Shown piece by piece: positions 1 through 42,285 of a stretch of 42,285 bases of DNA. The notes below the pieces were generated by a model that worked only from the letters and a program-made list of their open reading frames with translations, had not been told where the DNA came from and did no database searches. Location: contig LNEH01000183.1 in assembly GCA_001464505.1 (NCBI GenBank), positions 1 through 42,285 on the forward strand, given 5' to 3'. Numbering within the stretch: the stretch's first letter is position 1; each line of letters begins with the position of its first letter. This DNA is from Verrucomicrobia bacterium Ga0077533 (GTDB lineage: Bacteria > Verrucomicrobiota > Verrucomicrobiia > Opitutales > Opitutaceae). The position numbers and the translations under genes were made by a program.

Positions 1-961
1 CCGGGCCGTTGCCGACGATGCGGCTGCCGTGCAGGGTGGTGTCGATCGTGGTGCGCGACACCGCGGTGTTGACCGACAGCTTCTCGTTGAGCTGGGTGCT
101 GACGGAACCGCGGAGCGCGAAGAGATCGGTCTCCGTGCCGTCCTTCAGGGTGAAGAGGCGGTCGGGCGAGACGTTGCGGGTCGAGGACGAGGCGGGCTCG
201 TTGTAGCGGCGGCGGACGTTGTAGCTGTTGTCCAGTTCGGCCTTGTCGAAAGTGGAGGCGATCTGCCAGCCGGTCTTTTCGGATTGCTTGGACAGTTTCG
301 CCTTCAGCACATGGCGCTTTTCGTCCAGGGTGCGGAAGGCGGGCAGCACGCCGCGGGCGGCCACCGTGACCGGGCTGACGGCCAGGGCGGAGTCGCCGAG
401 GAACAGCGTGTCCTTTTTGCCCTTCCGGGTGAAAAGATCGTAGCGGAACATAAAGTTCAGCTTGTCCGCCGGAGTGTAGCCGGCCTCGAACCACAGATTG
501 CCGCGATCCAGATGCAGATCCTCGTCGTAGAGCTGAACCAGCAGTTGGTTGGGCGGGTAATACTGGCCGCTGCCATCATACCATGTCCGGAACGCCTTGT
601 AGCCGAACTTCAGATAGCCGAACTCATCCTTGGTGATGCCCAGGTCGAGGAGGTAGTTCTCATTCCCCGGCAAGGCCCGGCCGCGCAGCTTCAGGGTGGT
701 GTCATCGTTGAGCTGGCGGGTGTAGAACAGGTCCCCGATGCCCCCGAAGCCCTCTTTGTTCAGTTGAAAGCCTTTTTGGAAGCCGGGGCGGTCGCCGTTC
801 TGCAGGTTGTAGCCTGCGGAGAAGTCGATGTAGTTCTCGTAGGTCGGCTCCTTGGCCTTGTCGGTTTGGGCGCTCAGGGCGCCCGGCAGGCCCAGCAGGC
901 CCGCCCCGGCGAGCACCAGCATGGGCCGGCGGAGTGTGTGGAGAAAAGCGGTGGTGTTCAT
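1..961 (-). CDS. Outer-membrane beta-barrel, MtrB/PioB-like, partial at left edge
   Basis: The reading frame is open from an ATG at 961 to the window edge, so the C-terminus is missing (about 320 residues visible). Residues 1-31 look like a Sec signal peptide: basic start, hydrophobic stretch, then a cleavage site near ALSAQ. The mature part alternates aromatic and polar residues in short strands (AGYNLQNGD, LKFGYKAFRTWY, LNFMFRYDLFTRKGK), as expected for a transmembrane beta-barrel. It lies 31 bp downstream of a multiheme lipoprotein cytochrome on the same strand. That pairing is the hallmark of porin-cytochrome conduits, where an MtrB/PioB-type barrel sheathes an MtrA/DmsE-type cytochrome to carry electrons across the outer membrane. 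The family call is by general character and neighbour, not by an alignment. Another outer-membrane barrel cannot be excluded. Confidence 0.65.
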   Translation of the reverse strand, partial: MNTTAFLHTLRRPMLVLAGAGLLGLPGALSAQTDKAKEPTYENYIDFSAGYNLQNGDRPGFQKGFQLNKEGFGGIGDLFYTRQLNDDTTLKLRGRALPGNENYLLDLGITKDEFGYLKFGYKAFRTWYDGSGQYYPPNQLLVQLYDEDLHLDRGNLWFEAGYTPADKLNFMFRYDLFTRKGKKDTLFLGDSALAVSPVTVAARGVLPAFRTLDEKRHVLKAKLSKQSEKTGWQIASTFDKAELDNSYNVRRRYNEPASSSTRNVSPDRLFTLKDGTETDLFALRGSVSTQLNEKLSVNTAVSRTTIDTTLHGSRIVGNGP

Positions 962-992
962 GGCGGTTTCCCTGATTGGCGGGTGATGGGGG

Positions 993-1772
993 TTAGAAGC
1001 GGAGCGAGTTGTTGACGTGGGAGCCGTGGACGCCTTCGTGGCAGCCGGCGGTCCAGCAGGTGCCGCGGTTAAGCGAGCCGGCATGGTCGCGCCCGCCGAT
1101 GACGATGACCCCGGCGGCGGTCTGGGTCTGCGAATGGCACTGCAGGCAGAGGTTGGCGTTGGTGGTCTTGAGCATGCGGGCGTTGACCGAACCGTGCGGG
1201 CTGTGGCAGGTGACGCAGCCTTCGCGGACGGCCTCGTGCTCAAACGCATACGGGCCGGCCTGCGCATTGTGGCATTTGAGGCAGGTGTCGTTGATGCCGG
1301 CGAGATTGGTGCCGCCTGTGAGGATGGAGTTGCCCTGGTGCGAGTCGTGGCAGTCGCTGCAGCTCATCTGACCGTTCTTCACCGGGTGGGCCGACGGGAG
1401 GTCGAACTCGGCGCGCTTGTCCAGGTGGCACTGGTAGCAGGTCTCGGGCGAGGTGCCCGGATTGACGATCGTGCCGGCGCCACCGCCGGACTTGACGTGG
1501 AGGCTGCCGGGGCCGTGGCAGGATTCGCAGCCGATCTCCTTGGCGTTGTCGCCCGGGGCCATCATTTTTGCGTGGGTCGCGTCATGGAAGCCGGTGGTCT
1601 TGTCGTCGTGGCACTCGGCGCAGGCCTGGGAGCCGGCGAATTTCGCGCCCGGCACCGAGGGCGGCGCGAACACGGCGCGGTTTACGGATACGCAGGAGAC
1701 CAGCAGGAGGCCCCAGGCGGCGATGCCGCCGAAAAGCAGCGTGTTTTTAGTCCAGCGAAGCGGAAGTTTCAT
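993..1772 (-). CDS. Octaheme c-type cytochrome lipoprotein, MtrA/DmsE-like
   Basis: This is a 259-residue protein with a lipoprotein signal: a hydrophobic run at 11-24, then the lipobox LVSC with Cys27. Seven CXXCH sites follow, near residues 51, 82, 112, 138, 164, 186 and 209. An eighth, atypical CX4CH site (CWTAGCH) lies at 239-245, followed by the ending EGVHGSH...NSLRF. This C-terminal tail and the heme spacing resemble the DmsE/MtrA decaheme family, but with eight rather than ten sites and a lipid anchor. The role would be to take electrons from periplasmic or inner-membrane cytochromes and pass them through the adjacent barrel. I chose the ATG at 1772 because it opens directly into the signal peptide; the frame can be extended upstream to 2012 but that part looks non-coding. 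A promoter-like element lies 62-94 bp upstream. Confidence 0.85.
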   Translation of the reverse strand: MKLPLRWTKNTLLFGGIAAWGLLLVSCVSVNRAVFAPPSVPGAKFAGSQACAECHDDKTTGFHDATHAKMMAPGDNAKEIGCESCHGPGSLHVKSGGGAGTIVNPGTSPETCYQCHLDKRAEFDLPSAHPVKNGQMSCSDCHDSHQGNSILTGGTNLAGINDTCLKCHNAQAGPYAFEHEAVREGCVTCHSPHGSVNARMLKTTNANLCLQCHSQTQTAAGVIVIGGRDHAGSLNRGTCWTAGCHEGVHGSHVNNSLRF

Positions 1773-1833
1773 GGTCGGAAAGGTCGGGGGTGGTGCTAGG
1801 TGTGGGGTGGTGAAGATCTGATTCAGCGCCGAC

Positions 1834-1866
1834 ACTTTAGCGGATCGTGGCGGTGCTGGCTGCGCA
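1834..1866 (-). promoter_or_regulatory. YGCGCA-N21-TAAAGT promoter for the octaheme cytochrome
   Basis: Reading the minus strand, TGCGCA (1866-1861) is followed by exactly 21 nt and then TAAAGT (1839-1834). The same layout recurs upstream of several other genes in the window. The surrounding segment (about 1857-1893) closely resembles the segment upstream of the small cytochrome at 10878. The leader to the ATG is about 60 nt. Confidence 0.55.
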
Positions 1867-1944
1867 TTGCTTGCGGAGATATATGCATGGTTTGGCGGCA
1901 AAGTGCCAGACCAAGAATAAGATGTGCTTGTGTCATCTATGAGT

Positions 1945-3258
1945 TCATGCGCCGGCTTGGATGTGGCCAACCCTGGCGACCGGCCCCCAGGTGGCCTGCT
2001 CCGTCTGGACATGATCCCGCATCGCGTCGCGGTAGGTGTTCACCGATTGGAAAAATTCCGCCATCATCAGCATGAGCCAATACCGGCCGCTTTCGGTCAG
2101 CCGCCAGCCGCGCGGATCGCGAATCGCGGCGCCCAGCACCTCCAGGGTGAACAGCTCACCCCACAGTCGCCGGAAAAACCCCGGTCCGTAGTGCTGTCGC
2201 GCCCATTCCCGGTCGAGGCCGAGGCCGAACATCCGCACCAGCAACGCATATCTCATCCGCTCGGTGTCACCGAGTTGGTGCTTGGTCACGATGCCGGTCA
2301 GGCCGCCCGCGATGCGCTGCTCGTAGGCCGCAAGGGAGAACGTGGTCGAGTAGAGCGTGCCGTCGAGGTAGCTGAAGGCGCCGCTGCCCGCCCCGACGTA
2401 GTTGTCCGCGGTGGCGATGTATTCGTCGCTGCCACCGCCGTTCCGCGTAAAGCACCAGGCGGAGGTCGGCGCAAATCCGGGCGCGAGCCGCCGGCCGATG
2501 GTCTGATAAAACTGGCGCAGCCGCCGGCGGTCGGGCACGCCCATCGCGCCGGCCATCCGGCGCAGCCCCGCGGGCGAGGTCATCAGCGGGTAGCAGGAGA
2601 CCTGGTTGGCGCCCAGCGTCTGGAAGAGGTCCAGGTCGCGCTCGAGCGAGGCCAGCGTCTGGTGCGGCAGGTTGAAGATCAGGTCGACATTCAGGGTGGG
2701 GAAGAGCCCGGCCGCGCCGCGGATGTGGTCCGCGATCTCGGCGCCGCTGCCGTATTTCTCGAAGCGGCCCATTTCGCGGAGCAGCGTGTCGTCAAAACTC
2801 TGCACGCCCACCGACAGCCGGGTCACGCCGCCGCGGCGCAACTGCGCCAGCAGCGGTGGGCGGAGATCGCGGGGATTGGTCTCGACCGAAATGTCCCGGA
2901 CCGCGAAGCGCTTCCGCACCAGGGCGATGGTCTCGAGCAGTTCCTCCGGCTCGACGGTCGGGGTGCCGCCGCCGAAGTAGACGCCCGAGAACTCGAAGCC
3001 GGCCTGGTGGTAGAGCTCGATCTCGCGGCGCAGGGCGGTGAAATAACGGTGCGCCTGCGGCCGGCAGAGCAGCACCCGGTGGAAGGAGCAGAACGGGCAC
3101 AGCGCCTCGCAGAAGGGGATATGCACATAAAGGTAGCACCCGCCGGTGCGCGGGCGGGGCGGCAAGGCCCCGTCGCACTCGGTCATGCGGAGGAAGCCGC
3201 GCGTGCGGAAGCGGAAGATCCGGATGAGCAGGGAGTCAATAAGTGTGGAGTCGAACAT
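1945..3258 (-). CDS. HemN/HemW-like radical SAM protein
   Basis: This is a 437-residue radical SAM protein of the coproporphyrinogen III oxidase superfamily. The SAM cluster motif CEALCPFC (CX3CX2C) follows YLYVHIPF near residue 50. It is followed by YFGGGTPT (SAM binding), SVETNP, GVQSF and DLIFNLP, in the family order. The region after about residue 270 resembles HemN/HemW C-terminal domains. Candidates are oxygen-independent porphyrinogen oxidation, heme chaperoning (HemW) or heme ring opening; the sequence does not decide between them. A second, canonical hemN lies at 15450, so this copy may serve the multiheme cytochromes encoded on both sides. I use the ATG at 3258; a TTG at 3282 would add only eight residues from repeat sequence. 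Confidence 0.8.
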   Translation of the reverse strand: MFDSTLIDSLLIRIFRFRTRGFLRMTECDGALPPRPRTGGCYLYVHIPFCEALCPFCSFHRVLLCRPQAHRYFTALRREIELYHQAGFEFSGVYFGGGTPTVEPEELLETIALVRKRFAVRDISVETNPRDLRPPLLAQLRRGGVTRLSVGVQSFDDTLLREMGRFEKYGSGAEIADHIRGAAGLFPTLNVDLIFNLPHQTLASLERDLDLFQTLGANQVSCYPLMTSPAGLRRMAGAMGVPDRRRLRQFYQTIGRRLAPGFAPTSAWCFTRNGGGSDEYIATADNYVGAGSGAFSYLDGTLYSTTFSLAAYEQRIAGGLTGIVTKHQLGDTERMRYALLVRMFGLGLDREWARQHYGPGFFRRLWGELFTLEVLGAAIRDPRGWRLTESGRYWLMLMMAEFFQSVNTYRDAMRDHVQTEQATWGPVARVGHIQAGA

Positions 3259-3266
3259 GGCGTTAA

Positions 3267-3386
3267 AAGCTCCAACCTCCAAACGCCAAGCTCCAATGAA
3301 ACATCAAACGATGAACCCTCGAATCTCCGCGTCCGAAGACTGGCCATTCGTGATTCATTGGAGTTGGTGGTTGTAAATTGGAGCTT
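3267..3386. repeat. Long imperfect inverted repeat between hemN-like and cbcL-like genes
   Basis: The arms at about 3267-3300 and 3354-3386 are imperfectly complementary and built on the words AAGCTCCAA, CTCCAATGAA and TTCATTGGAG, TTGGAGCTT. The element fills the 165-bp gap between two minus-strand genes and lies directly against the start of the downstream gene. It resembles degenerate intergenic repeats rather than a terminator, since no T-run follows. Confidence 0.6.
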
Positions 3387-3423
3387 CAGGCGATCCGAAG
3401 ACGCAGGGTCGGGCGAAAACGGC

Positions 3424-5548
3424 CTAGTGCCCCAGCCGGCTCAGCAGGGCGTAGATCATCAGGCCGAGCAGCAGGAGCCCGAGGCCGACGAAGATGAAGC
3501 CCAGGGTGCGGTAAAGTGTCCGGCGTTCGGCCCAGTCGCTGTGGATGACGCGGTGCTGCTCGAGCTTGCCGGAGGCGACGAGGCGGTCATGCCACCGGCG
3601 GCGCTCCGTCAGCATCTCCGCCTTCGAGATGTGGCCGGAAAAAATCACGGTATCCATGGGGAACTTGTCGAGGCGGAAGTGCGTGTTGAAGAAATGGAAG
3701 GTGAAGATGAAGCCGGCGGCGAGCAGGGCCTCGTCGGAGTGGATCACCACGGCGAGGTTGATCGTCCAGCCCGGCAGGAACGTGGTGAAAAACCGCGGGA
3801 ACCAGAGCACGAGTCCGGACAGGCCTATGATGGCCACGCCCCAGAACACGGCGGTCCCATGACGGTTTCGGGCCCCGGCCGAAGAACCATTTCAAGTGGG
3901 CGATGAAATCGTGAAAATCCTGGAAGGAGGGCACCATCGAGTCGGGGCCGAAGACCGCGGCCCAGAACCGGCCGGGCTCGAACCGCCCGGTGACGGGATT
4001 CCGCAGGCCGCCGCGCTGCCGCCACAGGCTCCGCGCCAGGCTGGAGAGGTGCAGCGCGAAGTAGAGGAAGGTGACGAGCGCGGCGAGGTGGTGCAGCAAG
4101 CGCGCCGCCTCCGGTCCGCCGAGCAGGTTGAAGAGGAGGCGCGCCCATTCGGTATAGTAGAATTTCAACGGCATGCCAGTGAGCACCAGCATGAGGAAAC
4201 TCGTGACGACCAGCATGTGGAGGAAGCGCTCGTAAGGGGTGAAGCGCCGGTAGGTCTCGGTGTCGTCGTGCAGGGCAGCGCGGGCCGCCCGGAAGCCGGC
4301 GGGATCGCGAACATACGTGAGGGCGAAGCGCAGCACCCAAAGCAGCGTATGCACGCCGAAGAAGGCGAACACGCCGACGAGCAGCGACGTCATCGCCAGG
4401 TAGGCCCAGTGCAGCGCGGGGTAGTTCACGCCGTCGGTATGATCCGCGTGCGGCTGGTATTGGGTGAAGGCGGCGTTCACGCCCTCATGGCACGCGGCGC
4501 AGGTCTGGACGATGTTGCCGGCCGAGAGCTTCGAGCCCGGGTCGGTGTGCTTCAGGATGTCGTGGTGACCGTGGCAGTCGTAGCAGGCCGCGACGGCGGG
4601 CGCGGTGTTGGCCTTGCCGAGCAGCATGGCCTTGCCGTGGTAGGTCTCGCGGTAGTTGGCGAGGCGCTCCTGGTGGCACTGGCCGCACTTCTGGTCGATG
4701 GTCTTTTTGAAATGCGCGCTGCCGGGGCGCTCGATGTCGTGCGCGGTGTGGCAGTCGGTGCAGACCGCCGTCTTCCCGCCGGCTTGGAGCGGCAGCCGGC
4801 CATGCACGCTGGCCGCGTAGGTCTTCTCGACGCCGACATGGCAGGCGCCGCAGGTCTGGGAGAGGGCGGCGCGGCTCGTGTGGGCGGCGGTGTCCTTGAT
4901 CGACTTGATGTCATGCACGCCGTGGCAGTCGTTGCAGGACGGGGACACGTTGAGCCCCATCTTGTAGAGGCCCTGGCCGTGGATGCTGTCGCGGAAATGC
5001 GCGATGCCGTCACCATTCTTCAGTCCCTGTCTGGTCTTGTCGCCCTCGTGGCAACTGGCGCAGGTGCCGAGCAGGTTGAATTTGGCGACCGGTGAGTCGG
5101 TGTGCTTGACCGGCAGCAATTCGTGGGAGTTGCCATGGCACGTCGTGCAATTGGCCGCGACGGGCTGACCCCCGGGGCGGGCCACGCCGTGGATGCTGGC
5201 GGCAAACTGCCTGGTGGCGGCCTCGTGGCATGAGGCGCATTGGGCCGGTGGCAGCTTGGAGTCGTGCGGGGTCTCCGTGAGCGTGGCGTGGCAGTCCACG
5301 CAGTTCAGGGCGGCGTGGACGGATTTCGCGAAGAGCTCGGGCCGGACCCCGATCCACACGGGTGGCAAACCCTTCTTGGGCGCTTTGAACTCCCCCTCGT
5401 GGCAGTCCATGCACTCCGAGTTGGGCACGGCCGGTTTCGCGGCGAGCCGGGCCGGCAGATCGGCGGCCTGCCCGCTCGCGAGGCCGAGGGCGGCGCAGGC
5501 CAGCAGTGCGCGGGAAAAGGCGGGCAACCGGGGGTGGGTGGCGATCAT
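3424..5548 (-). CDS. CbcL-like fusion: 11-heme cytochrome c plus di-heme cytochrome b, frameshifted
   Basis: The N-terminus has a signal peptide ending near SGQAAD. Eleven CXXCH sites follow between about residues 46 and 355. A cytochrome b (HydC/FdnI/DUF4405-like) membrane domain comes next, with helices starting at LHWAYLAMTS and histidines in FLHML, LLHHL and YFALHL. This architecture, multiheme c fused to a di-heme b domain, matches Geobacter CbcL, an inner-membrane quinol:cytochrome oxidoreductase used for low-potential extracellular acceptors. The frame breaks near 3852: GRGPKPSWDR runs into nonsense, while another frame resumes at AVFWGVAIIG and continues to 3424, carrying the remaining helices and histidines. 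About ten residues are missing at the break (relatives would have a WTYWEKFDYW-like segment). Its ATG overlaps the stop of the malic enzyme by one base. An alternative GTG lies at 5551. Confidence 0.8.
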
Positions 5549-7233
5549 CACGATGGTCCCGGCGCGTAGTCCCGGTAAACCGGCTCGAACATCCGCGTCC
5601 GGATGTCAGCCGCGATATCGGCCGGACGTGGCGTTTGCGCCAGGCCCGCCTCGTGGGCCGCGGTGGCGACGGCGGTGGCGATCCGGAGGGAGACCTCGCG
5701 GATTCTGGTCAGCGGGGGATATACGCGGCCGACCGCCAGGTCCTCGGGCTGCACGAGTTGCGCGAGCGTCCGGGCGGCGGCGAGAAACATGGCGTCCGTG
5801 ACCTCGCGCGCCCCGCTCACCAGCGCGCCGAGCCCGACGCCGGGGAAAATGTAGATGTTGTTGCCCTGGCCGGGCACATGGCGCTGCCCGTTGAATTCCA
5901 CGGGGGCAAAGGGACTGCCGCTCGCAAAAATGGCGCGGCCCGCCGACCAGGTGTAAGCCTGCTCCGCGGTGCACTCGGCCTTGGAGGTGGGGTTTGAGAG
6001 CGCGAAGATGATGGGGCGGGCGTTGAGCGCACTCATGGTCCCGACGATTTCCTGCGTGAAGGTCGCCGGGGTGCCCGACACGCCGATGAGCGCGGTGGGC
6101 TTGACCGCCTTCACCGCGTCGGCGAGCGGGACGATCATCGGGTGCTCGTGCGCGTAGGGCAGCTTGTGCTCGGCGAGGCGGTCGCCGCGGTTCTTCACCA
6201 CGAGCCCCTTGGAGTCGACGAACCAGCAGCGCGCGCGCGCCTCGGCTTTGCCCAGGCCCTCGGCCCGCGCGGCCTCGACATACAGATCGGCGATGCCCGT
6301 GCCCGCTTCCCCCGCGCCCAGGAAGAGGAATTTCTGCTGCGCGAGGGTGGACCGGGTGAGCCGCAGCGCCGCGATCACGCCCGCGAGCGCGACCGCGGCC
6401 GTGCCCTGGATGTCGTCGTTGAAGCTGGGCAGGTGATGCCGGTATTGGCGCAGCAGGCGGAAGGCGTTCGTGTTGCCGAAATCCTCCCACTGGAGGAGCG
6501 CGTGCGGGAAGACGTCCTTCACCGCGAGCACGAACTCCGCGATAAACCCGTCGTAGGCGGCGCCCCGCGCGCGATTCTCCTTGAGGCCGATGTAAGCGGG
6601 ACCGGCGTGGAGCGAGGCATTGTCGGTGCCCACGTCGAGGGTGATCGGCAAAGTGTAGCCGGGATGCACGCCCGCGCAGGCGGTGTAGAGCGAGAGCTTG
6701 CCGACGGGTATGCCCATGCCGAGCGCGCCGAGATCGCCGAGCCCGAGGATGCGTTCGCCATCGGTCACGACGATGAGCCGCACGCCGGGCTGGGGCCAGT
6801 GGCGGAGGATTCCGGCGATGCGACCGCGCTCCCGGAGGCTGATGAACATGCCGCGCGGCCGGCGGTAGATGGACCCGTATTGCAGGCATGCTTCCCCGAC
6901 CGTCGGAGTGTAGATCAGCGGCACCACCTCCTCAATGTGGTCGAGCACGAGCCGGTAGAAGAGGATTTCGTTCCGGTTCTGGAGATTGGTCAGGTAAATG
7001 TATTTCTCGATGTTGCTCGGTTTGCTGCGGAGGGCCGTGAGCGATCGCTGCAACTGCTCCTCCAGCGTGAACACCCGCGGCGGCAGCAGCCCGCGCAGGC
7101 CGAGCCGGTCGCGTTCGCGGTCGGTGAACGCGGTGCCCTTGTTATGCAGCGGGTCGGCGAGCAGCTGCGGCCCATGCACCGGATGCGTCTCGCCCCACGC
7201 GGACAGGCCGGGCAGGGGCGGGGGAGAATTCAT
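5548..7233 (-). CDS. maeA: NAD-dependent malic enzyme
   Basis: This is a 561-residue malic enzyme of the long MaeA/SfcA type, which decarboxylates malate to pyruvate with reduction of NAD. Visible signatures in order are IYLTNLQNRNEILFYRL, IYTPTVGEAC, the malic signature around SFNDDIQGTAAV, the Rossmann loop GAGEAGTGIADL, and ALSNPTSKAECT. The length is normal for the family. The stop codon overlaps the start of the CbcL-like gene as TGATG, which suggests translational coupling of a reductant-producing enzyme to a quinol-oxidising cytochrome. A promoter of the shared YGCGCA type ends only 5 nt before the ATG, so the mRNA is probably leaderless. Confidence 0.95.
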   Translation of the reverse strand: MNSPPPLPGLSAWGETHPVHGPQLLADPLHNKGTAFTDRERDRLGLRGLLPPRVFTLEEQLQRSLTALRSKPSNIEKYIYLTNLQNRNEILFYRLVLDHIEEVVPLIYTPTVGEACLQYGSIYRRPRGMFISLRERGRIAGILRHWPQPGVRLIVVTDGERILGLGDLGALGMGIPVGKLSLYTACAGVHPGYTLPITLDVGTDNASLHAGPAYIGLKENRARGAAYDGFIAEFVLAVKDVFPHALLQWEDFGNTNAFRLLRQYRHHLPSFNDDIQGTAAVALAGVIAALRLTRSTLAQQKFLFLGAGEAGTGIADLYVEAARAEGLGKAEARARCWFVDSKGLVVKNRGDRLAEHKLPYAHEHPMIVPLADAVKAVKPTALIGVSGTPATFTQEIVGTMSALNARPIIFALSNPTSKAECTAEQAYTWSAGRAIFASGSPFAPVEFNGQRHVPGQGNNIYIFPGVGLGALVSGAREVTDAMFLAAARTLAQLVQPEDLAVGRVYPPLTRIREVSLRIATAVATAAHEAGLAQTPRPADIAADIRTRMFEPVYRDYAPGPS

Positions 7234-7238
7234 GCCGC

Positions 7239-7271
7239 AGTTTACCGCAAGGGCGCGTGGCCGCCTGCTCA
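7239..7271 (-). promoter_or_regulatory. TGAGCA-N21-TAAACT promoter for maeA, leaderless
   Basis: On the minus strand TGAGCA (7271-7266) is separated by 21 nt from TAAACT (7244-7239). The ATG begins 5 nt after the -10 box, leaving no room for a ribosome binding site, so translation would start at or near the mRNA 5' end. An A-rich stretch (AAAAACTG) precedes the upstream hexamer, as it does upstream of the gene at 22770. Confidence 0.6.
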
Positions 7272-7344
7272 GTTTTTGCGGTTTACTGCGCCAATTTTAT
7301 TCCCGCCGGGTCCGCCAATCCCCGGAGCCGGCTCCGGGGGATCT

Positions 7345-8616
7345 TCATACGGTCCGTCTGATTCCCGGCAGCGGTCGGCAATCGTGCCCGGTGTAAACCT
7401 GCTGGGGCCGGGCGATTTTCTGGTCGGGATCGTTGAGCATCTCCTCCCATTGCGTGATCCAGCCGATCGTGCGCGGGATCGCGAAGAGCACCGGGAACAG
7501 ATCGACCGGAAAATCCAGGGCCTGGTAGATGATGCCCGAATAGAAATCGACGTTGGGATAGAGCTTGTGCGAGATGAAGTAATCGTCCGCCAGCGCGATC
7601 CGCTCGAGCTCCAGCGCGATGTCGAGCAGCGGGTTGCGGCCGGTGACCTCGAACACCTGGTCGGCGATCCGCTTGATGATCTTGGCCCGCGGATCGTAGT
7701 TCTTGTAGATGCGATGGCCGAAGCCCATCAGCCGGACTTCCTTGGCCTTCACCCGCTTGATGTAGTCGGCGACCTTGTCCTTCGAGCCGATTTCCCGGAG
7801 CATGCGGAGGACCTGCTCGTTGGCGCCGCCGTGCAGCGGTCCGTAGAGCGCGGCGGCCGCCGCCGCCGTGGCCACGTAGGGATCGGTTTGCGAACTGCCC
7901 ACGCTGCGCATGTCGTTGGCGCTGCAATTCTGCTCGTGGTCGGCGTGCAGCACGCGATACTTCACCTCGGTGCGCCGGAACATCATGTTGAGGAAATTGC
8001 CCGTGTAGCTGAGCTCGTCATCCGGGTAAACATAGGGCAACCCCATCCCGTGACGGTAGGCGTAGGCGGCGATCGTCGGCATCTTGCCCATGAGCCGGCA
8101 AATCTGCAGCCGGCGCAACACGGGATCCGAGAGCTTTTTCGCGTCCGGATAGAACGTCGACAACGCGGCCACGGTGCTGACGAGCATGCCCATCGGGTGC
8201 GCATCGTGGTGGAAACCCTCCATGAGTTTCTTCGTGTTTTCGTGGAGGAGCGCGTGGCGCATGATCTGGCGCTGCCAGTCCGCCAGTTGCGCCGGCGTGG
8301 GCAACTCGCCGTGCAGAATCAGGTAGGCCGTTTCAAGATACGAGCAGCGTTCGGCCAGCTCCTCGATCGGATAGCCCCGGTAGCGCAGGATTCCGCGGTC
8401 GCCATCGATGAACGTGATCGCGCTCTTGCAGCCCGCCGTGTTGGTGAATCCCGGATCGTAGGTCATCAGTCCGAAATCGTCCTCCCCGACTTTGATTTGC
8501 CGCAGCGCGAGGGCGTTGATCGCGGCGCCGTATTTGGGGTAGGTGCCGGCGATGATGGGCACGACATACTCCGTGCCCGTCCGATTATCGGTAATGCTCA
8601 GTGTGTTCTTGTCCAT
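7345..8616 (-). CDS. gltA: Citrate synthase
   Basis: This is a 423-residue type II (hexameric-like) citrate synthase, which condenses oxaloacetate and acetyl-CoA in the TCA cycle. Motifs seen are DGDRGILRYRGYPIEELA, the catalytic His segments LHGGANEQ and MGFGHRIYK, and the catalytic Asp in PNVDFYSG, with HADHEQNCS between. The ATG at 8616 gives the standard N-terminus; the frame is open to 8697 without family likeness. It stands between malic enzyme and an ImcH-like cytochrome, so central carbon oxidation and electron disposal are interleaved here. The upstream region holds a YGCGCA-type promoter and, further up, a perfect 27-bp dyad. Confidence 0.96.
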   Translation of the reverse strand: MDKNTLSITDNRTGTEYVVPIIAGTYPKYGAAINALALRQIKVGEDDFGLMTYDPGFTNTAGCKSAITFIDGDRGILRYRGYPIEELAERCSYLETAYLILHGELPTPAQLADWQRQIMRHALLHENTKKLMEGFHHDAHPMGMLVSTVAALSTFYPDAKKLSDPVLRRLQICRLMGKMPTIAAYAYRHGMGLPYVYPDDELSYTGNFLNMMFRRTEVKYRVLHADHEQNCSANDMRSVGSSQTDPYVATAAAAAALYGPLHGGANEQVLRMLREIGSKDKVADYIKRVKAKEVRLMGFGHRIYKNYDPRAKIIKRIADQVFEVTGRNPLLDIALELERIALADDYFISHKLYPNVDFYSGIIYQALDFPVDLFPVLFAIPRTIGWITQWEEMLNDPDQKIARPQQVYTGHDCRPLPGIRRTV

Positions 8617-8728
8617 GGGTTGGTTCCTCTCGTCGTTTGCTGTTATCGCCCGCGAACGGGCATGGCGCCTCCCTGCGTCGGGCCGACCGGCCGCCATCTG
8701 GACACAAAGCGCTCATCACAGTGGCTGT

Positions 8729-8761
8729 AACATGCGCCAAAACCGGCGGCGGCGCTACGCA
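8729..8761 (-). promoter_or_regulatory. TGCGTA-N21-CATGTT promoter for gltA
   Basis: On the minus strand TGCGTA (8761-8756), a 21-nt spacer and CATGTT (8734-8729) match the shared architecture with one mismatch in the upstream hexamer. It predicts a leader of roughly 105 nt ahead of the citrate synthase ATG. Confidence 0.45.
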
Positions 8762-8827
8762 GCCGTTGACCGGTTGCGCGCAATTATTGTCGGCGGGTGT
8801 GCGGCCTTGGGGGCGCTTAGCTGCGCA

Positions 8828-8854
8828 TTGATGTCAACTAATAGTTGACATCAA
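8828..8854. promoter_or_regulatory. Perfect 12-bp dyad, probable operator upstream of gltA
   Basis: Two perfect 12-nt arms, TTGATGTCAACT at 8828-8839 and its complement at 8843-8854, flank the trinucleotide AAT. Each arm also contains a smaller palindrome of the form TTGA-N2-TCAA, giving two nested sites. There is no GC-rich stem or T-run, so a terminator is unlikely. Position about 70 bp above the predicted gltA promoter fits a dimeric regulator site. The regulator cannot be named; the spacing does not match an FNR box. Confidence 0.5.
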
Positions 8855-8917
8855 CGGCGCCAGGTTGCGGTCAAAAACGCCCGCATTGAGGTGGGCACGA
8901 TCCCCGGCGGGGTCGTG

Positions 8918-10426
8918 CTATTTCTGGATGCCGCCGTTGTGACAGTCGGCGCAGCTGAGCTCGGGATCGGGGTCGCCGTCGGGATGTTTGAACTCGAGCC
9001 CGAGTCCGCTCAACTGCGCGAGCTCGGCGCCCTTGCCCTGCGCCAGGATGGTGTGGCAGGAATTGCAGTCGCTGGAGGAAATGGCCTGGCCGGTCACGCT
9101 CTTGTGCTTGTTGTCGTGGCAGCGGAAACAGCCGGCCCAGTCCTTGTGGCCGATGTTGTTGGGGTAGACGCGCCAGTCGGCCTTCCGCTCGGGAAAGATG
9201 CTGGTCGCGAAAGCCTGCTGCACGGTCGCGATGGCGCCGGGCAGCTCGGTGGCCAGGGCCTTGTCCGTGTATTTGGCGCGCAGGTAGTCCGCGATTTTTT
9301 GCGCGGCTTGGGCGCTCGTCGTGATGTCTTCCTGGGTCATCGCCTGCACGGCGACGCGCTTGATGTTCGGGAGATTGCGCGACAGCGTGCCGTCCGCCAT
9401 GGCTTTTTCCACGGCCTCGTTGGCGGTGGGGAACACGTGGGCCGGCCGGTTGTGGCAGTCCATGCAGTCCATCACGCGGATCCGGTCCGCCGGCGGCTCG
9501 CCGGTGAAATCAGGGGTGCGGAACACCCGCGAGGTGCCGTCCTTCAGGTTTGTGACGCGGGTCCAGGGGATGTCCTGCCGCTTGTCGTCGGTGGCGTAAT
9601 ACTCGACTTTTTCCGTCTCGCTGACGTGCCAGTGGATGCCGCCGGGCGGGCTGCCGGGCGCGCTCTTGTTCACATGCATCAGCATGCGCACCGTGTAGGG
9701 GGTGTTTTTCTTGTCCGAGAGGAAGTGCTCGTAGTTCATCTCCACGTTGCCGTGGAACTTCTCCGGCCAGTGGCACTTGGCGCAGATGTCCTGGGCGGGG
9801 CGGAGGTTCTTGAGGGGGGTCGAAATCGGCCGCTCATAATTGTCCAGCGTGTAGCTGATGAGTTGGTGGATGCCGTTGATCTTGGCTTTCACGAACCATT
9901 CGGCGCCAGACCCGATGTGGCAGTCCACGCAGTCCACGCGGGCATGAGCGCCGCGCTGATAGGTGACGAATTCGGGGTTCATCGCGGTGTGGCAGACCTG
10001 GCCGCAGAACTGGACCGACTCCGAGTAATGGTAGGTCTGGTAGCTGCCGAACGCACTGAGCATGATGAAGCCCATCGCGCCGAGGACGAAAAGGAACATG
10101 GCGCGGCGCTGGGCCGGGTTGGAAAGGTCCAGCCGCCATTTGTCGGGCATGGCGGCATGCGTGATCATCCAGCGGCGCTGGGCCCACGCGCCGAAAAACA
10201 CCAACGTGAGACCGGTGATCAGGAAACCCGGGGCGACGATGTAGGTGAAGATGCCGAGGTAGGGATTCTTGTCCCCCTGCGTGAAGTCCATCCAGACCAG
10301 CAGCGCGAAGGAGAACAGCGCGCCCACGGCCACCACACCGCCGATGGCGGAGATCCAGTTGTTGAAATGCGAACGCGGTTTGAACGCGGCGGGTGTCGGC
10401 GTGGTGGGTGACTCGGAGGCGGCCAT
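8918..10426 (-). CDS. ImcH-like heptaheme NapC/NirT-type membrane cytochrome
   Basis: This is a 502-residue inner-membrane cytochrome c. Three predicted transmembrane helices occupy roughly residues 24-48, 57-80 and 108-128. A periplasmic domain follows with a CX3CH site (CGQVCH, residues 141-146) and six CXXCH sites (CVDCH, CAKCH, CMDCH, CFRCH, CNSCH, CADCH). The first site with HTAMNPEF after it is typical of NapC/NirT/NrfH proteins. Three helices plus seven hemes match Geobacter ImcH, the quinol dehydrogenase used for higher-potential extracellular acceptors. A CbcL-like protein is encoded 3.4 kb away on the same strand, so both Geobacter-type quinone outlets are represented. A palindromic repeat lies directly upstream of the ATG, and no clear ribosome site is visible. 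Confidence 0.8.
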   Translation of the reverse strand: MAASESPTTPTPAAFKPRSHFNNWISAIGGVVAVGALFSFALLVWMDFTQGDKNPYLGIFTYIVAPGFLITGLTLVFFGAWAQRRWMITHAAMPDKWRLDLSNPAQRRAMFLFVLGAMGFIMLSAFGSYQTYHYSESVQFCGQVCHTAMNPEFVTYQRGAHARVDCVDCHIGSGAEWFVKAKINGIHQLISYTLDNYERPISTPLKNLRPAQDICAKCHWPEKFHGNVEMNYEHFLSDKKNTPYTVRMLMHVNKSAPGSPPGGIHWHVSETEKVEYYATDDKRQDIPWTRVTNLKDGTSRVFRTPDFTGEPPADRIRVMDCMDCHNRPAHVFPTANEAVEKAMADGTLSRNLPNIKRVAVQAMTQEDITTSAQAAQKIADYLRAKYTDKALATELPGAIATVQQAFATSIFPERKADWRVYPNNIGHKDWAGCFRCHDNKHKSVTGQAISSSDCNSCHTILAQGKGAELAQLSGLGLEFKHPDGDPDPELSCADCHNGGIQK

Positions 10427-10435
10427 GGGATGGGT

Positions 10436-10506
10436 TGTAGCGGCGGTCTATGACCGCCGGGCGAACGTCCTTTGATTTTCGACGGCGGTCATAGACCGCC
10501 GCTACA
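10436..10506. repeat. REP/BIME-like inverted repeat, GTAGCGGCGGTC type
   Basis: Perfectly complementary 24-nt arms at 10436-10459 and 10483-10506 begin TGTAGCGGCGG and end CCGCCGCTACA. Each arm is itself an imperfect hairpin (GGCGGTC...GACCGCC). The element fills the gap between the small cytochrome gene and the ImcH-like gene and may attenuate or stabilise their joint transcript. Confidence 0.75.
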
Positions 10507-10539
10507 GCGAAGACAAAGGCATTGTCAGCGTGGGCAGGA

Positions 10540-10878
10540 TCAGGTCTTGAACTTGCGGATGTGGGCGATGAGTTCCTTGATCTCGTCGGCGGAGAGTTCG
10601 TCCTTGTAGCCTTTCATCGTCTCCTTGCCGGCCGAGTCGCGGACGCCGTCGGCGGTGGCCTTGATCATGTCCTCATCCTTCAATTCGGCCTGCACCTTGG
10701 CGTCGGTGTAGTCCTTCAGCTTGAGTTTTTTGCCGACCTTGGTCTGGCCCTTGCCGTCGGCCCCGTGGCACTTGGCGCAGTGGTTGTCCCAGTTTTCAGC
10801 GACCGGGGCGGCGCTGCACAAGGCCGCGCCCGCGAGGAAAACAAGGCCGCTGGTGAGAAGTTTGGTGCGATTTTTCAT
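10540..10878 (-). CDS. Small monoheme cytochrome c
   Basis: This is a 112-residue class I cytochrome c. A signal peptide runs to about residue 23 (GAALCSA), followed by heme site CAKCH near residue 34, then GADGKG and a distal Met within ETMKGYKDEL, ending in a typical LIAHIRKF helix. It is a soluble periplasmic electron carrier. It lies first in the minus-strand run that continues with the ImcH-like quinol dehydrogenase, so it could be that enzyme's direct electron acceptor. The promoter faces that of the divergent lipoprotein-ccsBA pair. Confidence 0.88.
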   Translation of the reverse strand: MKNRTKLLTSGLVFLAGAALCSAAPVAENWDNHCAKCHGADGKGQTKVGKKLKLKDYTDAKVQAELKDEDMIKATADGVRDSAGKETMKGYKDELSADEIKELIAHIRKFKT

Positions 10879-10954
10879 GGCGAGTGGATGGCTGGCATGT
10901 TTGATGGTGGCGGCACGGCGGAGGCTGATATAATCGGACTGCCGTGTCGCGCCA

Positions 10955-10987
10955 AATATGGCAGCGTTCGGCCGCGTTGGCTGCGCA
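10955..10987 (-). promoter_or_regulatory. TGCGCA-N21-CATATT promoter for the small cytochrome
   Basis: On the minus strand TGCGCA (10987-10982), a 21-nt spacer and CATATT (10960-10955) lie about 77 nt before the ATG at 10878. The downstream plus-strand words CTTGC, GAGAT and GGTTTG repeat those at 1857-1893 upstream of the octaheme cytochrome, suggesting co-regulation. Confidence 0.6.
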
Positions 10988-11034
10988 TCACTTGCCGAGA
11001 TTCGCGCAAGGTTTGCTTATAGCCTCGCAAGATA

Positions 11035-11067
11035 CGCGCAGCCAACGGAGGCGCATTCGGGCATGCT
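11035..11067 (+). promoter_or_regulatory. CGCGCA-N21-CATGCT promoter for the lipoprotein-ccsBA pair
   Basis: CGCGCA (11035-11040), 21 nt and CATGCT (11062-11067) point rightward, divergent from the element at 10955-10987. An ATG at 11079 lies 11 nt after the -10 box, but the lipoprotein signal starts at 11154. Either the leader is about 80 nt or the protein has an unusual 25-residue N-terminal extension. Confidence 0.5.
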
Positions 11068-11153
11068 GGGGGTCCACGATGAAATTCTCCTGTTTGCCTC
11101 CACGCCGGCCGACGCTCTTGCCTCATGGCCGTTTTTACCTTCCGATTCGCGCC

Positions 11154-12263
11154 ATGTTTTCCCGCCCGCCCCGGATGCTGCTGATTTTGCTGCCGCTTTG
11201 TCTTGGCGCGTGCCGGGACGCGCCGGTCACCACCTACCGCATCCCCAAGGAGAAAGACCCGTCGGCGTCGGCCGCGACGGCGCCGATGTCCGCCGATACC
11301 GGCGGCTTGGCCGTCGCCTCGACCGAGGCGGGCGGACTGGCTTGGACCGCCCCGGCCACTTGGAAAACCAAGCCCGGTTCCGCCATGCGCAAGGGCAGCT
11401 ATGCCATCGGCGCGGAGGGCGGTCCGGTCGCCGACCTCGCGATCACGGCATTTCCCGGCAACGTCGGCGGCGATCTCGCCAATGTGAACCGCTGGCTCGG
11501 CCAGCTCTCCCGGCCACCTATCACCGAGGTGGAACTCGCCGCCGCGCTGACCCCGCTCTCCGCCCACGGGCTGGCCCTGCAGGTGGTCGACCTGGCCGGC
11601 GGCCCGGCCGACAATCCGTTGCGGATGCTGGGGGCGATTGTTCCGCTTGGTGACACGACCTGGTTCTTCAAACTCACCGGCCCTGACGCACTGGTCGCGC
11701 AGGAAAAACCCGCGTTTCTCGAATTTTTGAAAACGGTGAGGCTTTCCCTCGGCACCGCGGCGGCCGTCGCGACACCAGCATCCGCGCCCGCCGCCCCGCC
11801 GCCGGCCGACATGGCCGGCACGCCGGTGGTCAAGGCGGACGGTCCCGGCCTCAAATGGACGGCCCCGGCCCGCTGGCAGGAGAAGCCGGCCACCGCCGCG
11901 CGCAAGGCGACCTTCGTGATCACCGGAGCGAACGGCGCCACCGCCGAGCTCGCCGTCACGGCGTTCCCCGGCGATGTCGGCGGCGACCTGGCCAACCTGA
12001 ACCGCTGGCGCGGGCAGCTCTCGCTGCCGCCCATCGCCGGGACGGAGTTCGCCGGCGCGGTGACACGGCTCACGGTGAACGGCCTGCCGGTCACCCTCGC
12101 CGACCTCACCGGTGGCGCGGCGGACAATCCGCAGCGGCTGCTCGGCGCGATGGTGCCGCACGCGGGCGCCACCTGGTTCTTCAAGCTCACCGGTCCCCCC
12201 GCGCTGGTCGCGGAGGAAAAGCCCGCCTTCCTCGCCTTCGTGCAAACCCTCTCCGCCCCATGA
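11154..12263 (+). CDS. Lipoprotein with two tandem copies of one domain
   Basis: This is a 369-residue protein. A hydrophobic signal ends in the lipobox LGAC near residue 20, followed by an Ala/Ser/Thr-rich linker. Two homologous domains of about 135 residues follow. Each opens with GL.WTAPA.W, continues through DLAITAFPGNVGGDLAN / ELAVTAFPGDVGGDLAN, NRW.GQLS and ADNP.R.LGA, and ends W.FKLTGP.ALVA.EKPAFL. The ATG of the cytochrome c synthetase overlaps its stop (ATGA), so the two are translationally coupled. This suggests a role in cytochrome assembly at the membrane surface. I do not recognise the family and assign no function. Confidence 0.85.
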   Translation: MFSRPPRMLLILLPLCLGACRDAPVTTYRIPKEKDPSASAATAPMSADTGGLAVASTEAGGLAWTAPATWKTKPGSAMRKGSYAIGAEGGPVADLAITAFPGNVGGDLANVNRWLGQLSRPPITEVELAAALTPLSAHGLALQVVDLAGGPADNPLRMLGAIVPLGDTTWFFKLTGPDALVAQEKPAFLEFLKTVRLSLGTAAAVATPASAPAAPPPADMAGTPVVKADGPGLKWTAPARWQEKPATAARKATFVITGANGATAELAVTAFPGDVGGDLANLNRWRGQLSLPPIAGTEFAGAVTRLTVNGLPVTLADLTGGAADNPQRLLGAMVPHAGATWFFKLTGPPALVAEEKPAFLAFVQTLSAP

Positions 12264-15200
12264 ACGCCCTGAACACTCTGCTGCGCGACGTTCGTGCCCT
12301 GTTCGTCTCCCTCCGGCTGACGGTCGTGCTGTTGCTGCTCTCCATCATCCTGATCCTGGTCGCCACGCTTGACCAGGTGAACCTCGGGATCTGGGTGGTG
12401 CAGGCGAAATACTTCAACACCTTCATCGTGTTCTGGCAGGTGGGCGACATGTCGCTCGCCGTCTTCCCGGGCGGCTACACCTTGGGCGGCCTGCTGCTGG
12501 TCAATCTGGTGGCGGCGCAGGCCTCCCGTTTCCAGTTCACCTGGCGGAAGCTCGGCATCTGGCTGACCCATGCCGGCCTCGTCCTGCTGCTCATCGGCCA
12601 GTTGCTCACGGCTCTCTGGCAGGACGAGTATCAGATGCGCCTGGACCAGGGGGAGACGAAAAACTACTCGGAGAGCTACCGGAACATCGAGCTGGCGATC
12701 ACCGACACCACCGACCCGCAGTTCGACGATGTGGTCGCGATCCCCGAGGCGCCGCTGGCCCGCAAGAAGATGGTGCAGCACCCCAAGCTGCCGTTCCGCG
12801 TCGCGGTGCACACCTACCTGCCCAACGCCGCGCTCCAAGAGGCCAAGCCCAGCGCCAACACGCCGACCGGTCCGGCCACCCAGGGCGTCGGCCCGCGCAT
12901 CATTGTCACGCCCGTGCCGCTCACCTTCAAACACGACGAGCGCAACCTCCCGGGCGCCTACGTCGAGCTGACCGGCCCCGACGGCCCGGTCGGCACCTGG
13001 CTGGTCTCGCCCCTGCTCGAGCCGCAGCGCTTCGAGTTTGCCGGGCGCACCTGGAAGATCGCGCTGCGCTTTGCGCGGCACTACAAGCCGTATTCGCTCA
13101 CGCTGCTGAAATTCAGCCACGACCGCTATGTCGGCACCGAGATTCCGAAGAATTTTTCCAGCCGCCTCCGGCTGACCACGCCCGACGGCCGCGATGACCG
13201 CGAGGTGCTGATCTACATGAACAATCCGCTGCGTTACGCGGGGCTCACCTTCTATCAGGCCGGCTTCGCCAACAACGACATGACCACGGTGCTCCAGGTC
13301 GTGCGCAACCCGAGCTGGCTGATCCCCTACCTCGCGTGCGGAGTGATGACCCTCGGCCTCGGCTGGCAGTTCAGCCTGCACCTGGTCGGTTTTGTGGGCA
13401 AACGCCGCCGTCCAGCCAACGGCACCGCCCCCGATGCCGCCTCGGCGCCGGCTCCCGCCGGCCCGCGCTGGCCGGCCGCCCGGCTGGTCGCGATCCTCGT
13501 GCCCGCTTTGGCCGCACTGCTGGTCGCCTCCTCGCTTTTCCCGCGGGCGCCCAAGAGCGACTACGACCTCGGCGCCTTCGGCCGCCTGCCCACGCTGGTC
13601 AACGGCCGGGTGAAGCCGCTCGACACCGTGGCCCGCACCACACTGCTGGTGCTGCAGGGCCGCCAGCGCGTCACCGCCAAGGATGGCCGCACCCTTCAAC
13701 CCGTCGAGTGGCTGCTGGAAATGCTCTACCGGCCCGCCGCCGCCAATGCCTATACGGTCTTCGAGGTTGTCCACCCGGACGTGCTCACGCTCTTCAACCT
13801 CACGCCGGAACAGGGCGCGGGAAAAAAACGCTTCTCCTTCACGCAGCTGACCGCGGGCCTCCCCGAGCTGGAGCGCCAGGGGCGGCTCGCCGACGCGGTC
13901 GAGCACCCGGTGCGCAGTCCGTTTCAACGGGCGGTCGTGCAGCTCCGCAACAACCTGTTGCTCTATCAAAGCCTGCAGATGAGCCTGCTCGCTCCGGGAG
14001 CCGACAACTACCTCGACCGGCTGGCCCGTTTTGATCACGCCTTGCCGGGCGGCCTGGCGGCGGAGCAGGCCAAAAAAGCCGGCCAGCCGCACGATGCCGC
14101 TGCGGCCAAGGCCTTGCTCGAAATGCGCGTCTCCTTCGCCACCTTGGAGCAGTTCGGCCATCTCCTCCTGATCCCGCCCGAGACCAACCAGGCCGACTTG
14201 ACCGCCTGGCAGAACACCGGCGCCGCGTTGCTGGCCGGCGTAAACCGCGGCCGGCTCGATGCCGCCACCGCCGGCTACATCCGGATCGGCCTCGCGTGGC
14301 GCGACCACCAGCCGGCGGCATTCACTGCGGCGGTGCATGACTACCGCGCCCGGTTGGAACCTGAAATCCCGGCGTTGCTGCAGAAAAGCGATCTCGAAAC
14401 GCGCTTCAACGCCGCGCAACCGTTCTACACCAGCGCGGTCCTGTATGTGGCGGCGTTCCTGCTCGCGGTCTTTTCCTGGCTCAGGTGGCCCGAGGCGCTC
14501 GGCCGTTCGGCCCACCGGCTCGTGGTGCTCGCCTGGATCCTGACCACCGCCGGCATCGCCACCCGCATGTGGCTCGAAGGCCGGCCTGTTTACCGGCTGG
14601 GGTGCGGTCGCGCTCTGCCTCGTGCTGGAGGTGGCCTACCGGAACGCCATCGGCAGCGTCTCGGCCAGCCTCATCGGCTTCGCCACGCTCCTCATCGCGC
14701 ACCACCTGTCGCTCAGCGGGGACACCCTCGAGATGATGCGCGCCGTGCTCGACTCCAACTTCTGGCTGGCGACCCATGTCGTCACGGTGATCATCGGCTA
14801 CTCGGCGACCTTCCTCGCGGGCTTTCTCGCCCTGATCTACCTCGGGCGCGGCATTTTCACGCGCTCGCTCGACGCCCGGACGGCCGATTCGCTGGCGGGC
14901 ATGGTCTACGGCGTGGTCTGCTTCGCCACGGTCTTCAGCTTCGTCGGCACCGTGCTCGGCGGCATCTGGGCCGACCAGTCCTGGGGCCGCTTCTGGGGCT
15001 GGGATCCGAAGGAGAACGGTGCGCTCATCATCGTCCTCTGGAACGCCCTCATCCTCCACGCCCGCTGGGGCGGTCTGGTGCAGCAGCGCGGGCTGATGGC
15101 GCTCGCCATCTTCGGCAACATCGTGACCGCGTGGAGCTGGTTCGGCACCAATATGCTCGGCGTGGGCCTGCACAGCTACGGTTTCATGGACGCCGGATTC

Positions 15201-15293
15201 TGGTGGCTGGCCGCGTTCGTCGCCAGCCAGTTGGTCGCCATCGCCCTGGCCGGTCTGCCTCGCGGGCTTTGGCGCAGCGCCCTGGCGGGTTGA
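12260..15293 (+). CDS. ccsBA: Fused CcsBA (ResB-CcsA) cytochrome c synthetase, frameshifted
   Basis: The N-terminal half (to about residue 390) is ResB/CcsB: helices at 15-40, 70-90 and 95-120, a periplasmic ResB domain with NNPLRYAGLTFYQAGF, then another helix. A second region resumes with helices and the CcsA heme-handling WWD motif (QSWGRFWGWDPKENGA). Together these attach heme to CXXCH sites in system II maturation, the activity needed for all the cytochromes in this window. The frame breaks near 14588: the first frame reads WLEGRPVYRLGC, while the correct continuation FTGWGAVALCLVLEVAYRN lies in another frame. About ten residues that relatives carry (a PVTNLYSS-like segment) appear lost. 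If real, the synthetase is split; an in-frame start at 14622 could make a CcsA-only product. Confidence 0.85.
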
Positions 15294-15404
15294 ATCACAG
15301 CCTCATGTCCCCCGGTTCAAACTGACTCCCTGAGTGTTCCCCCGGCCATTAAGTTGTAAACTGAACCCTGGGCCGGCAAGATCTGCGCGGTCTTGGGCAA
15401 AGCA

Positions 15405-15437
15405 GGCGCAGCCGGTTTGGCGGTGTCCTGCCATACT
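15405..15437 (+). promoter_or_regulatory. GGCGCA-N21-CATACT promoter for hemN
   Basis: GGCGCA (15405-15410) and CATACT (15432-15437) are separated by 21 nt. The ATG at 15450 is 12 nt beyond the -10 box, which allows only a leader of a few nucleotides. No FNR-type TTGAT-N4-ATCAA box is present although hemN is often oxygen-regulated. Confidence 0.6.
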
Positions 15438-15449
15438 GGGATTCCACGC

Positions 15450-16877
15450 ATGATCCGCCCCGAAGATACCCAGCTGCAATGCTCCCCGGCCCTTGATCTG
15501 GACCTGATCCGGAAATACTCGGTGCCGGGCCCGCGCTACACTTCCTACCCGCCGGCCACCAAGTTCTCGGCCGAGCTCCCGGCGCTCCGGCTGGAAAAGG
15601 CCATCCTGGACGACAATCGGGCCGGCACCGCGGGTGGTGAGCCGGGTCGAACCAGTCCGCTGTCGCTTTATTTCCATCTGCCGTTCTGCGAGAGCCGCTG
15701 CTGGTTCTGCGGCTGCAACACGGTCATCACCAAGCGCCTCGCCTCGGCGGGCGAATACCTCGACGACCTCGCCCGCGAGATGAGCCTGACGGCGGCCCGC
15801 CTGGACCGCCGCCGGCCCGTCACCCAGATCCACCTCGGCGGCGGCACCCCGACATTTTTCCCGCCCGGCGAACTGCGGCGGCTCGGCGCCATCATCAACG
15901 AGTTCTTCCATGTCGCCCCCGATTGTGAGTTCAGCGTCGAAATCGACCCCCGCCGGTTGACCCCCGCCCATGTGATCGCCCTGCGGGACATCGGGGCCAA
16001 CCGCGCCTCCTTGGGCGTGCAGGACACCAATCCGAGCGTGCAGCTCGCGATCCACCGCTACCAGCCGCAGGCGCTGAACGTGGCCGCTTTCGCGTGGCTG
16101 CGTGCCGCCGGATTCGAGTCGATCAATGTCGACCTCATCTACGGCCTGCCGTTGCAGACCCCGGATTCCTTTGCCGCGACCATCCGCGACGTGCTCACCC
16201 TCGGTCCCGACCGGCTCTCCGTCTTCAGCTACGCGCATGTGCCGTGGATCAAGCCGGCGCAGAAAATCTTCGACGACCGCCTCCAACTGCCCGGACCCGA
16301 GGCGAAGCTGGCGATGTTCGCCGTCGCCCACGAGCTGCTGACGGCGGCGGGTTATGTGGACATCGGGCTCGACCACTTTGCCAAGCCGGATGACGAACTG
16401 GCGGTGGCGCTGCGCACCGGCACGCTGCACCGGAATTTCCAAGGCTACAGCACGCACGGCGGAGCCTCGCTTTACTCCTTCGGCATCTCGGCAATCTCGT
16501 CCACCCCCGACACTTACCGGCAGAACCACAAGACCCTGGCGGAATGGCGTGCCGCCCTCGACGCGGGCCGGCTGCCGGTCGAGCGCGGCCTGCGGCTCTC
16601 GGTGGAGGACACCCGGCGGCGCACCATCATCATGCGCCTGATGTGCGACCGCCGGTTGGATTTCCCCGCGCTGTCCGCGCGCCTCGGCCTTGATTTTTCG
16701 TCGGTCTACGCCGCGGAGCTGGCCTCGCTGGCCGACCTGGAGGCCGACGGACTTTTGCACCGGACCGCCACCGGGATCGAGGTCACGCGCACCGGCGTGC
16801 CGCTCCTCCGGGTGATCGCGATGCGGTTCGACCCGACGGTCACCACCGCGGCACTCCAGCACTCCCGCACCATCTGA
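15450..16877 (+). CDS. hemN: Oxygen-independent coproporphyrinogen III oxidase
   Basis: This is a 475-residue radical SAM enzyme that converts coproporphyrinogen III to protoporphyrinogen IX without oxygen. Family signatures run in order: VPGPRYTSYPPATKFS, the cluster motif CESRCWFCGC (CX3CX2CXC), HLGGGTPTF, EIDPR, GVQD, INVDLIYGLP and FAKPDDELA, with the NFQGYSTH segment near residue 335. Full length is present. The start at 15450 is set by the family N-terminus and by a promoter ending 12 nt upstream. It serves heme supply at low oxygen for the c-type cytochromes and the cbb3 oxidase. Confidence 0.95.
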   Translation: MIRPEDTQLQCSPALDLDLIRKYSVPGPRYTSYPPATKFSAELPALRLEKAILDDNRAGTAGGEPGRTSPLSLYFHLPFCESRCWFCGCNTVITKRLASAGEYLDDLAREMSLTAARLDRRRPVTQIHLGGGTPTFFPPGELRRLGAIINEFFHVAPDCEFSVEIDPRRLTPAHVIALRDIGANRASLGVQDTNPSVQLAIHRYQPQALNVAAFAWLRAAGFESINVDLIYGLPLQTPDSFAATIRDVLTLGPDRLSVFSYAHVPWIKPAQKIFDDRLQLPGPEAKLAMFAVAHELLTAAGYVDIGLDHFAKPDDELAVALRTGTLHRNFQGYSTHGGASLYSFGISAISSTPDTYRQNHKTLAEWRAALDAGRLPVERGLRLSVEDTRRRTIIMRLMCDRRLDFPALSARLGLDFSSVYAAELASLADLEADGLLHRTATGIEVTRTGVPLLRVIAMRFDPTVTTAALQHSRTI

Positions 16878-16972
16878 CACGGCTGCCGGACAAGAGTTGC
16901 GCGGATAAAGCCAACAAACGCCGAGCTGTTGCCCGGATGACGGCGCATAGTGGGCCCGGTCCCTGTTGCCCC

Positions 16973-17926
16973 ATGAATCTCGCCACCCGGTATCTCGGGT
17001 TGCCGCTCCGCAGCCCCTTTGTTGTCGGCGCTTCGCCCCTTTGCGATGACGCGCCCTTGGCGCGGCAGCTGCAGGACGCCGGGGCGGGGGCGGTCGTCAT
17101 GCGCTCCCTGTTCGAGGAACAACTGGAGCCGCCGGCGGCGGCGAGCGGAAACCTGGGGCTGGGTTTTCCGGAATACGCCGACTACCAGTTTTCGCCCGAC
17201 CACTATCTCAGGCAACTGGACCTGCTGAAGGAGCAATTGACGATTCCGGTGATCGCCTCGCTGAACGGCCACCAACCCGGCGCCTGGACCGAATTTGCGG
17301 TGTGCCTGGAACGCGCAGGGGCCGATGCCATCGAGCTTAACTTCTACCAGGTCGTCACCAACCCGGCCATCGCGGCGGACCAGGTGGAGACCGAAATGTT
17401 GCGGACCGTGGCCGAAATCGCCGACGCGGTGCACATCCCCGTGGCGGTCAAGCTCTCGCCCTTCCATTCGTCGGTCGCCCAGCTCGCCGTCGCGCTTGAG
17501 CTGGCGGGTGCGGCGGGGATCGTGGTTTTCAACCGTTTTTTTCAGCCTGATGTGGACCCCGACACGCTCGAGGCCCGGCCGGTGCTGCACCTGTCCGAAC
17601 CCAGCGAGCTGTTGCTGCGGCTGCGTTGGCTCGCCATCCTGTCCCCGCAGGTGCGGGGCTCGCTCGCCGTGAGCGGCGGCGTGCACTCGGCGGCGGATGC
17701 GGCCAAGGCCCTGCTTACCGGCGCCCACGCCGTGCAGGTGGTTTCGGTGGTGTTGCGGCATGGACCGCCGGTGCTGCAGACGCTGCTCCGGGGCCTGGAA
17801 ATCTGGATGCGGGAGCAGGGCTTCGCCGACCTGGCAGATTTTCGCGGCCGGCTGAACCTGGCGCGCTGCCGCGATTCGTCCGCCTTCGAGCGCGCCAACT
17901 ACATCCGCACGCTGCAGAGCATGTAG
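16973..17926 (+). CDS. Dihydroorotate dehydrogenase-like flavoprotein
   Basis: This is a 317-residue TIM-barrel FMN protein of the PyrD-like class. It opens MNLATRYLGLPLRSPFVVGASPL, then has IPVIASLNGH, the core AIELNFYQV, a Lys-containing strand IPVAVKLSPF, FNRFFQPD, and a C-terminal phosphate-binding region AVSGGVHSAADAAKAL...AHAVQVVS. Members of this group often lack dihydroorotate specificity and occur next to redox genes, so the substrate is uncertain. The ATG at 16973 matches the family start; a weak -10-like CATAGT sits at 16946. It converges with the universal stress gene. Confidence 0.85.
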   Translation: MNLATRYLGLPLRSPFVVGASPLCDDAPLARQLQDAGAGAVVMRSLFEEQLEPPAAASGNLGLGFPEYADYQFSPDHYLRQLDLLKEQLTIPVIASLNGHQPGAWTEFAVCLERAGADAIELNFYQVVTNPAIAADQVETEMLRTVAEIADAVHIPVAVKLSPFHSSVAQLAVALELAGAAGIVVFNRFFQPDVDPDTLEARPVLHLSEPSELLLRLRWLAILSPQVRGSLAVSGGVHSAADAAKALLTGAHAVQVVSVVLRHGPPVLQTLLRGLEIWMREQGFADLADFRGRLNLARCRDSSAFERANYIRTLQSM

Positions 17927-17933
17927 CCCCGGG

Positions 17934-17957
17934 CCGGGTGGGTGTTCCGCGACCCGG
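17934..17957. terminator. Weak hairpin between convergent genes
   Basis: CCGGGT (17934-17939) and ACCCGG (17952-17957) form a six-pair stem in the 41-bp gap between the plus-strand flavoprotein and the minus-strand stress protein. There is no T-run, so intrinsic termination is only a guess. Confidence 0.25.
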
Positions 17958-17967
17958 TGGCGCGGCC

Positions 17968-18423
17968 TTATCTGCGGGTGGGTTGGGCGATGGGCACCAG
18001 CACGAGCGGGCACGGGGGCTTGCGGATTATCCCGTGGGTCGTGCTGCCGATGATCAGGTCGTAGGCGGCGGTATGCCCATGCGATCCGATCACGAGGTAG
18101 TCGGGCCGGACGGTGGCGGCCGTGCGCAGAATGACGCTGACCGGATCACCCTCATGCATCACCACCTTGGTCGCGGGGCCGCGTTTGTTGAACCACCGGC
18201 CGAGCGCCTCCATCCGGTGGGCGGCGCGCTTGCGGGCCTCGCTGGTGAGACCGATCACCTGGCTCGCGTCGAAGGCGTAGTATTCGCTCATCACCATCGG
18301 GGGAGGCGGCACGACATGCAGGATGACCAGCCGGCCACCGACCGCCTTGGCCAGTTCGGCCGCCACATTGCAGACGCGAACGGTCGCGCCCGAGAGATCA
18401 ACCGGAACCAGGATCTTTTTCAT
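17968..18423 (-). CDS. Universal stress protein, UspA family
   Basis: This is a 151-residue single Usp domain. It starts MKKILVPVDLSGATVRVC (the first strand and nucleotide-contact Asp) and carries the ATP-binding pattern VIGSHGHTAAYDLIIGSTTHGIIRK (G-2X-G-9X-G-S/T type) near the C-terminus, ending PLVLVPI. The ATP-binding subclass is therefore likely. A shared-type promoter ends 8 nt before its ATG, implying a leaderless mRNA. It is divergent from nirK. Confidence 0.92.
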   Translation of the reverse strand: MKKILVPVDLSGATVRVCNVAAELAKAVGGRLVILHVVPPPPMVMSEYYAFDASQVIGLTSEARKRAAHRMEALGRWFNKRGPATKVVMHEGDPVSVILRTAATVRPDYLVIGSHGHTAAYDLIIGSTTHGIIRKPPCPLVLVPIAQPTRR

Positions 18424-18431
18424 GGTGCCCC

Positions 18432-18463
18432 AATATAGCCGATCCCGACGCGGTGCCTGCGCA
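18432..18463 (-). promoter_or_regulatory. TGCGCA-N20-TATATT promoter for the stress protein, leaderless
   Basis: On the minus strand TGCGCA (18463-18458) is followed by 20 nt and TATATT (18437-18432). Only 8 nt separate the -10 box from the ATG at 18423, so a Shine-Dalgarno leader cannot fit. Confidence 0.6.
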
Positions 18464-18508
18464 TCGATTGGCGCAGACTCGGCTAATCTTGCTGCGGGTC
18501 AGTAACGC

Positions 18509-18541
18509 CGCGCGGCTGTCCGTCCGGCGGGGCAATATATG
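18509..18541 (+). promoter_or_regulatory. Possible CGCGCG-N21-TATATG promoter for nirK
   Basis: CGCGCG (18509-18514), 21 nt and TATATG (18536-18541) match the shared layout with one mismatch per box, about 60 nt before the nirK ATG. The word GGCAATATAYGC occurs here and again just before the ATG (18589 onward). I see no NNR/FNR-type dyad. Confidence 0.35.
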
Positions 18542-18600
18542 CCCAGCCTTGGGCAAACGGTGCCTTGCTTGCAGGGCGGGTTATTGGCAATATACGCGCC

Positions 18601-20130
18601 ATGAATACTCCACGCAATATTCTCCCCGTGTTTGTGCTGGCCACTCTCGTGCTGGTCGCCGCTTTGCTCACGACCACCGTGATCAAGGCCGCGGAAGGTC
18701 CGGCCGACGCCAAGGGCCCGGTCGTCCTCCCGCTTGATGTGCTCAACCTGCCCGTCGAGCAGGCCATCCTCACCGCGCCGCCGCGGGTGCCGCCACCGAT
18801 CAACCGCAAGTATCCGGCGCGCGTCGTCGTCAACCTCGAGGTGCGCGAGGTCGTGGGCCGGCTCGCCGACGGCGTCGAATACACCTTCTGGACCTATGGC
18901 GGCAGCGTGCCCGGCTCGTTCATCCGCATCCGCGAGGGCGACGTGGTGGAGTTCCACCTCAACAACCACCCGTCCTCGAAGCTCCCCCACAACATCGACC
19001 TGCACGCCGTCACCGGCCCCGGCGGCGGCGCGACCTCGACGTTCACGGCGCCAGGCCACAGCTCGCAGTTCACTTTCCAGGCGTTGAACCCCGGCCTCTA
19101 CGTTTACCACTGCGCCACCGCGCCCGTGCCGATGCACGTCGGCAACGGCATGTATGGCCTCATCCTGGTCGAACCCAAGGGCGGGATGCCCAAGGTGGAC
19201 AAGGAATACTACGTCATGCAGGGCGAGTTCTACACCACCGGCAAATACGGCGAGGAAGGCCTGCAATCCTTCGACATGGCCAAGGCCATCGACGAACGCC
19301 CGCCCTACATCGTGTTCAATGGCTCTGTCGGTTCCCTGGTCGGGGACAAGGCCATCACCGCCAATGTCGGTGAGCACGTCCGTCTCTATTTTGGGGTCGG
19401 CGGGCCGAACGTGACCTCCTCCTTCCACGTCATCGGTGAAATCTTTGACAAGGTCTGGCCCGAAGGCGGCACAAAATGGATCCAGGAAAACGTGCAGACC
19501 ACGCTCGTGCCCTCCGGCGGCGCGACGCTCGTCGAGTTCAAGGTCGATGTGCCCGGCACCTTCATCCTCGTGGACCACTCGCTCACCCGGGCGTTCAACA
19601 AGGGCGCGCTCGGCATGCTCAAGGTCGCCGGCGCGGAGAACCGCGTCATCTACTCCGGCAAGGAGATTGACGCCATCTATCTCGGCGCGCAGGCCGAGGC
19701 GGGCTCCGAATCCGCGAAGCGCGAGGCCGAGCTGCAGGAGCTGTTCACCATCGAGCTCAAGACCAATCCCCGGATCGCCGGGCTCACGAAGGAAATCCGG
19801 GCGGAGAAAGGCAAGCAGGTTTACATGGGCCTCTGCGTCTCCTGCCATCAGGTCGATGGCAAGGGCCTGCCCGCCGTCTTCCCCCCGTTGGCCGCCTCGG
19901 ACTACATGCTGGCCGACCGCGATCGCGCCATCCGCACCATCCTCCAGGGTCTCAGCGGTCCCATCACGGTCAACGGGGTGGCCTTCAACAGCGTCATGCC
20001 GCCGCTGGAGGCGGTGCTGACCGACACGCAGATCGCGGATGTGCTGACCTACGTCTTCAACGCCTGGGGCAACCAGGGCGACGCGTTCACCACGGACCAG
20101 GTGAAGGCCATCCGCACTCAGATCCACTGA
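18601..20130 (+). CDS. nirK: Copper nitrite reductase with C-terminal cytochrome c domain
   Basis: This is a 509-residue exported enzyme reducing nitrite to nitric oxide in denitrification. After an N-terminal signal segment, two cupredoxin domains carry a full ligand set: His130 and His135 ([10 protein letters not shown]), His170-Cys171 ([13 protein letters not shown]), His179 and Met184, then [11 protein letters not shown] and [11 protein letters not shown] in domain two. That covers type 1 and type 2 copper. A fused class I cytochrome c follows, with C412-V-S-C-H416 and a likely Met ligand in [12 protein letters not shown]. The fusion lets electrons arrive from a periplasmic cytochrome directly. 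Downstream genes for a SUMF1-fold protein and a Sco chaperone follow closely, forming an operon. No NO reductase is visible in the window. Confidence 0.96.
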
Positions 20131-20150
20131 GCGAATCTGGCGCCGACATC

Positions 20151-21008
20151 ATGCCCGCCGCCACTTCAGGGCCGCCTGAGGTCCCCGCCGTTTGTAACGT
20201 ATTACGTTACAAATGGGCCGGGGGGGTGTGCGCGCTGCTGCTGGGCGTGATGACGGCGGGCGGGGCAGTAAAAAATCAAAAACCCGAAACCGATGATGCC
20301 GCCATGCGGCTCATCCCGGCGGGCATCTACGTGCCGCTGCAGCGCACGACCAAGGAAGCGGCGGAGGTGGCGGTCGGCTCGTTTCTGCTCGACGAACGGC
20401 CGGTCACCAATGCGGAGTTTCTGGCGTTCGTGACGGACCATCCGCATTGGCGCCGCTCGCAGGTGAGCGGGCTTTTTGCCGACTCCTCCTACCTGGAGCA
20501 CTGGGCCGGCGACCTCGCACTGGGGCCGCAGGCGCCGCCGGCCGCGCCCGTCGTCCGCGTTTCGTGGTTTGCGGCCCGCGCCTACGCCCGCTGGGCCGGC
20601 CGGCGCCTGCCGACCACCGCCGAGTGGGAACTGGCGGCCGCCGCCGGTTACTCGCGGCCCGACGGCCGGAACGATCCCGAGCAGAAGCGCGACCTCTATG
20701 CCTGGCTCGCGCGTCCGGTGCCCGCGGTGCATACGGCGGCCGCCGCCGCCCGACCCGACTTCCACGGCGTGCGGGGCCTGCACGGCCTCGTCTGGGAGTG
20801 GGTCGATGATTTCAACACCGCCATGGTCACCGGTGAATCGCGGGGCGATGCCGGACTCGAACGCGACCTCTTCTGCGGGGCCGGCTCGGTCGGGGCCAAG
20901 GATCCGTCGGACTACGCCGCCTTCATGCGCGCCGCGCTGCGCTCCTCCCTCAAGGCCAACAACACCACGACCTCCCTCGGCTTCCGCTGCGCCAAAAACC
21001 TCCCATGA
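20151..21008 (+). CDS. SUMF1/formylglycine-generating-enzyme-fold protein
   Basis: This is a 285-residue protein. After a membrane or signal segment at about residues 21-40 comes a SUMF1 (FGE-sulfatase) domain: MRLIPAGIYVPL, DERPVTNAEFLAFV, PVVRVSWFAARAYARWAGRRLPT, TAEWELAAAAG, GLVWEWVDDF and the ending TTSLGFRCAKN. The catalytic Cys pair of true FGE is not evident. Such proteins often lie in nirK or nosZ operons, and a role in nitrite reductase maturation is inferred from position only. The next gene overlaps its stop by ATGA. A 23-bp palindrome is embedded in its N-terminal coding part. Confidence 0.85.
   Translation: MPAATSGPPEVPAVCNVLRYKWAGGVCALLLGVMTAGGAVKNQKPETDDAAMRLIPAGIYVPLQRTTKEAAEVAVGSFLLDERPVTNAEFLAFVTDHPHWRRSQVSGLFADSSYLEHWAGDLALGPQAPPAAPVVRVSWFAARAYARWAGRRLPTTAEWELAAAAGYSRPDGRNDPEQKRDLYAWLARPVPAVHTAAAAARPDFHGVRGLHGLVWEWVDDFNTAMVTGESRGDAGLERDLFCGAGSVGAKDPSDYAAFMRAALRSSLKANNTTTSLGFRCAKNLP
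20191..20213. repeat. 23-bp palindrome inside the SUMF1 gene, copy 1
   Basis: The arm TTTGTAACGTA is followed by a single T and its exact reverse complement. It is read through in frame as FVTYYVTN-like alternatives in other genes and here encodes VCNVLRYK, just before the hydrophobic export segment. The same sequence occurs at 34958 and a compensated variant at 35092, both inside ccoI. Confidence 0.9.
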
Positions 21009-21607
21009 AAACCTTCCTGTCCACCGTCGCCGGCCTTTGTCTAGCGAGTTGTCTCTTTGCCGCCGAATCGGCGAAAAAACCCGACGCCTGCTGCGCGGCG
21101 ATGGCCGCCACGCCATTCACCCGGAATTCACTTTACCAACTCGGGGCGACATTCACCGATGACACGGATCACTCAGTCGCGCTCGCCTCGTTGCGCGGCC
21201 GGCCCGTCGTGCTCAACATGTTTTTCGCCTCGTGCGGCTACGCTTGCCCGCTGACTGTCACCGACCTGCTCGCCATCCAGGACCGGTTGCCGGCCGAACT
21301 GCGCGCCCAGACCGTCTTTGTCCTTGTCTCCTTTGATGTCGCCCGGGACACCACCGAAGTGCTGGCGAAGTATCGCACGCAGCGCGGGCTCGACGGCCAG
21401 TGGGTGCTGCTCCGCGGGGATGACGACTCCGTGCGCGAACTGGCGGCCCTCGTCGGGGTGAAATACAAGCAGGAGACCGACGGCATGTTTGCCCACTCGA
21501 ACCTCGTCACCATCCTCAATCGCGAGGGCGAGATCGTTCACCAGCGTCAGGGGCTGAAGGGCGGTCTCGACGAGGCCGCCACCGCACTCGTTGCGATAGG
21601 CCGTTGA
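21005..21607 (+). CDS. Sco1/SenC-type copper chaperone
   Basis: This is a 200-residue thioredoxin-fold protein with an N-terminal export signal; LASC near residue 16 could be a lipobox. The copper-binding CX3CP motif (FFASCGYACPLT) and the distal His in FAHSN are present, as in Sco proteins that deliver copper or reduce metal-site thiols. It starts inside the stop of the SUMF1 gene (ATGA). Being in the nirK operon suggests it loads the nitrite reductase copper sites, although it could also serve the cbb3 oxidase encoded 6 kb away. Confidence 0.9.
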   Translation: MKTFLSTVAGLCLASCLFAAESAKKPDACCAAMAATPFTRNSLYQLGATFTDDTDHSVALASLRGRPVVLNMFFASCGYACPLTVTDLLAIQDRLPAELRAQTVFVLVSFDVARDTTEVLAKYRTQRGLDGQWVLLRGDDDSVRELAALVGVKYKQETDGMFAHSNLVTILNREGEIVHQRQGLKGGLDEAATALVAIGR

Positions 21608-21688
21608 AATTTCGCGCCTGCCAATAAGCGGGATCATCCACGCCACGCTGAACGCCGGGAGGGAGTCAGCATGCAGTCCGCCCGTGTG

Positions 21689-22285
21689 TCAGGGGAAAAT
21701 CCTCTGCGCCGTCCAGCCGCCCTTTGTCCGGGTGAAGCGGACGCGTTCATGCAGGCGGAAAGGTTTTTCGTGCCAGAACTCGATGTGTTCCGGGACGACG
21801 CGGTAGCCGGACCAGTGGGGCGGGCGGGGCACGGCGCCGAGGCCGTAGCGCAGCGCGACCGCCGCGCAGTTGCGTTCCAATTCGAATTGGTCGGCCATCG
21901 GGCGCGATTGGTGCGACGCCCAGGCGCCGATCTGGCTGAGCCGCGGCCGCGTGGCAAAATAGGCATCAGCGTCGTCGTCGCTCACGCGTTCCACCCGGCC
22001 GGAGACGCGGACCTGACGCTTGAGCGAATTCCAATAAAAGCAAAGTGCGGCCCGGGGATTGACCGAGAGATCGGCGGCCTTCGGGCTGGCGAGGTTGGTG
22101 TAGAAGACAAAACCGTGCTCATCAACGCCCTTGAGGAGCAACATGCGCACCTGGGGCGCCCCGTCGGCGCCGGCCGTCGCCACGGCCATGGCGGTCGGTT
22201 CGGGCGCGCCGATTTTCACCGCCTCGCCGAGCCACACCACAAACTGGGCGATCGGATCCTGGGAGACGGAAGGGATGGAACTCAT
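21689..22285 (-). CDS. pdxH: Pyridoxamine 5'-phosphate oxidase
   Basis: This is a 198-residue FMN enzyme that oxidises pyridoxamine or pyridoxine phosphate to pyridoxal phosphate. Signatures seen are [50 protein letters not shown], the [15 protein letters not shown] segment, and the C-terminal family block [17 protein letters not shown] and RLHERVRF, ending QRIFP. The length is a little below the usual 210-220 but the domain is complete. Its ATG overlaps the stop of the upstream gene by four bases (ATGA). Confidence 0.95.
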
Positions 22286-22770
22286 GCCCCGGTCGACATG
22301 CGGGACTGGCTTGGTCGCTTCTGGGCGGTGGCCAGCTTGGGTGTATGACGCTTGCGCCGTGGCTTGGCGGGTTGCTTGCTGATGGCGCCCCACGCCTGGA
22401 TTTCGCGCTGGGTCAGGTTGTTGATCACCTGCTTGAGGCTGCCAAACGAGGTGTCGCGGGTCGCCGGATCCAGTGAGTCCATCTCGGCCTGCACCAGGAC
22501 GAGGCTTTCCAGCAGAGCTTGCTCGCCGGCGCGGAAGTAGGCCCGCCACGGGCTGGGCCCATCGGACCGGGCCGAACCCACGTCGGGTTTGTGGGGCAGG
22601 GGTTGGCCCAAGGCGGCGAAGATCTCGTCGAGGGATTGATCCAGGGCGAACACCAGCGTGTCGGGGTTCGCCAGCGGGGTGGTCACCTTCTCGATGCGGA
22701 GCAGGGCTTCCCAGCGCCCGCGGATCTGCGCCCGGCGCCCCTGCAGCGCCTTGATGATTTTCTCATACAT
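22282..22770 (-). CDS. Hypothetical helical protein upstream of pdxH
   Basis: This 162-residue protein has no recognised family. It starts [20 protein letters not shown] and appears all-alpha, rich in Leu, Ala and Glu to residue 125, then has a strongly basic Lys/Arg/Gln tail ([13 protein letters not shown]) that could bind nucleic acid. It overlaps pdxH by ATGA and therefore shares its transcript. The ATG at 22770 lies only 9 nt from a predicted -10 box. A regulatory or stress role is possible, but nothing in the sequence proves it. Confidence 0.75.
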
Positions 22771-22779
22771 GTCGGGCCC

Positions 22780-22812
22780 AGTATGCCTCCGCCGGGCCCG
22801 GTCGGCTGCGCA
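22780..22812 (-). promoter_or_regulatory. TGCGCA-N21-CATACT promoter, nearly leaderless
   Basis: On the minus strand TGCGCA (22812-22807), 21 nt and CATACT (22785-22780) lie 9 nt before the ATG at 22770. The upstream hexamer is preceded by AAAAAC, as in the maeA promoter. It drives the helical protein and pdxH. Confidence 0.65.
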
Positions 22813-22856
22813 GTTTTTGTGAACCACTTCGCGTGGGTTGCTGAGCCGCGGGCGGG

Positions 22857-25352
22857 TCAGGCCAGCTCGCACGCCCCACCGGCACAGGCTGCGACGTCCT
22901 TGAGCGCGGTCTCGTCGGATTGCTCCACGAGCCGGGTGTAGTCGACCGGCTGGTATTTCAGCCGGTTCCAGCGCGCCACCTCCTCGTCCGTCTCGACCGC
23001 CTCGCGCGGCGCCTGCGGGTAGCGCTTGGCGCCGTCATGGGCGAACAGGGCGACACCGGTGAAGCCTTCGCGATGGCGCCAGATGTAATCCGCGACAGCG
23101 TCCCACTGGTCCGCCGGCACGGTGCAGGTGTGGGAGACATTGTGGTGCAACCCGGGCGAGTGGGTTCGCTCCGCCTCACCGGCCAGCACCCAGTGCCGCT
23201 GGACGAGCTGCACAAAATGCAGGAAATCCACCGCCCCGATCTCATTGCGCAGGATGGCATGGGCCGGCGCCTCGACCGGGAACGTGAGGACGTCGTCGGT
23301 GTCCGGCCGATAGACCGAGGCCTCGGTCATGTGCGGGTTGGTGGCGTGAAAATGCCGGTAAACGGGGTCGCGGCGGCTGGCCTGCACCCGGCGGAAATAG
23401 TGCCGCGCATGATGCGGATGAATGCCGGAGGCCGCGCCGAGCAGCAATGAGGCCGTGCCCTCGGGCTTGACGCAGGTCACGCGCGCCGCCGGCCGGATGC
23501 CGAGGCATTCGGCGACGATCTGGTTGACCGTCCGGGTCAGGCGCGCCCCGCGCTCCAGCACGGTCGGATTGAAGAGGATCTCCGGGTTGTCCATGAAACC
23601 GCAGATGGAGACGCCGAGCAGCGCGTCGCGCTCGTTGAGATAACGGGTCACCGGCCCCAGGTAAGGGATGTCGGAATAGGCGGCCTGCAGCGTGCCGATG
23701 ACCGCGGCGTCGATGCAGGCGGCGAGAAAGTCGTCCGCGTCATGCAGGGCCGCGCCGTTGATCGTGCTCAGATTGCACATCTGCCAGCCGCTGAGCCGCG
23801 TCCCGGGCTCCACCGGGCCGGTGTAGCCGCAGGCCCGCAGCCGGGCAACCTCCACCGCGTCGTCCAGCTCGCCGCCCACGACGGGATGCAGGCCGATCTC
23901 GCAGCAGGGGTTGCAGCCGTAGTCGGGGTGGTCGGCGAAATAGAAGCCGGGTTCGCCGAACTCCTTCTGGGCGGCGAAGAGCCGGCGGAAGAGCGTGTCG
24001 TCGGCCGCGGCGCGGGGGAGCACGGCGGAGTTGTTCGAGGCGGAGCGCTGCGGGTGCTTTTCAAACCAGTGGCCGGTCTTCGCGCCCATCATCTCCGCAT
24101 CGTCGGGGGAGAACAGGCAGATGGTGGCCGAGCGGCGGATGCCGCCGCTGAGCACCGAGCGGGCGGCGAACATGCAGATGTCGTAGACCTCGAGGGGGCG
24201 GAGCTTGCGGCCGCTGGCGCCGGTGAGCACGGCCTCGATGTCGAGCAGCGCCTGCTTGAGCGGCAGGTGGCCGGGCGCCTTGCCGCCCGAGGTCCGCAGC
24301 GCGCTGCCGCGCGAGCGGACCTGCGAGAAATTGAACTCGGCCTTGAAGCGCTCCAGATGGCTGCGCAGGAGCAGGTGCAGCGCGTCGCCCCAGCCCTCGA
24401 TCGTGTCGCTCACGGCGTGGTGCATGACGGGCAGTTCCAGCTCCTCGCCGCGCACCGGCAGCGGCGGCAGCCGGTCGACGTGGTGGCGCTGCACCGAGAA
24501 GCCGCAGCCCGTGCCCGCCAGCAGCAGGAAAAGGTATTCCCGAAAAAACTCGAGGCGGTCCACCGGGCTGAAGGAGCAGTTGAAAAGCCGCGCGTGGTGG
24601 CGGAGGATGGCCTCGCCGCCGAACTGCAGCGAGCGCATCGAGGGGAGCACGCGCCGGGCGGACACGGCGGCGAACGCCCGGTCGAGGGCCGAGCCCAGCG
24701 TGGCGCCGGTCAGCCACTTGGCGAGCCGCTCCCGGTCCTCCGGGCGCACGGGCGAGTCGTAGCGGGGGGCGGGCAGCGGCCGGTCGAGCCGGGCGGCAAA
24801 AAACTGGCGGTGCATCCCGCGCACGCGCTCCGCGGCCTCCGGGAACAGTTCGCGGCGGCCGAGCTCGGGGCGGTAGCGGGCGTATTTGGCGGTGGCGATG
24901 TAGTCGGCCAGCCCGTTCTCGTCGTAATGATTGAGCCGGCGCGCGGACTTGCGCTCGCGGAAGATGATGTAGGCGCGCGCGACCGCCCACTCGCCCTCGG
25001 CGGCGATGGCCTTCTCGACGTTGTCCTGGATCTGTTCGATGGTCGGGTGCCGGCCGGCGCGGTAGCACAGCTCCGTCATGTGCGCGACCCGCGCGGCGAT
25101 GCGCTGCGCCTTGCGGAAGGTGGCGGGATCGACCCCGTAGCGGGCCGCCGCGTCGTCGCGCGCGGGATTGTCGGAGTGGTCCTGCTGCACCTCCCGGAAG
25201 GCGAGGGCGATGGCGCGCGTGATCTTGGCGAGATCCCAGGGCACCGTGGTGCCGTCGCGCTTGAAGACGCAGCGGTCGGCCGGGGCGATGGCGAGGCTGG
25301 GGGCGGAACGGGTGCTGAACCGGGCGGGCTGGGAAGCGGCGGAGTGGGTCAT
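22857..25352 (-). CDS. nrdJ: Adenosylcobalamin-dependent (class II) ribonucleotide reductase
   Basis: This is an 831-residue enzyme reducing ribonucleotides with a B12-derived thiyl radical. An N-terminal ATP-cone-like part (CVFKRDGTTVPWDLAKITRA) is followed by the catalytic barrel: LFNCSFSPVDRLEFF, LAGTGCGFSVQ, the SGGIRRSATICLF loop, the active-site segment NPCCEIGLHP, and VKPEGTASLLLGAASGIHPHH. The C-terminus ends with a redox pair CAGGAC (CX4C). The residue after the active-site Cys is Cys where Gly is usual (NPCGE), a mild oddity. B12 dependence allows DNA synthesis with or without oxygen. The promoter region holds a perfect palindrome just above the -10 box. Confidence 0.94.
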   Translation of the reverse strand: MTHSAASQPARFSTRSAPSLAIAPADRCVFKRDGTTVPWDLAKITRAIALAFREVQQDHSDNPARDDAAARYGVDPATFRKAQRIAARVAHMTELCYRAGRHPTIEQIQDNVEKAIAAEGEWAVARAYIIFRERKSARRLNHYDENGLADYIATAKYARYRPELGRRELFPEAAERVRGMHRQFFAARLDRPLPAPRYDSPVRPEDRERLAKWLTGATLGSALDRAFAAVSARRVLPSMRSLQFGGEAILRHHARLFNCSFSPVDRLEFFREYLFLLLAGTGCGFSVQRHHVDRLPPLPVRGEELELPVMHHAVSDTIEGWGDALHLLLRSHLERFKAEFNFSQVRSRGSALRTSGGKAPGHLPLKQALLDIEAVLTGASGRKLRPLEVYDICMFAARSVLSGGIRRSATICLFSPDDAEMMGAKTGHWFEKHPQRSASNNSAVLPRAAADDTLFRRLFAAQKEFGEPGFYFADHPDYGCNPCCEIGLHPVVGGELDDAVEVARLRACGYTGPVEPGTRLSGWQMCNLSTINGAALHDADDFLAACIDAAVIGTLQAAYSDIPYLGPVTRYLNERDALLGVSICGFMDNPEILFNPTVLERGARLTRTVNQIVAECLGIRPAARVTCVKPEGTASLLLGAASGIHPHHARHYFRRVQASRRDPVYRHFHATNPHMTEASVYRPDTDDVLTFPVEAPAHAILRNEIGAVDFLHFVQLVQRHWVLAGEAERTHSPGLHHNVSHTCTVPADQWDAVADYIWRHREGFTGVALFAHDGAKRYPQAPREAVETDEEVARWNRLKYQPVDYTRLVEQSDETALKDVAACAGGACELA

Positions 25353-25371
25353 GGCGGCGAAAAGCGGTCAC

Positions 25372-25395
25372 AGTATCCGGGAAAATTTTTTCCCG
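25372..25395 (-). promoter_or_regulatory. nrdJ promoter with an 18-bp palindromic operator
   Basis: A GATACT -10-like box (minus strand, 25377-25372) lies 19 nt before the ATG. Immediately upstream, 25378-25395 is a perfect palindrome: CGGGAAAA, two bases, TTTTCCCG. It covers the -35/-10 spacer, so a bound protein would block RNA polymerase. It does not resemble the NrdR box. No cobalamin riboswitch is seen. Confidence 0.5.
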
Positions 25396-25465
25396 CTAAC
25401 CATTCCTTGCGAAAAGAAATTTATTTTAGCGCATAAATTGTTTTTCGGCCTTCACCGGGGATATT

Positions 25466-25603
25466 TGCCGTCGGGTAGTGGGTCAGTTTGATTCTATCTG
25501 GGTGCCGAGGCTTTTGTAGGTCGGGGTTTATCCCCGACATGTGGCGGTTGACTGTCGGGCATAAAGCCCGACCTACAGCAAACTGACCCACTACCTGCCG
25601 GCG
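25466..25603. mobile_element. 122-bp MITE-like element with nested palindromes
   Basis: Perfect 17-bp terminal inverted repeats (GGTAGTGGGTCAGTTTG at 25474-25490 and its complement at 25579-25595) bound a 122-bp element. Flanking octamers TGCCGTCG and TGCCGGCG match at seven of eight bases and could be a target duplication. Inside are two hairpins, 25515-25539 and 25553-25577, of the TGTAGGTCGGG type with balanced GGGG/CCCC versus GGGC/GCCC stems. There is no coding capacity. Confidence 0.6.
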
Positions 25604-25798
25604 CCCCGGCTTGACCTCCCCGTGGGCGGCCTCGCTCAGGGCGGAAGGCGAACCGGCCCGGTGTCCCACGGGCGCGGATCCCCGCGGCGGGGCGCGCCTG
25701 ACGAAAATTTAATTGGCTGTCACGTCCGGCCTTATGCTTGTGCCCCGGGGAATGATTTGAAAGTTGCGCGGGTTGGGGTTGAGGGTATCCAGTAAGGC
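25604..25798. other. Non-coding stretch before the AraC-type regulator
   Basis: This is the remainder of the 446-base gap between nrdJ and the regulator. It has no gene-like frame. TGCGCG at 25765 recalls the shared promoter hexamer but no matching -10 box lies at the right spacing. Confidence 0.4.
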
Positions 25799-26704
25799 GT
25801 GTCCACGCCCGGGGAAAATTCCAAACGCAGCCAGGCCTTGGTCGAGCAGCTGAAACGCTCCGACATCTACCGGGATTATGCCCGGGCGTTTCGCGACACG
25901 ACCGGCCTGCCGTTCAACCTGCGGGCCATCGAGGCCTTCGACCTGCCGCACCACGGCGACAAGAACCAGAATCCCTTCTGCGCGCTGCTGGCGCAGACCA
26001 ACCATTCCTGCGCGGCGTGCCTCCAGTTGCAACGCAAGGTCGAGGTGGAGGCGCAACTTGAACCCAAAACCCTGAAATGTTTCGCCGGGCTCTGCGACTC
26101 CGCCGTGCCGGTGCGCGTCGGCGACAACCTCGTGGCCTTCCTCCAGACCGGCCAGATTCTCCTGCACCAGCCCAATGCCCGGGAGTTCAAGAAGTTCACC
26201 CGCGAACTCATCAACTACGGTGTCGAGATCGACCTGAAGCGGCTGGAAGAGGCCTATTTCCAGACGCGGGTGCTGAAAAAGAAGCAATACGAGGCCGTCC
26301 TCCGCCTGCTCACGATCTTCGCGCAGCACCTCGCCTCGCTCAGCAACCAGCTCATGGTCACGGCGGAGAAGGTCGAGTCGCCGCTGGTGAGCCGCGCCAA
26401 GCTCTACATCACCGAGCACCAGGACGAGGAGGTCTCGCTGCGGCAGGTGGCGGCGGCGGTGAACACGAGCGCGTTTTATTTCTGCAAGATGTTCAAGCAG
26501 GCCACCGGCCTGACCTTCACCGACTACCTCGCGCGCACGCGCATCGAGAAGGTGAAGAACCTGCTGCTCAACCCGCACAAGCGCATCAGCGAGGTTGCCT
26601 ACGAGACCGGCTTCCAGTCGCTCTCGCAGTTCAACCGCGTGTTCCGCCGGGTGACCGGCCAGTCGCCGACGGTGTGGCGGACGAAGCTGCCGCGGGCGGG
26701 CTGA
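25799..26704 (+). CDS. PocR-domain AraC-family transcription regulator
   Basis: This is a 301-residue regulator starting at GTG, as no in-frame ATG precedes the conserved part. Residues 20-175 form a PocR-type sensory domain with the cysteines C61, C71, C74, C94 and C99 (NHSCAACLQLQ, LKCFAGLCDSAVPV) and a ligand-pocket strand GDNLVAFLQTGQIL. The cysteines could bind metal or sense redox state. Residues 200-301 are an AraC/XylS double helix-turn-helix (VSLRQVAAAVNTS and ISEVAYETGFQSLSQFNRVF). It precedes the cbb3 cluster on the same strand and is a candidate controller of it, by position only. Confidence 0.9.
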   Translation: MSTPGENSKRSQALVEQLKRSDIYRDYARAFRDTTGLPFNLRAIEAFDLPHHGDKNQNPFCALLAQTNHSCAACLQLQRKVEVEAQLEPKTLKCFAGLCDSAVPVRVGDNLVAFLQTGQILLHQPNAREFKKFTRELINYGVEIDLKRLEEAYFQTRVLKKKQYEAVLRLLTIFAQHLASLSNQLMVTAEKVESPLVSRAKLYITEHQDEEVSLRQVAAAVNTSAFYFCKMFKQATGLTFTDYLARTRIEKVKNLLLNPHKRISEVAYETGFQSLSQFNRVFRRVTGQSPTVWRTKLPRAG

Positions 26705-26840
26705 CCGCGCCATCGGCCGGTCTGGAGACGCCCGGCGAGCTAGCTGGAGGCAAGCCGGGCCGCAACTCCCGCCGCGACCCGGACTTGCCGGCGCGCCCCG
26801 CTTGCGGAACTACGCAAAAAATGCGCGGTGATGGCCAATC

Positions 26841-26875
26841 CGCGCAGAGCGGTCGGGGCGACGGTCGGGTAGGAT
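26841..26875 (+). promoter_or_regulatory. Weak YGCGCA-type promoter for the DUF2934 gene
   Basis: CGCGCA (26841-26846) and TAGGAT (26870-26875) are 23 nt apart, two longer than the norm elsewhere in the window. The ATG at 26894 follows 18 nt later. Confidence 0.25.
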
Positions 26876-26893
26876 GGCGCTTGCTCACCACGC

Positions 26894-27091
26894 ATGAAGC
26901 AACGCAAGGACAGCCACGCCCAGTTTGAACCCGCCGAGGCGGACATCCGGAAATGCGCCTATTCCCTCTGGAAAGAGGAGGGCAGCCCGTCCGGCCGCGA
27001 TCTCGACATCTGGCTCAAGGCCCGGGAACTCGTCCGCCACCATGTGCCGGACCGCCCGCGTCCAGGCCTCCGCCGGCGCCGCTCCGCCTGA
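26894..27091 (+). CDS. DUF2934 family small protein
   Basis: This 65-residue protein has the DUF2934 core: IRKCAYSLWKEEGSPSGRDL followed by DIWLKARELVRHHV. The pattern of an aromatic-rich helix, the short loop EGSPSGRD and a second helix is characteristic. These proteins are common in Verrucomicrobia, Acidobacteria and Proteobacteria; their function is unknown. A basic tail (RPGLRRRRSA) ends it. It precedes ccoS by 21 bp and may be cotranscribed with the oxidase genes. Confidence 0.8.
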   Translation: MKQRKDSHAQFEPAEADIRKCAYSLWKEEGSPSGRDLDIWLKARELVRHHVPDRPRPGLRRRRSA

Positions 27092-27112
27092 GCCAACCGG
27101 ACTTTCCACGCC

Positions 27113-27451
27113 ATGTCCGCCATCCCGCTCACCATTCTCTTCAGCCTGCTTTTGGCCGGCTTGTTCATCGTCCTGTTCGCGCATGAGCAGCGCCGCCGCC
27201 GCTTTGTCAGCGCCGAGCGCGACTCGTTGCTGCCCCTGGCGGACGAAACCCCGCACGAGGTCGCGCCGGATCGGGCGCCTGACCACACCCCGCACCCGGC
27301 CGGCCGCCCCGGCGGGGGCCGGCCCTCCGGCTTGTCCGCCGTAGCCTCGGCGAAGGCGGGCCGGGATGGCGCGCGGCCACCTGGCGCGGACGGCCAGAAG
27401 CACAACGCGGCCGCCGGGGAAGACCCTTGTCCCGAATCGATATATTTCTGA
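27113..27451 (+). CDS. ccoS: CcoS-like small membrane protein with repeat-derived tail
   Basis: The first 40 residues resemble CcoS (FixS): MSAIPLTILFSLLLAGLFIV, one helix, then a short basic cytoplasmic stretch. CcoS is needed for cofactor insertion in cbb3 oxidase and normally ends at 45-70 residues. Here the frame continues to 112 residues with a low-complexity Pro/Gly/Arg tail. The DNA for that tail contains an inverted repeat (CCGCC at 27336, GGCGG at 27355) of intergenic-repeat type, so the tail is probably a later insertion. Position directly before ccoNO supports the call. Confidence 0.65.
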   Translation: MSAIPLTILFSLLLAGLFIVLFAHEQRRRRFVSAERDSLLPLADETPHEVAPDRAPDHTPHPAGRPGGGRPSGLSAVASAKAGRDGARPPGADGQKHNAAAGEDPCPESIYF

Positions 27452-27467
27452 GCCCTCCGCGCCCCCT

Positions 27468-29763
27468 ATGACGAACGGTCAAAAAACCACCATCGAGTTC
27501 AACGACAAGGTCGTCCGCCAGTTCATGCTCGCGTCCCTCATCTGGGGCGTGGTCGGCATGCTCGTCGGCGTGCTGATCGCGCTACAGCTCAACTTCTGGC
27601 AGGCCAACTTCGGCCAGTCCTGGCTGAGCTTCGGCCGGCTGCGCCCGCTGCACACCAACGCCGTCATCTTCGCCTTCGTCGGCAACATGATGTTCGCCGG
27701 CATCTACTACTCGACCCAGCGCCTCGCGAAAGCGCGCCTGGCGAGCGATTTTCTGTCCGCGCTCCACTTCTGGGGCTGGCAGCTCATCATCGTGGCGGCG
27801 CCTCTCCCGCGGCCGGGAATACGGCGAGCTCATCTGGCCCCTCAACATCGCCGTCGCCGGCATCTGGATCGTCTTCGCGGTCAATTTCTTCTGGACGCTC
27901 GCGCGCCGCCACGAGAAATCCCTCTACGTCGCCCTCTGGTTCTACATCGCGACGATCATCACCGTGGCGATGCTCTACGTCGTCAACCATCTGTCGATCC
28001 CGACCTCGCTGCTCCACAGCTACCCGGTCTTCGGCGGCGTGCAGGACGGCCTGGTGCAGTGGTGGTATGGGCACAACGCCGTGGCGTTCTTCCTCACCAC
28101 GCCGATCCTGGGCATCATGTATTACTTCCTGCCCAAGGCGGCGGAGCGGCCGGTGTATTCCTACCGGCTCTCGGTGATCCATTTCTGGTCGCTCGTGTTC
28201 CTCTACATCTGGGCCGGCCCGCACCACCTCCTCAACACCGCGCTGCCCAACTGGCTCCAGCTGCTCGGCGTGACGTTCTCGCTCATGCTCTGGGCGCCCT
28301 CGTGGGGCGGCATGCTCAACGGCCTGCTCACGCTCCGCGGCGCGTGGGGGAAGCTCCGCACCGACCCGGTTATCAAGTTCTTCGCCGCCGGCGTCACCTT
28401 CTACGGCATGGCCACCTTCGAGGGGCCGTTGCTCTCCATCAAGTCCGTCAACGCCCTCGCGCACTACACCGACTGGATCATCGGCCACGTCCACGTCGGC
28501 GCGCTCGGCTGGAACGGCTTCATGGCCGCCGGCATGTTCTACTGGATGGTGCCGCGCCTGTGGAACCGCCCGCTGCACTCCACCGCGCTCGCCAATCTCC
28601 ACTTCTGGCTCGGGACCTTCGGCATCCTGCTCTACGTCGCGGCCATGTGGGCCTCCGGCATCACCCAGGGCCTGATGCTCAACGCCACCGCCGAGGGCGG
28701 CACCATCCTCAAGTATCCCAACTTCATCGAGACCCTCAACGCCATCCGCCCCCTCATGCTGCTGCGCGTGGTCGGCGGCGCGCTCTACCTCGCCGGCTTC
28801 GTCATCATGGGCTGGAATGTCTGGCGCAGCATCCGCGGCGCCTCCGCCGTCAACGGCACGATGCAGGTCTTCGTCGAGACGCCGGTCCCCGGCGAGACGC
28901 TCGGCGTGCGCGGCACCTTCCTCAACGCCCCCGTGGTTTACTCGACGCTCGGCCTGACCGCCGCGTGCGTGTGGATGTTCACCAGCGGCGTGCTCAACCT
29001 CGTCGGCCTGGTGGCCACCATGTTCGCCGTGCTGCTCGCCATCGGGCACTTCGAGTCGCGCGGCAAGGCCTGGAGCGACTGGTATGACCGGCTCCTGGTC
29101 AACGCCCTGCCGTTCACCGTGCTGACCTTCCTCTCCGTGGCCGTCGGCGGGCTCATCCAGATCATCCCGATGCTGACGATCGACCGCCGGCTGCAGACCG
29201 AGGACCGCATCGCCCGCGTTTACACGCCGCTCGAACTCGCCGGCCGCGACCTCTACATCCGCGAGGGCTGCTACAACTGCCACTCGCAGATGATCCGCAC
29301 GCTCGTGCCCGACGTCATGCGCTACGGTGACTACTCCCGCCTCGGTGAATCCATCTGGGACCACCCCTACCAATGGGGCTCCAAGCGCACCGGCCCCGAC
29401 CTCGCCCGCATCGGCGGCCGCTACAACCATGCCTGGCACTACGACCACACCGAGAACCCGCGCCACATCTCCACCGGCTCCAACATGCCGTCCTACCCCT
29501 GGCTCCTCACGCAGGCCACCGACTACGCGAGCCTCCCCGTGAAGATCCGGGTGCAACGGATGCTCGGCGTGCCGTTCCCTTCCTGGTCTCCCGCCCTGAT
29601 CGACACCCTCGCCAAGGATCAGGCCAGGGACATAGCGAAGGAGCTCAAGGCCCAGGGCCGCTATGTCGATCCCGACCGCGAGGTCGTCGCCCTCATCGCC
29701 TACCTCCAGAGCCTCGGCCAGACGTGGGAGCCCACGCAACCGAAAGTAGCGGGTAGCCAGTAG
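27468..29763 (+). CDS. ccoN: Fused CcoN-CcoO subunit of cbb3 cytochrome oxidase, frameshifted
   Basis: The CcoN part supplies the heme-copper core: LRPLHTNAVIF (low-spin heme His), YGHNAVAFFLT, WAGPHHLL (CuB His pair) and IIGHVHVGALGWNG. After the last helix the frame continues directly into a monoheme CcoO domain: YIREGCYNCHSQMIRTL with a distal Met in TGSNMPSYPWLL. CcoN and CcoO are usually separate genes, so this is a CcoNO fusion. The frame breaks near 27800: HFWGWQLIIVAA runs out of frame and SRGREYGELIWPLN resumes in another. The missing piece is about seven residues (AITLPLG-like) in an early loop. All ligand His remain. The stop codon lies inside an intergenic repeat. Confidence 0.9.
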
Positions 29764-29840
29764 CGAGTAGCGAGCATGCCGGACTAACCTCACTGCCGCA
29801 CCAATTCTACTCACTGCCCACTACTCGCTACTCACTACTA
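29746..29840. repeat. AGTAGCGAG-type inverted repeat supplying the ccoNO stop
   Basis: The left part, from about 29746 (GTAGCGGGTAGCCAGTAGCG), is complemented by CTACTCGCTACTCACTACT ending at 29840. The left arm begins inside the CcoO frame and encodes its last residues and TAG stop, so the native C-terminus may have been altered by the repeat. Confidence 0.65.
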
Positions 29841-29859
29841 AAATCAAACCACCTCCCCC

Positions 29860-30018
29860 ATGTTCCGTCGCATCATCTACGAAGACTGGCAGCTCATCTT
29901 CCCCATCATCGCCCTCGCGGTCGCCTCGTGCATCTACCTCGTCGCCGCCTGGCGCGCCTCGCGCATGAAGCCCGCGCAGGCCGAACGCCTCGCCCGCCTG
30001 CCGTTCGAAAATGAATGA
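29860..30018 (+). CDS. ccoQ: CcoQ-like small single-helix protein
   Basis: This is a 52-residue protein, MFRRIIYEDWQLIFPIIALA then VASCIYLVAAWRASRM and a short polar tail ending FENE. One transmembrane helix, the size, and the position between ccoNO and ccoP fit CcoQ/FixQ, the small stabilising subunit of cbb3 oxidase. Sequence similarity to CcoQ is weak in general, so the call relies on context. Confidence 0.75.
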   Translation: MFRRIIYEDWQLIFPIIALAVASCIYLVAAWRASRMKPAQAERLARLPFENE

Positions 30019-30031
30019 TTAGTCCTGCCTT

Positions 30032-30060
30032 TGTGGGTCGGGGTTTATCCCCGACCTACA
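30032..30060. repeat. REP hairpin of the GGTCGGGGTTTATCC type
   Basis: A near-perfect 29-nt palindrome begins TGTGGGTCGGGG and ends CCCCGACCTACA around a TTTAT loop. It is the same family as the two hairpins inside the element at 25474-25595. It lies between ccoQ and ccoP, 9 bp before the ccoP ATG. Confidence 0.8.
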
Positions 30061-30069
30061 ACCTGCACC

Positions 30070-30660
30070 ATGAACCCCTCCCCGCCCAAACCACCGCCCG
30101 ACGATTCCGGCATCACGCTCCGGGAGCACACCTACGACGGCATCCAGGAATACGACCAGCGCCTGCCGAACTGGTGGCTCTACACCCTCTACGGCACCAT
30201 CCTCTTCTGGATCGTTTACTGGTTTGCCCACATGATCGCCGGCCTCGTGCCGGAAGATGGCAAACAGGTGGACGCGGCCATGACGCGCATCGCCGCCACC
30301 AAGATGGCCTCCTCCCTCGATGTCACCAACGACGGTTTGTTCTGGGAGATGAGCCGCAACCCGGTGTTCACCGACGCCGGCAAACAGACCTACCTCTCGC
30401 TCTGCGCCGCCTGCCATCTGCCGAGCCTGCGCGGCAAGTCCGAGAACCCCGCCGCCGTCGGCCCCGACCTCACGGACACCGTCTGGGTCCACGGCGGCAC
30501 GCCGAAGGAGGTCTACGTCGCGGTCTCCAAGGGTGTCATCGCGAAGGGCATGCCCGCTTGGGAACCCGTCCTCGGCCAGAAAAAATCCGCCGAGGTCGTG
30601 GCTTACATCCTCAGCCGCCATCAAAAGGGCGAGACCATTACGGTCGAAGTTTCGAAGTGA
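30070..30660 (+). CDS. ccoP: Monoheme CcoP subunit of cbb3 oxidase
   Basis: This 196-residue protein has a cytoplasmic N-terminus carrying YDGIQEYDQRLPNWWLYTLY, the CcoP signature, then one helix (GTILFWIVYWFAHMIAGL) and a periplasmic cytochrome c domain with a single CXXCH (SLCAACHLPS) and distal Met in VIAKGMPAW. Canonical CcoP has two c-type hemes and about 290-310 residues, so this is a short, one-heme form. Electron entry to the CcoO heme would need one hop fewer. It follows ccoQ and a REP hairpin. Confidence 0.9.
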   Translation: MNPSPPKPPPDDSGITLREHTYDGIQEYDQRLPNWWLYTLYGTILFWIVYWFAHMIAGLVPEDGKQVDAAMTRIAATKMASSLDVTNDGLFWEMSRNPVFTDAGKQTYLSLCAACHLPSLRGKSENPAAVGPDLTDTVWVHGGTPKEVYVAVSKGVIAKGMPAWEPVLGQKKSAEVVAYILSRHQKGETITVEVSK

Positions 30661-30694
30661 ACGCCAAACCAACATCCCCGGGCGCTGCGCGCCA

Positions 30695-30767
30695 CCCCTC
30701 TTTGATGGAGGGGACCCAAACCCCGGTGCCTTGAATCCCCTCTATGAAGAGGGGTGCCCGAAAGGGC
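30695..30767. repeat. Three-hairpin repeat that displaces the ccoG start
   Basis: Hairpins at 30695-30713 (CCCCTC/GAGGGG), 30737-30754 (CCCCTC/GAGGGG) and 30756-30767 (GCCC-GAAA-GGGC, a GNRA loop) fill the gap between ccoP and ccoG. An in-frame TAG at 30783 separates the element from sequence that still reads as CcoG N-terminus. Confidence 0.75.
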
Positions 30768-30830
30768 GGGGTGTGCGGGGAATAGGCCATCAACCCCGAC
30801 GGCTCGCGGCACGACATCCATCCGGCCGAC

Positions 30831-32246
30831 GTGTCGGGCCGGTTCACCGGCGCACGCCGCTGGAGCGGCTGGGCGCTGATCGCGTTCTATCTCGTCCTGC
30901 CCTGGATCAACGTGAACGGCCATCCCGCCGTGTTCCTGGACATCGCGGAGCGGCGCTTCCATTTCTTCGGCTACACGCTCGCCGCGCAGGACACCTGGCT
31001 GCTCTTCTTCGGCGTCACCGGCCTGGGTTTCGCGCTGTTCTTCCTCACCGCGCTCTTCGGCCGGCTATGGTGCGGTTGGGCCTGCCCGCAGACGGTCTAC
31101 CTGGAGCACGTCTTCCGGGTGATCGAGCGCTGGATCGACGGCGACGCCCTCGCGCGCCGGGCCCTCCAGGCCGCGCCGCTCACGCCGGGCAAGGCGGCGA
31201 AGCGCGTGGCCAAGCATGCGCTCTACGTTGTCGCGTCCCTGCTCATCACCCACCTCTTCCTCAGCTATTTCGTGAGCCTGCCCGAGGTCTGGCGCATGAT
31301 GCACGGGGCCCCGGGCGAGCACTGGGCGGCCTTCGTCTTCGTGTTCGCCGCCGCCGGCGTCCTCTATTTCAACTTCGCCTGGTTCCGCGAGCAGCTCTGC
31401 ATCGTCATCTGCCCCTACGGCCGGCTGCAGTCGGTCCTCACCGACGATCACTCGGTGGTGATCGGCTACGACGCCCGGCGCGGCGAGCCGCGCGGCAAAC
31501 TGCGGCATGGAGGCGAGGTGGGCGGCGAGCTTGCTCGCGCTGCTTCGGACGAGGCGCGTGCGAGCACGCTGGCCCACGAGAAGACGGGCGACTGCATCGC
31601 CTGCAACCGCTGCGTGCAGGTCTGCCCGACGGGCATCGACATTCGTCACGGCCTGCAGATGGAGTGCATCGGCTGCGCGGCGTGCATCGATGCGTGCGAC
31701 GAGGTCATGGCGAAGGTGCATCGCCCCGCCGGTCTCATCCGCTATGATTCCTTTGCCGGGTTCGCGGGGGGCGCCACCCGCTGGCTGCGGCCGCACACCA
31801 CCCTCTACGGCGTGCTGCTGGTGGTGGGGGCCGCCGTCGCCGCCTTCGCGTTCTCCACGGTGAAACCGGCGAACTTTCTCGTCTACCGCACCGGCGGCGC
31901 GGCGTATTTCGTCGGGGCGGACGAGGTGCGGAACCAGTTCATGGTGCGCCTCGTCAACAAGCGCACCGCGCCGGCGATGTTCACCGTGAGCACCGAAGGC
32001 CTGCCGGCGGGACTCCGGCAGAGCGGTTTCGACGCGCCGGTCACGCTCGCGTCGCAGGAGGAGACGGTCGGCCCGCTCGTCCTGCTCGCCGACCGCAAAC
32101 ACTACTCCGGGCCGTTCAAGTTCACCGTCCGCGTGCGCGACGCCGCGCAGACCTTCACGCTCGCCCGCGAGGTCGAGTTCATGGGCCCCGACGCCCGCCT
32201 GCTGGAGGAGGAAGATCATGACCGGGGCATCAAACGCCATGAATGA
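30831..32246 (+). CDS. ccoG: CcoG-type cytochrome oxidase accessory protein, N-terminus trimmed
   Basis: This 471-residue protein has several helices and two 4Fe-4S motifs: CIACNRCVQVCP and CIGCAACIDACD, with GRLWCGWACPQTVYLEHVFR and CIVICPYGRLQSVL earlier. CcoG reduces copper during cbb3 assembly. The C-terminal half is an Ig-like extracytoplasmic domain. The codons before the GTG at 30831 still read INPDGSRHDIHPADVSGRFT, a normal CcoG N-terminus, but they follow an in-frame TAG and carry no start codon. The intergenic repeat has evidently replaced the original start. Translation from GTG 30831 would lose about 25-30 residues. Confidence 0.9.
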   Translation: MSGRFTGARRWSGWALIAFYLVLPWINVNGHPAVFLDIAERRFHFFGYTLAAQDTWLLFFGVTGLGFALFFLTALFGRLWCGWACPQTVYLEHVFRVIERWIDGDALARRALQAAPLTPGKAAKRVAKHALYVVASLLITHLFLSYFVSLPEVWRMMHGAPGEHWAAFVFVFAAAGVLYFNFAWFREQLCIVICPYGRLQSVLTDDHSVVIGYDARRGEPRGKLRHGGEVGGELARAASDEARASTLAHEKTGDCIACNRCVQVCPTGIDIRHGLQMECIGCAACIDACDEVMAKVHRPAGLIRYDSFAGFAGGATRWLRPHTTLYGVLLVVGAAVAAFAFSTVKPANFLVYRTGGAAYFVGADEVRNQFMVRLVNKRTAPAMFTVSTEGLPAGLRQSGFDAPVTLASQEETVGPLVLLADRKHYSGPFKFTVRVRDAAQTFTLAREVEFMGPDARLLEEEDHDRGIKRHE

Positions 32247-32454
32247 CGAAGCCCGAATGACAAATGACCGGGAAGCCGCATTATCCGCCGCGGATGCGGA
32301 CCGCATTCGTCATTCGAAATTCGTCATTCCCCTCATGGCCTGGGTGGCGGCGGGCTTCCTGTTTCTCGCGATCCTCTGGACGGCCATGTTCACCGCCGCC
32401 CGGTCCGCCGACACGCGGACCGTGCCGCTCGCCACCCAAGGAGGCCGGCCATGA
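32218..32454 (+). CDS. Small single-helix protein in the cbb3 cluster
   Basis: This frame of 78 residues overlaps the end of ccoG and ends with ATGA overlapping the next gene. Its first half is encoded by an interspersed repeat, and the second half is one membrane helix (MAWVAAGFLFLAILWTAMFT) plus a short tail. Translation could instead begin at ATG 32335, giving 39 residues. In other cbb3 clusters this slot holds CcoH/FixH, but the periplasmic domain of that family is absent. It may be a remnant. Confidence 0.4.
   Translation: MTGASNAMNDEARMTNDREAALSAADADRIRHSKFVIPLMAWVAAGFLFLAILWTAMFTAARSADTRTVPLATQGGRP
32241..32329. repeat. GAATGAC/GTCATTC inverted repeat inside the small membrane gene
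   Basis: The left side has GAATGACGAAGCCCGAATGAC (32241 onward) and the right side has ATTCGTCATTCGAAATTCG then TCATTC (to 32329). The halves are imperfectly complementary. The element straddles the end of ccoG and the start of the small protein. Confidence 0.65.
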
Positions 32455-33152
32455 CCGGTGAACTCGCCGGCATCACCGGACCGGGCACGGCGTTCCTCGC
32501 CGGGCTGGTCACCAGCCTGCATTGCGCGGGGATGTGCGGGCCGCTGGCCTGTGCGTTGATGCCCGCCGCTCGCGACGACAGCGATCCGCAGGTTGTGGCC
32601 TCGGTTTACCATCTCACGCGGCTCGCCGGCTACTCCGTGCTCGGCGCGCTGGCGGGCGGGGTGGGGCGGTGGCCGCTGCTGCTGCTCGGGGAAAGCGTGC
32701 TGCGCTGGCTGCCGTGGCTGCTCGTGGTTTTCTTTGTCGGACTGGCGTTCCGGTTCGATCAGCGTCTGCCGCGCTGGCCGTTGCTCGGGCGCGCTTATGC
32801 CGCATTGCTCGCACGCCTGCGCGGGGGCTCGCGTCTCCGGGCCGCCGCCGCGCTGGGTCTGGCCACGCCGCTGCTGCCCTGCGGCCCGCTGTATTTCCTG
32901 CTGTCACTGGCGTTGCTGTCGGGCTCGGCCCTGCGCGGGGCGGAAACATTGCTGGCCTTCGGTCTCGGCACGGTGCCGCTGCTCTGGCTGGCGCAGGCCA
33001 ACTTTCACTGGGTGCGCGCGCGCCTCGGTCCGCGCACGCTGGCCCGGGTCCAGGGGGTGTTCGCCCTGGCCGTGGCCGCGCTGCTGATCTGGCGCCTGCG
33101 CGGGACGCTCGGCCTCGGCGGGCCCGGCGCGGTCGATTTCATCTGCTTCTGA
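32451..33152 (+). CDS. Sulfite exporter TauE/SafE-type membrane protein
   Basis: This is a 233-residue polytopic protein. It opens with a helix carrying the motif TSLHCAGMCGPLACAL, has a central loop, then a second half with TPLLPCGPLYFLLSLALLSG, which is the repeat of the first half. This two-fold DsbD/TauE-like fold with Cys near MCGP and PCGP is common next to ccoI and ccoG and is thought to help copper supply to cbb3 oxidase. A good ribosome site (AAGGAGG) precedes the ATG, which overlaps the preceding stop. Confidence 0.85.
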   Translation: MTGELAGITGPGTAFLAGLVTSLHCAGMCGPLACALMPAARDDSDPQVVASVYHLTRLAGYSVLGALAGGVGRWPLLLLGESVLRWLPWLLVVFFVGLAFRFDQRLPRWPLLGRAYAALLARLRGGSRLRAAAALGLATPLLPCGPLYFLLSLALLSGSALRGAETLLAFGLGTVPLLWLAQANFHWVRARLGPRTLARVQGVFALAVAALLIWRLRGTLGLGGPGAVDFICF

Positions 33153-33154
33153 GT

Positions 33155-33380
33155 ATGGACTTTCCCGCAATAAATTTGGTGAACGAGGGTGTGAGCCCGA
33201 CGGTGCGAGTGCGTGGACTGCGCGCCGCGCAAGCCGCCCCCGTTCACCATTTGGCGGGTTCACTTTGCCTTTGCGCATGAACTTTCCGGCAAACAATTGG
33301 GTGGACGGGGGTGTGAGCCCGACGGTGCGAGTGCGTGGACTGCGCGCCGCGCAAGCCGCCCCCGCCCACCTTTGCCGGCA
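33155..33380 (+). repeat. Tandem duplication, 122-bp period, at the 5' end of ccoI
   Basis: Two copies start at ATG 33155 and ATG 33277. Their cores (33189-33241 and 33311-33363, beginning GTGTGAGCCCGACGG) are identical over 53 bp, while the flanks differ at roughly one base in three. The flanks of copy 1 pair with each other (GGTGAACG / CGTTCACC), and those of copy 2 do so in changed form (GGTGGACG / CGCCCACC, one mismatch). Each copy has an open frame reading GVSPTVRVRGLRAAQAAP. The second copy is joined in frame to ccoI. Confidence 0.85.
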
Positions 33381-35719
33381 CTGCGGCGCGCCGCTGGTGG
33401 GGGAGGCGGCGCAGGCCGCCGGCTTCTGCTGCGCGGGCTGCGGCTATGTTTTCCGCCTTGTGCATGAACACGGGCTCGACGGCTACTACAAGATCCGCGA
33501 CGCCACCGTGACGCCGGCGGGTGAAGCGGTGTTCCAGCCGCGCGATTACGCGTGGCTCGCGCGGTTGCAGGCGGAGGCCGAACTGAGCCGCGGCACGCCG
33601 GAACTGATGCTGGAGGTGCAGGGCATCTCCTGCGCCGGCTGCGTCTGGCTGATCGAGAAGCTTTTTCACCAGCAACCCGGCGCGCTGCACATCGAGACCG
33701 ACGCCCAGCTCGGCCGGATGCGGTTGCGGTGGACCCGCGGCGGGTTTGATGCCCCGGCCTTCGCCCGGCGCCTCCAATCCTTCAACTACCTCGCCGGTCC
33801 GCCCGGCGAGGAACCCGCGGTGCCCGAGAGCCGGCGGCTGGTGCGGCGCGTGGGCCTGGCGGCGGCGTTCTCGATGAACGTCATGCTTTTCACTCTGCCG
33901 GTCTATTTCGGCATGGAGTCGGCTTTTCCCTACGCGCGGCTGTTCGGCACCCTGTCGCTGGTGTTCGCCACGCTCAGCCTGCTGACGGGCGGGATGTATT
34001 TCCTCGGCCGCGCCGTGGCGGCGCTGCGCGCGGGGGCGATGCACATCGACCTGCCCATCGCGCTCGGCATCATCGGGGCCTATCTCGGTTCGCTCTATGG
34101 CTGGCTGGCCCACCGGGAGGAGTTCGTGTATTTCGATTTCGTCGCGGCGTTCATTTTGCTGATGCTCGTGGGCCGCTGGGCGCAGGTGACCGCCGTCGAG
34201 CGCAATCGCCGCCAGTTGCTGTCGCCGCGGGACCGGCCGCAGCCGGTGCGCGTCGAGACGCCCGCCGGCCCGGTCGAGCGCGCCGTGGGCGAGTTGCGGG
34301 TGGGGGATGTTTTCGCCGTGCGCTCCGGCCAGGTCGTGCCGGTCGAGGCCCGGCTGGAGTCTTCGGCCGCCACCGTCGGCACGGCGTGGATTTCCGGCGA
34401 GGCTGATCCGCGCGAATGCCGCGCCGGGGCCCGCGTGCCGGCGGGGGCCGTGAACCTCGGGTCTCTGGGAGGGTTCGCTGCTCGCGCAATTGCTCCGGCC
34501 GGTCGCGCGCGACGCCTACCGTCACCAATTTCTCGAACAGGTCATCCGCGGCTACCTGCTCGGCATTCTCGGGATCGCCACGGCGGCGGGCCTTGGCTGG
34601 TGGCTGGGCACGCACGACCCTGTCCAAACCTGGGCGGTCGTCACCGCTGTGCTGGTCGTGTCCTGTCCGTGTGCGATCGGGCTGGCCTTCCCGCTGGCGG
34701 ACGAGATGGCCACGACGGCGCTGCGCCGTGCCGGGGTTTTCGTGCGTGAGTCCGACCTGTGGCCCCGCCTCACGCGCATCCGCAAGATCATCTTCGACAA
34801 GACCGGCACGCTGACGCTGGAAACGCCGGTGCTGGTCAACCCGGACGCCCTGGCCACGCTGGCCCCGGCGGCCCGCGCCGCCCTTGCTGCGCTGGTGGAT
34901 GACAATCCGCATCCCGTCGCCCAATGCCTCCTTCAGGCCCTCCGCGCCTCAAGCCAATTTGTAACGTATTACGTTACAAATACCCGAGACACGGCTTTGG
35001 GGGAGGAGACATCCGGTTACGGTGTGTCGCTGGTCAACGCCGACGGCCGCTGGTCGCTCGGCCGACCCGGTTGGCGGGGTGATCCGGCCACTTGTAACCT
35101 ATTAGGTTACAAACCGGAGGAGACGCACGACACGGAGTTTGCGTGCGATGGGGTGGTGCTGGCGCGGTTCCGGTTCGCCGATGCGGTGCGCGCGGATGCG
35201 GCGGCGGAAATCGCCGCACTGCAATCGCGCGGACTCGAAGCTTTCATTCTCAGCGGCGACCGCCGCGCGAAAGTTGCCCAGATGACGCAAGCGCTCGGTC
35301 TGCCCGCCGCGAACGGCCTGGCCGAGGCCACCCCGGAGGGAAAGGCGGCCTGGATCGGGCTGACCGACAACCGCGACACGCTCATGCTCGGCGACGGGGC
35401 CAACGACAGTCTCGCCTTCGATGCCGCCTTCGCGCGCGGCACGCCGGTGATCCACCGCGGGGTGCTTGAGGGGAAGGCCGACTTCTACTATCTTGGTCGC
35501 GGTCTTTCCGGCATCCGCCGGCTCTTCGAGGTCAACGACGCGCGCCGGCGCACGCAGATCTGGCTGCTGGTGTTTTCCGTCACCTACAATCTGGTGGCCG
35601 TCGGCCTCGCCGTCGCGGGCCGGATGAGTCCGTTGCTCGCCGCGATCCTGATGCCGGTCAGCTCGCTGCTGACGCTGGCGATCGTGGCCGGCGGCATGCG
35701 CCGCTGGCTGGCGCGCTAG
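33277..35719 (+). CDS. ccoI: CcoI-type copper-exporting P-type ATPase, frameshifted
   Basis: P1B ATPase that delivers copper for cbb3 oxidase. The N-terminal extension (residues 1-27) comes from the tandem repeat. A Cys-rich zinc-ribbon-like part follows (CRHCGAPL, CCAGCGYVF), then an HMA domain (GISCAGCVWLIEKLF), helices, the membrane CPC motif (SCPCAIGLAFPLADEM), the phosphorylation site DKTGTLT and the hinge GDGANDS. The frame breaks near 34463: VPAGAVNLG is followed out of frame by nonsense, and WEGSLLAQLLRPVARDAYR resumes in another frame. Some 12-17 residues of the actuator domain are missing. Two palindromes of the GTAAC family interrupt the region just after the phosphorylation domain starts. 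If the shift is real, no functional pump is made. Confidence 0.88.
34958..34980. repeat. 23-bp palindrome inside ccoI, copy 2
   Basis: It is identical to the copy at 20191: arm TTTGTAACGTA, central T, exact complement. Here it is read in a different frame as FVTYYVTN. Symmetry extends one more base on each side (A34957/T34981). Confidence 0.9.
35092..35112. repeat. 21-bp palindrome inside ccoI, compensated variant, copy 3
   Basis: The arm TTGTAACCTA, a central T and its exact complement. Compared with the other copies, G in the left arm became C and the paired C in the right arm became G, keeping perfect symmetry. It is read as TCNLLGYK. Confidence 0.9.
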
Positions 35720-35729
35720 CGCGCCAGCC
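35706..35729. terminator. 24-bp GC-rich palindrome over the ccoI stop codon
   Basis: A perfect palindrome (arm GGCTGGCGCGCT) spans the TAG at 35717-35719. It could fold into a strong hairpin that ends or protects the cbb3 transcript. There is no T-run, so the terminator role is tentative. Confidence 0.4.
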
Positions 35730-35763
35730 CGGCTGGCGTGCTGCCTGCCTTATTTGTCTGTCC

Positions 35764-35791
35764 TTGATTTGAACTTGCCGGACGCAATGCT
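35764..35791 (+). promoter_or_regulatory. Sigma70-like promoter for the restriction gene
   Basis: TTGATT (35764-35769), a 16-nt spacer and AATGCT (35786-35791) lie 6 nt before the GTG start. This is a conventional -35/-10 layout, unlike the YGCGCA type of the resident genes, and fits horizontal acquisition. The mRNA would be leaderless. Confidence 0.4.
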
Positions 35792-35797
35792 CCGACC

Positions 35798-36688
35798 GTG
35801 CCCAAAACTTCAAAAGACAAGCTGCTGTCGTTCGCCGACTACAAGGCCGAGGCGAGAAACTGGATCACGATCGCCACAGGCGAATATTATCCGGACATAC
35901 TCAAAGATGCTTGTGAGCTCTACAAGCCGGTCCTCGTTTTGTTCGGCCAGCTTTTGAAGACTTCGGAGTCCTCGACCCGGCTGTTTCTGCAAATCGCTGA
36001 GCAGTCCGACGGTTGGATGCGGGTGCAACTCGCGCGCGTATTCCGCAAATACGTCAGCCCCGAGACTCCGGTGGAGATGCTCAAGCAGAAATCGAAGGCC
36101 GCAACCATTTGCGAGCAGTTCGGGAAGGGGTTCCGCCCGGTGCCCAAGGTGCAGGCGGCGTTCCTCTCACGACCGATTCCGGACGAAGCGCTGTGCGCGG
36201 TCTTGTGGGAATACAAGGATCGGGGCAAAAAGGGATACGATCTTACCGAGCGATTCTTCGCCCTGTTTCGATCCACCTTTCCCAGCCTGTCCATCAGTGG
36301 CCCGGAACGGGCAGGAAAGGATATCTTGCTCGGCAAGGTTTTTGAAAGCTACCCCAAGCCCGACCGGCCGGTCGACTTCGTGATCTTGGACCGCGCCGGG
36401 AAGGAGGTCTTGGCCATAGGGCTCGCCCGTTACGACTCGGACCGGGGCGGGGCGCAGGAGGACGACCGCACCGGCGGCTATCAAAATTGCGCCGATGAAA
36501 TCCTCGGCTACACGAAGAAACACGGGTTACGCACGAAGGTCATTTTCATCAACGACGGCCCTGGCCTCCTGCTCGGATCAATGTGGGCCGATTATGCCCG
36601 GTTGGAGCGCAGCCGGCCGGGAAAGATCCTGGTCGCCACCCTTCGCATGGTGCCGGAGCGCGTTACCGAGAAGTGGCTGTATTCTTAA
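35798..36688 (+). CDS. Probable type II restriction endonuclease
   Basis: This 296-residue protein starts at GTG and ends 7 bp before a DNA methyltransferase. The first two thirds are helical without recognised motifs. The C-terminal third reads PERAGKDILLGKVF, then RPVDFVILDRAGKEVLAIGLARYDSDRGGAQEDDRTGGY and TKVIFINDG, which has the feel of a restriction nuclease core of the PD-(D/E)XK kind. The acidic positions D (PVDFVI) and the GLARYDSDRGG block are candidate active-site elements; I cannot confirm the exact catalytic triad. Codon third positions look less G+C-rich than the neighbours, consistent with transfer. Function is inferred mainly from pairing with the methylase. Confidence 0.65.
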   Translation: MPKTSKDKLLSFADYKAEARNWITIATGEYYPDILKDACELYKPVLVLFGQLLKTSESSTRLFLQIAEQSDGWMRVQLARVFRKYVSPETPVEMLKQKSKAATICEQFGKGFRPVPKVQAAFLSRPIPDEALCAVLWEYKDRGKKGYDLTERFFALFRSTFPSLSISGPERAGKDILLGKVFESYPKPDRPVDFVILDRAGKEVLAIGLARYDSDRGGAQEDDRTGGYQNCADEILGYTKKHGLRTKVIFINDGPGLLLGSMWADYARLERSRPGKILVATLRMVPERVTEKWLYS

Positions 36689-36695
36689 AATCAAC

Positions 36696-38177
36696 ATGGC
36701 GACCGGAATTTCCAAAACCAAATGGCAAGGCGCACCGCATGTTGCGCCCGCGACTGGCGGCGCGGCTGTCCTGGCTGACGTGCGGCTGGAATACGCTGGG
36801 AAAAAATCCGAGCGTGAAATATTTCTCACTCCACCCGCTACCTGCCGTCAGCTCTGGCCCGCGCCCGGCCATCCGCCCGCGCCCAACCGGCTTTACCACG
36901 GCGACAACCTCGCCGTGCTTGCCGCACTGACGCGTGACCCTGCGGTGAGAGGTCAGGTGCGGCTCATCTACATCGACCCGCCTTACGCCACCAAGAGCGT
37001 ATTCCAATCGCGCAACCAGGCCGACGCTTACATGGATTTGCTGGAAGGGGCGCACTACCTGGAGTTTCTTCGCGAGCGCCTGATCCTGCTGCGCGAGTTG
37101 CTCGCCGCCGATGGCTCGATCTACGTCCATCTTGACGACAACATGGCCTTTCTGGCCAAGGCCGTGATGGACGAGGTTTTCGGCCGCGCAAACTTTCGCA
37201 ACTGGATCACCCGAAAAAAATGCAACCCCAAGAACTACACGCGCAAAGCCTACGGCAACGTCGCCGACTACCTCCTGTTTTATTCCAAAGGTGATAACTA
37301 CGTCTGGCATCGCCCCGTTGATCCATGGACGGAAAAGAAGTCCGCCAAGGAATACCAGTATGTCGAGACCGGCACCGGCCGGCGCTATATGAAAGTTCCA
37401 GTTCACGCGCCGGGGATACGCAACGGCGAGACTGGCCAGCTATGGCGGGGCAAGCCGCCGCCACCCGGCAAGCACTGGCAGTATCCGCCGCGCAAGCTCG
37501 ACGAGATGGACGCGCGCGGCGAAATCTACTGGTCGCCCACCGGCAATCCCCGCCGCAAAATCTACCTCGACCAAAGCGCGGGCATTCCGGTGCAGGACAT
37601 CTGGCTGGATTTCCGCGATGCCCACAACCAGAACATCGCGGTCTCAGGGTATCCGACCGAAAAAAACGCGGCGATGTTGGAGCGGATTATCACCGCCTGC
37701 TCCAACCCAGACGACCTCGTGCTCGATTGTTTTTCCGGCTCCGGCACCACTCTCGGCGCCGCTTCGCGCCTCGGCCGCCGTTGGATCGGCGTGGACAACA
37801 GTCCCGAGGCCATTCGCGCGACGCTCCGCCGTTTCGGACAGGGGCTGGAACCGATGGGCGATTTTAGCGGACAACCCGCTCCGGCTGCGAATGAATCAGG
37901 TGGCGATGCCACTCTGCCATTGTTTGCTGCTGACGTGCAGGAACAGACAGTGATGGCCAAGAATGGAGGGCATCGGGCAATTACCGATCTCAGTTTGTTT
38001 GCCCAGGAACCCTACCATGGCGGGTTAGACGGCTTGCTTGATCAATGGACGGGCTGGATTGGCGAACCCTCGGGTGCCATGCATGTCAACGAGGAGGCCG
38101 CACACTATAAGACGAAGAAACCCAAGCAGCGCCGGCACAAGGCCATTGCGTCAGGCAAGCCAAAACGGGCAGCCTGA
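36696..38177 (+). CDS. DNA methyltransferase, beta-class, of a type II R-M system
   Basis: This is a 493-residue methylase. The catalytic motif IV IDPPYATKS lies near residue 92 and the SAM-binding motif I LDCFSGSGTTLGAA near residue 345, the order typical of the beta class. DPPY favours N6-adenine methylation. The header NRLYHGDNLAVLAAL, EFLRERLILLRELLAADGSIYVHLDDN and the late block RRWIGVDNSPEAI are standard for type II/III adenine methylases. The C-terminal 90 residues are a divergent tail ending in a basic stretch (KKPKQRRHKAIASGKPKRAA). ATG 36696 is chosen as it begins the conserved protein; the frame is open to 36495 inside the nuclease gene. It protects the site cut by the adjacent enzyme. 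Confidence 0.9.
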   Translation: MATGISKTKWQGAPHVAPATGGAAVLADVRLEYAGKKSEREIFLTPPATCRQLWPAPGHPPAPNRLYHGDNLAVLAALTRDPAVRGQVRLIYIDPPYATKSVFQSRNQADAYMDLLEGAHYLEFLRERLILLRELLAADGSIYVHLDDNMAFLAKAVMDEVFGRANFRNWITRKKCNPKNYTRKAYGNVADYLLFYSKGDNYVWHRPVDPWTEKKSAKEYQYVETGTGRRYMKVPVHAPGIRNGETGQLWRGKPPPPGKHWQYPPRKLDEMDARGEIYWSPTGNPRRKIYLDQSAGIPVQDIWLDFRDAHNQNIAVSGYPTEKNAAMLERIITACSNPDDLVLDCFSGSGTTLGAASRLGRRWIGVDNSPEAIRATLRRFGQGLEPMGDFSGQPAPAANESGGDATLPLFAADVQEQTVMAKNGGHRAITDLSLFAQEPYHGGLDGLLDQWTGWIGEPSGAMHVNEEAAHYKTKKPKQRRHKAIASGKPKRAA

Positions 38178-38199
38178 GCAGTGGGCGTTGAGGTTTTGC

Positions 38200-40011
38200 T
38201 TAACGCGGTTCGAACAGGGGCAGGATCTGCATGCCGGGCACGGTGACGAGGCCCTTGTCCGTGATCCGGATCTCGGGGATGACCGAGAGCGGGATGAGGT
38301 TGAAGCCCATGTAGGGCAGGGTGCAGCCGGCGGCGGTCCATTCCGTCTTGAGCGCGGTGGATTCCTTCGCGACCACGGTGGCGCGCTTGTCGGACAGCAA
38401 GCCGGCGATGGGCAGCGCGACCTGGGCGACGACTTTCCCGCCACGGATGACGCACACGCCGCCCCGCATGGCCTTGATGGTCTTCAGCGCGAGCTGCAGG
38501 TCGGCCTCGTTGGTGCCGGCGACGATGATGTTGTGCGCGTCGTGGCCGACCGAGCTGCCGACGGCGCCTTCCTTGAGGTTGAAATCCTTGAGCAGGCCGT
38601 GGGCGACCTTGCCCGATTTGCCGTGGCGTTCGATGACGGTGACGAAACACAGGCCGTGCTTGGCGAACAGATCCGGCCACGTCTGGCCCGGCTGCGGATC
38701 AAGCGCGACCTTCTCGTGGAAGAGGATGATGCCCGGCAGCGCGGTGCGGATGCAGTTGGCGGTGACCGGACCGGCGGGCAGGTCGGGCGTGAGCTTCAGT
38801 CTGGGCGCGAGCTTCACCGTCTCGTAGGCGGCCCTGGGGTAGCGGTAACGTTTCGAGAGCGCCTTGTCCAGGAGGGGCGTGATCTTGCGGTTCTCGACCA
38901 CGAGTTCGCCGCCATACCAGGTGTTCTGCGGGACGAGGTCGTCGTTGAGCAGCACGAGGTCGGCGCGGCGGGCCGGGGCGAGGCCGCCGATGTCGCCGTC
39001 CTTGGCGTAGCGTGTGGCGGGATGGAGCGAGCCCATGCTCCACGCGGTCGTCGTGGACATGCCGTGCTTCACGGCCTCGCGCACGACCCAGTCGAGGCCA
39101 AACATAAAAAGGTCGTCGGCATCGCGGTCGTCGGTGCAGACGCAGACGCGCTTCGGGTTGGCGCCGAGCTCGGTGACGGCCTTGATGGCGAGCGGCAGTG
39201 AGTGCCACGGTGTGGTCGGCGGGCCGCCCCGCAGAAAGACCCAGACTCCGTTCTCGAGAAAATCGTTGGCAATCTCGCGATCGATGGCCTCGTGGGTGTC
39301 GTTGATGCCGCTGGCCGCGCCGGCGGCGACGAACTCGCGGCCGTAGATGTGGCCGCAGACGGGGCGGCCGCGTTTGATGGCCTCGCCGAGGATGGCGTGG
39401 CTGCGCTTGTCGCCCATGGCGACCTGCACGAAGTCCATCTTCTCGCCAAGGGCGACGGCCTCGGGCCACTTGTCAAAGAGGCGGCCGATCTTGGCCGCGG
39501 TGAGGTCGCCGCCGGCGGTTTCGAAATGCGCCGAGGTGGCCGGAACGGTGCTGGGCACGGTGAGGAAGATGTTGAGCGGGGCCTGGCGGGCGTCGCGCAG
39601 CATCCATTCGATGCCGGCCGCGTCGCAGACGTTGCCGATCTCGTGGCTGTCGCAGAAAATGGTCGTGGTGCCATTGAGCAACGCGCCCTCGGCGTAGGCG
39701 CAGGCCGTCATCATCGAGCTTTCGATGTGGATGTGCGGGTCGACGAGGCCGGGGGCGAGGATGCCGCCGCGCATGTCGTAGATTTTGGTTTTGGATTTTG
39801 GGCCGGGCTTGAAGGTGCCGGCGGGCTTCACGACGGCGATGCGGCCGGACTTGATCCAGATCTCGCGGTCCGCGTGGACGCGCTCGGTGTAGGTGGAGAG
39901 CAGACGGGCGCCGGTGAGGACGAGGTCGGGTGCCTCGCGCCCCATGGCCACGGCGGCCAGCGAACGGGTGACGGTGTGCAGCGGCGGGACGGAGAAGCGG
40001 GTGAGGGGCAT
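38200..40011 (-). CDS. ade: Adenine deaminase
   Basis: This 603-residue amidohydrolase deaminates adenine to hypoxanthine. Signatures seen are [20 protein letters not shown] (metal ligands HxH and the ESS motif), [36 protein letters not shown], and a C-terminal half with [21 protein letters not shown]. Length fits the family (about 570-600). The N-terminus has about 20 extra residues before the usual start, and a later start is possible. It converges with the methylase at a 22-bp gap and is transcribed away from the aminopeptidase region. Confidence 0.94.
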
Positions 40012-40073
40012 GACCCGAGGCTAAGGGAGTCCGCCGCGCGCTGGCGAGCCGGAGTTGTCGGCCAGCCGGCCGG

Positions 40074-41311
40074 CTAGAGACTCATCGGAATCCCCGCCGT
40101 CAGGTTTTCCGGTTCGCGCCGAGGCCGAGGTGCCGGCCGGCGACATCCCAATTCAGGCAATCGCGGTATTTTTCGCGGCGTTGAGGGTCGTTGAGCAGGG
40201 CGGGAATGAAATAGAGACCGGGTTCGACGGTGACCACATAGCCAGGGCGGAGGATGAGGTCCATGCGCAGGCTGCGGAGGCAGGGGCGGGGGTCCTTGGT
40301 GCGTCCGGGTTCGAGTCCGCCGGCGTCGCGCACCCCGAGGCCAACCATATGCCCGATCCCATGGGGAAAAAACAGCGTGTGCGCGTCCCGCTCCACGAGG
40401 GACTCGGCGTTGCCCTGCATGATGCCAAGGGAGACCAGGCCGGCCATCAGATCGACGGCGGCGGCGAGGTGGATGTCCTTCCACTCGGCTCCCGGGCGGC
40501 AGCGCGCGCAGGCGCGCCGAAAGGCATTTAGCACCACCTGGTAGAAATCGCGCTGAAAGTCGCTCGGCTTCCCGGCCACGTAGGTGCGGGTGACATCGGT
40601 CACATACCGGTCGACCTGGCCGCCGGCATCGATCAGGATGAAGTCGCCTTCCTGCGCGACGCGCCGGGCTGAGGGCGACCCGTGAAACACCGCGCATTGC
40701 GCGCCGACGCCCACGATGGAATGATAGCCGGTCTCGTCGGCACCGCCGCGGAAGAAACCTGCTTCGAGCTCAATCTGCATGCGGCGCTCGCTGACGCCGG
40801 GTCGGAGGAAGGGTTGCACGGCGGCGTAGCCCTCGGCGGTGGCCTGCGCCCCCCGGCACAGCGTGGCGAGCTCCCCCGGCTCCTTGGCGCGGCGCGCGTG
40901 CTTCAAGGCTTCGCGCACCTCGGCCGTGCGCGCGGCGTCGGCGGCGACCCCGGGCAGCGGCGTGCCGAGCATGACAATGCGGCGGCCTTGGCGCGCGGCG
41001 AGCCACGCGGCAAACTTGCCGAGTCCTTCGCCGGGCAACTGCTCCGTGCCATCCCACACGCGTTGTTCCTCCGTCACTTCGGGCACGAACGAGTTCCAGC
41101 TGCGGGTTTTCGCATCGTAAGTGACAATGCCGCCCGGGGCCTCGGCGTGGCCGGTGAGGTAGTAATACTCCTGATGCGCGATGTAGGCGAGGTGCTGCTC
41201 GCTGAGCTCCGGCCGGGGGATGGGTTGGCCGGCGCCGACGAGCAGGATCTCGTCGGTCAGGCCGAGAGCGGGCGCGAGGCGGGCGCGGCGGGCGGCGTAG
41301 TCGATGGTCAT
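40074..41311 (-). CDS. pepP: Xaa-Pro aminopeptidase (M24B), frameshifted at the C-terminus
   Basis: This is a two-domain metallopeptidase that removes an N-terminal residue before proline. The N-terminal AMP_N part (to about residue 130) is followed by a pita-bread fold with metal ligands IDAGGQVD, TDVTRTY, FFPHGIGHMVG and VTVEPGLYF. The frame reaches GRHLGLGANRKT and stops at 40100, whereas relatives continue with a GIRIEDD segment carrying the last metal-binding Glu. The proper ending REPENLTAGIPMSL lies in another frame, down to 40074. A short deletion near 40120 therefore removes a ligand and shifts frame. As it stands the encoded enzyme should be inactive. I use ATG 41311, since the upstream extension is repeat-like. 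Confidence 0.85.
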
Positions 41312-41370
41312 GGGGATTTTTGTCGCCCACAAAAAGGCACAAAAATTCACGAAAAGAAAGACCTGCTTGT

Positions 41371-41389
41371 GGAGGGCCGCGAGCCCTCC
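41371..41389 (-). terminator. Hairpin just downstream of the TPR gene
   Basis: GGAGGGC and GCCCTCC (41371-41377, 41383-41389) form a seven-pair stem around CGCGA, three bases past the TPR stop codon. There is no T-run in the direction of transcription, so it may be an intergenic repeat rather than a terminator. Confidence 0.35.
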
Positions 41390-41392
41390 CTA

Positions 41393-42076
41393 TCAGGTTG
41401 CCGGCTCATCCAGCGCGGCGAGGGCTTTCTTCGCGGGTTCGAACTCCGGGTTGATCTTCAGGGCGGCCTCGAAGCGGGCGCGGGCCTCGTCCTTTTTGCC
41501 CAGTTTGGCCAGCATCCGGCCGCAGGCGTTTGTCAGGTTGGCACTGTCGGGCTTCAGCTGCAGGGCGGCCTCAAAGTGCGCGAGTGCTCCCGCATAATCT
41601 TCGTCCTTTTCCGCGATGTTGCCGTATTCCATCAGGCCGAGGGCCGGGTTGAGCGCGTGGACGCGGTCGGCAAACTCCTTCGACTTTTCGAGGCTGCCGC
41701 CGGCTATTTCCGGGGCGTTGGCGTAGTAGCGCGTGAGCCCGATGAGTCCGCCGATATGCTTTGGGTCGAGCGCGACGGCCTTTTCAAAGGCTTTCTTCAT
41801 TTTGCCCGCCGTCATGGCCTGCTGCATGAAGTTCAACTCGCCCATGCGCATGCTGAGGGCGAGGCCGAGCTGGGAGTAGTAATCCGGCTTGGTGGGATCG
41901 GCCTTGGTGGCCTGCTCGGCGAAATCGACGGCCTCCTTGGTCTTTTTCTGCTGCAGGCTATCGATGCTTTGTTTGTTCAATGCGGCCGCGTCGACGGACA
42001 CGGCAGACGTCTGCGCGAGCGCGGACGTGGTGAGGATAATTGCGGCAAAGGCCGCGCGAATGATTTTGGTTTTCAT
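41393..42076 (-). CDS. Exported TPR-repeat protein
   Basis: This is a 227-residue protein. A signal peptide (MKTKIIRAAFAAIILTTSAL, cleavage near ALAQ) is followed by repeated helix pairs with TPR spacing: KEAVDFAEQATKADPTKPDY, MKKAFEKAVALDPKHIGGLI, GALAHFEAALQLKPDSANL and ARARFEAALKINPEFEPAK. TPRs make protein-protein scaffolds; the partner is unknown. It is a periplasmic or secreted protein. A CATACT box abuts its ATG directly, but no matching upstream hexamer is seen. Confidence 0.85.
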   Translation of the reverse strand: MKTKIIRAAFAAIILTTSALAQTSAVSVDAAALNKQSIDSLQQKKTKEAVDFAEQATKADPTKPDYYSQLGLALSMRMGELNFMQQAMTAGKMKKAFEKAVALDPKHIGGLIGLTRYYANAPEIAGGSLEKSKEFADRVHALNPALGLMEYGNIAEKDEDYAGALAHFEAALQLKPDSANLTNACGRMLAKLGKKDEARARFEAALKINPEFEPAKKALAALDEPAT

Positions 42077-42106
42077 AGTATGGATAAGAAAAACGGAGTT
42101 TTACTG

Positions 42107-42188
42107 ACCACGGATTACCCGGATTGGGACGGATGGGATTTGATATGCCTGCCCGGGTCTTTTATCCGTGTTCATCTGTGTAATCTGT
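42107..42188. repeat. ACGGATTAC-type inverted repeat upstream of the TPR gene
   Basis: The left arm begins GACCACGGATTACCCGG and the right arm reads ATCCGTGTTCATCTGTG then TAATCTGT. The arms are imperfectly complementary around a 30-bp centre. The right arm loses complementarity abruptly near 42189. Confidence 0.65.
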
Positions 42189-42285
42189 CACTACTGTCCG
42201 GGACACGGAGCAGTAAAGTCCTATAACTTTCATGCTATGAGTTTCATCGGCCAATTTTGGGGTGTGACGCATTCTGAGCATAGGG
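42189..42285 (+). mobile_element. Possible left end of an insertion sequence, partial
   Basis: From about 42189 the repeat above is interrupted by CACTACTGTCCGGGACA, a near-palindromic end-like sequence. An ATG at 42237 then opens a frame (MSFIGQFWGVTHSEHR) that runs off the window. This fits the terminal inverted repeat and transposase start of an insertion sequence. The evidence is only about 100 bases, so this is tentative. Confidence 0.3.

Follow-up and report, generated by a model that had tools for sequence, protein, structure and literature searches.

FNR regulons typically contain hemN, Usp, cbb3 genes, nirK, and PFOR, and FNR sites are TTGAT-N4-ATCAA dyads. LytTR sites, by comparison, are 21-bp direct repeats, and 21 bp is also the repeat period of the Pm promoter. 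In the account of Pm, a promoter of the AraC/XylS family activator XylS, each of two direct repeats is made up of a box A and a box B, and the activator and polymerase sites overlap according to the title of a work cited there (PMC5481539). No regulon for respiration or anaerobic metabolism of the Verrucomicrobiota was described in the portions of the literature surveyed. The present analysis revealed that a promoter element with a tandem 21-bp repeat recurs before respiration and energy-metabolism genes in one Verrucomicrobiota family, where it probably marks the targets of one activator.

The element was first seen in a 42,285-nt contig, analysed as a whole and referred to as the window. This contig is of verrucomicrobial origin and appears to be misbinned in its assembly. 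The window was collinear with a contig of a related genome (C33, 84% identical), which also supplies the conserved site positions, and this alignment, together with a 90% match of the NapC-type cytochrome, decided the lineage, the family being probably Opitutaceae. Citrate synthase was discarded as a weak lineage guide: the collinear contig lacks gltA, and among the matches listed the named ones span many phyla. The tetranucleotide distance of the window was 0.084 to the relative's contig, 0.191 to the complete relative G205, and 0.150 to the assembly mean, with a median of 0.097 and a largest value of 0.337 for the assembly's own contigs above 9 kb (12 of the 60 contigs, with masked stretches, were omitted), and composition by itself is no proof of misbinning. 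The genome-wide scan proposed in the preliminary description returned four matches in the 2.9 Mb of the own assembly, two of them inside the window, and is a misleading test there, given the apparently foreign nature of the contig.

The preliminary description reported two boxes, YGCGCA and YATRYT, before eight genes of the window. Both boxes were present at all eight places, with a spacing of 21 nt in seven cases and 20 nt in the stress gene, as it had stated; owing to departures in the hexamer (TGAGCA in maeA, TGCGTA in gltA, and GGCGCA in hemN) and in the -10 box (TAAAGT in the octahaem cytochrome gene), the literal pattern YGCGCA-N19-23-YAWRYT fits just four of them. Only half of the element had been seen: it contains a tandem 21-bp repeat, and the eight hexamers belong to the downstream (second) copy. 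The full element comprises CAA-N4-YGCGNA, a second copy (CAA-N4-YGCGNAG) exactly 21 bp downstream, 20 nt, and a -10 box with the consensus YAKRMT (CATACT/TAGACT-type). When the proximal unit and the -10 box were searched for (88 distinct contexts with flanks, 5 judged intragenic by eye and excluded), 56 of the 83 sequences had an unasked-for CAA upstream at a distance of exactly 21 bp, compared with 0–3 at other offsets (-24 to -9). Likewise, of the 89 distinct sequences (among 90 matches) retrieved with the distal unit and the -10 box, 62 had a CAA downstream at a distance of exactly 21 bp, and at most 5 had one at any other offset; the 27 matches lacking the second CAA are attributable to background, their number being close to the 21 obtained in the reversed control of this search.

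In these 62 sites, copy 2 closed with G without exception (62/62), although this position was not part of the search, and the equivalent base of the distal unit was G in only 27. A normal -35 slot would be separated from the -10 box by 17 nt; the closing G is its third base (equivalent to -33) and the only one of its bases to be kept, in agreement with the earlier remark that the hexamer sits higher than a -35 box. Within the hexamer, base 2 was G in 59/62 and base 3 was C in 54/62, whereas base 5, where not imposed, was either C (22/62) or G (25/62), so the core CTGCGCAG, which had been singled out as palindromic, is not the organising feature. Of the two-fold symmetry over 14–16 bp expected of a CRP/FNR-type site, the unit shows only GCA...TGC.

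A two-part matrix was trained on 80 sites of other genomes, excluding the window and the syntenic contig, although the pattern used to gather these sites was itself suggested by the window. It detected 11 strong window sites (scores 26–42; Table 1), compared with about 0.04 expected above 16 in random sequence with matching dinucleotide composition and no match in the reversed window sequence, while three further matches at 9.0–13.8 fell in the chance range. All 11 sites were located outside predicted coding sequence, even though 86% of the window is coding, and had a predicted start within 112 nt, such starts being approximate because a rough gene caller was used. They correspond to the eight known sites, the suspected ninth at nirK, which is thereby borne out (the relative's protein aligns from 18601), and two additional sites, one before a dihydroorotate dehydrogenase-like gene and the other before a DUF2934 gene that precedes the cbb3 oxidase genes (Pfam COX1 and FixO for 27970-29763, and FixP_N for 30070-30660). 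The leaderless starts proposed earlier as frequent are compatible with the sequence, the ATG following the -10 box by 5–9 nt in 4 of the 11 sites; they would not be special to these promoters, since Shine-Dalgarno-like sequences before predicted starts showed no general enrichment in this group. In addition, the distal units of the divergent sites 10955..11015 (-) and 11007..11067 (+) overlap.

Table 1. Tandem sites in the window, with their -10 boxes, downstream genes, and matrix scores
Position	Strand	-10 box	Downstream gene	Score	Remarks
1834..1894	-	TAAAGT	multihaem (octahaem) cytochrome gene, 993-1772; start 61 nt away	42.0	intergenic; Pfam Paired_CXXCH_1
7239..7299	-	TAAACT	maeA, 5548-7233; ATG 5 nt after -10	30.5	distal CAA degenerate (TAA); malic enzyme Pfam; conserved C33:21216
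8729..8789	-	CATGTT	gltA, 7345-8697	27.2	citrate synthase Pfam
10955..11015	-	CATATT	small cytochrome c gene, 10540-10878	39.8	Cytochrom_C Pfam; conserved C33:23291
11007..11067	+	CATGCT	lipoprotein gene ahead of ccsBA, ATG 11079 (11 nt after -10), ORF to 12263	39.2	conserved C33:23346
15377..15437	+	CATACT	hemN, 15450-16877; ATG 12 nt after -10	41.6	Radical_SAM + HemN_C Pfam; conserved C33:27666
16891..16951	+	CATAGT	dihydroorotate dehydrogenase-like gene, 16973-17926	26.8	new; DHO_dh Pfam; conserved C33:29158
18432..18491	-	TATATT	universal stress protein gene, 17968-18423; ATG 8 nt after -10	33.4	gap one base shorter; Usp Pfam; conserved C33:30719
18533..18593	+	CAATAT	nirK, ATG 18601 (7 nt after -10)	26.2	Cu-oxidase + Cytochrom_C Pfam; conserved C33:33668
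22780..22840	-	CATACT	162-aa gene without Pfam family, 22282-22770; ATG 9 nt after -10	41.5	conserved C33:48753
26815..26875	+	TAGGAT	small DUF2934 gene, 26894-27091, ahead of cbb3-type oxidase genes	28.6	new; DUF2934 Pfam; conserved C33:54860

Beyond the window, the half-motif matched 119 times, in 63 of the 120 family genomes sampled (109 matches used onward, the rest being near-copies), versus 5 times in the reversed control; the other 57 had no exact match, and in 50 genomes, mostly of other phyla, it remained at background. Across 542 kb scanned, 35 matches were obtained, none inside predicted coding sequence and none in the reversed sequence, and for five of them the next 150 nt contained no predicted start; one of these five is the sole match in that 200-kb part of G205 which was not picked for its cytochrome cluster. 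Seven family genomes were matchless in a second search; the motif-free set was cut to five (G124, G186, G191, G313, and G329) because G197 and G222 each had one match in the 120-genome search, of which that in G197 precedes a gene carrying the site in two other genomes and is thus probably real, and that in G222 was judged intragenic. G124 gave two distal-unit matches, both without the second CAA. The targets in the family genomes include cytochromes, haem-synthesis genes, PFOR, and Usp. Similar targets recur: among the 88 contexts, the downstream protein contains CXXCH within its first 60 residues in 17, is PFOR-like in six, CoA-transferase-like in four, and protoporphyrinogen oxidase-like in three, with Pfam analysis of representatives. 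A pyridoxamine phosphate oxidase and a TonB-type Plug protein were also among the targets and are not obviously redox-related.

Taken from the sequence, the geometry of the element is that of an activator overlapping a defective -35, and it is likely that these are activator-dependent promoters of the class II type, in which one regulator on the tandem site replaces the -35 element. A canonical -10 box at a fixed distance from a unit centred at about -42 (assuming a start 7 nt after the -10 box) is the arrangement expected of a sigma-70 class II promoter. A dedicated regulator would bind the two head-to-tail CAA-N4-YGCGNA copies, placed 21 bp or two helical turns apart; the downstream copy ends in the degenerate -35, with its central G (-33) alone kept, 17 nt before the -10 box, and the bound regulator would stand in for the missing -35 and recruit ordinary sigma-70 RNA polymerase. 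We infer that one protein binds the element and acts as an activator rather than a repressor, the signal presumably being the oxygen/redox or electron-acceptor state. As a first guess, this regulator may be of the AraC/XylS type, whose members likewise recognize a tandem pair of two-box sites that overlap the polymerase site; here, an asymmetric two-box site (CAA plus YGCGNA) is directly repeated at exactly 21 bp, and its proximal repeat overlaps the -35 slot given the assumed start. In the loci around the sites, nothing matched an E. coli MarA probe at E 1e-3, a result of little weight.

It is unlikely, albeit to be reckoned with, that the regulator is instead a response regulator of the OmpR/PhoB type recognizing four head-to-tail half-sites at 11, 10, and 11 bp in the style of ArcA and PhoB. 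YSGSCAA and YGCGNAG align in part at an 11-bp shift, the physiological role of ArcA is alike, and ArcA sites are presented in the material consulted (PMC3798270) as comprising between two and five direct repeats, for the most part with an 11-bp spacing; however, for the best-conserved base, the G after Y, the other half-site offers no clear counterpart. Moreover, among OmpR proteins collected at E 1e-8 from seven genomes, some of them incomplete, no ortholog group (at least 55% identity) occurred in all four motif-bearing genomes (G261, G246, G166, and G266) yet in none of three motif-free ones (G329, G191, and G313), and the nearest candidate was patchily distributed and failed the presence test. 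A LytTR regulator was also considered and rejected, as none was found at E 1e-6 in the motif-bearing G246, the other 12 of the 13 motif-bearing genomes having one.

A site overlapping the -35 slot could equally serve repression. That the element is a repressor site is nevertheless rather improbable, given that the -35 is degenerate save for a single G, which would leave the promoters weak if unaided, and that the distance to the -10 box is constant within 1 nt across the 11 window sites.

A regulator of the CRP/FNR type would read each CAA-N4-YGC as a short dyad (GCA-N5-TGC), with centres at about -42, the class II position, and -63. Such a regulator would suit the FNR-like targets (hemN, Usp, cytochromes, and PFOR), the sole CRP/FNR gene of the nearest genome (C33:51923) lies on the regulon's own contig, and a CRP/FNR gene of G181 shares a contig with three two-unit matches. 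The protein of C33:51923 carries E-S-R in its recognition helix, as in FNR. Even so, this assignment is very doubtful: the units are asymmetric, the C33:51923 gene has no room in the window (354 nt versus 1,729 in C33), and the type does not occur wherever the motif does, as no CRP/FNR helix-turn-helix was found at E 1e-6 in 4 of the 13 motif-bearing genomes (none in G246, G266, and G151, and in G228 only a weak match, which on inspection resembles a MarR protein), although a divergent CRP may lie below this cut-off; conversely, it is present in G124, a genome without a site in two family searches.

The preliminary description left it undecided whether the boxes are the main promoter grammar of the lineage or the regulon of one activator, and although the -10 box resembles an ordinary sigma-70 -10 and short leaders are frequent, a general promoter read as -35/-10 by the housekeeping sigma factor is scarcely credible, since in the complete relative G205 a 200-kb stretch with 157 predicted genes holds a single match above threshold (another 200 kb with 155 genes, picked to include the cytochrome cluster, holds five), the 18 matches of the 100-kb syntenic contig all lie within its first 55 kb, its remaining 45 kb having no score above 16, and conservation extends far upstream as the 21-bp tandem repeat.

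With activation from the tandem site as the favoured interpretation, the sharpness of the motif would provide a ready list of target genes and a DNA bait for the regulator, and the promoters would represent a clean case of an activator replacing the -35 element. Furthermore, the respiration and denitrification genes of uncultured Opitutaceae could be grouped by sequence alone.

Compared with known systems, the regulons of FNR, ANR, and DNR are alike in their targets (hemN, Usp, cbb3 genes, nirK, and PFOR) and in the class II position, whereas their sites are dyads instead of tandem asymmetric units, and CRP/FNR genes went undetected in 4 of the 13 motif-bearing genomes. The ArcA regulon of E. 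coli, in the parts of its description consulted (PMC3798270), similarly combines direct-repeat sites in helical phase with redox and carbon-oxidation targets; its repeat number and spacing vary, whereas both the unit-to-unit and the unit-to--10 spacing are fixed here. XylS/Pm, as far as the source consulted describes it, shares with the present element the two direct repeats of a two-box unit overlapping the polymerase site, but its boxes are TGCA and GGTA rather than CAA and YGCGNA, and it serves one pathway operon, in contrast to the scattered multi-operon regulon here. It is only tentatively proposed, as a possibility short of even chances, that the anaerobic and respiratory genes of Opitutaceae are under a global activator that is neither FNR/CRP, nor LytTR, nor an ArcA-like OmpR protein, acting through a tandem 21-bp element undescribed in the literature searched, and thus represent an independent solution to the job done by FNR and Arc in proteobacteria.

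All eight sites quoted in the preliminary description were found in the window, and its literal two-box pattern recovered four of them but missed the other four because a hexamer base was changed in three and the -10 box differed in one; TGCGCA-N21-YATRYT gave only four matches in the window's whole assembly, two of them inside the window. The literal pattern was too narrow, and a wider approach was therefore adopted. By eye, CAA stood four bases ahead of the hexamer at all eight sites, and a search with CAA-N4-TGCGCAG-N20-YANRNT revealed 119 matches in 63 of 120 family genomes (reversed control, 5), compared with 6 matches versus 4 controls in 50 genomes, mostly of other phyla, with named citrate synthase hits. 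After 5 of 88 retrieved contexts were dropped as intragenic, the remaining 83 showed three features that had not been searched for, namely an upstream CAA at exactly 21 bp (56 contexts), G at -13 (76) and T at -4 (47). Conversely, searching 200 genomes with the distal unit and the -10 box only yielded 90 matches, compared with 21 for the reversed control, and a downstream CAA lay at exactly 21 bp in 62 of the 89 distinct ones. Across these 62, the proximal unit was conserved as Y (55), G (59), C (54), G (47) and A (47), and its final G, which takes position 3 of a -35 hexamer lying 17 nt ahead of the -10 box, was invariant (62/62), whereas the equivalent position of the distal unit was G in 27. 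The palindromic core ascribed to the hexamer is incidental, since 22 of the 62 sites carry C as its fifth base and 25 carry G.

With a matrix whose training set left out both the window and C33, the syntenic contig of the relative G261, 35 sites scored above 16: the window has 11, C33 has 18, and the two 200-kb stretches scanned of the complete relative G205 have 1 and 5. The window and C33 counts are non-independent owing to homology. None of the 35 lay inside predicted coding sequence, though this covers 83-88%, and 30 had a predicted start within 150 nt; the reversed sequence of the same stretches gave no site above 16. With sites this sparse, of the two roles proposed earlier, main promoter of the lineage or regulon of one activator, only the second was supported: the element marks a regulon, not a general promoter. 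Orthologs of 10 of the 11 window targets were also preceded by sites in C33, namely the first cytochrome, maeA, cytochrome c, lipoprotein-ccsBA, hemN, a dihydroorotate dehydrogenase-like gene, Usp, nirK, the 22770 gene and the 26894 gene. Collinear alignment showed gltA to be absent at the corresponding place in C33; gltA and its site occupy window positions 7345-8730, and the flanking genes are present in C33 without gltA between them. At 10955-11067, two divergent promoters have overlapping distal units, and a single occupied stretch may serve both genes.

The suggestion that transcripts are often leaderless agreed with the short distances from the -10 box to ATG in maeA (5 nt), nirK (7), Usp (8), the 22770 gene (9) and two more window sites (11 and 12), all equal within 1 nt in the C33 counterparts. 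Shine-Dalgarno (SD)-like tetramers, however, showed no enrichment before predicted starts generally over a control stretch (4 versus 3 of 72, 14 versus 10 of 130, and 7 versus 12 of 142; loci L287-L291 and L368-L387, with rough gene starts); PMC10783764 lists some other Verrucomicrobia as SD-scarce. Among 188 genes with free upstream space, surveyed in 5-nt bins, 9 -10-like hexamers ended 6-10 nt before ATG versus 1-7 in other upstream bins, a slight excess at most.

Sorting of the proteins downstream of the 88 contexts by short sequence tags revealed CXXCH within the first 60 residues in 17, and PFOR-like (6), CoA-transferase-like (4) and protoporphyrinogen oxidase-like (3) proteins. Two further tag groups, which we take to be DUF2892-like and methylmalonyl-CoA epimerase-like, accounted for 4 contexts each. 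Pfam families were assigned to 22 of 28 proteins (4 from the window and 24 that follow sites in other genomes), including multihaem cytochromes, PFOR, acetyl-CoA hydrolase, GTP-PEPCK, pyridoxamine phosphate oxidase, OmpW, DksA/TraR zinc finger, MarR, PAS domains, DUF2339, DUF2934, TonB Plug and Tll0287-like; L202, L206, L219, L239, L245 and the 22770 gene had none.

Allowing one mismatch, the two-unit pattern was searched for in 230 genomes of the phylum, giving 76 matches, spread over 13 of the 20 genomes already placed in the family, which is probably Opitutaceae, and none in the other 7. Twenty further genomes held 23 matches, close to the reversed-control number (21 over all 230). A NapC-type cytochrome (E 1e-40) occurred in 10 of the 13 motif-bearing genomes and none of the 7 others, but is not tied to the motif because it was also found in 11 phylum genomes outside those 20.

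The window itself appears to be a Verrucomicrobiota contig misbinned into another lineage's assembly (2.925 Mb, 226 contigs), given its divergent citrate synthase (at most 53% identity to the copies found in 52 of 56 relatives), its NapC-type multihaem cytochrome 90% identical to one in G261, and its collinearity with C33 (17 aligned blocks, two of them secondary, totalling 38.5 kb at 84% identity, the main blocks collinear). A second, family-like citrate synthase is present in the same assembly. Four window genes are split, and their intact C33 relatives suggest sequencing errors or decay.

Genes split in the window and their state in C33
Gene	Window position	Window	C33
Multihaem cytochrome	~3851	split between two frames	single frame
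ccsBA	~14587	split between two frames	single frame
ccoN	~27827	split between two frames	single frame
fixI-like ATPase	~34461	split between two frames	single frame

Candidate regulators were also compared. No CRP/FNR HTH protein was found in 4 of the 13 motif-bearing genomes, and motif-free G124 had one. The sole CRP/FNR gene of G261, DNR/FNR-like, lies on the regulon's contig (L289:11923-12126; C33:51923-52126), and the window has no room for a counterpart; in L362 (G181), a DNR/FNR-like gene was seen by eye to adjoin a RIC/YtfE-like gene. No LytTR protein was found in motif-bearing G246. Ten motif-bearing genomes encode 4-15 OmpR-type regulators each and five motif-free ones 1-8, and none tracked the motif in sets of four and three such genomes, respectively. 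The nearest candidate was patchy: motif-free G124 and G186 have orthologs of it (74-78%), and it had no match (E 1e-45) in motif-bearing G275, G228, G166 and G375 and just 39-45% matches in G287, G205, G249, G181 and G442.

At the level of titles, literature on Verrucomicrobia, Opitutaceae or Opitutus regulons, binding motifs, transcription factors and promoters, on leaderless starts in Verrucomicrobia, and on TGCGCA and response regulators showed nothing on this element. The element shares its layout with XylS at Pm, where a tandem pair of two-box units overlaps the site of the polymerase (PMC5481539), and the repeated sites of ArcA (PMC3798270) are the other close parallel.
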